64,000 bases of DNA from positions 20,074,001 through 20,138,000 of the forward strand of contig JARWIR010000008.1 in the NCBI GenBank assembly GCA_029959085.1, in the 5' to 3' direction. The notes below the pieces were generated by a model, which was not told where the DNA came from, searched no databases, and saw nothing but the letters and a program-made list of their open reading frames with translations. This DNA comes from Nemophila menziesii. Taxonomy: Eukaryota; Streptophyta; Magnoliopsida; Boraginales; Hydrophyllaceae. The position numbers were made by a program, and so were the translations under genes. Positions 1 through 64,000 of the stretch are shown one piece after another. The first letter of the stretch is position 1; each line of letters opens with the position of its first letter.

Positions 1-599
1 TTACATAGCCTCTGAGGAGCCTTGAGTTGTGGCACACTACTAACCATATTATTTTACCTAAGAGTTTTCAAACCTTTAAGACTCTAGTAGCGTCCATACC
101 GACAATGACAAGTTGGGTTTATTGTAATTAAACCTTTATTATCCAATATTTGTTGATATTGTGTTGACTTGAGCATTTCATTTTTTAGACCTCGACTTGA
201 GGCTTTATTGTGTTAACGCGTCGTGTAACCTTCTATATTTCGACAAATGTGGTGTACAATGATTGGTGCGTCATCGTTTATTGATCGTTTCTGGGGTCAA
301 ATCAGTTTCGTGAGACTATATGAAGGCCTTTTCTCTATATGATGGATATTCAATGAGAGATAAAAGGATGAATGACTAGCATGTTTGATTTGTAATTTAT
401 GTGTGCCATTTTATTGAGTCGAAGTTACCTTACAATCGATTCATTTGAACTGATCACTTATTGAATAAATCTGAAAGTGCTTATTATTTTTTATTTTGTT
501 GGGGATTTTTGGTCAACCCCAACTATGAGAATATTTTTCTTTAATTGTATATTTTAAATTCACAAAGAAAACAAATTAAAACATTTATATAGTATAATA

Positions 600-1100
600 T
601 CAGCCTGGCTATCGGACACGGGTTATCGGACCGCCGGTCCGGCCCGGACCAATAAGCACCGGCGACGGAACGGGGCCGGTATGATGCAGGTGGCCGGAAC
701 AGAACGGAACGTCGGTTCCTGGTTCATGCGGCGTTTTCAGATGTTGAGTTTTAGCTTGGACCGAACCGGTCCGTGACTGATACGGACCGGTAACGGCCCG
801 TTATTATTATTATTTTTTTTATATATATATATATAGGCCCAAACCTAATGTATGCCCAAAACCCACCGACGAAGACGCGTTCCCAAATCCCATTCCTCAC
901 CCTACCCTAATTCGTGAACGCCGTTACTCCGCTCATTCATGTAAAATGGAAATCGAAGGTTCTGATAAAGATGAAGAAGAAGAAGAAGTGGAAGAGGAGG
1001 AAGATGAAGATAACGCGAAATCTGAAGAAGATATTAATGGTGATTATGGTCGAATATGGCTCTTCGGATGATATGATTTTACCTCTTTGGCTATGTAACT
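600..1100 (+). mobile_element. hAT-like transposon 5' end, truncated
   Basis: A GC-rich block full of CCGG/GGACCGG motifs and short palindromes (around 610-800) is followed by a TA-rich run and a short acidic reading frame. Such CCGGTC-rich termini ahead of an acidic N-terminus resemble plant hAT elements. That is inference, since no transposase core is present. The block starts exactly where U1 leaves the repeat consensus and gives way to LTR-like sequence near 1100. The same block is in U9 (58484-58985), differing by a few substitutions and one GAA codon. Confidence 0.45.
946..1071 (+). pseudogene. Acidic N-terminal fragment, possibly hAT transposase
   Basis: An ATG at 946 opens a 41-codon frame very rich in Glu and Asp (a GAA/GAT run at about 967-1012) that ends at TGA 1069-1071. 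The copy in U9 (58829-58957) keeps the frame with one extra GAA and a few substitutions, and stops at the same place. Acidic stretches like this precede the BED zinc finger in some plant hAT transposases, but no BED finger or catalytic part follows. It is probably a truncated remnant. It could also be a chance frame in a transposon leader. Confidence 0.35.
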
Positions 1101-2697
1101 AGTTAAGCCTGTCAGTCAATAACGGACATTACACGGGTATTACCTAGATCAGTATTCAAACCCCCCAGTCGGATGATCACTTCGCCACTAAAGTGAATAG
1201 CCCAAATACTAAAAGCTAATTCTAGTTGTTCCTAAAAGAATTAGTAATGAAAACAAAGTAATAACCAATATATAAAACTCAATCATATTTAAATCTAAAC
1301 AATCCCAAATTCAAAACATAGATTAATTAATTAAGGGTCATCCCTTTTATGCGATTCTCAAGTATAAAGAAATTTAGCTCATGACAAATTTAAAGACTAA
1401 CATAAAAGAAAAGGAATTCATGTTCAAATACAAAAGATAAATAAATAACCTAAAGGGTTGAATGACTATTGTTGGAAGAACAGAATTACTCCAGCTTCTA
1501 GCTTCTTTTCTCCTTCGTGCTCTGACTTGAAAACCTTAAGCCTCTTGTGTAATTCTCTGAAGTGTGTGAAAGTAGGAGTTTAGGGGGTGTATTTATAGGT
1601 GTTGGAAGACCCTAGGTCGAATTTGCTTGGAGTGGAAGACAAGTTAAAGACTCTTAAATTCGTAGCCCTAAATTCTAGAAAAGGTAAGATTTTGCTGCTG
1701 ATTTGATTTGGTCATATCTTTTTCAATACTTATCTGTTTGAGAAGTTACAATATATGAAACTGCTTGTCTTGGAAAGAGCTTTCTATTGGTGCAGACCAC
1801 TCGTCCAGAATCCATGCCAATCTTTAGTTATGAATTAATCTTTAAAACGTGGCTGGAATTTCAGATTCACAAGGCAGCTTTATCTTTTCCTTCTTTGAAT
1901 AAATCTTTCCTAAATCTTCTTATTTCCATGTAAATCTTCTTTCCTTTCATCTTTATCTTGACTTGGTCTCTAAGTAATTACCATTTATCTTTTAAAGCTT
2001 CACATTAAATAAATAATTAAACCGCATATGCTTAAAAAGAATAAATCAATAAATCAAGAAAACGAAATAGGAAAGTGCACTCTAATAATTTATTCTCACT
2101 TCTTCTCCTTGGATTGGTGGTGGTCCTTTGTGTGTTCTAAAATAAATGCTAATGTAATCGAACCACAACTGCAAGTGTACGGTTGTCCCAAGTAATAATA
2201 GTGATAATACAGATTCGTTCCAAGGACGGGATGGTTGACTACAATGTCTATCGATTAATGAATGATTTCACTTATGAAAGCAAATAAAGATAATATGTTT
2301 GATTGGTTTTTGTATTAATGCTAAATGATAAAAGACTAAATGGAAAATGAAATTAAAAGCTAAGACGCAAGTAAAATGATGTAAAACGCAAGTATGAGAA
2401 GATAGCACTTGAGAACGCAAGGGGTCATCCTAATCCTATTTCATAACCTATGCTGTTTAAGGGTTAAATTGGTCAATTACAATGGTCGGGATTCTAAATT
2501 CCTTATACCCCCGTCAGGGTGGACTATAAGGCTATCCTAGAGTGTCACTAGTCCCGTCAGGGTAAATATGATCCACTTTTAGATGTTTAAGTTTAATTAC
2601 CTCATTGACCCTAGAATTAGCTAAGTTCGTCAGAATCAATAGCTTCTATTCTAGATTGAATAAATGGTTCTGTACCTAAACCCTCCTTCAGGATGAA
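1101..2697 (-). mobile_element. Noncoding LTR-retroelement-like segment in U1
   Basis: No gag or pol is visible. The stretch 1157-2075 is a block (A) that carries, on the minus strand, the TATA-like CCTATAAATACACCCCC (forward strand about 1584-1600) and is repeated in diverged form as block B in U9. From about 2100 to 2690 there is a segment with the words gtacggttgtcccaagtaa and ggacgggatgg, reminiscent of untranslated parts of plant Gypsy/LARD elements, and two cccgtcagggt motifs. U1 breaks off at the first bases of block B and rejoins the unit. Compared with U9 it lacks about 52 bp near 2078. Confidence 0.45.
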
Positions 2698-5491
2698 ACA
2701 TTGTTGAAAACCATGTATGGAATTGATTTAGATTACGTACTATAGTCTCACTCTTTTATCAGAATACAAGTGGAAAGTTTATGTAAACATCCTCATAAAG
2801 CTCTCTGTGTAAAACTTTCTTATGGACATCAAGTTGGTGCAAGTGTTGTTCTTGCAAATCTCGCACACTAGGGAGAAAACAAACTATCGTTAATTTAACA
2901 ACATTGGAATTTTTTTTCTATAATCAACAATTTATATTCAGATATAATCCTTCTCAAACAACCATTATTTGTACCTCACTATTGTAATAAATTTTAAAAT
3001 TTTTATTGTACATCCATTTGCAACTAGTGGGTTGTTTGTAGGGTGGCATCGGTGCAAAATAGCAAATGTTGGTCATTTTTATGAGATTCAGTTTTTTGGT
3101 CAATCCCAACACAGTTGTGGATGTTTAAACACCTTGTGAAGAATTTGGAATATCCTTGTTTTTTCTTCTAAGAGGTACATGATTTGAATATCTCCTTAAA
3201 TATGGTAACCTGATTCTGGCTTGCTTAGGGGTTACATGGATGCATATTCTCCGTTGGGCTAGTAGACGTGTGCGCACACTTGCTCGCACGACCCTCGTTA
3301 TCACGCAAAATGTTATTATATGTGAAAAAAGAGGATAGTTGATGAGAGGTATAACATAATCACACTTATTTAGAAAACTTGCAAATTGGAAGAAGACTTT
3401 ATTGGAAGTGTTATATAGTAATAAGGTCAAGGCATATTTCTTAGGTCTTGTGAGTTTCTATTGGTTCCGGCAATGGGGGATAATGCGGGATAAACAAAGG
3501 TAGTAGTTATTTTTATATATAGTGGTCGAAATGGTCGAATCTCTTAATGGAGTACTGAATAATATAGGCATATTGTCGTTTAATTCACAAGTTGAAAGTT
3601 TGAATGTAATTATTGAAATTTCTCAAGGATTATAATATATATATTCAAAGAACTGGTTGTGAAAGATCTTCGAAAAAAGAGATGAGTGTAGAAAAATTAA
3701 ATTTTAGTAGAGAAATTATTTTTAAACAGGACATTATCTTGAGGATAAAAAACAAAGTTGAGAGTTAGATCGAATAATTTGTAACCTTTTTAACTACAGG
3801 AATATCATATAAAGATGCGACTAGGTGAACAAGAGTAAATTTAGTGATATTTGCGTGTAAGATGATACAAAACAAAACCATCCAAAATATCGTATACAAG
3901 AATAATTTGATTCTTTCTGAATAAATTTTCGATATGGAGTTTTTCTTTGAAAAAGAATTTTGGATATGCGAATCAACAAATAAGTAGAAAATATTGCCTA
4001 TCAATAAAACAATTTAAAGATATGAGCTTGAAAGAGTATGGTTCGACAACCTTAGAGGAAACAATAGTGTTCGATCACATTCAACGATAGCGATTTGTTT
4101 TGGTGTGTTAATGTATTTGATTAGTCAAAATTACCCCTGGCCACAATATGACCATACCATCCTATTCGGACTAGTCCGACTCTTCAGCCAACTATCAACT
4201 GGCCTTTCCACCATACATATCACTTGGAGTAAAAATTATTAAGTGACTTCTCAGCGGATTATCAGATGATCTCTCGGTCATAAAACTTATTTGGACGAAA
4301 GATCCCTAATTATCTTGTCTAGCACTTCAGCCCCCTACCAGCTGTCTTCTCAGTCGTTAAGTCACTTTTATATTAAATTCTTAGTGTCTAATCTGGTTCT
4401 TCAGCCGATAATCAACTTCCCTCTCGGTCATAAAACCCATTTGGACAATCAACGCATAGATATTTTAGCTACACACCCATATATTTATATAACATGATTT
4501 TTATTTCGTTGAAAATTAGCAAAAGCCTCTGACTCTTTAACAAAACAATTATTCCACATTTTATGACAAGTCATCCATAAAACTAATCTAATGCCTCTTT
4601 TTATGCATACATAATGTGCCCACAAATATCAGGGTCTACTAGACCAAGAGTCTAAGAATCTTTCCATGCGCTCTTCTTTGAGAATGGATTTTTACATGTT
4701 GTTTACCAACCAAAACGTTTTTACATAGCCTCTGAGGAGCCTTAAGTTGTGGCACACTACTAACCATATTATTTTACCTAAGAGTTTTCAAACCTTTAAG
4801 ACTCTAGTAGCGTCCATACCGACAATGACAAGTTGGGTTTATTGTAATCAAACCTTTATTATCCAATATTTGTTGATATTGTGTTGACTTGAGCATTTCA
4901 TTTTTTAGACCTCGACTTGAGGCTTTATTGTGTTAACGCGTCGTGTAACCTTCTATATTTCGACAAATGTGGTGTACAATGATTGGTGCGTCATCGTTTA
5001 TTGATCGTTTCTGGGGTCAAATCAGTTTCGTGAGACTATATGAAGGCCTTTTCTCTATATGATGGATATTCAATGAGAGATGAAAGGATGAATGACTTAC
5101 ATGTTTGATTTGTAATTTATGTGTGTCATTTTATTGAGTCGAAGTTACCTTACAATTGATTCATTTGAACTGATCACTTATTAAATAAATCTGAAAGTGC
5201 TAATTAATTTTAATTTTGTTCGGGATTTTTGGTCAGCCCCAACTATGAGAATATTTTCTTTTATTGTATATTTTAAATTCACAAAGAAAACAAATTAAAA
5301 CATTTATATAGTATAATAGGTCTAAAATACAATTTGACAAAACAATTACGTAATACATATATTATATATATTTCACTCATAAATGGAAGAATACAAACAA
5401 GGAGCAATAAAAAATAATGTAAAGGCTTGTAAGGCCATAAATGGTGACTTTTATTTCAACAGTGCACACAAGATCACGAGTTGTGATTTAT

Positions 5492-6099
5492 TTAGCAATG
5501 GAAGTAGCAATTGCAAGAATACTTCCAGTGTCCCCCATGTCCCCAGAGTTGCTTTTGGCATAATCCATACTGGTAACCCAAGTACTTGCCGTGATAGCTA
5601 CATTTGTAGCTTTGTAGGCAATGCCCAACTCATTTGGGGCTTTGCCTCCAGCAGAATTTAGCATCCGCACCATTAATCTCTGCATGAAATTAAATGAAAA
5701 AGTTGGGTCTTAGTTATTTAGAAAACATTCCCAGATATTAAAATAAAAACAGAAAAAATTTATTCACATTAGCGCCATGTTAATTTATATACAATGAATG
5801 ATACAAGGAAACCATGACAAAATTTGAATTAAAGTTATAGTACAAAAGTAGTTGACCATAAAGTTCAAAACAAAATTTAATGAACCGCCACGTACTGCAA
5901 TAGATATTTATATTCTATAGGTAAATTTAAAGCAGGACCGGAGAGAAATATAGATCTGCAGATACATTGATATTATGCCTGTGAATATTGCATAGTTATT
6001 GATAAATAGGCCAACATGCTACGTACCAGATGCAGCAACAATGATGAAGATGTATAACAGAGCTAGGAATGATGCTTTGAAAATCATAGACTTTGCCAT
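5492..6099 (-). pseudogene. Defensin-like gene copy in U2, inactivated
   Basis: Exon 1 is 6099-6027 (signal peptide), intron 6026-5680 (347 bp), exon 2 5679-5492, joined in the same way as the intact copies. Compared with the U3 copy, exon 2 carries six substitutions, all changing the protein: K36R, W41 to stop (TGA at 5632-5630), N44H, C55G (loss of the fourth cysteine), H57Y and R69L. Exon 1 carries C7F. The stop truncates the peptide after the first cysteine, and the loss of C55 would break a disulphide even with readthrough. Splice sites, TATA box and start codon are preserved, so it may still be transcribed. Confidence 0.85.
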
Positions 6100-6149
6100 A
6101 TTGATGATTTTGGTATTGCTTGTGAGAAATCATATCTTCAAAGATGTTA

Positions 6150-6156
6150 TTTTATA
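6150..6156 (-). promoter_or_regulatory. TATA box of U2 defensin-like pseudogene
   Basis: Minus strand reads CCCCCCTATAAAATAAC, 51 bp before the ATG at 6099. The spacing is the same as in all other copies. The U2 box differs from them just downstream (AAC in place of GAC). Confidence 0.7.
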
Positions 6157-6355
6157 GGGGGGAACCAAAGTATTTAATGGAATAAACAATTAATGAAAAG
6201 CTTTTCTGATCTTTTCAATGATATGGATGTTTAACAATCCGTGGAGGACACCACCAGAAAAATAGTAGAATTGAACAAGTCTGAATATTGATTATGTGAT
6301 AATGTCAAATAAACTATACACTAGTTTACCAAATCATGTTTGGAAATGATTAAAT

Positions 6356-6365
6356 ACCGTACGGT
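6356..6365. promoter_or_regulatory. ACCGTACGGT palindrome (U2)
   Basis: Perfect 10-bp palindrome about 200 bp upstream of the TATA box. It contains the GTAC core bound by plant SBP/SPL-type factors; that role is inferred only from the core. Confidence 0.35.
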
Positions 6366-6396
6366 GTATTGTACCAGACTGGCACTAAGAGCAAGT

Positions 6397-6446
6397 AAAC
6401 ATATACTATTTTTTTTTTTTTTTTTGGACGTAAAACATATACTATT
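6397..6446 (-). mobile_element. Minute poly(A) retroposon insertion (U2)
   Basis: The word aaacatatactatt occurs at 6397-6410 and 6433-6446, flanking a T run plus ggacgt. The other units except U7 have a single copy of the word and no T run. On the minus strand this is a target-site duplication around ACGTCC and a poly(A) tail. It looks like a retroposition product in which almost all of the body was lost. Confidence 0.7.
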
Positions 6447-7141
6447 AAAAATCTTTTTTGTGATATTCAAATATTTATGCTATCTAAGAAAATTCAGGTA
6501 AAATGCATCTTTGAAAGTGAATTGTTATTCTTTGAACAAAAAAAAAAAAGAAGTGAATTGTTATTGTATTGACCAGTAGCTAGTCTAAAATTTTTAACCT
6601 CAATTGTTCATAAAAAAATATATTCAATTTGACATCTTGAATATATTTGTAAGCCACTTTCAACTGATCATCCTTCTGTGGTTTTTACATAATAGTACAA
6701 AAATTCCTAATATGTATGCCCACCGAAGAACCTGCTGTAAAATAAATCCTTTCGTCAGTTGCAGATCATATATTTTTTATTATTTCTTGAGTTCAATTTA
6801 TTTTTATCTTGTTTCTATTGATCTCTCAGCTTAGAACTTTCCGATTAGCGCAAAATATATGCAAAGGAAAATGTACAAGATATTTATCATGTATGGCTTC
6901 TATATTTTTTAGTATAATATTTTCATCTTTAGGCTAGCAAACTGCGAAAGATATGATAAAATTGCAAATGAATTGTAATTGTATGGGTTTTATAATAGAA
7001 CCAGTATACAAAATGCATAGCAAGGATGTACAATATTGATTCTATACTAATAGAACAAGAATATTAAAAATACTTAATGAAGTATTATCCTTCCAAATTA
7101 TTTACCAAAAGAGTTTTATCAAAAATAGATATTTTCCTTAA

Positions 7142-7750
7142 CATACCCCCTCAGGTCGGAGTATATATTAATGGCACTAGACTTGCTTAGTAATATCTCA
7201 AACAATAGCAAACTCTCTGGCTTAGTGAATATATAAGTGTCTTCTATATTTTCTTATGTAATGCGTGCATAACAATTCTTCTTGACCTTTGTAAGTGGTG
7301 ACGATCAATTTCCATATTCTTCTTACACTCATGAAATACAAGCATGACACAAATTATCGTCCATTGATTATCATAATAGAGTGTGTCTTCTTTCGGTGGC
7401 TCACCTTCCAATCATTTAAATGTTTTCCAAAACATTATCTTGCAGCATGTAGTTGACATTGACTGATATTCAGCCTCTGCGCCTGAACAAGATACAATTG
7501 TCAATTTCTTCTTTTTCCATGATATAGGTGCCTGCCCAATGAGATTACGATATCCGGTTATCAACGTTCTTGCAGCCTTAAATATAACTAACTGGGTATT
7601 GCTAAACTCCTTTAACTAAAATGTCACCAACGAAGGACGATGTATGCCTAGTCTAAGTGTATTTTTTTTTCATGTACTTTAGGATCTTTAGTAGTACCTC
7701 AAGGTGTGGTTTCGAAGTCTATGCTTGCCCCGACTCAACTCAAGGACAAC
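7142..7750 (-). pseudogene. Copia pol 3' relic (RT tail, RNase H, PPT), U2
   Basis: Read on the minus strand, about 7745-7680 gives a broken match to the end of Ty1/copia reverse transcriptase (LLKILKYMKK-like). About 7570-7280 gives RNase H: GYRNLIGQAPISWKKKK, then AEAEYQSMSTTCCKI, later YYDNQ and FHECKKNMEIDRH. These parallel the copia SWKSKKQ, SSAEAEYRSMA, YCDNQ and FHERTKHIEIDCH blocks. Stops and frameshifts interrupt it. Further on is GAGGGGG (polypurine tract, about 7145-7153), then TGTTAAGG at 7142-7135, which looks like the start of a 3' LTR running toward lower coordinates. The other end of that LTR could not be placed. Confidence 0.8.
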
Positions 7751-10700
7751 AAGTGAAATTTCAATCCTTTTTATAGTTAGGTTGATTAGCCTACATGTAA
7801 TTCGTCTTTATGACAATAAATCAATGAACATGTACTTTATTTGAATAATACAACATTTCATTCAACTAGAACCCATAAATTTTTGGCACCCAAGAATAAA
7901 GCATTGTCCCATATGACTATAACATATGTTTGTTGAAACAAAGTGATCATTATTATCTTGCAAGTTATATCCCTGAGAAATACTTGAGTTTATACCAATC
8001 CTATGATTTAAATTTTTTGGATAGATATATTTATCATAAACCAACAAAGAAATAAAGTTAAGTGGATAATATTGGAAAAACATATATTATACTTTAATTT
8101 TTTATGTAACCCGATATCCTTGATGGAATTATATAGTTTGAGAAACCAATGTTTTGAAACTTTGTTGAAAACCATGTATGGAATTGATTTAGTTTACGTA
8201 CTATAGTCTCACTCTTTTATCAGAATACAAGTGGAAATTTTATATAAACATCCTCATAAAACTCTCTGTGTGAAAATTTCTTACGGACGTCGAGTTGGTG
8301 CAAGTGTTGTTCTTGCAAATCTAGCACACTGGGAAGAAAACAAACTATCGTTAATTTAACAACATTGGACAATGTTTTTCTATAATCAACAATTTATATT
8401 CAGATATAACCTTTCTCAAACAACCATTATTTGTACCTCACTATTGTAAAATAAATTTTAAAATTTTTATTGTACACCCATTTGCAACTAGTGGGTTGTT
8501 TATAGGGTGGCATCGGTGCAACATATCAAATGTTGGTCGTCTTTATGATATTCAGTATTTTGGTTAATCCCAGCACAGTTGTGGATGTTTGAACACCTTT
8601 TGACGAATTTGGAATATCTTTATGATTGTGAGATTATATATGAGCATTTTATGGTGTGAATGAATGTAATTATAAAACAATTGGGTTACCTCAACTTGAC
8701 AGGTCCTTGTTTTTTCTTCTAAGAGGTACATGATTTGAATATCTCCTTAAATATGGTAATTCGATTCTAGCTTGCTTGGGGGTCACATGGATGCATATTC
8801 TCCGTTGGGCTAGTAGAGGTGTGCGCACACTTGCTCGCGACCCTCGTTATCAAGCAAAATGTTATTATATGTGAAAAAATAGGATAGTCGATGAGAGGTA
8901 TAACATAATCACACTTATTTGGAAAACTTGCAAATTGGAAGAAGTCTTTACTGGATGTGTTATATAGAAAGGAGGTCAAGGCATATTTCTTAGGTCTTGT
9001 GAGTTTCTATTGGTTCCTGCAATGGGGATAATACGGGATAAACAAAGGTAGTAGTTATTTTTATATATATTGGTCGAAATGGTCGAATCTCTTAATGGAG
9101 TACAGAATAATATAGGCATATTGTCGTTTAATTCGCAAGTTGAAAGTTTGAATGTAGTTATTATTGAAATTTCGCAAGGATTATAATATATATTTTCAAA
9201 GAACTAGTTGTGAAAGATCTTCGAAAAAAGAGATGAGTGCAGAAAAATTAAATTTTAGTAGAGGACATTATCTTGCGGATAAAAAACCAAGTTGAGAGTT
9301 AGATCGAATAATTTGTAAACTTTTTAACTAAAGGAATATCATATAAAGATGCGACTAGGTGAACAAGAGTAAATTTAGTGATATTTGTGTGTAAGATGAT
9401 ACAAAACAAAACCATCCAAAATATCGTAGACAAGAATAATTTGATTCTTTCTGAATAAATTTTTGATATGGAGTTTTTCTTTGAAAAAGAATTTTTGATA
9501 TGCGAATGAACAAATAAGTGGAAAATATTGCGTATCAATAAAACAATTTATAGAAATTAGCTTGAAAGAGTATGGTTCGACAACCTTAGAAAAACAATTG
9601 TGTTCGATCACATTCAACGATAGCGATTTGTTTTGGTGTGTTAATGTATTTGATTAGTCAAAATTACCCCTGGCCACAATATGACCATACCATCCTATTC
9701 GGACTAGTCCGGCTGTTCAGCCAACTATCAACTGGCCTTTCCACCATACATATCACTTGGAGTAAAAATTATTAAGTGACTTCTCAGCGGATTATCAGAT
9801 GATCTCTCGGTCATAAAACTTATTTGGACGAAAGATCCCTAATTATCTAGTCTAGCACTTCAGCCGCCTACCAGCTGTCTTCTCAGTTGTTAAGTCACTT
9901 GTATATTAAATTCTTAAGTGTCTAATCTGGTTCTTCAGCCGATAATCAACTTCCCTCTCGGTCATAAAACCCAATTGGACAATCAACGCATAGAGATTGT
10001 AGCTACACACCCATATATTTATATAACATCATTTTTTTTTCGTTGAAAATTAGCAAAAGCCTCTGACTCTTTAACAAAACAATTATTCCACATTTTATGA
10101 CAAGTCATACATAAAACTAATCTAATGCCTCTTTTTATGCATACATAATGTGCCCACAAATATCAGGGTCTACTAGACCAAGAGTCTAAGAATCTTTCCA
10201 TGCGCTCTTCTTTGAGAATGGATTTTTACATGTTGTTTACCAACCAAAACGTTTTTACATAGCCTCTGAGGAGCCTTGAGTTGTGGCACACTACTAACCA
10301 TATTATTTTACCTAAGAGTTTTCAAACCTTTAAGACTCTAGTAGCGTCCATACCGACAATGACAAGTTGGGTTTATTGTAATCAAACCTTTATTATCCAA
10401 TATTTGTTGATATTGTGTTGACTTGAGCATTTCATTTTTTAGACCTCGACTTGAGGCTTTATTGTGTTAACGCGTCGTGTAACCTTCTATATTTCGACAA
10501 ATGTGGTGTACAATGATTGGTGCGTCATCGTTTATTGATCGTTTCTGTTGTCAAATCACTTTCGTGAGACTATATGAAGGCCTTTTCTCTATATGATGGA
10601 TATTCAATGAGAGATGAAAGGATGAATGACTAACATGTTTGATTTGTAATTTATGTGTGCCATTTTATTGAGTCGAAGTTACCTTACAATCGATTCATTT

Positions 10701-11028
10701 GAACTGATCACTTATTGAATAAATCTGAAAGTGCTTATTAATTTTAATTTTGTTGGGGATTTTTGGTCAACCCCAACTATGAGAATATTTTTCTTTTATT
10801 GTATATTTTAAATTCACAAAGAAAAAAAATTAAAACATTTATATAGTATAATAGGTCTAAAATACAATTTGACAAAACAAATACGTAATACATATATTAT
10901 ATATATATTTCACTCATAAATGGAAGAATACAAACAAGGAGCAATAAAAAATAATGTAAAGGCTTGTAAGGCCATAAATGGTGACTTTTATTTCAACAGT
11001 GCACACAAGATCACGAGTTGTGATTTAT

Positions 11029-11637
11029 TTAGCAATGGAAGTAGCAATTGCAAGAATACTTCCAGTGTCCCCCATGTCCCCAGCGTTGCTTTTGGCATAA
11101 TCCATACTGGTAACCCAAGTGCTTGCAGTGATAGCTACATTTGTAGCTTTGTAGGCAATTCCCAACCCATTTGGGGCTTTGCTTCCAGCAGAATTTAGCA
11201 TCCGCACCATTAATCTCTGCATGAAATTAAAATGAAAACGTTGGGTCTTAGTTATTTAAAAAACATTCCGAGATATTAAAATAAAAACAGAAAAAATTTA
11301 TTCACATTAGCGCCATTTTAATTTATATACAATGAATGATACAAGGAAACCATGACAAAATTTGAATTAAAGTTATAGTACAAAAGTAGTTGACCATAGA
11401 GTTCAAAACAAAATTTAATGAACCGCCACGTACTGCAATAGATATTTATATTCTATAGGTAAATTTAAAGCATGGCCGGAGAGAAATATGGATCTACAGA
11501 TACATTGATATTATGCCTGTGAATATTGCATAGTTATTGATAAATAGGCCAACATGCTACGTACCAGATGCAGCAACAATGATGAAGATGTATAACAGAG
11601 CTAGGAATGATGCTTTGCAAATCATAGACTTTGCCAT
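11029..11637 (-). CDS. Defensin-like secreted cysteine-rich peptide (U3 copy)
   Basis: Exon 1 11637-11565 encodes MAKSM then a hydrophobic core (FLALLYIFIIVAAS), a clear signal peptide. The intron is 11564-11217, with donor CTG|GTACGT and acceptor TTTCATGCAG|AG. Exon 2 11216-11029 starts with the last two bases of a Glu codon. The 86-aa product has cysteines at 34, 45, 51, 55, 65, 80, 82 and 86, so C-x10-C-x5-C-x3-C-x9-C-x14-C-x-C-x3-C. CxxxC and CxC are the CS-alpha-beta defensin signature; the loop before CxC is long. The mature part is rich in Trp, His, Lys and Tyr. Members of the family act as secreted antimicrobials or as signals in pollination and self-recognition; which applies here is not shown. 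AATAAA at 10992-10987 could serve polyadenylation. Confidence 0.87.
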
Positions 11638-11687
11638 ATTGATGATTTTGGTATTGCTTGTGAGAAATCATATCTTCAAAGATGTCA

Positions 11688-11694
11688 TTTTATA
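11688..11694 (-). promoter_or_regulatory. TATA box of U3 defensin-like gene
   Basis: Minus strand CCCCCTATAAAATGAC, 51 bp before the ATG at 11637, which would give a leader of only about 20-25 nt. Confidence 0.75.
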
Positions 11695-11895
11695 GGGGGA
11701 GAACCAAAGTATTCATGAAATAAACAATTAATGAAAAGCTTTTCTGATCTTTTCAATGATATGGATGTTTAACAATCCGTGGAGGACACCACCAGAAAAA
11801 AATAGTAGAATTGAACAAGTCTGAATATTGATTATGTGATAATGTTAAATAAACTATACACTAGTTTACCAAATCATGTTTGGAAATGATTAAAT

Positions 11896-11905
11896 ACCGT
11901 ACGGT
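11896..11905. promoter_or_regulatory. ACCGTACGGT palindrome (U3)
   Basis: Same palindrome and same distance from the TATA box as in U2. Confidence 0.35.
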
Positions 11906-12645
11906 GTATTGTACCAGACTGGCACTAAGAGCAAGTAAACATATACTATTAAAAACCTTTTTTGTGATATTCAAATATTTATGCTATCTAAGAAAAATCA
12001 GGTAAAATGCATCTTTGAAAGTGAATTGTTATTCTTCGAACAAAAAAAAAAAAAGATGTGAATTGTTATTGTATAGACCAGTAGCTAGTCTAAAATTTTT
12101 AACCTCAATTGTTCATAAAAAAATATATTCAATTTGACATCTTGAATATGTTTGTAAGCCACTTTCAACTGATCATCCTTCTGTGGTTTTTACATAATAG
12201 TACAAAAATTCCTAATATGTATGCCCACCGAAGAACCTGCTGTAAAATAAATCCTTTCGTCAGTTGCAGATCATATATTTTTTATTATTTCTTGAGTTCA
12301 ATTTATTTTTATCTTGTTTCTATTGATCTCTCAGCTTAGAACTTTCCGATTAGCGCAAAATATATGCAAAGGAAAATGTACAAGATATTTATCAAGTATG
12401 GCTTCTATATTTTTTAGTATAATATTTTCATCTTTAGGCTAGCAAACTGCGAAAGATATGATAAAATTGCAAATGAATTGTAATTGTATGGGTTTTATAA
12501 TAGAACCAGTATACAAAATGCATAGCAAGGATGTACAATATTGATTCTATACTAATAGAACAAGAATATTAAAAATACTTAATGAAGTATTATCCTTCCA
12601 AATTATTTACCAAAAGGGTTTTATCAAAAATAGATATTTTCCTTA

Positions 12646-13250
12646 ACATACCCCCTCAGGTCGGAGTATATATTAATGGCACTAGACTTGCTTAGTAATA
12701 TCTCAAACAATAGCAAACTCTTTGGCTTAGTGAATATATAAGTGTCTTCTATATTTTCTTATGTAATGCGTGCATAATAATTCTTCTTGAACTTTCTATG
12801 TGGTGAAGATCAATTTCCATATTCTTCTTACACTCATGAAATACAAGCTTGACACAAATTATCGTCCATTGATTATCATAATAGAGTGTGTCTTCTTTCG
12901 GTGGCTCACCTTCCAATCATTTAAATGTTCTCCAAAACATTATCTTGCAGCATGTAGTTGCCATTGACTGATATTCAGCCTCTGCGCCTGAACAAGATAC
13001 AATTGTCAATTTCTTCTTTTTCCATGATATAGGTGCCTGCCCAATGAGATTACGATATCCGGTTATCAACGTTCTTGCAGCCTTAAATATAACTAACTGG
13101 GTATTGCTAAACTCCTTTAACTAAAATGTCACCATCGAAGGACGATGTATGCCTAGTCTAAGTGTATTTTTTTCATGTACTTTAGGATCTTTAGTAGTAC
13201 CTCAAGGTGTGGTTTCGACGTCTATGCTTGCCCTGACTCAACTCAAGGAT
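12646..13250 (-). pseudogene. Copia pol 3' relic, U3
   Basis: Same decayed RNase H frame as in U2, here reading AEAEYQSMATTCCKI. It has the same in-frame stop after KTFK in the minus-strand reading, so the damage is inherited and not new. The polypurine tract and TGTTAAGG lie at the low-coordinate end. Confidence 0.75.
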
Positions 13251-16200
13251 AACAAGTGAAATTTCAATCCTTTTTATAGTTAGGTTGATTAGCCTACATG
13301 TAATTCGTCTTTATGACAATAATACAATGAACATGTATTTTATTTGAATAATACAACATTTTATTCAACTAGAACCCATAAATTTTTGGCACCCAATAAT
13401 AAAGCATTGTCCCATATGACTATAACATATGTTTGTTGAAACAAAGTGATCATTTTTATCTTGCAAGTTATATCCCTAAGAAATACTTGAGTTTACCCCA
13501 ATCCTATGATTTAAATTTTTTGGATAGATATATTTATAATAAACCAACAAAGAAATAAAGTTAAGTGGATAATATTGGAAAAACATATATTATACTTTAA
13601 TTTTTTATGTAACCCGATATCCTTGATGTTATTAGATAGTTTGAGAAACCAATGTTTTGAAACTTTGCTGGAAACCATGTATGGAATTGATTTAGTTTAC
13701 GTACTATAGTCTCACTCTTTTATCAGAATACAAGTGGAAATTTTATGGAAACACCCTCATAAAGCTCTTTGTGTAAAAATTTCTTATGGACATCGAGTTG
13801 GTGCAAGTGTTGTTCTTGCAAATCTAGCACACTGGGGAGAAAACAAACTATCGTTAATTTAACAACATTGGACAATGTTTTTCTATAATCAACAATTTAT
13901 ATTCAGATATAACCCTTCTCAAACAACCATTATTTGTACCTCACTATTGAAAAATAAATTTTAAAATTTTTATTGTACACCCATTTGCAACTAGTGGGTT
14001 GTTTGTAGGGTGGCATCGGTGCAAAATATCAAATGTTGGTCGTCTTTATGAGATTCAGTTTTTTGGTTAATCTCAACAAAGTTGTGGATGTTTGAACACC
14101 TTGTGAAGAATTTTGAATATCTTTATGATTGAGAGATTATATATGAGCATTTTATGGTGTGAATGAATGTAATTATAAAACAATTGGGTTACCTCAACTT
14201 GACAGGTCCTTGTTTTTTCTTCTAAGAGGTACATGATTTGAATATCTCCTTAAATATGGTAACCTGATTCTGGCTTGCTTGGGGGTCACATGGATGCATC
14301 TTCTCTGTTGGGCAAGTAGAGGTGTGCGCACACTTGCTCGCGACCCTCGTTATCAAGCAAAATGTTATTATATGTGAAAAAATAGGATAGTTGATGAGAG
14401 GTATAACATAATCACACTTATTTGGAAAACTTGCAAATTGGAAGAAGTCTTTATTGGATGTGTTATATAGAAAGGAGGTAAAGGCATATTTCTTAGGTCT
14501 TGTGAGTTTCTATTGGTTCCTGCAATGGGGGATAATACGGGATACACAAAGGTAGTAGTTATTTTTATATATAGTGGTCGAAATGGTCGAATCTCTTAAT
14601 GGAGTATTGAATAATATAGGCATATTGTCGTTTAATTCGCAAGTTGAAAGTTTGAATGTAGTTATTATTGAAATTTTTAAAGGATTATAATATATATTTA
14701 CAAAGAACTGGTTGTGAAAGATCTTCGAAAAAAGAGATGAGTGCAGAAAAATTAAATTTTAGTAGAGGACATTATCTTGCGGATAAAAAACCAAGTTGAG
14801 AGTTAGATCGAATAATTTGTAACCTTTTTAACTACAGGAATATCATATAAAGATGCGACTAGGTGAACAAGAGTAAATTTAGTGATATTTGTGTGTAAGA
14901 TGATACAAAACAAAACCATCCAAAATATCGTAGACAAGAATAATTTGATTCTTTCTGAATAAATTTTCGATATGGAGTTTTTCTTTGAAAAAGAATTTGG
15001 ATATGCGAATCAACAAATAAGTGGAAAATATTGCGTATCAATAAAACAATTTATAGATATGAGCTTGAAAGAGTATGGTTCGACAACCTTAGAGAAAATA
15101 ATAGTGTTCGATCACATTCAACGATAGCGATTTGTTTTGGTGTGTTAATGTATTTGATTAGTCAAAATTACCCCTGGCCACAATATGACCATACCATCCT
15201 ATTCGGACTAGTCCGGCTCTTCAGCCAACTATCAACTGGCCTTTCCACCATACATATCACTTGGAGTAAAAATTATTAAGTGACTTCTCAGCGGATTATA
15301 AGATGATCTCTCGGTCAAAAAACTTATTTGGATGAAAGATCCCTAATTATCTAGACTAGCACTTCAGCCGCCTACCAGCTGTCTTCTCAGTCGTTAAGTC
15401 ACTTGTATATTAAATTCTTAAGTGTCTAATCTGGTTCTTCAGCCGATAATCAACTTCCCTCTCGGTCATAAAACTCATTTGGACAATCAACGCATAGAGA
15501 TTTTAGCTACACACCCATATATTTATATAACATGATTTTTATTTCGTTGAAAATTAGCAAAAGCCTCTGACTCTTTAAAAAAACAATTATTCCACATTTT
15601 ATATAAAGTCATCCATAAAACTAATCTCATGCCTCTTTTTATGCATACATAATGTGCCCACAAATATCAGGGTCTACTAGACCAAGAGTCTAAGAATCTT
15701 TCCATGCGCTCTTCTTTGAGAATGGATTTTTACATGTTGCTTACCAACCAAAACGTTTTTACATAGCCTCTGAGGAGCCTTGAGTTGTGGCACACTACTA
15801 ACCATATTATTTTACCTAAGAGTTTTCAAACCTTTAAGACTCTAGTAGCGTCCATACCGACAATGACAAGTTGGGTTTATTGTAATCAAACCTTTATTAT
15901 CCAATATTTGTTGATATTGTGTTGACTTGAGCATTTCATTTTTTTAGAACTCGACTTGAGGCTTTATTGTGTTAACGCGTCGTGTAACCTTCTATATTTC
16001 GACAAATGTGGTGTACAATGATTGGTGCGTCATCGTTTATTGATCGTTTCTGGGGTCAAATCACTTTCGTGAGACTATATGAAGGCCTTTTCTCTATATG
16101 ATGGATATTCAATGAGAGATGAAAGGATGAATGACTAACATGTTTGATTTGTAATTTATGTGTGCCATTTTATTGAGTCGAAGTTACCTTACAATCGATT

Positions 16201-16517
16201 CATTTGAACTGATCACTTATTGAATAAATCTGAAAGTGCTTATTAATTTTAATTTTGTTGGGGATTTTTGGTCAACCCCAACTATGAAAATATTTCTTTT
16301 AGTGTATATTTTAAATTCACAAAGAAAAGAAATTAAAACATTTATATAGTATAATAGGTCTAAAATACAATTTGACAAATACATATATTATATATATTTC
16401 ACTCATAAATGGAAGAATACAAACAAGGAGCAATAAAAAATAATGTAAAGGCTTGTAAGGCCATAAATGGTGACTTTTATTTCAACAGTGCACACAAGAT
16501 CACGAGTTGTGATTTAT

Positions 16518-17126
16518 TTAGCAATGGAAGTAGCAATTGCAAGAATACTTCCAGTGTCCCCCATGTCCCCAGCGTTGCTTTTGGCATAATCCATACTGGT
16601 AACCCAAGTGCTTGCAGTGATAGCTACATTTGTAGCTTAGTAGGCAATTCCCAACCCATTTGGGGCTTTGCTTCCAGCAGAATTTAGCATCCGCACCATT
16701 AATCTCTGCATGAAATTAAAATGAAAACGTTGGGTCTTAGTTATTTAAAAAACATTCCGAGATATTAAAATAAAAACAGAAAAAATTTATTCACATTAGC
16801 GCCATTTTAATTTATATACAATGAATGATACAAGGAAACCATGACAAAATTTGAATTAAAGTTATAGTACAAAAGTAGTTGACCATAGAGTTCAAAACAA
16901 AATTTAGTGAACCGCCACGTACTGCAATAGATATTTATATTCTATAGGTAAATTTAAAGCATGGCCGGAGAGAAATATGGATCTACAGATACATTGATAT
17001 TATGCCTGTGAATATTGCATAGTTACTGATAAATAGGCCAACATGCTACGTACCAGATGCAGCAACAATGATGAAGATGTATAACAGAGCTAGGAATGAT
17101 GCTTTGCAAATCATAGACTTTGCCAT
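16518..17126 (-). CDS. Defensin-like secreted cysteine-rich peptide (U4 copy)
   Basis: Exon 1 17126-17054, intron 17053-16706 (348 bp), exon 2 16705-16518, stop TAA 16520-16518. The signal-peptide exon is identical to U3. There is one replacement, Q47L (CAA to CTA, from gcttagtagg on the forward strand), between the second and third cysteines. All eight cysteines are kept. The same base change puts a stop into the overlapping +1 frame of exon 2, which otherwise stays open for 65 codons in the other units. This copy therefore argues that the +1 frame is not the coding one. Confidence 0.85.
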
Positions 17127-17176
17127 ATTGATGATTTTGGTATTGCTTGTGAGAAATCATATCTTCAAAGATGTCA

Positions 17177-17183
17177 TTTTATA
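17177..17183 (-). promoter_or_regulatory. TATA box of U4 defensin-like gene
   Basis: Minus strand CCCCTTATAAAATGAC, 51 bp before the ATG. It differs from the other copies by one base just before TATAAA. Confidence 0.75.
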
Positions 17184-17384
17184 AGGGGAGAACCAAAGTA
17201 TTCATGAAATAAACAATTAGTGAAAAGCTTTTCTGATCTTTTCAATGATATGGATGTTTAACAATCCGTGGAGGACACCACCAGAAAAAAATAGTAGAAT
17301 TGAACAAGTCTGAATATTGATTATGTGATAATGTTAAATAAACTATACACTAGTTTACCAAATCATGTTTGGAAATGATTAAAT

Positions 17385-17394
17385 ACCGTACGGT
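17385..17394. promoter_or_regulatory. ACCGTACGGT palindrome (U4)
   Basis: Conserved palindrome upstream of the U4 gene. Confidence 0.35.
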
Positions 17395-18135
17395 GTATTG
17401 TACCAGACTGGCACTAAGAGCAAGTAAACATATACTATTAAAAACCTTTTTTGTGATATTCAAATATTTATGCTATCTAAGAAAAATCAGGTAAAATGCA
17501 TCTTTGAAAGTGAATTGTTATTCTTCGAACAAAAAAAAAAAAAAGATGTGAATTGTTATTGTATAGACCAGTAGCTAGTCTAAAATTTTTAACCTCAATT
17601 GTTCATAAAAAAATATATTCAATTTGACATCTTGAATATGTTTGTAAGCCACTTTCAACTGATCATCCTTCTGTGGTTTTTACATAATAGTACAAAAATT
17701 CCTAATATGTATGCCCACCGAAGAACCTGCTGTAAAATAAATCCTTTCGTCAGTTGCAGATCATATATTTTTTATTATTTCTTGAGTTCAATTTATTTTT
17801 ATCTTGTTTCTATTGATCTCTCAGCTTAGAACTTTCCGATTAGCGCAAAATATATGCAAAGGAAAATGTACAAGATATTTATCAAGTATGGCTTCTATAT
17901 TTTTTAGTATAATATTTTCATCTTTAGGCTAGCAAACTGCGAAAGATATGATAAAATTGCAAATGAATTGTAATTGTATGGGTTTTATAATAGAACCAGT
18001 ATACAAAATGCATAGCAAGGATGTACAATATTGATTCTATACTAATAGAACAAGAATATTAAAAATACTTAATGAAGTATTATCCTTCCAAATTATTTAC
18101 CAAAAGGGTTTTATCAAAAATAGATATTTTCCTTA

Positions 18136-18740
18136 ACATACCCCCTCAGGTCGGAGTATATATTAATGGCACTAGACTTGCTTAGTAATATCTCAAACAA
18201 TAGCAAACTCTCTGGCTTAGTGAATATATAAGTGTCTTCTATATTTTCTTATGTAATGCGTGCATAACAATTCTTCTTGAACTTTCTATGTGGTGACGAT
18301 CAATTTCCATATTCTTCTTACACTCATGAAATACAAGCTTGACACAAATTATCGTCCATTGATTATCATAATAGAGTGTGTCTTCTTTCGATGGCTCACC
18401 TTCCAATCATTTAAATGTTCTCCAAAACATTATCTTGCAGCATGTAGTTGCCATTGACTGATATTCAGCCTCTGCGCCTGAACAAGATACAATTGTCAAT
18501 TTCTTCTTTTTCCATGATATAGGTGCCTGCCCAATGAGATTATGATATCCGGTTATCAACGTTCTTGCAGCCTTAAATATAACTAACTGGGTATTGCTAA
18601 ACTCCTTTAACTAAAATGTCACCATCGAAGGACGATGTATGCCTAGTCTAAGTGTATTTTTTTCATGTACTTTAGGATCTTTAGTAGTACCTCAAGGTGT
18701 GGTTTCGACGTCTATGCTTGCCCTGACTCAACTCAAGGAC
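18136..18740 (-). pseudogene. Copia pol 3' relic, U4
   Basis: RNase H remnant as in U3, with a few private substitutions (for example tcgatggctc near 18387). Confidence 0.75.
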
Positions 18741-21700
18741 AACAAGTGAAATTTCAATCCTTTTTATAGTTAGGTTGATTAGCCTACATGTAATTCGTCT
18801 TTATGACAATAAATCAATGAACATGTATTTTATTTGAATAATACAACATTTTATTCAACTAGAACCCATAAATTTTTGGCACCCAAGAATAAAGCATTGT
18901 CCCATATGACTATAACATATGTTTGTTGAAACAAAGTGATCATTTTTATCTTGCAAGTTATATCCCTAAGAAATACTTGAGTTTACCCCAATCCTATGAT
19001 TTAAATTTTTTGGATAGATATATTTATAATAAACCAACAAAGAAATAAAGTTAAGTGGATAATATTGGAAAAACATATATTATACTTTAATTTTTTATGT
19101 AACCCGATATCCTTGATGGTATTAGATAGTTTGAGAAACCAATGTTTTGAAACTTTGCTGGAAACCATGTATGGAATTGATTTAGTTTACGTACTATAGT
19201 CTCACTCTTTTATCAGAATACAAGTGGAAATTTTATGTAAACACCCTCATAAAGCTCTTTTTGTAAAAGTTTCTTATGGACATCGAGTTGGTGCAAGTGT
19301 TGTTCTTGCAAATCTAGCACACTGGGGAGAAAACAAACTATCGTTAATTTAACAACATTGGACAATGTTTTTCTGTAATCAACAATTTATATTCAGATAT
19401 AACCCTTCTCACACAACCATTATTTGTACCTCACTATTGTAAAATAAATTTTAAAATTTTTATTGTACACCCATTTGCAACTAGTGGGTTGTTTGTAGGG
19501 TGGCATCGGTGCAAAATATCAAATGTTGGTCGTCTTTATGAGATTCAGTTTTTTGGTTAATCTCAACACAGTTGTGGATGTTTGAACACCTTGTGAAGAA
19601 TTTGGAATATCTTTATAATTGTGAGATTATATATGAGCATTTTATGGTGTGAATGAATGTAATTATAAAACAATTGGGTTACCTCAACTTGACAGGTCCT
19701 TGTTTTTTCTTCTAAGAGGTACATGATTTGAATATCTCCTTAAATATGGTAACCTGATTCTGGCTTGCTTGGGGGTCACATGGATGCATCTTCTCCGTTG
19801 GGCAAGTAGAGGTGTGCGCACACTTGCTCGCGACCCTCGTTATCAAGCAAAATGTTATTATATGTGAAAAAATAGGATAGTTGATGAGAGGTATAACATA
19901 ATCACACTTATTTGGAAAACTTGCAAATTGGAAGAAGTCTTTACTGGATGTGTTATATAGAAAGGAGGTCAAGGCATATTTCTTAGGTCTTGTGAGTTTC
20001 TATTGGTTCCTGCAATGGGGGATAATACGGGATACACAAAGGTAGTAGTTATTTTTATATATAGTGGTCGAAATGGTCGAATCTCTTAATGGAGTACTGA
20101 ATAATATAGGCATATTGTCGTTTAATTCGCAAGTTGAAAGTTTGAATGTAGTTATTATTGAAACTTTGCAAGGATTATAATATATATTTTCAAAGAACTG
20201 GTTGTGAAAGATCTTCGAAAAAAGATATGAGTGCAGAAAAATTAAATTTTAGTAGAGGACATTATCTTGCGGATAAAAAACCAAGTTGAGAGTTAGATCG
20301 AATAATTTGTAACCTTTTTAACTACAGGAATATCATATAAAGATGCGACTAGGTGAACAAGAGTAAATTTAGTGATATTTGTGTGTAAGATGATACAAAA
20401 CAAAACCATCCAAAATATCGTAGACAAGAATAATTTGATTCTTTCTGAATAAATTTTCGATATGGAGTTTTTCTTTGAAAAAAATTTTTGGATATGCGAA
20501 TCAACAAATAAGTGGAAAATATTGCGTATCAATAAAACAATTTATAGATATGAGCTTGAAAGAGTATGGTTCGAAAACCTTAGAGGAAATAATAGTGTTC
20601 GATCATATTCAACGATAGCGATTTTTTTTGGTGTGTTAATGTATTTGATTAGTCAAAATTACCCCTGGCCACAATATGACCATACCATCCTATTCGGACT
20701 AGTCCGGCTCTTCAGCCAACTATAAACTGGCCTTTCCACCATACATATCACTTGGAGTAAAAATTATTAAGTGACTTCTCAGCGGATTATAAGATGATCT
20801 CTCGGTCATAAAACTTATTTGGATGAAAGATCCCTAATTATCTAGTCTAGCACTTCAGCCGCCTACCAGCTGTCTTCTCAGTCGTTAAGTCACTTGTATA
20901 TTAAATTCTTAAGTGTCTAATCTGGTTCTTCAGCCGATAATCAACTTCCCTCTCGGTCATAAAACCCATTTGGACAATCAACGCATAGAGATTTTAGCTA
21001 CACACCCATATATTTATATAACATGATTTTTATTTCGTTGAAAATTAGCAAAAGCCTCTGACTCTTTAAAAAAACAATTATTCCACATTTTATATAAAGT
21101 CATCCATAAAACTAATCTCATGCCTCTTTTTATGCATACATAATGTGCCCACAAATATCAGGGTCTACTAGACAAAGAGTCTAAGAATCTTTCCATGCGC
21201 TCTTCTTTGAGAATGGATTTTTACATGTTGTTTACCAACCAAAACGTTTTTACATAGCCTCTGAGGAGCCTTGAGTTGTGGCACACTACTAACCATATTA
21301 TTTTACCTAAGAGTTTTCAATCCTTTAAGACTCTAGTAGCGTCCATACCGACAATGACAAGTTGGGTTTATTGTAATCAAACCTTTATTATCCAATATTT
21401 GTTGATATTGTGTTGACTTGAGCATTTCATTTTTTTAGAACTCGACTTGAGGCTTTATTGTGTTAACGCGTCGTGTAACCTTCTATATTTCGACAAATGT
21501 GGTGTACAATGATTGGTGCGTCATCGTTTATTGATAGTTTCTGGGGTCAAATCACTTTCGTGAGACTATATGAAGGCCTTTTCTCTATATGATGGATATT
21601 CAATGAGAGATGAAAGGATGAATGACTAACATGTTTGATTTGTAATTTATGTGTGCCATTTTATTGAGTCGAAGTTACCTTACAATCGATTCATTTGAAC

Positions 21701-22008
21701 TGATCACTTATTGAATAAATCTGAAAGTGCTTATTAATTTTAATTTTGTTGGGGATTTTTGGTCAACCCCAACTATGAAAATATTTCTTTTATTGTATAT
21801 TTTAAATTCACAAAGAAAAGAAATTAAAACATTTATATAGTATAATAGGTCTAAAATACAATTTGACAAATACATATATTATATATATTTCACTCATAAA
21901 TGGAAGAATACAAACAAGGAGCAATAAAAAATAATGTAAAGGCTTGTAAGGCCATAAATGGTGACTTTTATTTCAACAGTGCACACAAGATCACGAGTTG
22001 TGATTTAT

Positions 22009-22617
22009 TTAGCAATGGAAGTAGCAATTGCAAGAATACTTCCAGTGTCCCCCATGTCCCCAGCGTTGCTTTTGGCATAATCCATACTGGTAACCCAAGT
22101 GCTTGCAGTGATAGCGACATTTGTAGCTTTGTAGGCAATTCCCAACCCATTTGGCGCTTTGCTTCCAGCAGAATTTAGCATCCGCACCATTAATCTCTGC
22201 ATGAAATTAAAATGAAAAAGTTGGGTCTTAGTTATTTAAAAAACATTCCGAGATATTAAAATAAAAACAGAAAAAATTTATTCACATTAGCGCCATTTTA
22301 ATTTATATACAATGAATGATACAAGGAAACCATGACAAAATTTGAATTAAAGTTATAGTACAAAAGTAGTTGACCATAGAGTTCAAAACAAAATTTAATG
22401 AACCGCCACGTACTGCAATAGATATTTATATTCTATAGGTAAAGTTAAAGCATGGCTGGAGAGAAATATGGATCTACAGATACATTGATATTATGCCTGT
22501 GAATATTGCAAAGTTATTGATAAATATGCCAACATGCTACGTACCAGATGCAGCAACAATGATGAAGATGTATAACAGAGCTAGGAATGATGCTTTGCAA
22601 ATCATAGACTTTGCCAT
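22009..22617 (-). CDS. Defensin-like secreted cysteine-rich peptide (U5 copy)
   Basis: Exon 1 22617-22545, intron 22544-22197 (348 bp), exon 2 22196-22009. Two replacements relative to U3: P39A in the first loop, and S52R inside the C-x3-C motif (now CRYHC), which adds a positive charge next to the cysteine-stabilised helix. All eight cysteines, the signal peptide and the splice sites are intact. Its ATG is about 1.4 kb from the left end of the CACTA element, whose TNP2 gene is transcribed away from it on the other strand. CACTA silencing could spread into this copy; that is inference. Confidence 0.85.
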
Positions 22618-22667
22618 ATTGATGATTTTGGTATTGCTTGTGAGAAATCATATCTTCAAAGATGTCA

Positions 22668-22674
22668 TTTTATA
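22668..22674 (-). promoter_or_regulatory. TATA box of U5 defensin-like gene
   Basis: Minus strand CCCCCTATAAAATGAC, 51 bp before the ATG at 22617. Confidence 0.75.
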
Positions 22675-22860
22675 GGGGGAGAACCAAAGTATTCATGAAA
22701 TAAACAATTAATGAAAAGCTTTTCTGATCTTTTCAATGATGTGGATGTTTAACAATCCGTGGAGGACACCACCAGAAAAAAATAGTAGAATATTGATTAT
22801 GTGATAATGTTAAATAAATTATACACTAGTTTACCAAATCATGTTTGGAAATGATTAAAT

Positions 22861-22870
22861 ACCGTACGGT
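22861..22870. promoter_or_regulatory. ACCGTACGGT palindrome (U5)
   Basis: Conserved palindrome. The U5 spacer between it and the gene has a short deletion (gaacaagtctg missing near 22790), so it sits slightly closer to the TATA box. Confidence 0.35.
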
Positions 22871-23613
22871 GTATTGTACCAGACTGGCACTAAGAGCAAG
22901 TAAACATATACTATTAAAAACCTTTTTTGTGATATTCAAATATTTATGCTATCTAAGAAAATTCAGGTAAAATGCATCTTTGAAAGTGAATTGTTATTCT
23001 TTGAACAAAAAAAAAAAAAAAAGAAGTGAATTGTTATTGTATAGACCAGTAGCTAGTCTAAAATTTTTAACCTCAATTGTTCATAAAAAAATGTATTCAA
23101 TTTGACATCTTGAATATGTTTGTAAGCCACTTTCAACTGATCATCCTTCTGTGGTTTTTACATAATAGTACAAAAATTCCTAATATGTATGCCCACCGAA
23201 GAACCTGCTGTAAAATAAATCCTTTCGTCAATTGCAGATCATATATTTTTTATTATTTCTTGAGTTCAATTTATTTTTATCTTGTTTCTATTGATCTCTC
23301 AGCTTAGAACTTTCCGATTAGCGCAAAATATATGCAAAGGAAAATGTACAAGATATTTATCAAGTATGGCTTCTATATTTTTTAGTATAATATTTTCATC
23401 TTTAGGCTAGCAAACTGCGAAAGATATGATAAAATTGCAAATGAATTGTAATTGTATGGGTTTTATAATAGAACAAGTATACAAAATGCATAGCAAGGAT
23501 GTACAATATTGATTCTATACTAATAGAACAAGAATATTAAAAATACTTAATGAAGTATTATCCTTCCAAATTATTTACCAAAAGGGTTTTATCAAAAATA
23601 GATATTTTCCTTA

Positions 23614-24032
23614 ACATACCCCCTCAGGTCGGAGTATATATTAATGGCACTAGACTTGCTTAGTAATATCTCAAACAATAGCAAACTCTCTGGCTTAGTG
23701 AATATATAAGTGTCTTCTATATTTTCTTACGTAATGCGTGCATAACAATTCTTCTTGAACTTTCTATGTGGTGACGATCAATTTCCATATTCTTCTTACA
23801 CTCATGAAATACAAGCTTGACACAAATTATCGTCCATTGATTATCATAATAGAGTGTGTCTTCTTTCGGTGGCTCACCTTCCAATCATTTAAATGTTCTC
23901 CAAAACATTATCTTGCAGCATGTAGTTGCCATTGACATATTCAGCCTCTGCGCCTGAACAAGATACAATTGTCAATTTCTTCTTTTTCCATGATATAGAT
24001 GCCTACCCAATGAGATTACGATATCTGGTTAT
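23614..24032 (-). pseudogene. Copia pol 3' relic, U5, distal part
   Basis: RNase H and polypurine-tract part of the relic. It is cut at 24032 by the CACTA element; the remainder is at 38836-39020. Near 23935 it lacks tgactga, found in other units. Confidence 0.75.
24030..24032. repeat. Left TAT target-site duplication of CACTA
   Basis: TAT directly before CACTACTGG. It is repeated at 38836-38838 after CCAATAGTG, and uninterrupted units have one TAT here. Three bp is the size expected for CACTA elements. Confidence 0.9.
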
Positions 24033-24330
24033 CACTACTGGAAATGCGGTGTTTACCCACGACTAATTAGCGACGACCCGTAATTCGTCGTTATGTGGCT
24101 CAAATTCGCGACGACAATAAATTAGCGGCGAGAAATACAGCGTCGTTAATTCCCGACAACAGAATTCGACGCTATTCCTTGGATTTTTGTCGCTGAATTT
24201 ATTTTATTACTTTTTGAATTTTTTTTATTAGCCGAAAAGCCGTCGCTATCTTAGCGACACGAAATTTCGTCGCTATTTTGAAGATTAGCGACGACTTTAT
24301 GTATTTAACCACGACCCGTAATTCGTCGAT
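24033..24330. repeat. CACTA left terminal and subterminal region
   Basis: After the terminal repeat come many copies of TTAGCGACGAC / CGTCGCTA in both orientations, some degenerate (agcggcgag, tagcgacacg). In En/Spm the subterminal repeats bind the element's regulatory protein. The same word is found at the right end and in the middle of this element. Confidence 0.85.
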
Positions 24331-25092
24331 CGTGGATCCTATTTTATGGATACAGCAGGTTTTTTAACCCACATAACACACAAAACACCTAAAAAAATCC
24401 TCCGATTTTCTCCCAAAAACTCAACTAAATTCCAATTTTTTTTTTGTACCACTTCATCTTGCATCATTCTTGGTTCAATAATCAAAGTGGGGCTCCATTA
24501 ATATCATCTTTCATCACACAATTGAAGGTAATAATTGCATGAAATTTACCTTTTAATTTATTTTTTTTTTTGAATGCTAATTGTGTTTTATTCTTTCTAT
24601 ATGGTTTGATTAGGTGAATTAATACAACTTTCTTGGTGGAGAATTAACATCATTCTTCAATTTATCCATCCAATTCAAGGTATTTCCATTAAATTTCATG
24701 CTTTTTAAATTTTGTATTTATTTGATTATATTAGCAAGTTGATATACCATATGATTAGGTTAATGAATTAATTATTTGTTGGTTGATTATGCATGTGTTG
24801 TGTGAATTTATATTTTGTGCTCATATATTTTTACTTGTTTATTTAATTCTTTGTTCTTTTTTTTATATATTCATTCATTTAATGCTATGTAATATTTATT
24901 CATTTAATGGTTTGTAATATTTATTCATTCAATGGTTTGTAATATTTATTCATTCAATGAGTTTGTAAGTTTTTTTATTTCGGTTATTGTGTTGTAATTT
25001 TTATTTATTTTATTCATTGGGTTGTAATAATTATGTATTTTATTTTATTTTAATCATGTAGTCGCATAGTTTACTCAACTTGTTGTTAAGAG
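24331..25092 (+). other. TNP2 promoter and leader region
   Basis: Noncoding. A CA-rich stretch (cccacataacacacaaaacacc, near 24370) resembles a 5' leader. Candidate splice donors follow at ttgaaggtaataa (about 24525) and ttcaaggtatttc (about 24677), with a T-rich run and tcatgtag near 25060 as a possible acceptor, so a leader intron is likely. A degenerate repeat of taatatttattcattcaatg occurs at about 24890-24960. Exact ends cannot be read from sequence alone. Confidence 0.4.
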
Positions 25093-28000
25093 ATGGCATC
25101 GAGTTCGGACATGAGTATCGATAAGAGTTGGATCGAATTGACGAATGTGTTAGATGGTGAATATATTTTTGGGGTTTATAAATTTATCGATTTTGCTAAG
25201 AAAAGTAGAGGTTATACCGGTTACTTGTCTTGTCCGTGTAAGAAGTGTAATAATTTTTGTCGATTAATAACCGAAGCTGTTATGGCCCACCTTCTAAGAG
25301 AGGGATTCAACCATGATTATAAGGTTTGGACAAAACACGGTGAGAAAGAGATACAAACAAATACACCCCCTGCAAGTAAAGATCCACTTATAGTAAATGA
25401 AATCCAGCATGTTTATGACGATGTGAGACAGAGTTACGATGTTGGTGGTCATCCGGGAGACACCGAGATGAGAGATGCACATATTCCAAGTCGAAGCAGT
25501 TTTGACACATTGTTCGAAGAATTGGAGACAGAATTATTTCCTGGTTGTGAATCGATGAGTTCGTTGAATTTCATCGCCAAGCTAATGCATGTAAAAGTAA
25601 AGAACAAATGGACTAACACCTCATTCACCGAGCTACTGGAGTTGTTGGGTCGTATTTTGCCTAAACCTCACAATTTGCCCGATTCTTATGAAGCATGCAA
25701 CAAGAAGTTGAAAAGTTTGGGTATGCGGTGTGTTACCATCGACGTTTGTTTGAACGATTGTGTTATTTATTACAAAGAAAACAAAGAACTTGATAAGTGT
25801 CCAGTTTGTAGCGAGTCTAGATGGGACCCAAAGAAGGGTATCAAAGTACCGCATAAGAAACTTCGATACTTTCCGATTGCTCCTAGATTACAGCGACTAT
25901 ACGCTTCAAAGCAAACCGCTGAAGACATGATTTGGCACCATACCGGTAACAGTGCCGATCCGGATATGTTGCGTCATCCGGTTGACGGTGATAGTTGGAA
26001 GAGATTTGTAACGCTACACCCTGAGTTTGCTAGTGAACCTCGTAACGTATACCTGGGTCTTGGAATCGATGGGTTTTGTCCTTTCTCTATGCAGAACAAC
26101 TCGTATAGCATGTGGCCAGTCATATTAACCGTATATAACTTGCCCCCGTGGGTATGCATGAAGGAAACCACATTCCAGCTTTGTTTGTTGATTCCAGGAC
26201 CCCGTTCACCCGGTAAGGACATGGATGTCTTTCTTCGTCCTGTTATAGATGAGTTGGAAGAGTTGTGGGATAAAGAGATCGTTACGTATGATGCCCACAA
26301 GAAAGAAGAGTTTACGATGAAGGTTTGTTTGTTGTCTACCACTAATGATTTCCCCGCTAGGTCATTCACTTCGGGATGGTCGGGTCAAGGTTACAAAGCT
26401 TGTCCCGAATGCATGGATCATACTCTGTCATTGAGTGTGAACAAAGGGATTGTTTACTTTGACCATAGACGTTGGTTACCTGCCGGACATCCATTTAGAA
26501 GCGAACGTGTTTTGTACAAGGAACCCGATGATAGGCGCCCACCGAAGAAATATAGTCCTGCAAGTATTCAGACACAGTTAGATGGGCTTCCAATTGTGTT
26601 TCCCGGTAAACACAAGGATTTTGGGGGAAAGATCGTGAAGCAAGATGTTAACCGGCGATTCAATTGGAAGAAAAAGAGTATTTTTTATCGTTTACCTTAT
26701 TGGTCTGAAAACCTGTTGAAACATAACATTGACGTTATGCATTGCGAGAAAAACGTGTGTGATGCTCTGCTCGGTACAGTTATAGGTCTTGATGGGAAAG
26801 TTAACAAAGATAACGTGAAAGCGAGACTGGATCTTGAGAAATTGAAGATTAGAAAAGAATTCTGGTTGACTGAGAGAAATGGTAAAAAAATATTGAAACG
26901 GGGAAAGTACACTCTAACGCCGGAAAAGCGGACTATTTTTCTTGACTGGCTGAAGGCACAGAAGTTTCCCGACGGTTTTGCATCTAGTATGAGAAACAAT
27001 GTTCAAAGTGATACGGGTAAGATTATCGGCATGAAATCTCACGACTGTCACGTGATGATGCAATATCTTTTCGTGGCTAGTCTCCCCGGGCTTATTGAAG
27101 ACAAAGCGATTAGTGATGTGTTTATTGGGTTAGCGAACGTGTTTAGAGTCGTTTGCAATAAAAATCTAAGCAGGAAACAGTTAGTCTCGGGAAAGAAGAA
27201 GGTGGTTGAACTTATATGTAGGCTAGAAATGATTTTAGCTCCCGCGTTTTTTGATATAATGATCCACTTGGTGATACACTTATACGATGAAGCATTGCTT
27301 GGTGGCCCGGTCCAAATGCGGTGGATGTACCCATTTGAAAGGTATTTGAAAAAGTTAAAAGAGTATATACGAAATCCGGCTAGACCAGAGGGTTCAATAG
27401 CCGAGGGGTACATTGCGGAAGAGACGTTGAATTTCATATCAAGATATCTTAGTGAAGAAAAAACATGGTTCAACGATCCAGGCAGATACAACGAAGCACC
27501 GCTGGTCCCAAAAGAGCTATCTGTTTTCAATTCCCAATGCACTCCAGTTGGCAAGATAGAGTATATTTCTTTACCGTATAAGGAGAAGGAGCACATAAGT
27601 TGGTATATTTTGCATAACTGCGACGAACTCGAAACATACATGACGTAAGTAAATATTATTATCTTATATAAATATATATTATATAAATATATATATATAT
27701 ATTTATATATTTATATATATATATATATATATATATAAATATATATTATATATTATATATTTATATATTTATATATATATATTTATATATTTATATATAA
27801 ATATATATATATTATATATTTATATATATTATATATATTATATATTTATATATAAATATATATTATATATTATATATTTATATATATTATATATTTATAT
27901 ATTTATATATATATATATATATTTATATATTTATATTAGTTTATTTATACTCATTTACAATTATAGTGAACACAAATCAACACTTACGGGAACGAGTGGT

Positions 28001-31000
28001 GAAATAGATATTACGCATCGTCGAACATTTAAGGAATGGTTTTTGGAAAAGGTATGCAATTTTAGGCATTGGTTTATAACTTATATATTTATTATCAAAG
28101 TACTAACTATTTTTTTATTTTTTTTTTATCATCAAATCAATTTTTTTCATTAAAACCAACAAACCATTGTCTTTTACATCATAGGCTATTTCATAAGAGC
28201 CCAAACCGGACTCTTACTTCTCTCTAGCCCAAATCACTACTTCTATTACACCTTCTTTTTTAAAGCACAAGAAAACATTATAAACTAACTCTCTAAAGCC
28301 CAAAACATTGGCCCATTACCTATTAGGTAGAAACAGATTACACGATAAGAGTTTACAAACTATCCATCTAACTTTAAAATTATTTCTTTAACTTCTCTGC
28401 TACTAACTTTCCAATCTTGACATTTAAATCCAATAGTTCTTTGAACCATCCCGAGTAATTGATCCTCATTCAAGCCATTTCCACCATGCTCTAATTCATT
28501 TCTCACCCACCATATATAGTACACATAAGATGTAACTACTAAGCTAACTAAGCTTGCATAATCAACACATCTTATTGCACTAATCTCCTCGCATAACTGT
28601 TCAAAATTCATTGGAATACTTGTAATCTTGCATTTCTGCAGCAAATTAAGTAATACTCTCTTACTAAATGAACATTAGAAGAATAAATGATCATTTGATT
28701 CAGCTGCAGCTTTACAAAACATACACAGAGGATTAATAGAGCATCCCCACTGCAGCATTCTCACTTTAGTGCTTAATCTATCATTCACAGCTAACCAGGA
28801 GATAAATGAACACCTAGGCACATTTCTTTTAGCCCAAACTAGGTCAAACCAATATACTTGATCTGATACATCTTCTTCACTTAATCTGGTTAATGTTTTC
28901 TTGAAAGAGAACTTCATTTTAACACTCTCATTCCACACTTTTACATCTTCTTTATCATTAAGCTTGATATCATTCAGAATAGGTAGGATTTTGCCAATTT
29001 TTGGAGGCAATCTCCATCTATTACCACATAACAGCTATAGACTGTTTTATTGTTATTCATATCAATCTTACTTAGTTCAATACCAAGCTTATCTTGAACA
29101 CTTTGACCATCTATCCACTTATCCCACATAATAAATGTCTCTTTTCCATTATTAACTATGTGTTGAATAAAAGAGTAAGCAACTTTTCTGGCCTTTAAGA
29201 TCTTCTTCCATGTCCATGTATGAGCCTGTTTCTCTTCAAGAGTCCATATACACTTGTTCTTAATAATGTTACAAGCCACCCACTTACTCCATAAGTTCTC
29301 TTTCTCAGCATACATCCTCCAAAATGTGAAGAGTAAGCATACTTGATTAATATTATCAATTCTTGGTATACTCAGGCCTCCATATCTTTTATTAGTGCAC
29401 ACTTTTTCCCAAGATATTTTAGCTCCTCTAGCTCCATCCATATTACCTTTCCAAAGAAAGCTATTCATTAATTGATTAAGTTTGTAAATTACTTGCTTAG
29501 GTAGAAGAAAAACTCTACACCAGAATAGTATTTTACTAATTAACACACATTTTATCAGTTCTACTCTACCAGAATATGATAATAGTTTAGAAGACCAATT
29601 CCTAATGCTGCTATAGATTTTACTTATCAGCTTATTGCCATCTTCCACACTTAACTTCTTTGAATTCAAAGGCACACCTAAATATCTAACTGGTAAACTA
29701 CCAATTTTTATTCCAAGAATATCAGATATTCTTCTTTTTAAATTGTTGTCTGCACCTCCATAATATATCTCACTTTTACCATAATTAATGCTCAGACCTG
29801 ACATTCTAGAGAATAATTCAAGTCCTCTCTTAACCTCTTTTGCTGATTCAACATCGGCTTTCAAGAAAATTAACAAATCATCTGCAAAGATGATATGATT
29901 AAGTTTGAGTTCTTCACATTTCTGATGATATTTAAAAATGCCTTTATCTCCCATCTTGTTGAACAAACCTGTAAAAATCTCCATGCACATCGCAAAGAGA
30001 TAGGGTGAGAGAGGATCACCCTGCCTTAATCCTCTCTTGCCCTTAAAAAAACCACAAGCTTCACCATTCACACAAATAGAGTATGTTGGAGAGCACACAC
30101 ACATTTCAATCCATTTAATAAATTGTTCAGGAAATTCAAAAGCTTTTAAAATATTAAGTAAGAACTTCCAATTGACACTATCATAAGCTTTTTGAAGATC
30201 CAAATTGATAGTACATTTAGGAGCTGAGTTTCTCTTCTCATATCCAAACACAACCTCTTGAGCAACAAGTATATTATCAATAATAAACCTATTACCTACA
30301 TAGGCAGCTTGATTCATAGAGATTATAGAATTGATAACCTTTTTAAGTCTTCTACATATAACTCTTGATATAGTCTTGTAAGTTATATTAGTGCAAGAAA
30401 TAGGCCGAAATTTCCTTACACATGAAGCATTATTCTCTTTAGGAATTAAAATTATATTTGTTGTGTTGATTTGATTTAATATTCTGCAATTCATTAAGCA
30501 TTCCTTAACTGCATATGTAAATTCTTCTCCCACAATACTCCAAGCTGATTTATAAAAAGCAGCATTTAATCCATCAGGGCCAGGACTTTTATTGTCCCCT
30601 ATTGAGAACAGGGCTTCTTTGATCTCAATGTCTGTAATAGGAGCAATTAGCAATTCTTTCTGCTCAGATGATATGCTATTCTTAATGATCTCTCTCATAG
30701 TCTCAGCTGAACATATCTCTTCATTTATATCCTCTTTACCTAATAAGTTTGTGTAAAACTCAATAAATTCATTTTTAATTGCTTCCGGGTTATCAATTGT
30801 CTCACCATTGTCTTTGATAAGAATAGATATATTATTTCTAGCTATTCTCCCCTTCACAATCTTGTAAAAGTATGCCGTATTACAATCCATATTGTTAACA
30901 GAAACACATTTAGCCTTTTGCTTAACTATATTATGTTGAATTGTAATGGCCTCTTCAAGCTTATGTTTGATAATTTTCTCTTCATTTAAAGTATGAGGAT

Positions 31001-34000
31001 CCATTTCTCCTCTCATAATCTTCATTTGAAAAATGCTGAGTTGTTTTTTCATCTCCTCAATTTCAGAACTGTTTCTTCTAAAATATAGATTATTAAATTT
31101 TTTCAGAGCAACTCTAACATTTTTCTGCTTCATACACACCTTATACATTCCATTACCATTAACCTTAATACTCCAAGCTTCTTTAACAATATCCATGTAT
31201 TTCTCATGATTAATCCATATGTTGAAGAATTTAAATTGACTCGGAAAAAATTTCTTAGCACCTCCCACATTTATACTTAAAGGACAGTGATCAGATGTTG
31301 ATGGAGGATGCACACTAACACTAGATGACAAAGAATCAAGCCATTTAGTGTTGATGAACACTCTATCTATCTTGCTAGCACGAATTTGATCACTAGTGTT
31401 TTTGTTTGTCCACGTATAATAATGTCCTGCATAGTTATGTTCATATAAATTTGAATCATCAACACAATCTATAAATTCCAATGCTCCATTATCCAACTCA
31501 GTACAATTCAACCTATCTCTGACATTCAAAATTTCATTAAAATCTCCTAACACACAGAGCTTCTCTTTATCAAATTTACGACTCCATTCAACAATATCCT
31601 TCCACAGTAATCTCCTCACTTCATAATTACTGCTCGCATAAACCATAACTATTATTAACTTCTCATTTGTATCCTTGATTATCAGTTCAAACATTATAGC
31701 CTGAGAGGTTTGATCAATTAGATGAATGTCAACAAACTTCTTATCCCATAAAACCCAAATTCTACCACTAATATCTTTATTATAATTATGAATCATCTCC
31801 CAATTACTGAAGTGATCACTTATTATTGAAGAGTAGTTACTAACTTTTACTTTTGTTTCTAAAAGACCAATTACTTTAACTTTATTTCTGACAAGAAAAT
31901 CTTTAACATCTTCTTGCCTCAAGAGGCTATTAAAGCCTCTTACATTCCAGGCTGTGATAATCATATATTAGGAGGTTTTGGTATTTCCTCACCCCCTTCA
32001 TGGTCAATAAACACAAGAACATCATGATCAATTTGACTCCCTTCTCTGTTTTGTAGTCTATCAAATGCATTTTCCACCATAATAGAGCTAGATTCTCCAT
32101 ATTTATAACTACCTTTGTTATTACTTTTAACTGTATTCCATTCATTTGCAACTTTTTTCCCCTTATCTACAATCTTTTCATTAACTTGTTTAGGAATCCA
32201 TACCTTCTGAGAATTTGAACATTTAGCATCCACATGACCTATTTTATTACATTTCTTACACACTATAGGTCTCCATTCATAATCAACCTTTACCTCCTGT
32301 AATTCATCAATGCCTATATCAACAAGCACATCAGGCAACTCATCTTTGATATCAACTTCAACACATACTCTAGCATATCCCAGCCTTGTTTTAGTTTCAG
32401 TAATACTATCCATTTGTATAGGTATTCCAACTCCACTTGCAACATAACCAAGACCTTCCTGTGTCCATAAATTCATAGGCACATTAATCAGTTTCACCCA
32501 AATAGGTATAGTAGTAATGTCAAGCTTATTAAATTGCATTCCTGGTTTCCATGGTGAAAGTATTAAAGGTTTACCACTTATGTGCCAGATTTGTTCTAAA
32601 GCTTTGTTATAACTCTGTTTAGTTTCAAATTTGAACACAACACTTCCTTTGAGATTCGATTTTATCTCAACCTTCCCTAACTTACTCCATTGAAACTTAA
32701 CAAAGTTAGCTATCGCATAAAATGGAGGTGGATTGTCAATAAACTGACCAATTAAACAATTATCCCATTGTTGAGCTCCTTTTTCCAACACCTCCATCGG
32801 AGGTTTAATGATTTTCCTACCATTTACCATGACCGGTTCATGATGTTTAAGCTTCATCGAATCGCATCCAAACAGTTTAGACCATGAGCCACTTTTCAAA
32901 TCATTATCCTCCTTGTTTACTACCGGATCTGCAACTTTATTCTGAATTTCTTCTTCACTGTTTTTTGAATCTTCGTTGCTTTGAACCTCCGATCTGTTTA
33001 CATCCTCCTCTTTGTAAGATTCGGGTGTGTTGAGTAAATTCGAATTCGGAGATAGCATTTCTTTGGTAATGTCTCTGTACTTAGTCTTAGCTTTGAGTTG
33101 TTTGTTCGATCCATTATTGGTTTTGTTTGAGTTCGCAGATAACAACGTCTTAGCCATTTGAGAGTCAACAGAAATCGAAAAAAAAGAGAAAAGTAAGGTG
33201 AAGAAGAAAAAAACTAGATGGAGAACGGCGGATATAAGTGTATGATGATAGAGATGAACGATATGTGAGGAAATTTAGGAGAGAGAAAGAAGAAGCTTTT
33301 GTTAGATCCCAGAAATTTTTGGGATTAACAAAAGATTCAGAAAAAAAGAAAGCAAAAAGTGAGGAAAAGAAAGAGAAAGTGGATAAGATTTAAAAAATAA
33401 AAGGTGGAATAAAAAATATAGGATGAATGAGTAGAGAGGATTTTTTTTGTGAGTTGACTCTCATTTGACCAACTTTTAATTTGGATCTAAAAAAGGCTGG
33501 ATTGTTGTATATTATTGTTGTATATTAGATTCATGGAATGCATTCACGTGGAGATCCATTAGCTACCCCCGAGATGGTGTCCTTGGCAAACATGTCTTAT
33601 GGTTCGGTGCATAAATATGATTCATGTGTTGTGAACGGTGTCAAGTGGGTAACTAAGTCCAAAGGAGAGAAAAGAGTGACGCAGGATTACGGAGTGTGTA
33701 CCATTTACAATGAAGAACCCTATTATGGGGAATTAATCAAAATCTTGGAGGTTATGTACACTGGAGGGTGCTCGGTTGTGTTATTTGTCTGTAAGTGGTA
33801 TAAAAAGTCTGGATCGAGGCAAGAACATGGGGTAACATTTATCAACACAACAAACTTTGAGTGGGCTGACGAACCATACATTTTAGCATCGCAGGCCAAG
33901 AAAATGTTTTACATCGACGAGATTAGTTCAAAGAAATCAATGAAAGGGTGGAAAGCCGTTTGGGAAATAAACGATCGACACGGATGGAGTCCTGAATTAT

Positions 34001-34272
34001 GGGGTTCGGAATCACTCCCTACTGGAAATGAGAGCATCAGCATACCATTGGATAGCACGGGGAACGAGAACATCAGCATGCCACTGGCATCCACCGAGGA
34101 GATCGAGATTGATCCTGCTCATTTTTTTATTGATTTGTCTTTTGATACGGTTATTGATGAGAATGAGGAAATTCATGATGACACCTTGGATGAATACGGT
34201 GATGAAGAAGAACCTATAGAGGTTGATAGCGATGATGAACCCATAGTTATTAGTGGATATGATAGTGATTAG
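25093..34272 (+). CDS. TNP2: CACTA transposase TNP2
   Basis: Exons 25093-27644, 27967-28051 and 33529-34272; 1126 aa. Donors TGAC|GTAAGT and AAAAG|GTATGC and both AG acceptors keep the frame. Order: transposase-associated N-terminal domain (about 12-85, CPCKKC cysteines), Transposase_21 DDE region (about 265-560), DUF4218 (about 660-780, [17 protein letters not shown]), then DUF4216 in exon 3 (about 940-1015), and an acidic tail. D326 (GIDGF), D378 (DMDVF) and E552 (DVMHCEKN) are plausible catalytic acids by family analogy. The enzyme binds the terminal repeats and cuts and joins the element. Intron 1 is a giant AT microsatellite and intron 2 holds a LINE. No stop or frameshift seen. Confidence 0.93.
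27660..27945. repeat. AT-rich microsatellite in TNP2 intron 1
   Basis: About 285 bp made almost only of TATATA/TATTTATA words. It fills nearly the whole of the 322-bp intron between the donor at 27645 and the acceptor at 27966. Such sequence can form hairpins and is prone to length change and assembly error. Confidence 0.9.
28360..31964 (-). pseudogene. LINE ORF2 (endonuclease + reverse transcriptase), broken
   Basis: The frame from ATG 31964 runs 996 codons to 28974. Residues 1-230 are the APE-type endonuclease (AWNVRG, LLETK, GDFNEI at 140-145, SDHCP at 224-228). The reverse transcriptase follows at about 500-760 ([31 protein letters not shown] at 693-696). The frame is then lost: the zinc-binding zf-RVT domain continues in another frame from about 29035 (RWRLPPKIG onward, with WFDLVW and C-x2-C). 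It meets an in-frame TAA at 28677-28675 after NDHLFF, and goes on to 28360. One frameshift and one nonsense change therefore remove the C-terminus. The catalytic RT motif is intact. Confidence 0.88.
31961..33157 (-). CDS. LINE ORF1 nucleic-acid-binding protein
   Basis: 398 aa, uninterrupted. The N-terminus is polar and low in complexity. Residues about 125-270 resemble the DUF4283 domain of plant LINE and retrotransposon-derived proteins ([15 protein letters not shown]). A CCHC zinc knuckle of form C-x2-C-x4-H-x4-C lies at 300-313 ([14 protein letters not shown]). ORF1 proteins bind the element RNA in the retrotransposition particle. Its TGA (31963-31961) overlaps the ORF2 ATG (31964-31962) as ATGA, an arrangement that suits termination-reinitiation; that mechanism is inferred. 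The start is the first ATG after the presumed 5' UTR. Confidence 0.88.
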   Translation of the reverse strand: MAKTLLSANSNKTNNGSNKQLKAKTKYRDITKEMLSPNSNLLNTPESYKEEDVNRSEVQSNEDSKNSEEEIQNKVADPVVNKEDNDLKSGSWSKLFGCDSMKLKHHEPVMVNGRKIIKPPMEVLEKGAQQWDNCLIGQFIDNPPPFYAIANFVKFQWSKLGKVEIKSNLKGSVVFKFETKQSYNKALEQIWHISGKPLILSPWKPGMQFNKLDITTIPIWVKLINVPMNLWTQEGLGYVASGVGIPIQMDSITETKTRLGYARVCVEVDIKDELPDVLVDIGIDELQEVKVDYEWRPIVCKKCNKIGHVDAKCSNSQKVWIPKQVNEKIVDKGKKVANEWNTVKSNNKGSYKYGESSSIMVENAFDRLQNREGSQIDHDVLVFIDHEGGEEIPKPPNI

Positions 34273-34300
34273 GTTTTTTTTATTTTGGTTTATTTGTATT

Positions 34301-34970
34301 AACTTTGACTATAAACACTCAACATTGACTCTAAACACTTAACTTTGACCATAAACACTCAACTTTGACTCTAAACACTTAACTTTGACTATAAACACTT
34401 AACTTTGACTCTAAACACTTAACTTTGACTATAAACACTTAACTTTGACTCTAAACACTTAACTTTGACCATAAACACTCAACTTTGACTCTAAACACTT
34501 AACTTTGACCATAAACACTCAACTTTGACTCTAAACACTTAACTTTGACTCTAAACACTTAACTTTGACCATAAACACTCAACTTTGACTCTAAACACTT
34601 AACTTTGACTCTAAACACTTAACTTTGACCATAAACACTCAACTTTGACTCTAAACACTTAACTTTGACCATAAACACTCAACTTTGACTCTAAACACTT
34701 AACTTTGACCATAAACACTCAACTTTGACTCTAAACACTTAACTTTGACTCTAAACACTCAACTTTGACTCTAAACACTCAACTTTGACTCTAAACACTC
34801 AACTTTAACTCTAAACACTCAACTTTGACTCTAAACACCCGAACACCCAAGTTTGACCTTAAACACTTGACTAAACACCCGAACACCCAAGTTTGACCTT
34901 AAACACTTGACTAAACACCCGAACACCCAAGTTTGACCTTAAACACTTGACTAAACACCCGAACACCCAA
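34301..34970. repeat. 20-bp and 40-bp minisatellite behind TNP2
   Basis: 27 copies of a 20-bp unit (aactttgactctaaacactt, alternating with a gaccataaacactc form) run in perfect register from 34301 to 34840. They are followed by 3.25 copies of a related 40-bp unit (gaacacccaagtttgacctt plus aaacacttgactaaacaccc) to 34970. The array starts 28 bp after the TNP2 stop codon, so it is probably in the 3' UTR or just beyond. Confidence 0.95.
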
Positions 34971-35074
34971 TTAAGAATGTGAAAAGGAACCAAAGAAAAA
35001 CAAAAAAAAAAACAAGATAGGGTAAGCATCTTAAACCCCAAAAATAAAATAAAAAAATTTTAAAAAAAAAAAAA

Positions 35075-35375
35075 TAGCGACGACATTCAAAGTGATTAGC
35101 GACGACCTTCAAAGCTTGAATGTCGTTGCTAATTATTCGCGACGACATTCAAAGGGTTAGTCGTCGCTAAACAATAATAAAAAATTTGATTGGTCTTCGT
35201 GGGCGGTCAACTTTCCCGCCCATGAAAATTAGCGACGACAAACCAAAATTTCGCGACGGGAAGTCGTCGTTAAACCAAGACACGCAAGGGGCGTGTGTAC
35301 GTGGGGCGACACGTGTCCCTAATTCGCGACGAGATTTAACGATTCGCGACGACCTAGCGTGTCGTCGCTAATCTT
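35075..35375. repeat. Internal block of CACTA subterminal-type repeats
   Basis: TTAGCGACGAC / GTCGTCGCTAA words in both orientations (for example agcgacgacattcaaag twice near 35085-35150, gtcgtcgctaa near 35160 and 35360), like the two ends of the element. It lies between the TNP2 3' end and the promoter of the second gene, so it may be the binding region that regulates that gene, or a relic end of an older fused element. Confidence 0.8.
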
Positions 35376-35381
35376 TTATTC

Positions 35382-35387
35382 TATAAA
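35382..35387 (+). promoter_or_regulatory. TATA box of the second CACTA gene
   Basis: TTCTATAAAGCCCTAACC directly follows the last GTCGTCGCTAA word of the internal block. A C/A-rich leader (acacccaaaacacacccaaaag) follows at about 35420-35442, as expected for a transcription start region. Confidence 0.6.
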
Positions 35388-35388
35388 G

Positions 35389-36428
35389 CCCTAACCGAGC
35401 TCATTTCTGCCATACCTAGACACCCAAAACACACCCAAAAGCTCCGTTTCAGCCATAGCCAAGCTATTCCGAGGAGAAACAACACCAAATCCAACGTCAA
35501 GGTAATGATTCTAGTCCAAATACACATTGTAATCTTTACTTTTTTGATTTTTTTTTAATTTCTAATATTTTGTCTTGTGTTTTTTTTGTATGATTCCTTC
35601 TTCTTGGCATGGATTCATGTACGAAATCTACACCATTTCTACGTAACAGGTTCCAATTTCCGGATCAAACTTGCATTTTTTTTATTTTTTTTATTTTTTT
35701 CTTGTAAAAATTCATGAATGTTTTTAGTTGTTTGATGAAATCCGAGAATTATGTGTATGTTTATGGGTTGTTTGGTAATTTTTTGGTGTTAAATAACAAC
35801 ATGTAATTGGAATTTGATAAAAATTAGGGTTTTGGTATGATTTTTGTAATTTTAATGTAATAATTAGATTGTTATTGATTTTTTATTGTGTTTTAAGATA
35901 TAGGGACCTATTTGCAATATGTTTGATTTGCAATATGTTTGATTTTTGATTGTGTTTTAAGATATAGGGACTAAAATGCAATTTTATACCTTTGAAGGAC
36001 TAAAATGCAATTTTTAAAAAATTAGGACTAAATAGCATATTTTAAAAAATTTGGACTAAATAGCATATTTTATAAAAAAATTGGACTAAAATCTGAAAAT
36101 TTTAAAAGAAAAGGGACTTACTTGCAAATTTGAAAAAAATAGGACTTATTTGCAATTTTTAAAAAACTAGGACTTATTTGCAAATTTTAAAACATTTGGA
36201 CTTAATTGCAAATTTTAAAAAATTTGGACTTAATTACAAATTTTAAAAAATTTGGACTTAAAATTGCAAATTTTAAAAAATTTGGACTTAATTGCAATTT
36301 TTAAAAAATTTGGACTTAATTGCAATTTTTAAAAAATTTGGACTTAATTGAAATTTTTAAAAAATTTGGACTTAATTGCAATTTTTAAAAAATTTGGACT
36401 TAATTGCAATTTTTGTGAACTTTTATAG
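35389..36428 (+). other. Leader and probable 5' UTR intron of the second CACTA gene
   Basis: The leader runs to about 35502, where cgtcaag|gtaatg is a good donor. Acceptor ttttatag sits directly before the ATG at 36429. The intervening 0.9 kb is T-rich and includes a degenerate minisatellite. No coding frame is seen in it. Confidence 0.5.
35965..36415. repeat. Degenerate ~28-bp minisatellite before the second CACTA gene
   Basis: Repeated ggacttaattgcaa followed by tttttaaaaaattt. It is nearly perfect in the last four copies (about 36310-36415) and increasingly degenerate upstream (aggactaaaatgcaat, ggactaaatagcatat). The gradient suggests growth from the gene-proximal side. Confidence 0.85.
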
Positions 36429-38058
36429 ATGGCTGCTGTCATGGGTAGGAGTCATGATGGAGACGGGAGGGGTAACGATCCCCCGAGGGGTCCCCCCCGT
36501 TCAAACGCTGATTGTGCCCAACCATCAGGTAATAAAATTCAATTATTAGTGTTAATTTAATAATTTATGAAAATATATAATTAATAATTTTTTTTTAAAC
36601 AGGGGAACGTAAAAGAAGGAGATCGAAAGCTGCCACCTCTATCCGGACAGCTCAGGAGACCCTTAAGAGAGTCGGCTGGCCCATTCCAGTTGACTTTTCT
36701 GTCATAGACGACACCTGGAACTTCGTGGGCGAGTATAGCAAACACGTGGGTCAGGTGGCTGGTAATGCTGTTCGAGATGCTGTTCCCCCGTGCTACAAAC
36801 AATGGTCAGATGTTCCCGACCATAACAAAGGGGTAATTTTGCAGCGACTTAATCAATTTTTTGATTTGGAGGAGTGGAGGAGGCGAGGCGATTGGGAAGA
36901 GATCACTAAGAGATTGACTACGATGACATCTGGAGCCTACAGGCGATACAAGTCGGATTTGAAGAACGACTACTACTACACGGATGAAAATCCACCAGAT
37001 GTTGACCCGGTGATTTGGGAGGCGACGAAGAAGATGTTTGATGACTTGGCGAAACAGGTAGAAAATAATAATTTATTAATTATTTTATACATTTTTTTTA
37101 ATTAATTTTATAACTACTTCTTTTTTATTTGTAACAGAGTCAGGCTGATATAAACAAGAAGAATCGAGAGCAGCAGACAGTTCCGAGCAAGGCGGGGTCA
37201 AGGAACTGGTCACAGACCCGGGAGGTGATTATTGAGGTATAAGTTTTAAAAATTAAAATATAATTTAGTATTTAATTTAATTTAATTGTTAACTAATTAA
37301 AATTTGTTACTGTATACTGTCCAGGGGAAGCTGAAGACGGTGACGAAAGAGCCGTTGACTTTTACAGATGACGAGACCCAGGAGGAGATGGAGCTTCCTC
37401 CTTTAAGCGGCTATTTCGACCACCTCTCCTATGATGCTGCTACAGATAGCTGGCGTGACCAGCGTTTGGAGAAAGCTAGTGTAAGTTTTTTTTTAAATTG
37501 ATTTAAATTAATTTATTATTTTAAATTTATTTTTTTATTAATCTAATTTATTTTTAAATTGAAATCTAATTACAAGGTTTTCTCCGGGAGAAGATGAAGA
37601 AGAAGGTTGTGCAGGCCGGAGCGGAGGGTACTGAAGTTAGCATCCAGGAGCAGATGGATGCCATGCTCGAGACAATAATGGAGGTCCTACACCCACCCAA
37701 GACTAAATACTGGGTGCCTACCATTGGTCCGGTCCGGAAACGATCCAGGACTCCTACACAGCCGGACAGGGAGAACGAGGAGCTGCTTAAGGCGGTTCTG
37801 GATGGGATGAACGAGCTTCGCGCGGCTCAAAATCTTCCACCTATACCGGATCCATCCTCCGCATCACCCGGGCCCACAGCTTCTTCTAGTCGGCCGAGTC
37901 AACCCCCGAACATGGCAGAGACTCTCTTCGAGGCATTAAACGGGATGAGAATCGCCAATGGAATGCAGTCGATCAGCAAACCCGGGCCCACTAGACGAGA
38001 TGAAGAGAGAGAAGATGAGGAGAGAAGAGGAGATGGAGAAGATCGTGGTGACGATTGA
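36429..38058 (+). CDS. Plant transposase, Ptta/En/Spm family (TNPA-like position)
   Basis: Five exons: 36429-36528, 36603-37057, 37138-37236, 37325 to about 37480, and about 37577/37591-38058; 425-429 aa. Joined, they give a basic segment (GERKRRRSK), WPIPVDFSVID, a conserved F-x2-EEWRRR-x-DW region, and IWEATKKMFDDLAKQ followed by NKKNREQQTVPSKAGS. The last resembles the NKANR/NRSKQ..HTGG signature of Transposase_24. The C-terminus is Pro/Ser-rich, then Glu/Arg-rich. The last intron is uncertain: the best donor GTAAGT with the AG at 37576 gives a stop, but using GT at 37479, or the AG at 37590, keeps the frame. The product probably binds the subterminal repeats, as TNPA does in En/Spm. The exact equivalence is inferred. 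Confidence 0.75.
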
Positions 38059-38360
38059 GATTTTTATTTATTTATTTGGTTGTTTGGTTTGTAATTTTAA
38101 GAATTTTATGTTTATTTCGTATGTTTGACTTGCATTTTGACTTTGACTACGTTTGACTTTATTTCACGTTTAGTATTTGAATCGATTTATCGTATTTTAT
38201 ATGTATTTTTGGATTTTTATTTATTTATATTTTTGCATTATATTAAAAATCAAAATAATAATAAAATATAAATAATAAACAATAAAATTTAATTAAAAAT
38301 TAAAATTATAATTATATAAAAAAAATTAAAATAATGAATGATTCTCGACAAAAAAAAAAA
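38059..38360. other. Downstream AT-rich stretch
   Basis: T-rich 3' UTR-like sequence after the stop, then A-rich sequence up to the 107-bp repeats. Repeats of tttgact occur near 38130-38160. No gene. Confidence 0.5.
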
Positions 38361-38615
38361 ATTAATTACCAGATTAGCGACAACCATCCGTCGCTAATAT
38401 GTTGTCGGTAAATAAATTAAAAAAAAGAAAATTCAATTAATAAAATTTAGATAAAAAATAAAGAAAAATTAATTACCAGATTAGCGACAACCTTTCGTCG
38501 CTAATATGTTGTCGGTAAATAAATTAAAAAAAAGAAAATTCAATTAATAAAATTTAGATAAAAAATAAAGAAAAATTAATTACCAGATCAGCGACAACCT
38601 TTCGTCGCTAATATG
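38361..38615. repeat. 107-bp tandem repeat in CACTA right subterminal region
   Basis: Copies start at 38361, 38468 and 38575 (the last partial), each beginning attaattaccagattagcg and each carrying agcgacaac and cgtcgctaatatg. The repeats multiply the GCGAC-type sites near the right end. Confidence 0.9.
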
Positions 38616-38835
38616 TCGTCGCTATTGTAGGTTTCGCGACGCCTTGTCCTCGTGGTTAACACTCTTAGTGATTAGGGACGAAATCACAATTATTCGTCGC
38701 TAAACTCAAATTAGCGACGCCTGGATAGAGACGACATGTTAGCGACGAAATTTCGTCGCTAAACGGAAATAGCGACGATTTTGCCTGGAATAGCGACGAC
38801 CCGTGTCGTCGCGAAATCCGGCGAATCCAATAGTG
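38616..38835. repeat. CACTA right terminal region
   Basis: At least eight GCGACGA / TCGTCGC words in alternating orientation, ending cgaatccaatagtg. It is denser in full TAGCGACGA words than the left end. Confidence 0.9.
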
Positions 38836-38838
38836 TAT
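38836..38838. repeat. Right TAT target-site duplication of CACTA
   Basis: TAT directly after CCAATAGTG; partner of 24030-24032. Confidence 0.9.
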
Positions 38839-39020
38839 CAACGTTCTTGCAGCCTTAAATATAACTAACTGGGTATTGCTAAACTCCTTTAACTAAAATG
38901 TCACCATCGAAGGACGATGTATGCCTAGTCTAAGTGTATTTTTTTCATGTACTTTAGGATCTTTAGTAGTACCTCAAGGTGTGGTTTCGACGTCTATGCT
39001 TGCCCTGACTCAACTCAAGG
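38836..39020 (-). pseudogene. Copia pol 3' relic, U5, proximal part
   Basis: The RT-end part of the relic separated from 23614-24032 by the transposon. On the minus strand it holds the LLKILKYMKK-like match. Confidence 0.7.
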
Positions 39021-42000
39021 ACAACAAGTGAAATTTCAATCCTTTTTATAGTTAGGTTGATTAGCCTACATGTAATTCGTCTTTATGACAATAAATCAAT
39101 GAACATGTACTTCATTTGAATAATACAACATTTTATTCAACTAGAACCCATAAATTTTTGGCACCCAAGAATAAAGCATTGTCCCATATGACTATAACAT
39201 ATGTTTGTTGAAACAAAGTGATCATTATTATCTTGCAAGTTATATCCCTGAGAAATACTTGAGTTTACCCCAATCCTATGATTTAAATTTTTTGGATAGA
39301 TATATTTATCATAAACAAACAAAGAAATAAAGTTAAGTGGATAATATTGGAAAAACATATATTATAATTTAATTTTTTATGTAACCCGATATCCTTGATG
39401 GAATTATATAGTTTGAGAAACCAATGTTTTGAAACTTTGTTGAAAACCATGTATGGAATTGATTTAGTTTACGTACTATAGTCTCACTCTATTATCAGAA
39501 TACAAGTGGAAATTTTATATAAACATCCTCATAAAACTCTCTGTGTAAAAATTTCTTATGGACGTCGAGTTGGTGCAAGTGTTGTTCTTGCAAATCTAGC
39601 ACACTGGGGAGAAAACAAACTATCGTTAATTTAACAACATTGGACAATGTTTTTCTATAATCAACAATTTATATTCAGATATAACCCTTCTCAAACAACC
39701 ATTATTTGTACCTCACTATTGTAAAATAAATTTTAAAATTTTTATTGTACACCCATTTGCAACTAGTGGGTTGTTTATAGGGTGGCATCGGTGCAAAATA
39801 TCAAATGTTGGTCGTCTTTATGAGATTCAGTTTTTTGGTTAATCCCAACACAGTTGTGGATGTTTGAACACCTTGTGAAGAATTTGGAATATCTTTATGA
39901 TTGTGAGATTATATATGAGCATTTTATGGTGTGAATGAATGTAATTATAAAACAATTGGGTTACCTCAACTTGACAGGTCCTTGTTTTTTCTTCTAAGAG
40001 GTACATGATTTGAATATCTCCTTAAATATGGTAACCTGATTCTGGCTTGCTTGGGGGTCACATGGATGCATCTTCTCTGTTGGGCAAGTAGAGGTGTGCG
40101 CACACTTGCTCGCGACCCTCGTTATCAAGCAAAATGTTATTATATGTGAAAAAATAGGATAGTTGATGAGAGGTATAACATAATCACACTTATTTGGAAA
40201 ACTTGCAAATTGGAAGAAGTCTTTACTGGATGTGTTATATAGAAAGGAGGTCAAGGCATATTTCTTAGGTCTTGTGAGTTTCTATTGGTTCCTGCAATGG
40301 GGATAATACGGGATAAACAAAGGTAGTAGATATTTATATATATTGGTCGAAATGGTCGAATCTCTTAATGGAGTACTGAATAATATAGGCATATTGTCGT
40401 TTAATTCGCAAGTTGAAAGTTTGAATGTAGTTATTATTGAAATTTCGCAAGGATTATAATATATATTTTCAAAGAACTGGTTGTGAAAGATCTTCGAAAA
40501 AAGAGATGAGTGCAGAAAAATTAAATTTTAGTAGAGGACATTATCTTCCGGATAAAAAACCAAGTTGAGAGTTAGATCGAATAATTTGTAACCTTTTTAA
40601 CTACAGGAATATCATATAAAGATGCGACTAGGTGAACAAGAGTAAATTTAGTGATATTTGTGTGTAAGATGATACAAAACAAAACCATCCAAAATATCGT
40701 AGACAAGAATAATTTGATTCTTTCTGAATAAATTTTCGATATGGAGTTTTTCTTTGAAAAAGAATTTTGGATATGCGAATCAACAAATAAGTAGAAAATA
40801 TTGAGTATCAATAAAACAATTTATAGATATGAGCTTGAAAGAGTATGGTTCGACAACCTTAGAGAAAATAATAGTGTTCGATCACATTCAACGATAACGA
40901 TTTGTTTTGGTGTGTTAATGTATTTGATTAGTCAAAATTACCGCTGGCCACAATATGACCATACCATCCTATTCGGACTAGTCCGGCTCTTCAGCCAACT
41001 ATCAACTGGCCTTTCCACCATACATATCACTTGGAGTAAAAATTATTAAGTGACTTCTCAGCGGATTATAAGATGATCTCTCGGTCATAAAACTTATTTG
41101 GATGAAAGATCCCTAATTATCTAGTCTAGCACTTCAGCCGCCTACCAGCTGTCTTCTCAGTCGTTAAGTCACTTGTATATTAAATTCTTAAGTGTCTAAT
41201 CTGGTTCTTTAGCCGATAATCAACTTCCCTCTCGGTCATAAAACCCATTTGGACAATCAACGCATAGAGATTTTAGCTACACACCCATATATTTATATAA
41301 CATGATTTTTATTTCGTTGAAAATTAGCAAAAGCCTCTGACTCTTTTAAAAAACAATTGTTCCACATTTTATATAAAGTCATCCATAAAACTAATCTCAT
41401 GCCTCTTTTTATGCATACATAATGTGCCCACAAATATCAGGGTCTACTAGACCAAGAGTCTAAGAATCTTTCCATGCGCTCTTCTTTGAGAATGGATTTT
41501 TACATGTTGTTTACCAACCAAAACGTTTTTACATAGCCTCTGAGGAGCCTTGAGTTGTGGCACACTACAAACCATATTATTTTACCTAAGAGTTTTCAAA
41601 CCTTTAAGACTCTAGTAGCGTCCATACCGACAATGACAAGTTGGGTTTATTGTAATCAAACCTTTATTATCCAATATTTGTTGATATTATGTTGACTTGA
41701 GCATTTCATTTTTTTAGACCTCGACTTGAGGCTTTATTGTGTTAACGCGTCGTGTAACCTTCTATATTTCGACAAATGTGGTGTACAATGATTGGTGCGT
41801 CATCGTTTCTGGGGTCAAATCACTTTCGTGAGACTATATTAAGGCATTTTCTCTATATGATGGATATTCAATGAGAGATGAAAGGATGAATGACTAACAT
41901 GTTTGATTTGTAATTTATGTGTGCCATTTTATTGAGTCGAAGTTACCTTACAATCGATCCATTTGAACTGATCACTTATTGAATAAATCTGAAAGTGCTT

Positions 42001-42276
42001 ATTAATTTTAATTTTGTTGGGGATTTTTGGTCAACCCCAACTATGAAAATATTTCTTTTATTGTATATTTTAAATTCACAAAGAAAACAAATTAAAACAT
42101 TTATATAGTATAATAGGTCTAAAATACAATTTGACAAATACATATATTATATATATTTCACTCATAAATGGAAGAATACAAACAAGGAGCAATAAAAAAT
42201 AATGTAAAGGCTTGTAAGGCCATAAATGGTGATTTTTATTTCAACAGTGCACACAAGATCACGAGTTGTGATTTAT

Positions 42277-42885
42277 TTAGCAATGGAAGTAGCAATTGCA
42301 AGAATACTTCCAGTGTCCCCCATGTCCCCAGCGTTGCTTTTGGCATAATCCATACTGGTAACCCAAGTGCTTGCAGTGATAGCTACATTTGTAGCTTTGT
42401 AGGCAATTCCCAACCCATTTGGGGCTTTGCTTCCAGCAGAATTTAGCATCCGCACCATTAATCTCTGCATGAAATTAAAATGAAAAAGTTGGGTCTTAGT
42501 TATTTAAAAAACATTCCGAGATATTAAAATAAAAACAGAAAAAATTTATTCACATTAGCGCCATTTTAATTTATATACAATGAATGATACAAGGAAACCA
42601 TGACAAAATTTGAATTAAAGTTATAGTACAAAAGTAGTTGACCATAGAGTTCAAAACAAAATTTAATGAACCGCCATGTACTGCAATAGATATTTATATT
42701 CTATAGGTAAATTTAAAGCATGACCGGAGAGAAATATGGATCTACAGATACATTGATATTATGCCTGTGAATATTGCATAGTTATTGATAAATAGGCCAA
42801 CATGCTACGTACCAGATGCAGCAACAATGATGAAGATGTATAACAGAGCTAGGAATGATGCTTTGCAAATCATAGACTTTGCCAT
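42277..42885 (-). CDS. Defensin-like secreted cysteine-rich peptide (U6 copy)
   Basis: Exon 1 42885-42813, intron 42812-42465 (348 bp), exon 2 42464-42277. The predicted 86-aa protein is identical to that of U3 and U7 even though the surrounding noncoding sequence has collected differences. The first copy to the right of the CACTA insertion, it lies about 4 kb from that element. Confidence 0.87.
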
Positions 42886-42935
42886 ATTGATGATTTTGGT
42901 ATTGCTTGTGAGAAATCATATCTTCAAAGATGTCA

Positions 42936-42942
42936 TTTTATA
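42936..42942 (-). promoter_or_regulatory. TATA box of U6 defensin-like gene
   Basis: CCCCCTATAAAATGAC on the minus strand, 51 bp before the ATG at 42885. Confidence 0.75.
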
Positions 42943-43143
42943 GGGGGAGAACCAAAGTATTCATGAAATAAACAATTAATGAAAAGCTTTTCTGATCTTT
43001 TCAATGATATGGATGTTTAACAATCCGTGGAGGACACCACCAGAAAAAAATAGTAGAATTGAACAAGTCTGAATATTGATTATGTGATAATGTTAAATAA
43101 ACTATACACTAGTTTACCAAATCATGTTTGGAAATGATTAAAT

Positions 43144-43153
43144 ACCGTACGGT
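43144..43153. promoter_or_regulatory. ACCGTACGGT palindrome (U6)
   Basis: Conserved palindrome upstream of the U6 gene. Confidence 0.35.
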
Positions 43154-43892
43154 GTATTGTACCAGACTGGCACTAAGAGCAAGTAAACATATACTATTAA
43201 AAACCTTTTTTGTGATATTCAAATATTTATGCTATCTAAGAAAATTCAGGTAAAATGCATCTTTGAAAGTGAATTGTTATTCTTTGAACAAAAAAAAAAA
43301 AAGAAGTGAATTGTTATTGTATAGACCAGTAGCTAGTCTAAAATTTTTAACCTCAATTGTTCATAAAAAAATATATTTAATTTGACATCTTGAATATGTT
43401 TGTAAGCCACTTTCAACTGATCATCCTTCTGTGGTTTTTACATAATAGTACAAAAATTCCTAATATGTATGCCCACCGAAGAACCTGCTGTAAATAAATC
43501 CTTTCGTCAGTTGCAGATCATATATTTTTTATTATTTCTTGAGTTCAATTTATTTTTATCTTGTTTCTATTGATCTCTCAGCTTAGAACTTTCCGATTAG
43601 CGCAAAATATATGCAAAGGAAAATGTACAAGATATTTATCATGTATGGCTTCTATATTTTTTAGTATAATATTTTCATCTTTAGGCTAGCAAACTGCGAA
43701 AGATATGATAAAATTGCAAATGAATTGTAATTGTATGGGGTTTATAATAGAACCAGTATACAAAATGCATAGCAAGGATGTACAATATTGATTCTATACT
43801 AATAGAACAAGAATATTAAAAATACTTAATGAAGTATTATCCTTCCAAATTATTTACCAAAAGGGTTTTATCAAAAATAGATATTTTCCTTA

Positions 43893-44500
43893 ACATACCC
43901 CCTCAGGTCGGAGTATAAATTAATGGCACTAGACTTGCTTAGTAATATCTCAAACAATAGCAAACTCTCTGGCTTAGTGAATATATAAGTGTCTTCTATA
44001 TTTTCTTATGTAATGCGTGCATAACAATTCTTCTTGACCTTTCTAAGTGGTGACGATCAATTTCCATATTCTTCTTACACTCATGAAATACAAGCATGAC
44101 ACAAATTATCGTCCATTGATTATCATAATAGAGTGTGTCTTCTTTCGGTGGCTCACCTTCCAATCATTTAAATGTTTTCCAAAACATTATCTTGCAGCAT
44201 GTAGTTGCCATTGACTGATATTCAGCCTCTGCGCCTGAACAAGATACAATTGTCAATTTCTTCTTTTTCCATGATATAGGTGCCTGCCCAATGAGATTAC
44301 GATATCCGGTTATCAACGTTCTTGCAGCCTTAAATATAACTAACTGGGTATTGCTAAACTCCTTTAACTAAAATGTCACCATCGAAGGACGATGTATGCC
44401 TAGTCTAAGTGTATTTTTTTTCATGTACTTTAGGATCTTTAGTAGTACCTCAAGGTGTGGTTTCGACGTCTATGCTTGCCCTGACTCAACTCAAGGACAA
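43893..44500 (-). pseudogene. Copia pol 3' relic, U6
   Basis: Same RNase H remnant as in the other units, with AEAEYQSMATTCC readable on the minus strand. Confidence 0.75.
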
Positions 44501-47500
44501 CAAGTGAAATTTCAATCCTTTTTATAGTTAGGTTGATTAGCCTACATGTAATTCGTCTTTATGACAATAAATCAATGAACATGTACTTTATTTGAATAAT
44601 ACAACATTTTATTCAACTAGAACCCATAAATTTTTGGCACCCAAGAATAAAGCATTGTCCCATATGACTATAACATATGTTTGTTGAAACAAAGTGATCA
44701 TTATTATCTTGCAAGTTATATCCCTGAGAAATACTTGAGTTTACCCCAATCCTATGATTTAAATTTTTTGGATAGATATATTTATCATAAACAACCAAAG
44801 AAATAAAGTTAAGTGGATAATATTGGAAAAACATATATTATAATTTAATTTTTTATGTAACCCGATATCCTTGATGGAATTATATAGTTTGAGAAACCAA
44901 TGTTTTGAAACTTTGTTGAAAACCATGTATGGAATTGATTTAGTTTACGTACTATAGTCTCACTCTTTTATCAGAATACAAGTGGAAATTTTATGTAAAC
45001 ATCCTCATAAAACTCTCTGTGTAAAAATTTCTTATGGACGTCGAGTTGGTGCAAGTGTTGTTCTTGCAAATCTAGCACACTGGGGAGAAAACAAACTATC
45101 GTTAATTTAACAACATTGGAAAATGTTTTTCTATAATCAACAATTTATATTCAGATATAACCCTTCTCAAACAACCATTATTTGTACCTCACTATTGTAA
45201 AATAAATTTTAAAATTTTTATTGTACACCCATTTGCAACTAGTGGGTTGTTTGTAGGGTGGCATCAGTGCAAAATATCAAATGTTGGTCGTCTTTATGAG
45301 ATTCAGTTTTTTGGTTAATCCCAACACAGTTGTGGATGTTTGAACACCTTGTAAAGAATTTGGAATATCTTTATGATTGTGAGATTATATATGAGCATTT
45401 TATGGTGTGAATGAATGTAATTATAAAACAATTGGGTTACCTCTACTTGACAGGTCCTTGTTTTTTCTTCTAAGAGGTACATGATTTGAATATCTCCTTA
45501 AATATGGTAACCTGATTCTGGCTTGCTTGGGGGTCACATGGATGCATCTTCTCCGTTGGGCTAGTAGTGGTGTGCGCACACTTGCTCGCGACCCTCGTTA
45601 TCAAGCAAAATGTTATTATATGTGAAAAAATAGGATAGTTGATGAGAGGTATAACATAATCACACTTATTTGGAAAACTTGCAAATTGGAAGAAGTCTTT
45701 ATTGGATGTGTTATATAGAAAGGAGGTAAAGGCATATTTCTTAGGTCTTGTGAGTTTCTATTGGTTCCTGCAATGGGGGATAATACGGGATACACAAAGG
45801 TAGTAGTTATTTTTATATATAGTGGTCGAAATGGTCGAATCTCTTAATGGAGTACTGAATAATATAGGCATATTGTCGTTTAATTCGCAAGTTGAAAGTT
45901 TGAATGTAGTTATTATCGAAATTTCGCAAGGATTATAATATATATTTTCAAAGAACTGGTTGTGAAAGATCTTCGAAAAAAGAGATGAGTGCAGAAAAAT
46001 TAAATTTTAGTAGAGGACATTATCTTGCGGATAAAAAACCAAGTTGAGAGTTAGGTCGAATAGTTTGTAACCTTTTTAACTACAGGAATATCATATAAAG
46101 ATGCGACTAGGTGAACAAGAGTAAATTTAGTGATATTTGTGTGTAAGATGATACAAAACAAAACCATCCAAAATATCGTAGACAAGAATAATTTGATTCT
46201 TTCTGAATAAATTTTCGATATGGAGTTTTTCTGTGAAAAAGAATTTTGGATATGCGAATCAACAAATAAGTGGAAAATATTGCGTATCAATAAAACAATT
46301 TACAGAAATGAGCTTGAAAGAGTATGGTTCGACAACCTTAGAGAAAATAATAGTGTTCGATCACATTTAACGATAGCAATTTGTTTTGGTGTGTTAATGT
46401 ATTTGATTAGTCAAAATTACCCCAGGCCACAATATAACCATACCATCCTATTCGGACTAGTCCGGCTCTTCAGCCAACTATCAACTGGCCTTTCCACCAT
46501 ACATATCACTTGGAGTAAAAATTATTAAGTGACTTCTCAGCGGATTATAAGATGTTCTCTCAGTCATAAAACTTATTTGGATGAAAGATCCCTAATTATC
46601 TAGTCTAGCACTTCAGCCGCCTACCAGCTGTCTTCTCAGTCGTTAAGTCACTTGTATATTAAATTCTTAAGTGTCTAATCTGGTTCTTCAGCCGATAATC
46701 AACTTCCCTCTCGGTCATAAAACCCATTTGGACAATCAACGCATAGAGATTTTAGCTACACACCCATATATTTATATAACATGATTTTTATTTCGTTGAA
46801 AATTAGCAAATGCCTCTGACTCTTTAAAAAAACAATTATTCCACATTTTATATAAAGTCATCCATAAAACTAATCTCATGCCTCTTTTTATGCATACATA
46901 ATGTGCCCACAAATATCAAGGTCTACTAGACCAAGAGTCTAAGAATCTTTCCATGCGCTCTTCTTTGATAATGGATTTTTACATGTTGTTTACCAACCAA
47001 AACGTTTTTACATAGCCTCTGAGGAGCCTTGAGTTGTGGCACACTACTAACCATATTATTTTACCTAAGAGTTTTCAAACCTTTAAGACTCTAGTAGCGT
47101 CCATACCGACAATGACAAGTTGGGTTTATTGTAATCAAACCTTTATTATCCAATATTTGTTGATATTATGTTGACTTGAGCATTTCATTTTTTTAGACCT
47201 CGACTTGAGGCTTTATTGTGTTAACGCGTCGTGTAACCTTCTATATTTCGACAAATGTGGTGTACAATGATTGGTGCGTCATCGTTTCTGGGGTCAAATC
47301 ACTTTCGTGAGACTATATTAAGGCATTTTCTCTATATGATGGATATTCAATGAGAGATGAAAGGATGAATGACTAACATGTTTGATTTGTAATTTATGTG
47401 TGCCATTTTATTGAGTCGAAGTTACCTTACAATCGATCCATTTGAACTGATCACTTATTGAATAAATCTGAAAGTGCTTATTAATTTTAATTTTGTTGGG

Positions 47501-47755
47501 GATTTTTGGTCAACCCCAACTATGAAAATATTTCTTTTATTGTATATTTTAAATTCACAAAGAAAACAAATTAAAACATTTATATAGTATAATAGGTCTA
47601 AAATACAATTTGACAAATACATATATTATATATATTTCACTCATAAATGGAAGAATACAAACAAGGAGCAATAAAAAATAATGTAAAGGCTTGTAAGGCC
47701 ATAAATGGTGACTTTTATTTCAACAGTGCACACAAGATCACGAGTTGTGATTTAT

Positions 47756-48365
47756 TTAGCAATGGAAGTAGCAATTGCAAGAATACTTCCAGTGTCCCCC
47801 ATGTCCCCAGCGTTGCTTTTGGCATAATCCATACTGGTAACCCAAGTGCTTGCAGTGATAGCTACATTTGTAGCTTTGTAGGCAATTCCCAACCCATTTG
47901 GGGCTTTGCTTCCAGCAGAATTTAGCATCCGCACCATTAATCTCTGCATGAAATTAAAATGAAAAAGTTGGGTCTTAGTTATTTAAAAAACATTCCGGAA
48001 TATTAAAAATAAAAACAGAAAAAATTTATTCACATTAGCGCCATTTTAATTTATATACAATGAATGATACAAGGAAACCATGACAAAATTTGAATTAAAG
48101 TTGTAGTACAAAAGTAGTTGACCATAGAGTTCAAAACAAAATTTAGTGAACCGCCACGTACTGCAATAGATATTTATATTCTATAGGTAAATTTAAAGCA
48201 TGGCCGGAGAGAAATATAGATCTACAGATACATTGATATTATGCCTGTGAATATTGCATAGTTATTGATAAATAGGCCAACATGCTACGTACCAGATGCA
48301 GCAACAATGATGAAGATGTATAACAGAGCAAGGAATGATGCTTTGCAAATCATAGACTTTGCCAT
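47756..48365 (-). CDS. Defensin-like secreted cysteine-rich peptide (U7 copy)
   Basis: Exon 1 48365-48293, intron 48292-47944 (349 bp), exon 2 47943-47756. The protein is identical to U3 and U6. Exon 1 has the only silent change seen among the copies: Leu-12 CTA to CTT (gagcaagg on the forward strand). Splice sites are unchanged. The palindrome upstream is followed by the minute poly(A) retroposon found otherwise only in U2. Confidence 0.87.
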
Positions 48366-48415
48366 ATTGATGATTTTGGTATTGCTTGTGAGAAATCATA
48401 TCTTCAAAGATGTCA

Positions 48416-48422
48416 TTTTATA
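48416..48422 (-). promoter_or_regulatory. TATA box of U7 defensin-like gene
   Basis: CCCCCTATAAAATGAC on the minus strand, 51 bp before the ATG at 48365. Confidence 0.75.
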
Positions 48423-48623
48423 GGGGGAGAACCAAAGTATTCATGAAATAAACAATTAATGAAAAGCTTTTCTGATTTTTTTCAATGATATGGATGTTTA
48501 ACAATCCGTGGAGGACACCACCAGAAAAAGTAGTAGAATTGAACAAGTATGAATATTGGTTATGTGATAATGTTATATAAACTATACACTAGTTTACCAA
48601 ATCATGTTTGGAAATGATTAAAT

Positions 48624-48633
48624 ACCGTACGGT
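48624..48633. promoter_or_regulatory. ACCGTACGGT palindrome (U7)
   Basis: Conserved palindrome upstream of the U7 gene. Confidence 0.35.
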
Positions 48634-48664
48634 GTATTGTACCAGACTGGCACTAAGAGCAAGT

Positions 48665-48714
48665 AAACATATACTATTTTTTTTTTTTTTTTTGGACGTA
48701 AAACATATACTATT
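48665..48714 (-). mobile_element. Minute poly(A) retroposon insertion (U7)
   Basis: aaacatatactatt at 48665-48678 and 48701-48714 flank a T run and ggacgt, at the same site and with the same content as in U2 (6397-6446). Confidence 0.7.
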
Positions 48715-49404
48715 AAAAACCTTTTTTGTGATATTCAAATATTTATGCTATCTAAGAAAATTCAGGTAAAATGCATCTTTGAAAGTGAATTGTTATTCTT
48801 TGAACAAAAAAAAAAAAGAAAGTGAATTGTTATTGTATAGACCAGTAGCTAGTCTAAAATTTTTAACCTCAATTTTTCATAAGAATATATATTCAATTTG
48901 ACATCTTGAATATGTTTGTAAGCCACTTTCAACTGATCATCCTTCTGTGGTTTTTACATAATAGTACAAAAATTCCTAATATGTATGCCCACCGAAGAAC
49001 CTGCTGTAAAATAAATCCTTTCGTCAGTTGCAGATCATATATTTTTTATTATTTCTTGAGTTCAATTTATTTTTATCTTGTTTCTATTGATCTCTCAGCT
49101 TAGAACTTTCCGATTAGCGCAAAATATATGCAAAGGAAAATGTACAAGATATTTATCATGTATGGCTTCTATATTTTTTAGTATAATATTTTCATCTTTA
49201 GGCTAGCAAACTGTGAAAGATATGATAAAATTGCAAATGAATTGTAATTGTATGGGTTTTATAATAGAACCAGTATACAAAATGCATAGCAAGGATGTAC
49301 TATATTGATTCTATTCTAATAGAACAAGAATATTAAAAAAATGAAGTATTATCCTTCCAAATTATTTACCATAAGGGTTTTATCAAAAATAGATATTTTC
49401 CTTA

Positions 49405-50010
49405 ACATACCCCCTCAGGTCGGAGTATATATTAATGGCACTAGACTTGCTTAGTAATATCTCAAACAATAGAAAACTCTATGGCTTAGTGAATATACAA
49501 GTGTCTTCTATATTTTCTTATGTAATACGTGCATAACAATTCTTCTTGAACTTTCTAAGTGGTGACGATCAATTTCCATATTCTTCTTACACTCATTAAA
49601 TACAAGCTTGACACAAATTATCGTCCATTGATTATCATAATAGAGTGTGTCTTCTTTCGGTGGCTCACCTTCCAATCATTTAAATGTTTTCCAAAACATT
49701 ATCTTGCAACATGTAGTTGCCATTGACTGATATTCAGCCTCTGCGCCTGAACAAGATACAATTGTCTATTTCTTCTTTTTCCATGATATAGGTGCCTGCC
49801 GAATGAGATTACGATATCCGGTTATCAACCTTCTTGCAGCCTTAAATATAACTAGCTGGGTATTGCTAAACTCCTTTAACTACAATGTCACCATCGAAGG
49901 AAATGTATGCCTAGTCTAGGTGTATTTTTTTCATGTACTTTAGGATCTTTAGTAGTACCTCAAGGTGTGGTTTCGACGTCTATGCTTGCCCTGACTCAAC
50001 TCAAGGACAA
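49405..50010 (-). pseudogene. Copia pol 3' relic, U7
   Basis: RNase H remnant. A 3-4 bp loss at gaaggaaatg (near 49898) is private to this unit, and tgcctgccgaatg is shared with U8. Confidence 0.75.
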
Positions 50011-53000
50011 CAAGTGAAATTTCAATCCTTTTTATAGTTAGGTTGATTAGCCTACATATAATTTGTCTTTATGACAATAAATCAATGAACATGTATTTTA
50101 TTTGAATAATACAACCTTTTATTCAACTAGAACCCATAAATTTTTGGCACCCAAGAATAATGCATTGTCTCATATGACTATAAAATATGTTTGTTGAAAC
50201 AAAGTGATCATTTTTATCTTGCAAGTTATATTCCTAAGAAATACTTGAGTTTACCCCAATCCTATGATTTAAATTTTTTGGATAGATATATTTATCATAA
50301 ACCAACAAAGAAATTAAGTTAAGTGGATAATATTGGAAAAACATATATTATACTATAATTTTTTATGTAACCCGATATCCTTGATGGAATTAGATAGTTT
50401 GAGAAACCAATGTTTTGAAACTTTGTTGAAAACCATGTATGGAATTGATTTAGTTTACGTACTATAGGCTCACTCTTTTATCAGAATACAAGTGGAAATT
50501 TTATGTAAACATCCTCATAAAGCTCTCTGTGTAAAAATTTCTTATGGACATCGAGTTGGTGCAAGTGTTGTTCTTGCAAATCTAGCACACTGGGGAGAAA
50601 ACAAACTATCGTTAATTTAACAACATTGGAAAATGTTTTTCTATAATCAAAAATTTATATTCAGATATAACCCTTCTCAAACAACCATTATTTGTACCTC
50701 ACTATTGTAAAATAAATTTTAAAATTTTTATTGTACACCCATTCGCAACTAGTGGGTTGTTTGTAGGGTGGCATCGGTGCAAAATATTAAATGTTGGTCG
50801 TCTTTATGAGATTCAGTTTTTTGGTTAATCCCAACACAGTTGTGGATGTTTGAACACCTTGTGAAGAATTTGGAATATCTTTATGATTGTGAGGTTATAT
50901 ATGAGCATTTTATGGTGTGAATGAATGTAAATATAAAACAATTGGGTTACCTCAACTTGACAGGTCCTTGTTTTTTCTTCTAAGAGGTACATGATTTGAA
51001 TATCTCCCTAAATATGGTAACCTGATTCTGGCTTGCTTGGGGGTCACATGGATGCATATTCTCCGTTGGGCTAGTAGAGGTGTGCGCACACTTGCTCGCG
51101 ACCCTCGTTATCAAACAAAATGTTATTATATGTGAAAAAATAGGATAGTTGATGAGAGGTATAACATAATCACACTTATTTGGAAAACTTGCAAATTGGA
51201 AGAAGTCTATATTGGAATTGTTATATAGAAAGGAGGTCAAGGAATATTTCTTAGGTCTTGTGAGTTTCTATTGGTTCCTGCAATGGGGGATAATGCGGGA
51301 TAAACAAAGGTAGTAGTTATTTTTATATATAGTGGTCGAAATAATCGAATCTCTTAATGGAGTACTGGATAAAATAGGCATATTGTCGTTTAATTCACAA
51401 GTTGAAAGTTTGAGTGTAGTGATTCTTGAAATTTCGCAAGGATTATAATATATATAGTCAACAGAAATGGTTGTGAAAATCTTCGAAAAAAGAGATGAGT
51501 GCAGAAAAATTAAATTTTAGTAGAGAAATTATTTTTAAAGAGGACATTATCTTGCGGATAAAAAACCAAGTTGAGAGTTAGATCGAATAATTTGTAACCT
51601 TTTTAACTACAGGAATATCATATAAAGATGCGACTAGGTGAGCAAGAGTAAATTTAGTGATATTTGTGTGTAAGATGATACAAAACAAAACCATCCAAAA
51701 TATCGTAGACAAGAATAATTTGATTCTTTCTGAATAAATTTTCGATATGGAGTATTTCTTTGAAAAAGAATTTTGGATATGCGAATCAACATATTAGTAG
51801 AAAATGTTGCCTATCAATAAGACAATTTATAGATATGAGCTTGAAATAGTATGGTTCGACAACCTTAGAGGAAACAATAGTGTTCGATCACATTCAACGA
51901 CAGCGATTTGTTTTGGTGTGTTAATGTATTTGATTAGTCAAAATTACCCCCTGGCCACAATATGACCATACCATCCTATTCGGACTAGTCTGGCTCTTTA
52001 GCCGACTATCAACTGGCCTTTCCACCATACATATGACTTGTAGTAAAAATTATTAAGTGACTTCTCAGCAGATTATCAGGATATCTCTCGGTCATAAAAC
52101 TTATTTGGACGAAAGATCCCTAATTATCTAGTCTAGCACTTCACCCACCTACCAGATGTCTTCTCAATCGTTAAGTCACTTGTATATTAAATTCTTAAGT
52201 GTCAAAACTGGTTCTTTAGCCGATAATCAACGTCCCTCTCGGTCATAAAACCCATTTGGACAATCAACGCATAGAGATTTTAGCTACACACCCATATATT
52301 TATATAACATGATTTTAATTTCGTTGAAAATTAGCAAAAGCCTCTAACTCTTTAACAAAAAAATTATTCCACATTTTGTGACAAGTCATCCATAAAACTA
52401 ATCTAATGCCTCTTTTTATGCATACGTAATGTGCCCACAAATATCAGGGTCTACTAGACCAAGAGTCTAAGAATCTTTCCATGCGCTCTTCTTTGATAAT
52501 GGATTTTTACATGTTGTTTACCAACCAAAACATTTTTACATAGCCTCTGAGGAGCCTTGAGTTGTGGCACACTACTAACCATATTGTTTTACCTAAGAGT
52601 TTTCAAACCTTTAAGACTCTAGTAGCGTCCATACCGACAATGACAAGTTGGGTTTATTTTAATCAAATCTTTATTATCCAATATTTGTTGATATTGTGTT
52701 AACTTGAGTATTTCATTTTTTAGACCTCGACTTGAGGCTTTATTGTGTTAACACGTCGTGTAACCTTCTATATTTCGACAAATGTGTTATACAATGATTG
52801 GTGCGTCATCGTTTATTGATCGTTTCTGGGGTCAAATCACTTTGGTGAGACTATATGAAGGCCTTTTCTCTATATGATGGATTTTCAATGAGAGATGAAA
52901 GGATGAATGACTAACATGTTTGATTTGTATTTTATGTGTGCCATTTTATCGAGTCGAACTTACAATCGATTCATTTGAACTGATCACTTATTGAATAAAT

Positions 53001-53302
53001 CTGAAAGTGCTTATTAATTTTAATTTTGTTGGGGATTTTTGGTCAACCCCAACTATGAGAATATTTTTCTTTTATTGTATATTTTAAATTCAGAAAGAAA
53101 ACAAATTAAAACATTTATATAGTATAATAGGTCTAAAATACAATTTGACAAAACAATTACGTAATACATATATTATATATATTTCACTCATAAATGGAAG
53201 AATACAAACAAGGAGCAATAAAAAATAATGTAAAGGCTTGTAAGGCCATAAATGGTGACTGTTATTTCAACAGTGCACACAAGATCACGAGTTGTGATTT
53301 AT

Positions 53303-53774
53303 TTAGCAATGGAAGTAGCAATTGCAAAAATACTTCCAGTGTCCCCCATGTCCCCAGCGTTGCTTTTGGCATAATCCATACTGGTAACCCAAGTGCTTGC
53401 AGTGATAGCTACATTTGTAGCTTTGTAGGCAATTCCCAACCCATTTGGGGCTTTGCTTCCAGCAGAATTTAGCATCCGCACCATTAATCTCTGCATGAAA
53501 TTAAAATGAAAAAGTTGGGTCTTAGTTATTTAAAAAACATTCCGAGATATTAAAATAAAAACAGAAAAAATTTATTCACATTAGCGCCATTTTAATTTAT
53601 ATACAATGAATGATACAAGGAAATATAGATCTACAGATACATTGATATTATGCCTGTGAATGTTGCATAGTTATTGATAAATAGGCCAACATGCTACGTA
53701 CCAGATGCAGCAACAATGATGAAGATGTATAACAGAGCTAGGAATGATGCTTTGCAAATCATAGACTTTGCCAT
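53303..53774 (-). CDS. Defensin-like secreted cysteine-rich peptide (U8 copy, short intron)
   Basis: Exon 1 53774-53702, intron only 211 bp (53701-53491), exon 2 53490-53303. The intron lost 137 bp between two gaaa words (aaggaaa|tatagatc), a microhomology deletion. Donor, acceptor and the T-rich stretch before the acceptor remain. One replacement, S79F, lies directly before the CxC motif (KYFCNC in place of KYSCNC). All eight cysteines are kept. Exon 1 is identical to U3. Confidence 0.85.
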
Positions 53775-53824
53775 ATTGATGATTTTGGTATTGCTTGTGA
53801 GAAATCATATCTTCAAAGATGTTC

Positions 53825-53831
53825 TTTTATA
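53825..53831 (-). promoter_or_regulatory. TATA box of U8 defensin-like gene
   Basis: CCCCCTATAAAAGAAC on the minus strand, 51 bp before the ATG at 53774. The bases after TATAAAA differ from other copies. Confidence 0.75.
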
Positions 53832-54031
53832 GGGGGAGAACCAAAGTATTCATGATATAAACAATTAATGCAAAGCTTTTCTGATCTTTTCAATGATATG
53901 GATGTTTAACAATCCGTGGAGGACACCACCAGAAAAAGTAGTAGAATTTAACAAGTCTGAATATTGATTATGTGATAATGTTAAATAAACTATACACTAG
54001 TTTACCAAATCATGTTTGGAAATGATTAAAT

Positions 54032-54041
54032 ACCGTACGGT
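54032..54041. promoter_or_regulatory. ACCGTACGGT palindrome (U8)
   Basis: Conserved palindrome upstream of the U8 gene. Confidence 0.35.
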
Positions 54042-54779
54042 GTATTGTACCAGACTGGCACTAAGAGCAAGTAAACATATACTATTAAAAACCTTTTTTG
54101 TGATATTTAAATATTTATGCTATCTAAGAAAATTCAGGTAAAATGCATCTTTGAAAGTGAATTGTTATTCTTTGAACAAAAAAAAAAGAAAGTGAATTGT
54201 TATTGTATAGACCAGTAGCTAGTCTAACATTTTTAACCTCAATTGTTCATAAGAATATATATTCAATTTGACATCTTGAATATGTTTGTAAGCCACTTTC
54301 AACTGATCATCCTTCTGTGGTTTTTACATAATAGTACAAAAATTCCTAATATGTATGCCCACCGAAGAACCTGCTGTAAAATAAATCCTTTCGTCAGTTG
54401 CAGATCATATGTTTTTTATTATTTCTTGAGTTCAATTTATTTTTATCTTGTTTCTATTGATCTCTCAGCTTAGAACTTTCCGATTAGCGCAAAATATATG
54501 CAAAGGAAAATGTACAAGATATTTATCATGTATGGCTTCTATATTTTTTAGTATAATATTTTCATCTTTAGGCTAGCAAACTGCGAAAGATATGATAAAA
54601 TTGCAAATGAATTGTAATTGTATGGGTTTTATAATTGAACCAGTATACAAAATGCATAGCAAGGATGTAAAATATTGATTCTATACTAATAGAACAAGAA
54701 TATTAAAAATACTTAATGAAGTATTATCCTTCCAAATTATTTACCAAAAGGGTTTTATCAAAAATAGATATTTTCCTTA

Positions 54780-55380
54780 ACATACCCCCAGGTCGGAGTA
54801 TATATTAATGGCACTAGACTTGCTTAGTAATATCTCAAACAATAGAAAACTCTATGGCTTAGGGAATATATAAGTGTCTTCTATATTTTCTTATGTAATA
54901 CGTGCATAACAATTCTTCTTGAACTTTCTAAGTGGTGACGATCAATTTCCATATTCTTCTTACACTCATGAAATACAAGCTTGACACAAATTATCGTCCA
55001 TTGATTATCATAATAGAGTGTCTTCTTTCGGTGGCTCACCTTCCAATCATTTAAATGTTTTCCAAAACATTATCTTGCAGCATGTAGTTGCCATTGACTG
55101 ATATTCAGCCTCTGTGCCTGAACAAGATACAATTGTCTATTTCTTCTTTTTCCATGATATAGGAGCCTGCCGAATGAGATTAGGATATCCGGTTATCAAC
55201 CTTCTTGCAGCCTTAAATATAACTAACTGGGTATTGCTAAACTCCTTTAACTACAATGTCACCATCGAAGGACGATGTATGCCTAGTCTAGGTGTATTTT
55301 TTTCATGTACTTTAGGATCTTTAGTAGTACCTCAAGGTGTGGTTTCGACGTCTATGCTTGCCCTGACTCAACTCAAGGAC
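54780..55380 (-). pseudogene. Copia pol 3' relic, U8
   Basis: RNase H remnant. The polypurine tract is shortened (ccccca in place of ccccctca). A 91-codon open frame runs across it on the opposite strand (55114-55389), but that frame has no coding meaning. Confidence 0.75.
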
Positions 55381-58300
55381 AACAAGTGAAATTTCAATCC
55401 TTTTTATAGTTAGGTTGATTAGCCTACATATACTTCGTCTTTATGACAATAAATCAATGAACATGTATTTTATTTGAATAATACAACCTTTTATTCAACT
55501 AGAACCCATAAATTTTTGGCACCCAAGAATAATCATTGTCCCATATGACTATAACATATGTTTGTTGAAACAAAGTGATCATTTTTATCTTGCAAGTTAT
55601 ATTCCTAAGAAATACTTGAGTTTACCCTAATCCTATGATTTAAATTTTTTGGATAGATATATTTATCATAAACCAACAAAGAAATAAAGTTAAGTGGATA
55701 ATATTGGAAAAACATATATTATACTTTAATTTTTTATGTAACCCGATATCCTTGATGGAATTATATAGTTTGAGAAACCAATGTTTTGAAACTTTGTTAA
55801 AAATCATGTATGGAATTGATTTAGTTTACGTACTATAGTCTCACTCTTTTATCAGAATACAAGTGGAAATTTTATGTAAACATCCTCATAAAACTCTCTG
55901 TGTAAAAATTTCTTATGGACATCGAGTTGGTGCAAGTGTTGTTCTTGCAAATCTAACACACTAGGGAGAAAACAAACTATCGTTAATTTAACAACATTGG
56001 AAAATGTTTTTATATAATCAACAATTTATATTCAGATATAACCCTTCTCAAACAACCATTATTTGTACCTCACTATTGTAAAATAAATTTTAAAATTTTT
56101 ATTGTACACCCATTTGCAACTAGTGGGTTGTTTGTAGGGTGGCATCGGTGCAAAATATCAAATGTTGGTCGTCTTTATGAGATGCAGTTTTTTGGTTAAT
56201 CCCAACACGGTTGTGGATGTTTGAACACCTTGTGAAGAATTTGGAATATCTTTATGATTGTGAGATTATATATGAGCATTTTATGGTGTGAATGAATGTA
56301 ATTATAAAACAATTGGGTTACCTCAACTTGACAGGTCCTTGTTTTTTCTTCTAAGAGGTACATGATTTGAATATCTCCTTAAATATGGTAACCTGATTCT
56401 AGCTTGCTTGGGGGTCACATGGATGCATATTCTCCGTTGGGCTAGTAGAGGTGTGCGCACACTTGCTCGCGACCCTCGTTATCAAGCAAAATGTTATTAT
56501 ATGTGAAAAAATAGGATAGTCGATGAGAGGTATAACATAATCACACTTATTTGGAAAACTGGCAAATTGGAAGAAGTCTTTACTGGATGTGTTATATAGA
56601 AAGGAGGTCAAGGCATATTTCTTAGGTCTTGTGAGTTTCTATTGGTTCCTGCAATGGGGATAATACGGGATAAACAAAGGTAGTAGTTATTTATATATAT
56701 TGGTCGAAATGGTCGAATCTCTTAATGGAGTACTGAATAATATAGGCATATTGTCGTTTAATTCGCAAGTTGAATGTTTGAATGTAGTTATTATTGAAAT
56801 TTCGCAAGGATTATAATATATATTTTCAAAGAACTGGTTGTGAAAGATCTTCGAAAAAAGAGATGAGTGCAGAAAAATTAAATTTTAGTAGAGGACATTA
56901 TCTTGCGGATAAAAAACCAAGTTGAGAGTTAGATCGAATAATTTGTAACCTTTTTAACTACAGGAATATCATATAAAGATGCGACTAGGTGAACAAGAGT
57001 AAATTTAGTGATATTTGTGTGTAAGATGATACAAAACAAAACCATCCAAAATATCGTAGACAAGAATAATTTGATTCTTTCTGAATAAATTTTCGATATG
57101 GAGTTTTTCTTTGAAAAAGAATTTTGGATATGCGAATCAACAAATAAGTGGAAAATATTGTATATCAATAAAACAATTTATAGATATGAGCTTGAAAGAG
57201 TATGGTTCGACAACCTTAGAGGAAACAATAGTGTTCGATCACATTCAACGATAGCGATTTGTTTTGGTGTGTTAATGTATTTGATTAGTCAAAATTACCC
57301 CTGACCACAATATGACCATAACATCCTATTCGGACTAGTCCGGCTCTTCAGCCAACTATCAACTGGCCTTTCCACCATACATATCACTTGGAGTAAAAAT
57401 TATTAAGTGACTTCTCAGCGGATTATCAGAAGATCTCTCGGTCATAAAACTTATTTGGACGAAAGATCCCTAATTATCTAGTCTAGCACTTCAGCCGCCT
57501 ACCAGCTGTCTTCTCAGTCGTTAAGTCACTTGTATATTAAATTCTTAAGTGTCTAATCTGGTTCTTCAGCCGATAATCAACTTCCCTCTCGGTCATAAAA
57601 CCCATTTGGACAATCAACGCATAGAGATTTTAGCTACACACCCATATATTTATATAACATGATTTTTATTTCGTTGAAAATTAGCAAAAGCCTCTGACTC
57701 TTTAACAAAACAATTATTCCACATTTTATAAAAAGTCATCCATAAAAATAATCTAATGCCTCTTTTTATGCATACATAATGTGCCCACAAATATCTGGGT
57801 CTACTAGACCAAGAGTCTAAGAATCTTTCCATGCGCTCTTCTTTGAGAATGGATTTTTACATGTTGTTTAACAACCAAAATGTTTTTACATAGCCTCTAA
57901 GAGCCTTGAGTTGTGGCACACTACTAACCATATTATTTTACCTAAGAGTTTTAAACCTTTAAGACTCTAGTAGCGTCCATACCGACAATGACAAGTTGGG
58001 TTTATTGTAATCAAACCTTTATTATCCAATATTTGTTGATATTGTGTTGACTTGAGCATTTCATTTTTTTGGACCTCGACTTGAGGCTTTATTGTGTTAA
58101 CGCGTCGTGTAACCTTCTATATTTCGACAAATGTGGTGTACAATGATTGGTGCGTCATCGTTTATTGATCGTTTCTGGGGTCAAATCAGTTTCGTAAGAC
58201 TATATGAAGGCCTTTTCTCTATATGATGGATATTCAATGAGAGATAAAAGGATGAATTACTAGCATGTTTGATTTGTAATTTATGTGTTCCATTTTATTG

Positions 58301-58483
58301 AGTCGAAGTTACCTTACAATCGATTCATTTGAACTGATCACTTATTGAATAAATCTGAAAGTGCTTATTATTTTTTATTTTGTTGGGGATTTTTGGTCAA
58401 CCCCAACTATGAGAATATTTTTCTTTTATTGTATATTTTAAATTCACAAAGAAAACAAATTAAAACATTTATATAGTATAATA

Positions 58484-58985
58484 TCAGCCTGGCTATCGGA
58501 CACGGGTTATCGGACCGCCGGTCCGGCCCGGACCAATAAGCACCGGCGACGGAACGGGGCCAGTATGATGCAGGTGGCCGGAACGGAACGGAACGTCAGT
58601 TCCTGGTTCGTGCGGTGTTTTCAGATGTTGAGTTTTAGCTTGGACCGAACCGGTCCGTGACTGATACGGACCGGTAACGGCCCGTTATTATTATTATTAT
58701 TATTTTTATATATATATAGGCCCAAACCTAATGTATGCCCAAAACCCACCGACGAAGACGCGTTCCCAAATCCCATTCCTCACCCTACCCTAATTCGTGA
58801 ACGCCGTTACTCCGCTCATTCATGTAAAATGGAAATCGAAGGTTCTGATAAAGATGAAGAAGAAGAAGAAGAAGTGGATGAGGAGGAAGATGAAGATAAC
58901 GCGAAATCTGAAGAAGATATTAATGGTGATTATGGTCGAATATGGCTCTTCGGATGATATGATTTTACCTCTTTAGCTATGTAAC
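58484..58985 (+). mobile_element. hAT-like transposon 5' end, truncated (U9)
   Basis: Second copy of the CCGG-rich block of U1 (600-1100), with the same start point in the unit. It has slightly different TA and TTA runs near 58685-58720. Confidence 0.45.
58829..58957 (+). pseudogene. Acidic N-terminal fragment (U9)
   Basis: 42-codon Glu/Asp-rich frame ending TGA at 58955-58957. It has one more GAA than the U1 copy and GAT in place of GAA soon after the run, so its frame is kept. Confidence 0.35.
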
Positions 58986-59043
58986 TAGTTAAGCCTGTCA
59001 GTCAATAACGGACATTACACGGGTATTACCTAGATCAGTATTC

Positions 59044-59970
59044 AAACCCCCCAGTCGGATGATCACTTCGCCACTAAAGTGAAAAGCCCAAATACTAAAA
59101 GCTAATTCTAGTTGTTCCTAAAATAATTAGTAATGAAAACAAAGTAATAACCAATATATAAAACTCAATCCTATTTAAATCTAAACAATCCCAAATTCAA
59201 AACATAGATTAATTAATTAAGGGTCATCCCTTTTATGCGATTCTCAAGTATAAAGAAATTTAGCTCATGACAAATTTAAAGACTAACATAAAAGAAAAGG
59301 AATTCGTGTTCAAATACAAAAGATAAATAAATAACCTAAAGGGTTGAATGACTATTGTTGGAAGAACAGAATTCCTCCAGCTTCTAGCTTCTTCTCTCCT
59401 TCGTGCTCTGACTTGAAAACCTTAAGTTTCTTGTGTAATTCTCTGAAGTGTGTGAAAGTAGGAGTTTGAGGGGTGTATTTATAGGTGTTGGAAGACCCTA
59501 GGTTGAATTTGCTTGGAGTGGAAGACAAGTTAAAGACTCTTAAATTCGTAGCCCTAAATTCTAGAAAAGGTAAGATTTTGCTGCTGATTTGATTTGGTCA
59601 TATCTTTTTCAATACTTATCCGTTTGAGAAGTTCCAATATATGAAACTGCTTGTCTTGGAAAGAGCTTTCTATTGATGTAGACCACTCGTCCAGAATCCA
59701 TGCCAATCTTTAGTTATGAATTAATCTTTAAAACGTGGCTGGAATTTCAGATTCACAAGACAGCTTTATCTTTTCCTTCTTTGAATAAATCTTTCCTAAA
59801 TCTTCTTATTTCCATGTAAATCTTCTTTCCTTTCATCTTTATCTTGACTTGGTCTCTAAGTAATTACCATTTATCTTTTAAAGCTTCACATTAAATAAAT
59901 AATTAAACCGCATATGCTTAAAAAGAATAAATCAATAAATCAAGAAAACGAAATAGGAAAGTGCACTCTA
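59044..59970 (-). mobile_element. LTR-like block A (U9)
   Basis: Noncoding. It starts cagtcggatgatcacttcgccactaa and has a minus-strand TATA-like CCTATAAATACACCCC (about 59473-59488), an E-type promoter layout for a minus-strand element. It matches block B (60618-61530) in scattered words along its length: ggatgatc..cgccacta, gcgattctcaag/gcattctcaag, tttagctcat, ggaattcat, ccagctct. That suggests two diverged LTRs or a duplicated module. Confidence 0.4.
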
Positions 59971-60617
59971 AAAATAGAAACTCGAGTAAAAATCATTTTC
60001 TAACACACTCAAATACACTAAGACTTTATTCTCACTTCTTCTCCTTTGATTGGTGGTGGTCCTTTGTGTGTTCTAAAATAAATGCTAATGTAATCGAACC
60101 ACAATTGCAAGTGTACGGTTGTCCCAAGTAATAATAGTGATAATACAGATTCGTTCCAAGGACGGGATGGTTGACTACAATGTCTATCGATTAATGAATG
60201 ATTGCACTTATGAAAGCAAATAAAGATAATATGTTTGATTGGTTTTTGTATTAATTTTAAATGATAAAAGACTAGATGGAAAATGCAATTAAAAGCTAAG
60301 ACGCAAGTAAAATGATGTAAAACGCAAGTATGAGAAGATAGCACTTGAGAACGCAAGGGGTCATCCTAATCCTATTTCATAACCTATGATGTTTAAGGGT
60401 TAAATTGGTCAATTACAATGGTCGGGATTCTAAATTCCTTATACCCCCGTCAGGATGGACTATAAGGCTATCCTAGAGTGTCACTAGTCCCGTCAGGGTA
60501 AATATGATCCACTTTTAGATGTTTAAGTTTAATTACCTCATTGGCCCTAGAATTAGCTAAGTTCGTCAGAATCAATAGCTTCTATTCTAGATTGAATAAA
60601 TGGTTCTGTACCTAAAC
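59971..60617 (-). other. Segment between LTR-like blocks (U9)
   Basis: Contains gtacggttgtcccaagtaa (about 60113), ggacgggatggttg (60160) and the two cccgtcagg motifs (60447 and 60490). No protein similarity is recognised. A 112-codon open frame on the minus strand (60356-60018) looks accidental. Confidence 0.35.
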
Positions 60618-61530
60618 CCTCCTTCAGGATGATCCAATCGCCACTAATTGGAATAGCCTAGATACTAACACCTGTTCCTAGTTCATGACTCTAAAAACAG
60701 TAAATATTCTCAATTTATCGAAAAGGGTAAAAGACACAATCTAATTTAATTTAACAGAAACCCAAATTCAACATATGAAATTCAATAAGATTTGGGAATT
60801 ACCCATATAGCATTCTCAAGCACTAAAATGTGTTTAGCTCATATTAATTGAAAACAAAACTAAATTAAATAAAAGGGAATTCATATTGTTTACAAAATTA
60901 AAGATAAAAGAACCTAATTTCCGGAATAGGAATGACTGAGAACGCAGATATAGAACCTCTCCAGCTCTTGCAGCTTCTTCTTTCTTCCTTCTGTTGCTTC
61001 TCTCTGATGTTTAATCTTGTGGAATGTGAATTGTTGTGAAAATAGAGGTCAAAGGCTCCTTTTATAAGTGGAAAAACGGATTAGGGCTTGGACCTAAGAA
61101 TAAAACACTAATTAAATGTCCAAGCCCAATTTCTAAGCCCAAAATCCCGTAACTGCTGATACACCTTTACTAAAACGACTTTTCCCGCTTCGTTATGACT
61201 CCGATTGACTTAGTTCCGGTTGCTAAAGTTCCGTAACTCGATAAGGAATGTTTTCTCTTCAAAGGTCAGCGGCTAAACCATCTCTTAAGCACCTCGAAAT
61301 CAGAAATCTATGGCCTGGAAAACAGATTTTCAGCTCTAAAAATAATTTCTTTCGGGATTTATCTTTAGGTCCTGACTCTATATCACGATCTTTGACTCTC
61401 TTCTCGGATTCCATTCCTAGCTAATATTCAAAACCTACAAACTTTACACTAAAGTACACAAGATTACGCGCAAAAGTTTAATAAATCAAAAATACTAGAA
61501 ATAAAATGGAAATTCTGGATTATTGCATTT
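60618..61530 (-). mobile_element. LTR-like block B (U9)
   Basis: Diverged partner of block A. On the minus strand ACTTATAAAAGGAGCC (about 61058-61073) is TATA-like at the matching place. It is absent from U1, where the sequence breaks off at its first bases. After it, 61531-61832 is AT-rich and includes two tgtctcc..aagggc motifs (61580 and 61790). Confidence 0.4.
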
Positions 61531-63407
61531 TTAACTCAAAAGTCTATCATATTAATCAAATAAACACAAAAAATGATGTCTCCCAAGGGTCGAAAATGAG
61601 AACAATTAGGGAGATATAAATTGGTCTTTCATGAATTTCAAGAACCAATTAACTTTGCATTAAAAATAGTCAAATTTACGCACAAAAGCTTAGATTCTGC
61701 AAATAGTTAATTTCCAAGGGGAGGAAGTGTAATATGATCAATTAAGCCTAAAAGTCTATCAAATAAGTCATTTATTCACCTAAAAGGATGTCTCCAAAGG
61801 GCTAATAATTAGAACAAATAGGGAGACATCAATTATATATGAGCATTTTATGGTGTGAATGAATGTAATTATAAAACAATTGGGTTACCTCAACTTGACA
61901 GGTCCTTGTTTTTTCTTCTAAGAGGTACATGATTTGAATATCTCCTTAGATATGGTAACCTGATTCTGGCTTGCTTGGGGATCACATGGATGCATATTCT
62001 CCGTTGGGCTAGTAGAGGTATGCGCACACTTGCTCGCGACCCTCGTTATCAAGCAAAATGTTATTATATGTGAAAAAATAGGATAGTTGATGAGAGGTAT
62101 AACATAATCACACTTATTTGGAAAACTTGCAAATTGGAAGAAGTCTTTATTGGATGTGTTATATAGAAAGGAGGTCAAGGAATATTTTTAGGTCTTGTGA
62201 GTTTCTATTGGTTCCTGCAATGGGGGATAATACGGGATAAACAAAGGTAGTAGTTATTTTTATATATAGTGGTCGAAATGGTCGAATCTCTTAATATAGT
62301 ACTGAATAATATAGGCATATTGTCGTTTAATTCACAAGTTGAAAGTTTGAATGTAGTTATTATTGAAATTTCGCAAGGATTATAATATATATATATATTC
62401 AAAGAACTGGTTGTGAAAGATCTTCGAAAAAATAGATGAGTGCAGAAAAATTAAATTTTAGTAGAGGACATTATCTTGCGGATAAAAAACCAAGTTGAGA
62501 GTTAGATCAAATAATTTGTAACCTTTTTAACTACAGGAATATCATATAAAGATGCGACTAGGTGAACAAGAGTAAATTTAGTGATATTTGTGTGTAAGAT
62601 GATACAAAACAAAACCATCCAAAAATATCGTAGACAAGAATAATTTGATTCTTTCTGAATAAATTTTCGATATGGAGTTTTTCTTTGAAAAAGAATTTTG
62701 GATATGCGAATCAACAAATAAGTGGAAAATATTGCGTATCAATAAAACAATAGTGTTCGATCACATTCAACGATAGCGATTTGTTTTGGTGTGTTAATGT
62801 ATTTTATTAGTCAAAATTACCCCTGGCCACAATATGACCATACCATCCTATTCGGACTAGTCCGGCTCTTCAGCCAACTATCATCTGGCCTTTCCACCAT
62901 ACATATCACTTGGAGTAAAAATTATTAAGTGACTTCTCAGCGGATTATCAGATGATCTCTCGGTCATAAAACTTATTTGGACGAAAGATCCCTAATTATC
63001 TAGTCTAGCACTTCAGCCGCCTACCAGCTGTCTTCTCAGTCGTTAAGTCACTTGTATATTAAATTCTTAAGTGTCTAATCTGGTTCTTCAGCCGATAATC
63101 AACTTCCCTCTCGGTCATAAAACCCATTTGGACAATCAACGCGTAGAGATTTTAGCTACACACCCATATATTTATATAACATGATTTTTATTTCGTTGAA
63201 AATTAGCAAAAGCCTCTGACTCTTTAACAAAACAATTATTCCACATTTTATGACAAGTCATCCATAAAACTAATCTAATGCCTCTTTTTATGCATACATA
63301 ATGTGCCTACAAATATCAGGGTCTATTAGACCAAAAGTCTAAGAATCTTTCCATGCGCTCTTCTTTGAGAATGGATTTTTACATGTTGTTTACCAACCAA
63401 AACGTTT

Positions 63408-64000
63408 TTACATAGCCTCTGAGGAGCCTTGAGTTGTGGCACACTACTAACCATATTATTTTACCTAAGAGTTTTCAAACCTTTAAGACTCTAGTAGCGT
63501 CCATGCCGACAATGACAAGTTGGGTTTATTGTATCAAACCTTTATTATCCAATATTTGTTGATATTGTGTTGACTTGAGCATTTCATTTTTTAGACCTCG
63601 ACTTGAGGCTTTATTGTATTAAGGCGTCGTGTAACCTTCTATATTTCGACAAATGTGGTGTACAATGATTGGTGCGTCATCGTTTATTGATCGTTTCTGA
63701 GGTCAAATCAGTTTCGTGAGACTATATGAAGGCCTTTTCTCTATATGATGGATATTCAATGAGAGATGAAAGGATGAATGACTAACATGTTTGATTTGTA
63801 ATTTATGTGTGCCATTTTATTGAGTCGAAGTTACCATACAATAGATTCATTTGAACTAATCACTTATTGAATAAATCTGAAAGTGCTTATTAATTTTAAT
63901 TTTGTTGGGGATTTTTGGTCAACCCCAACTATGAAAATATTTCTTTTATTGTATACTTTAAATTCACAAAGAAAACAAATTAAAACATTTATATAGTATA
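63408..64000. repeat. Start of array unit U10
   Basis: The window ends at atagtata, within two bases of the point where U1 and U9 switch to the composite and U2-U8 continue to the gene. Whether U10 carries a gene therefore cannot be told. Confidence 0.9.

Follow-up and report, generated by a model that had tools for sequence, protein, structure and literature searches.

The 64-kb stretch of DNA analysed here (the window, positions 20,074,001-20,138,000 of contig C340) covers one part of a longer array in which plant defensin-like (DEFL) genes of the CS-alpha-beta type are repeated in tandem. Genome-wide, the array comprises 62 copies bearing exon 2, 43 of them on C340 over 323 kb and 19 on contig C126; the number in the "array of seven" of the preliminary description reflects the limits of the window.

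Two-exon defensin-like genes in the window

Seven copies of the gene lie in the window (Table 1), at the places where they had been reported. In all of them exon 1 is a 24-codon signal-type exon of 73 nt, followed by a GT...AG intron in phase 1 of 347-349 nt (211 nt in U8) and by an exon 2 of 188 nt, which in U2 is a homologous stretch of the same length with an internal stop. The two-exon structure described earlier was recovered, and the distance from the first base of a TATAAAA box to the start codon is constant at 57 nt in 7/7 copies. Exon 1 ends in ...GCATCTG and exon 2 begins with AGATTAATGG..., the spliced product of U3, U6 and U7 being MAKSMICKASFLALLYIFIIVAAS-EINGADAKFCWKQSPKWVGNCLQSYKCSYHCKHLGYQYGLCQKQRWGHGGHWKYSCNCYFHC; the U4, U5 and U8 proteins carry one or two substitutions each relative to this common form. 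An eight-cysteine peptide had been claimed for all seven copies, but only six are intact, each encoding a precursor of 86 aa with eight cysteines. The seventh, U2, is a pseudogene with TGA at codon 41 and Cys55->Gly, and none of its seven changes relative to U3 is synonymous.

The preliminary description also held that such genes hide from ORF callers, which is expected of DEFL genes, since these are described as escaping annotation (PMC3924332). A 92-codon open frame indeed runs antisense over exon 2 (16409-16687, plus strand). The 65-codon open frame at 16521-16715 on the minus strand, taken for a competing +1 frame, turned out to be the peptide's own frame over exon 2.

Table 1. Genes, promoter motifs, repeat units and inserted elements, in window coordinates.
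Feature	Position	Strand	Details
U2 copy, pseudogene	5492..6099	-	exon 1 6027-6099, intron 5680-6026, exon-2 homology 5492-5679
U3 gene, 86 aa	11029..11637	-	exon 1 11565-11637, intron 11217-11564, exon 2 11029-11216
U4 gene, Q47L	16518..17126	-	exon 1 17054-17126, intron 16706-17053, exon 2 16518-16705
U5 gene, P39A and S52R	22009..22617	-	exon 1 22545-22617, intron 22197-22544, exon 2 22009-22196
U6 gene, protein identical to U3 and U7	42277..42885	-	exon 1 42813-42885, intron 42465-42812, exon 2 42277-42464
U7 gene	47756..48365	-	exon 1 48293-48365, intron 47944-48292, exon 2 47756-47943
U8 gene, S79F	53303..53774	-	exon 1 53702-53774, shortened 211-nt intron 53491-53701, exon 2 53303-53490
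TATAAAA box of U3	11688..11694	-	begins 57 nt upstream of the U3 start codon
TATAAAA boxes, other six copies	6150-6156, 17177-17183, 22668-22674, 42936-42942, 48416-48422, 53825-53831	-	
Tandem units U2-U8, ~5.5 kb each	5004..58167	.	true head-to-tail repeat; CACTA element interrupts U5
Unit starts U2-U8	5004, 10538, 16043, 21534, 41802, 47281, 52819		phase arbitrary
CACTA (TNP2) transposon with nested LINE	24033..38835	.	inserted in U5 outside the gene

Repeat units and inserted elements

The window contains a true tandem repeat with a period of ~5.49 kb, in line with the whole-unit amplification at 5.5 kb noted before. Units U1 and U9 are without the gene, and a 95.8%-identical "type B" segment occupies its place. 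The element inserted in U5 has CACTA...TAGTG ends and a 3-bp target duplication (TAT, from the junction sequence), and Pfam matches in the CACTA/LINE insert were Transposase_21 (1e-76) and RVT_1 (5.4e-40). The best named matches of the CACTA transposase include Asteraceae, with Cannabis and Ulmus also high.

In a search for a second gene, 50 open frames with a minimum length of 45 codons (33 from unit U4 and 17 from type B) were compared with Pfam at E<=0.01. Four families were returned with one member each: RVT_2 (1e-5), Gamma-thionin (0.00036), Rpc31 (0.0055) and termicin (0.0077). The Gamma-thionin match is presumably exon 2. When 10 of the 50 frames were re-examined, the Rpc31 match was placed on an acidic frame at 58661-58954; the RVT_2 match was not placed on any of those 10. 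No second gene was recognised in the unit among these frames, a search that spliced genes with short exons would escape, and Rfam at its gathering score gave 0 matches in the window.

Extent of the array across the genome

A six-frame search of the whole 1.517-Gb genome (361 contigs) yielded 97 matches, and 150 of 153 candidates were scored exon by exon. The locus set took in all array exon-2 matches plus the remaining ones, save a fragment with two stops on contig C79 (10,091,564). In total 71 loci were put through a modelling script, 64 outside and 7 inside the window, which gave spliced models for 68. The three others were two C1 copies (L040 and L041), which have stops inside and for which no first exon was found, and a canonical-looking gene on C121 (L048), whose exon 1 was too dissimilar to pass the cut-off of the script and was identified manually.

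The array copies fall into two lineages that are ~76% identical. Group 1, the lineage of the window, has 25 copies (17 on C340 and 8 on the 144-kb contig C126), and group 2 has 37 (26 on C340 and 11 on C126). On C340 the array spans 19,903,343-20,226,447, group 2 coming first and group 1 following. In the tree, the C126 group-1 copies interleave with those of C340, and 10 of the 11 C126 group-2 copies form their own clade. C126 may represent the second haplotype or may continue the array, and the number of copies per haploid genome may be below 62.

A two-exon model with a signal-type exon, one intron and a mature-peptide exon was obtained for 62/62 array copies and for six copies on C79. All array copies except U2 (61/62) are intact, with identical cysteine spacing. 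The C79 copies include five in tandem orientation, with 58% precursor identity to the window protein (two aligned), and an outlier, L047, at 56%; for the C121 gene this value is 42%. The preliminary description would have been contradicted by related loci in which cysteines and splice sites are not conserved. Among paralogues of the same genome both are kept in 61/62 array copies and in the six C79 copies, the broken relatives being the two C1 copies and the C79 fragment.

Framework of the peptide and its gamma-core loop

The cysteines are spaced C-X10-C-X5-C-X3-C-X9-C-X14-C-X1-C-X3-C and the last of them is the C-terminus, which agrees with the CxxxC...CxC framework proposed earlier. A CS-alpha-beta fold is predicted for the peptide. 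The gamma-core motif of plant defensins is given as GXCX3-9C (PMC7432377, PMC7925638); in 61/61 intact array copies it reads GLC-X14-C, so that the GXC is present and the X3-9 range is exceeded, and the 14-residue loop before CxC is as unusual as had been supposed. Because of this C5-C6 spacing, we class the array peptide as a defensin-like variant and not as a canonical defensin. Elsewhere in the genome the C5-C6 loop has 9 residues in the C121 paralogue, 12 in the C79 cluster and 17 in L047, and it has 4-8 residues (counted by eye) in seven database relatives. Trp, His, Gly, Lys and Arg are abundant in the array hairpin. The mature peptide, assumed to start from KFC, has a charge of ~+8, and its group-1 form is without Asp or Glu; a single Glu beyond precursor residue 31 occurs in 3/61 intact copies, all three of group 2.

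Family assignment and relatives

The best Pfam match of the full window precursors was AtDEF-like PF25052 (5.7e-5 and 2.9e-5; 23.8 and 24.7 bits for a cut-off of 25), and with Gamma-thionin PF00304 the full proteins scored 20.3 and 22.1 bits for a gathering score of 25.1. The latter cut-off was passed by the sister-lineage exon-2 peptide (33.6) and the C121 paralogue (46.8); the C79 peptide stayed under it (24.4), and L047 was not among the listed matches. With SLR1-BP PF07333 the window proteins, at 12.6 and 12.3 bits, did not reach the gathering score of 22.7, the C79 peptide scored 20.9, and the C121 paralogue, at 23.2, was just over it. No candidate of a single-sequence protein search had three 5-residue words in common with the query. 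A subsequent profile search recovered 7 relatives from 159 candidates, matching annotated plant defensins at 4.9e-18. On the basis of homology, of the predicted fold and of gene structure, the array genes are plant defensin-like, as first proposed.

The nearest database peptides come from Lycium, Solanum, Castilleja, Deinandra, Medicago and Stylosanthes. Those closest among the named ones, annotated as "defensin-like protein 1" in Lycium and Solanum (P0122 and P0123, of the PF00304 family), resemble the array peptide in their signal-type N-terminus, in the order and most of the spacing of the eight cysteines, in a WSG(P)C segment and in the CxC...C end. They differ from it in the loop, which has 14 residues in the array, and identity is 34-35% over the best alignment. 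In contrast to the Art v 1-type pollen defensins of the daisy family (PDB 2kpy), in which a proline-rich region is described C-terminal to the defensin domain (PMC5771466), the array peptide stops at its last cysteine.

The array is a known kind of plant gene cluster. A signal-peptide exon, an intron and a mature-peptide exon are described as the structure of DEFL genes (PMC3924332), which are also reported to occur in tandem clusters (PMC5731061). Word searches of the open-access literature found no paper describing such an array by its title, and, as far as we have seen, loop length and array scale would be the new part.

Selection and history of the copies

By the NG86 method, dN/dS between group 1 and three group-2 genes was 0.34, 0.40 and 0.30 (dS 0.35-0.47), among the same three group-2 genes 0.08, 0.33 and 0.23, and 0.34-0.61 where C79 copies were involved. 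With counts rounded, Fisher tests gave p 0.0024 for one group-1/group-2 pair, 2e-5 for one within-group-2 pair, and 0.037 and 0.0015 for group 1 against two C79 forms. The lineage representatives have thus diverged under purifying selection. Within group 2 (37 genes), 24 of the 44 variants in coding sequence are nonsynonymous, below the 78% expected (p 0.0007); for the intact group-1 genes (24) the figure is 7 of 9, with no depletion of nonsynonymous variants (p 1.0). These p values are rough, because variants common by descent or gene conversion are not independent. Variable sites amount to 9/261 coding versus 28/211 intron positions in group 1 and to 39/261 versus 110/364 in group 2. A neutral simulation of the number of broken copies, which predicted nearly all, was discarded, since at least one copy (L038), alignable only in part upstream, had inflated the tree.

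Between a group-1 unit and a 10-kb group-2 stretch (L074), alignment is confined to exon 2 and to exon 1 plus its promoter. Each group, moreover, forms a clade and has a characteristic unit length (5.5 kb in group 1, mostly 4.9-6.0 kb in group 2), so that each was amplified or homogenised once the two genes had split. Over 1.8-kb gene stretches, median identity is 98.3% in group 1 both on C340 (10 copies) and on C126 (8), and 97.7% (18 of the 26 copies on C340) and 99.7% (11 on C126) in group 2. One exon-2 peptide is common to 25/37 group-2 genes, and one to 9/24 intact group-1 genes. The fast-evolving recognition role suggested at first finds no support in this sharing, nor in the dN/dS of 0.30-0.40 between lineages. 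Selection for dosage, the other early suggestion, would fit better, since the near-identity of copies inside each lineage favours dosage over fast diversification; judged from the sequences, the pattern looks like dosage with homogenisation, not diversification.

Explanations of the array

We consider it reasonably probable that the array encodes a secreted, cationic, probably antimicrobial defensin-like peptide made at high dose. This account builds on the observed gene structure, homology, copy number and between-lineage selection and on a predicted fold; secretion, expression, dosage and the antimicrobial role are presumed. The hydrophobic 24-residue segment of exon 1 would direct the product to the secretory pathway, and exon 2 would supply a peptide of ~55 residues, if cleavage occurs just before the Lys of KFC, with a predicted beta-alpha-beta-beta fold stabilised by eight cysteines. 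At this one locus, two gene lineages would each have been amplified or homogenised as whole units, of 5.5 kb and ~4.9-6.0 kb; as the copies are near-identical, the most likely effect of the array is a higher dose of one secreted peptide. Antimicrobial (antifungal) protection would be the likeliest role, the cationic, Trp-rich hairpin presumably binding microbial membranes.

A reproductive or other cell-to-cell signal, its amplification explained by the expression of many copies in one cell type, is the main alternative, though a rather unlikely one. Its models are pollen-coat cysteine-rich peptides and the Arabidopsis LURE1 attractants, which illustrate that tandem DEFL clusters can attract pollen tubes (PMC3525529). 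The AtLURE1 cluster is described there as species-specific, with positive selection undetected, and in this it resembles our array; the copies named are AtLURE1.1 and AtLURE1.2-1.5, compared with 62 copies in ~5-kb units repeated whole. The weak SLR1-BP matches of the window, C79 and C121 proteins point the same way. However, the high positive charge with almost no acidic residues, and relatives annotated as "defensin-like protein 1", suit defence equally or better. It is distinctly improbable that the gene is a passenger without present function in a silent, satellite-like amplification. Whole units were amplified, one of them holds a CACTA element with a nested LINE, U2 has decayed to a pseudogene, the gene has gone from some units, and nonsynonymous variants are not depleted in group 1. 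Against this, all other copies are intact, variation in both groups is lower at coding sites than in introns, group 2 shows purifying selection, and only the exons and adjoining promoter remain alignable between a group-1 unit and the group-2 units of L074. That the gene is a chance reading of repeated sequence is hardly credible: short exons and the presence of a longer antisense frame speak for it, but diverged copies elsewhere in the genome, paralogues at 56-76% identity, retain frame, splice positions and eight cysteines, and the profile search arrives at annotated plant defensins.

Within the preferred reading of a high-dose defensin-like peptide, we tentatively suggest a possible history. 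The gamma-core hairpin may have grown from an ordinary size of 9 residues (C121 paralogue) to 12, 14 and 17 with enrichment in Trp, His and Gly, an order taken from the size series across paralogues and not from a dated tree. Two diverged members might then have been amplified separately at one locus into dozens of copies with almost no diversification, giving a dosage-driven factory built on a new, enlarged gamma-core.

All in all, dozens of near-identical, intact copies of one small peptide gene point towards dose as the object of selection, whereas for DEFL clusters a diversifying role is often suspected in the field, as it was in the preliminary description. The lengthened gamma-core provides a natural series within one genome (9, 12, 14 and 17 residues) for tests of how the hairpin determines activity, and arrays of this kind are a test case for gene finders, which overlook short two-exon peptides.

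Structural variation among the units of the array

Units U1 and U9 carry, in place of the defensin-like gene, a segment that we call type B, whose left edge lies at unit position 314 in both units and whose right ends differ. Type B is also present on contig C126 (stretches L080 and L081), where an exon-1 match lies at 74494-74568, without exon 2. A CACTA transposon has inserted between genes in unit U5, flanked by a TAT target duplication.

Coordinates of the type B segments and of the transposon-related features in the window
Feature	Position	Strand	Context
Type B segment	590-2696		unit U1
Type B segment	58474-60632 (to 61831)		unit U9
CACTA transposon, 14.8 kb	24033-38835		unit U5; domains TNP2, DUF4218, DUF4216
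LINE nested within the CACTA	ORFs 28974-31964 and 31961-33157	minus	unit U5
Short tandem repeats	near 27650-27965, 34299-34970 and 35875-36414		CACTA region, unit U5

The U8 intron (53491-53701) falls 137 nt below the usual 348 nt. Because this 211-nt intron is common to U8 and three other array copies (L037, L062 and L063), the four are suggested to form a sub-lineage of the array. Each of the seven window copies also has an out-of-frame ATG 34 nt 5′ of the start codon (at ~11671 in U3), from which they read MISHKQYQNHQYG...

Diverged paralogues on contig C79

The outlying paralogue L047 (G000:C79:10060237-10062073) has an additional lysine-rich stretch ahead of the first cysteine and a loop of 17 residues between cysteines 5 and 6. 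In L075 (G000:C79:10132001-10142000), longer repeated stretches, 87.6% identical across ~1.6 kb and spaced ~7.1 kb, surround two genes of the separate C79 cluster. Therefore, segment duplication of the defensin-like family also occurred at this second locus.
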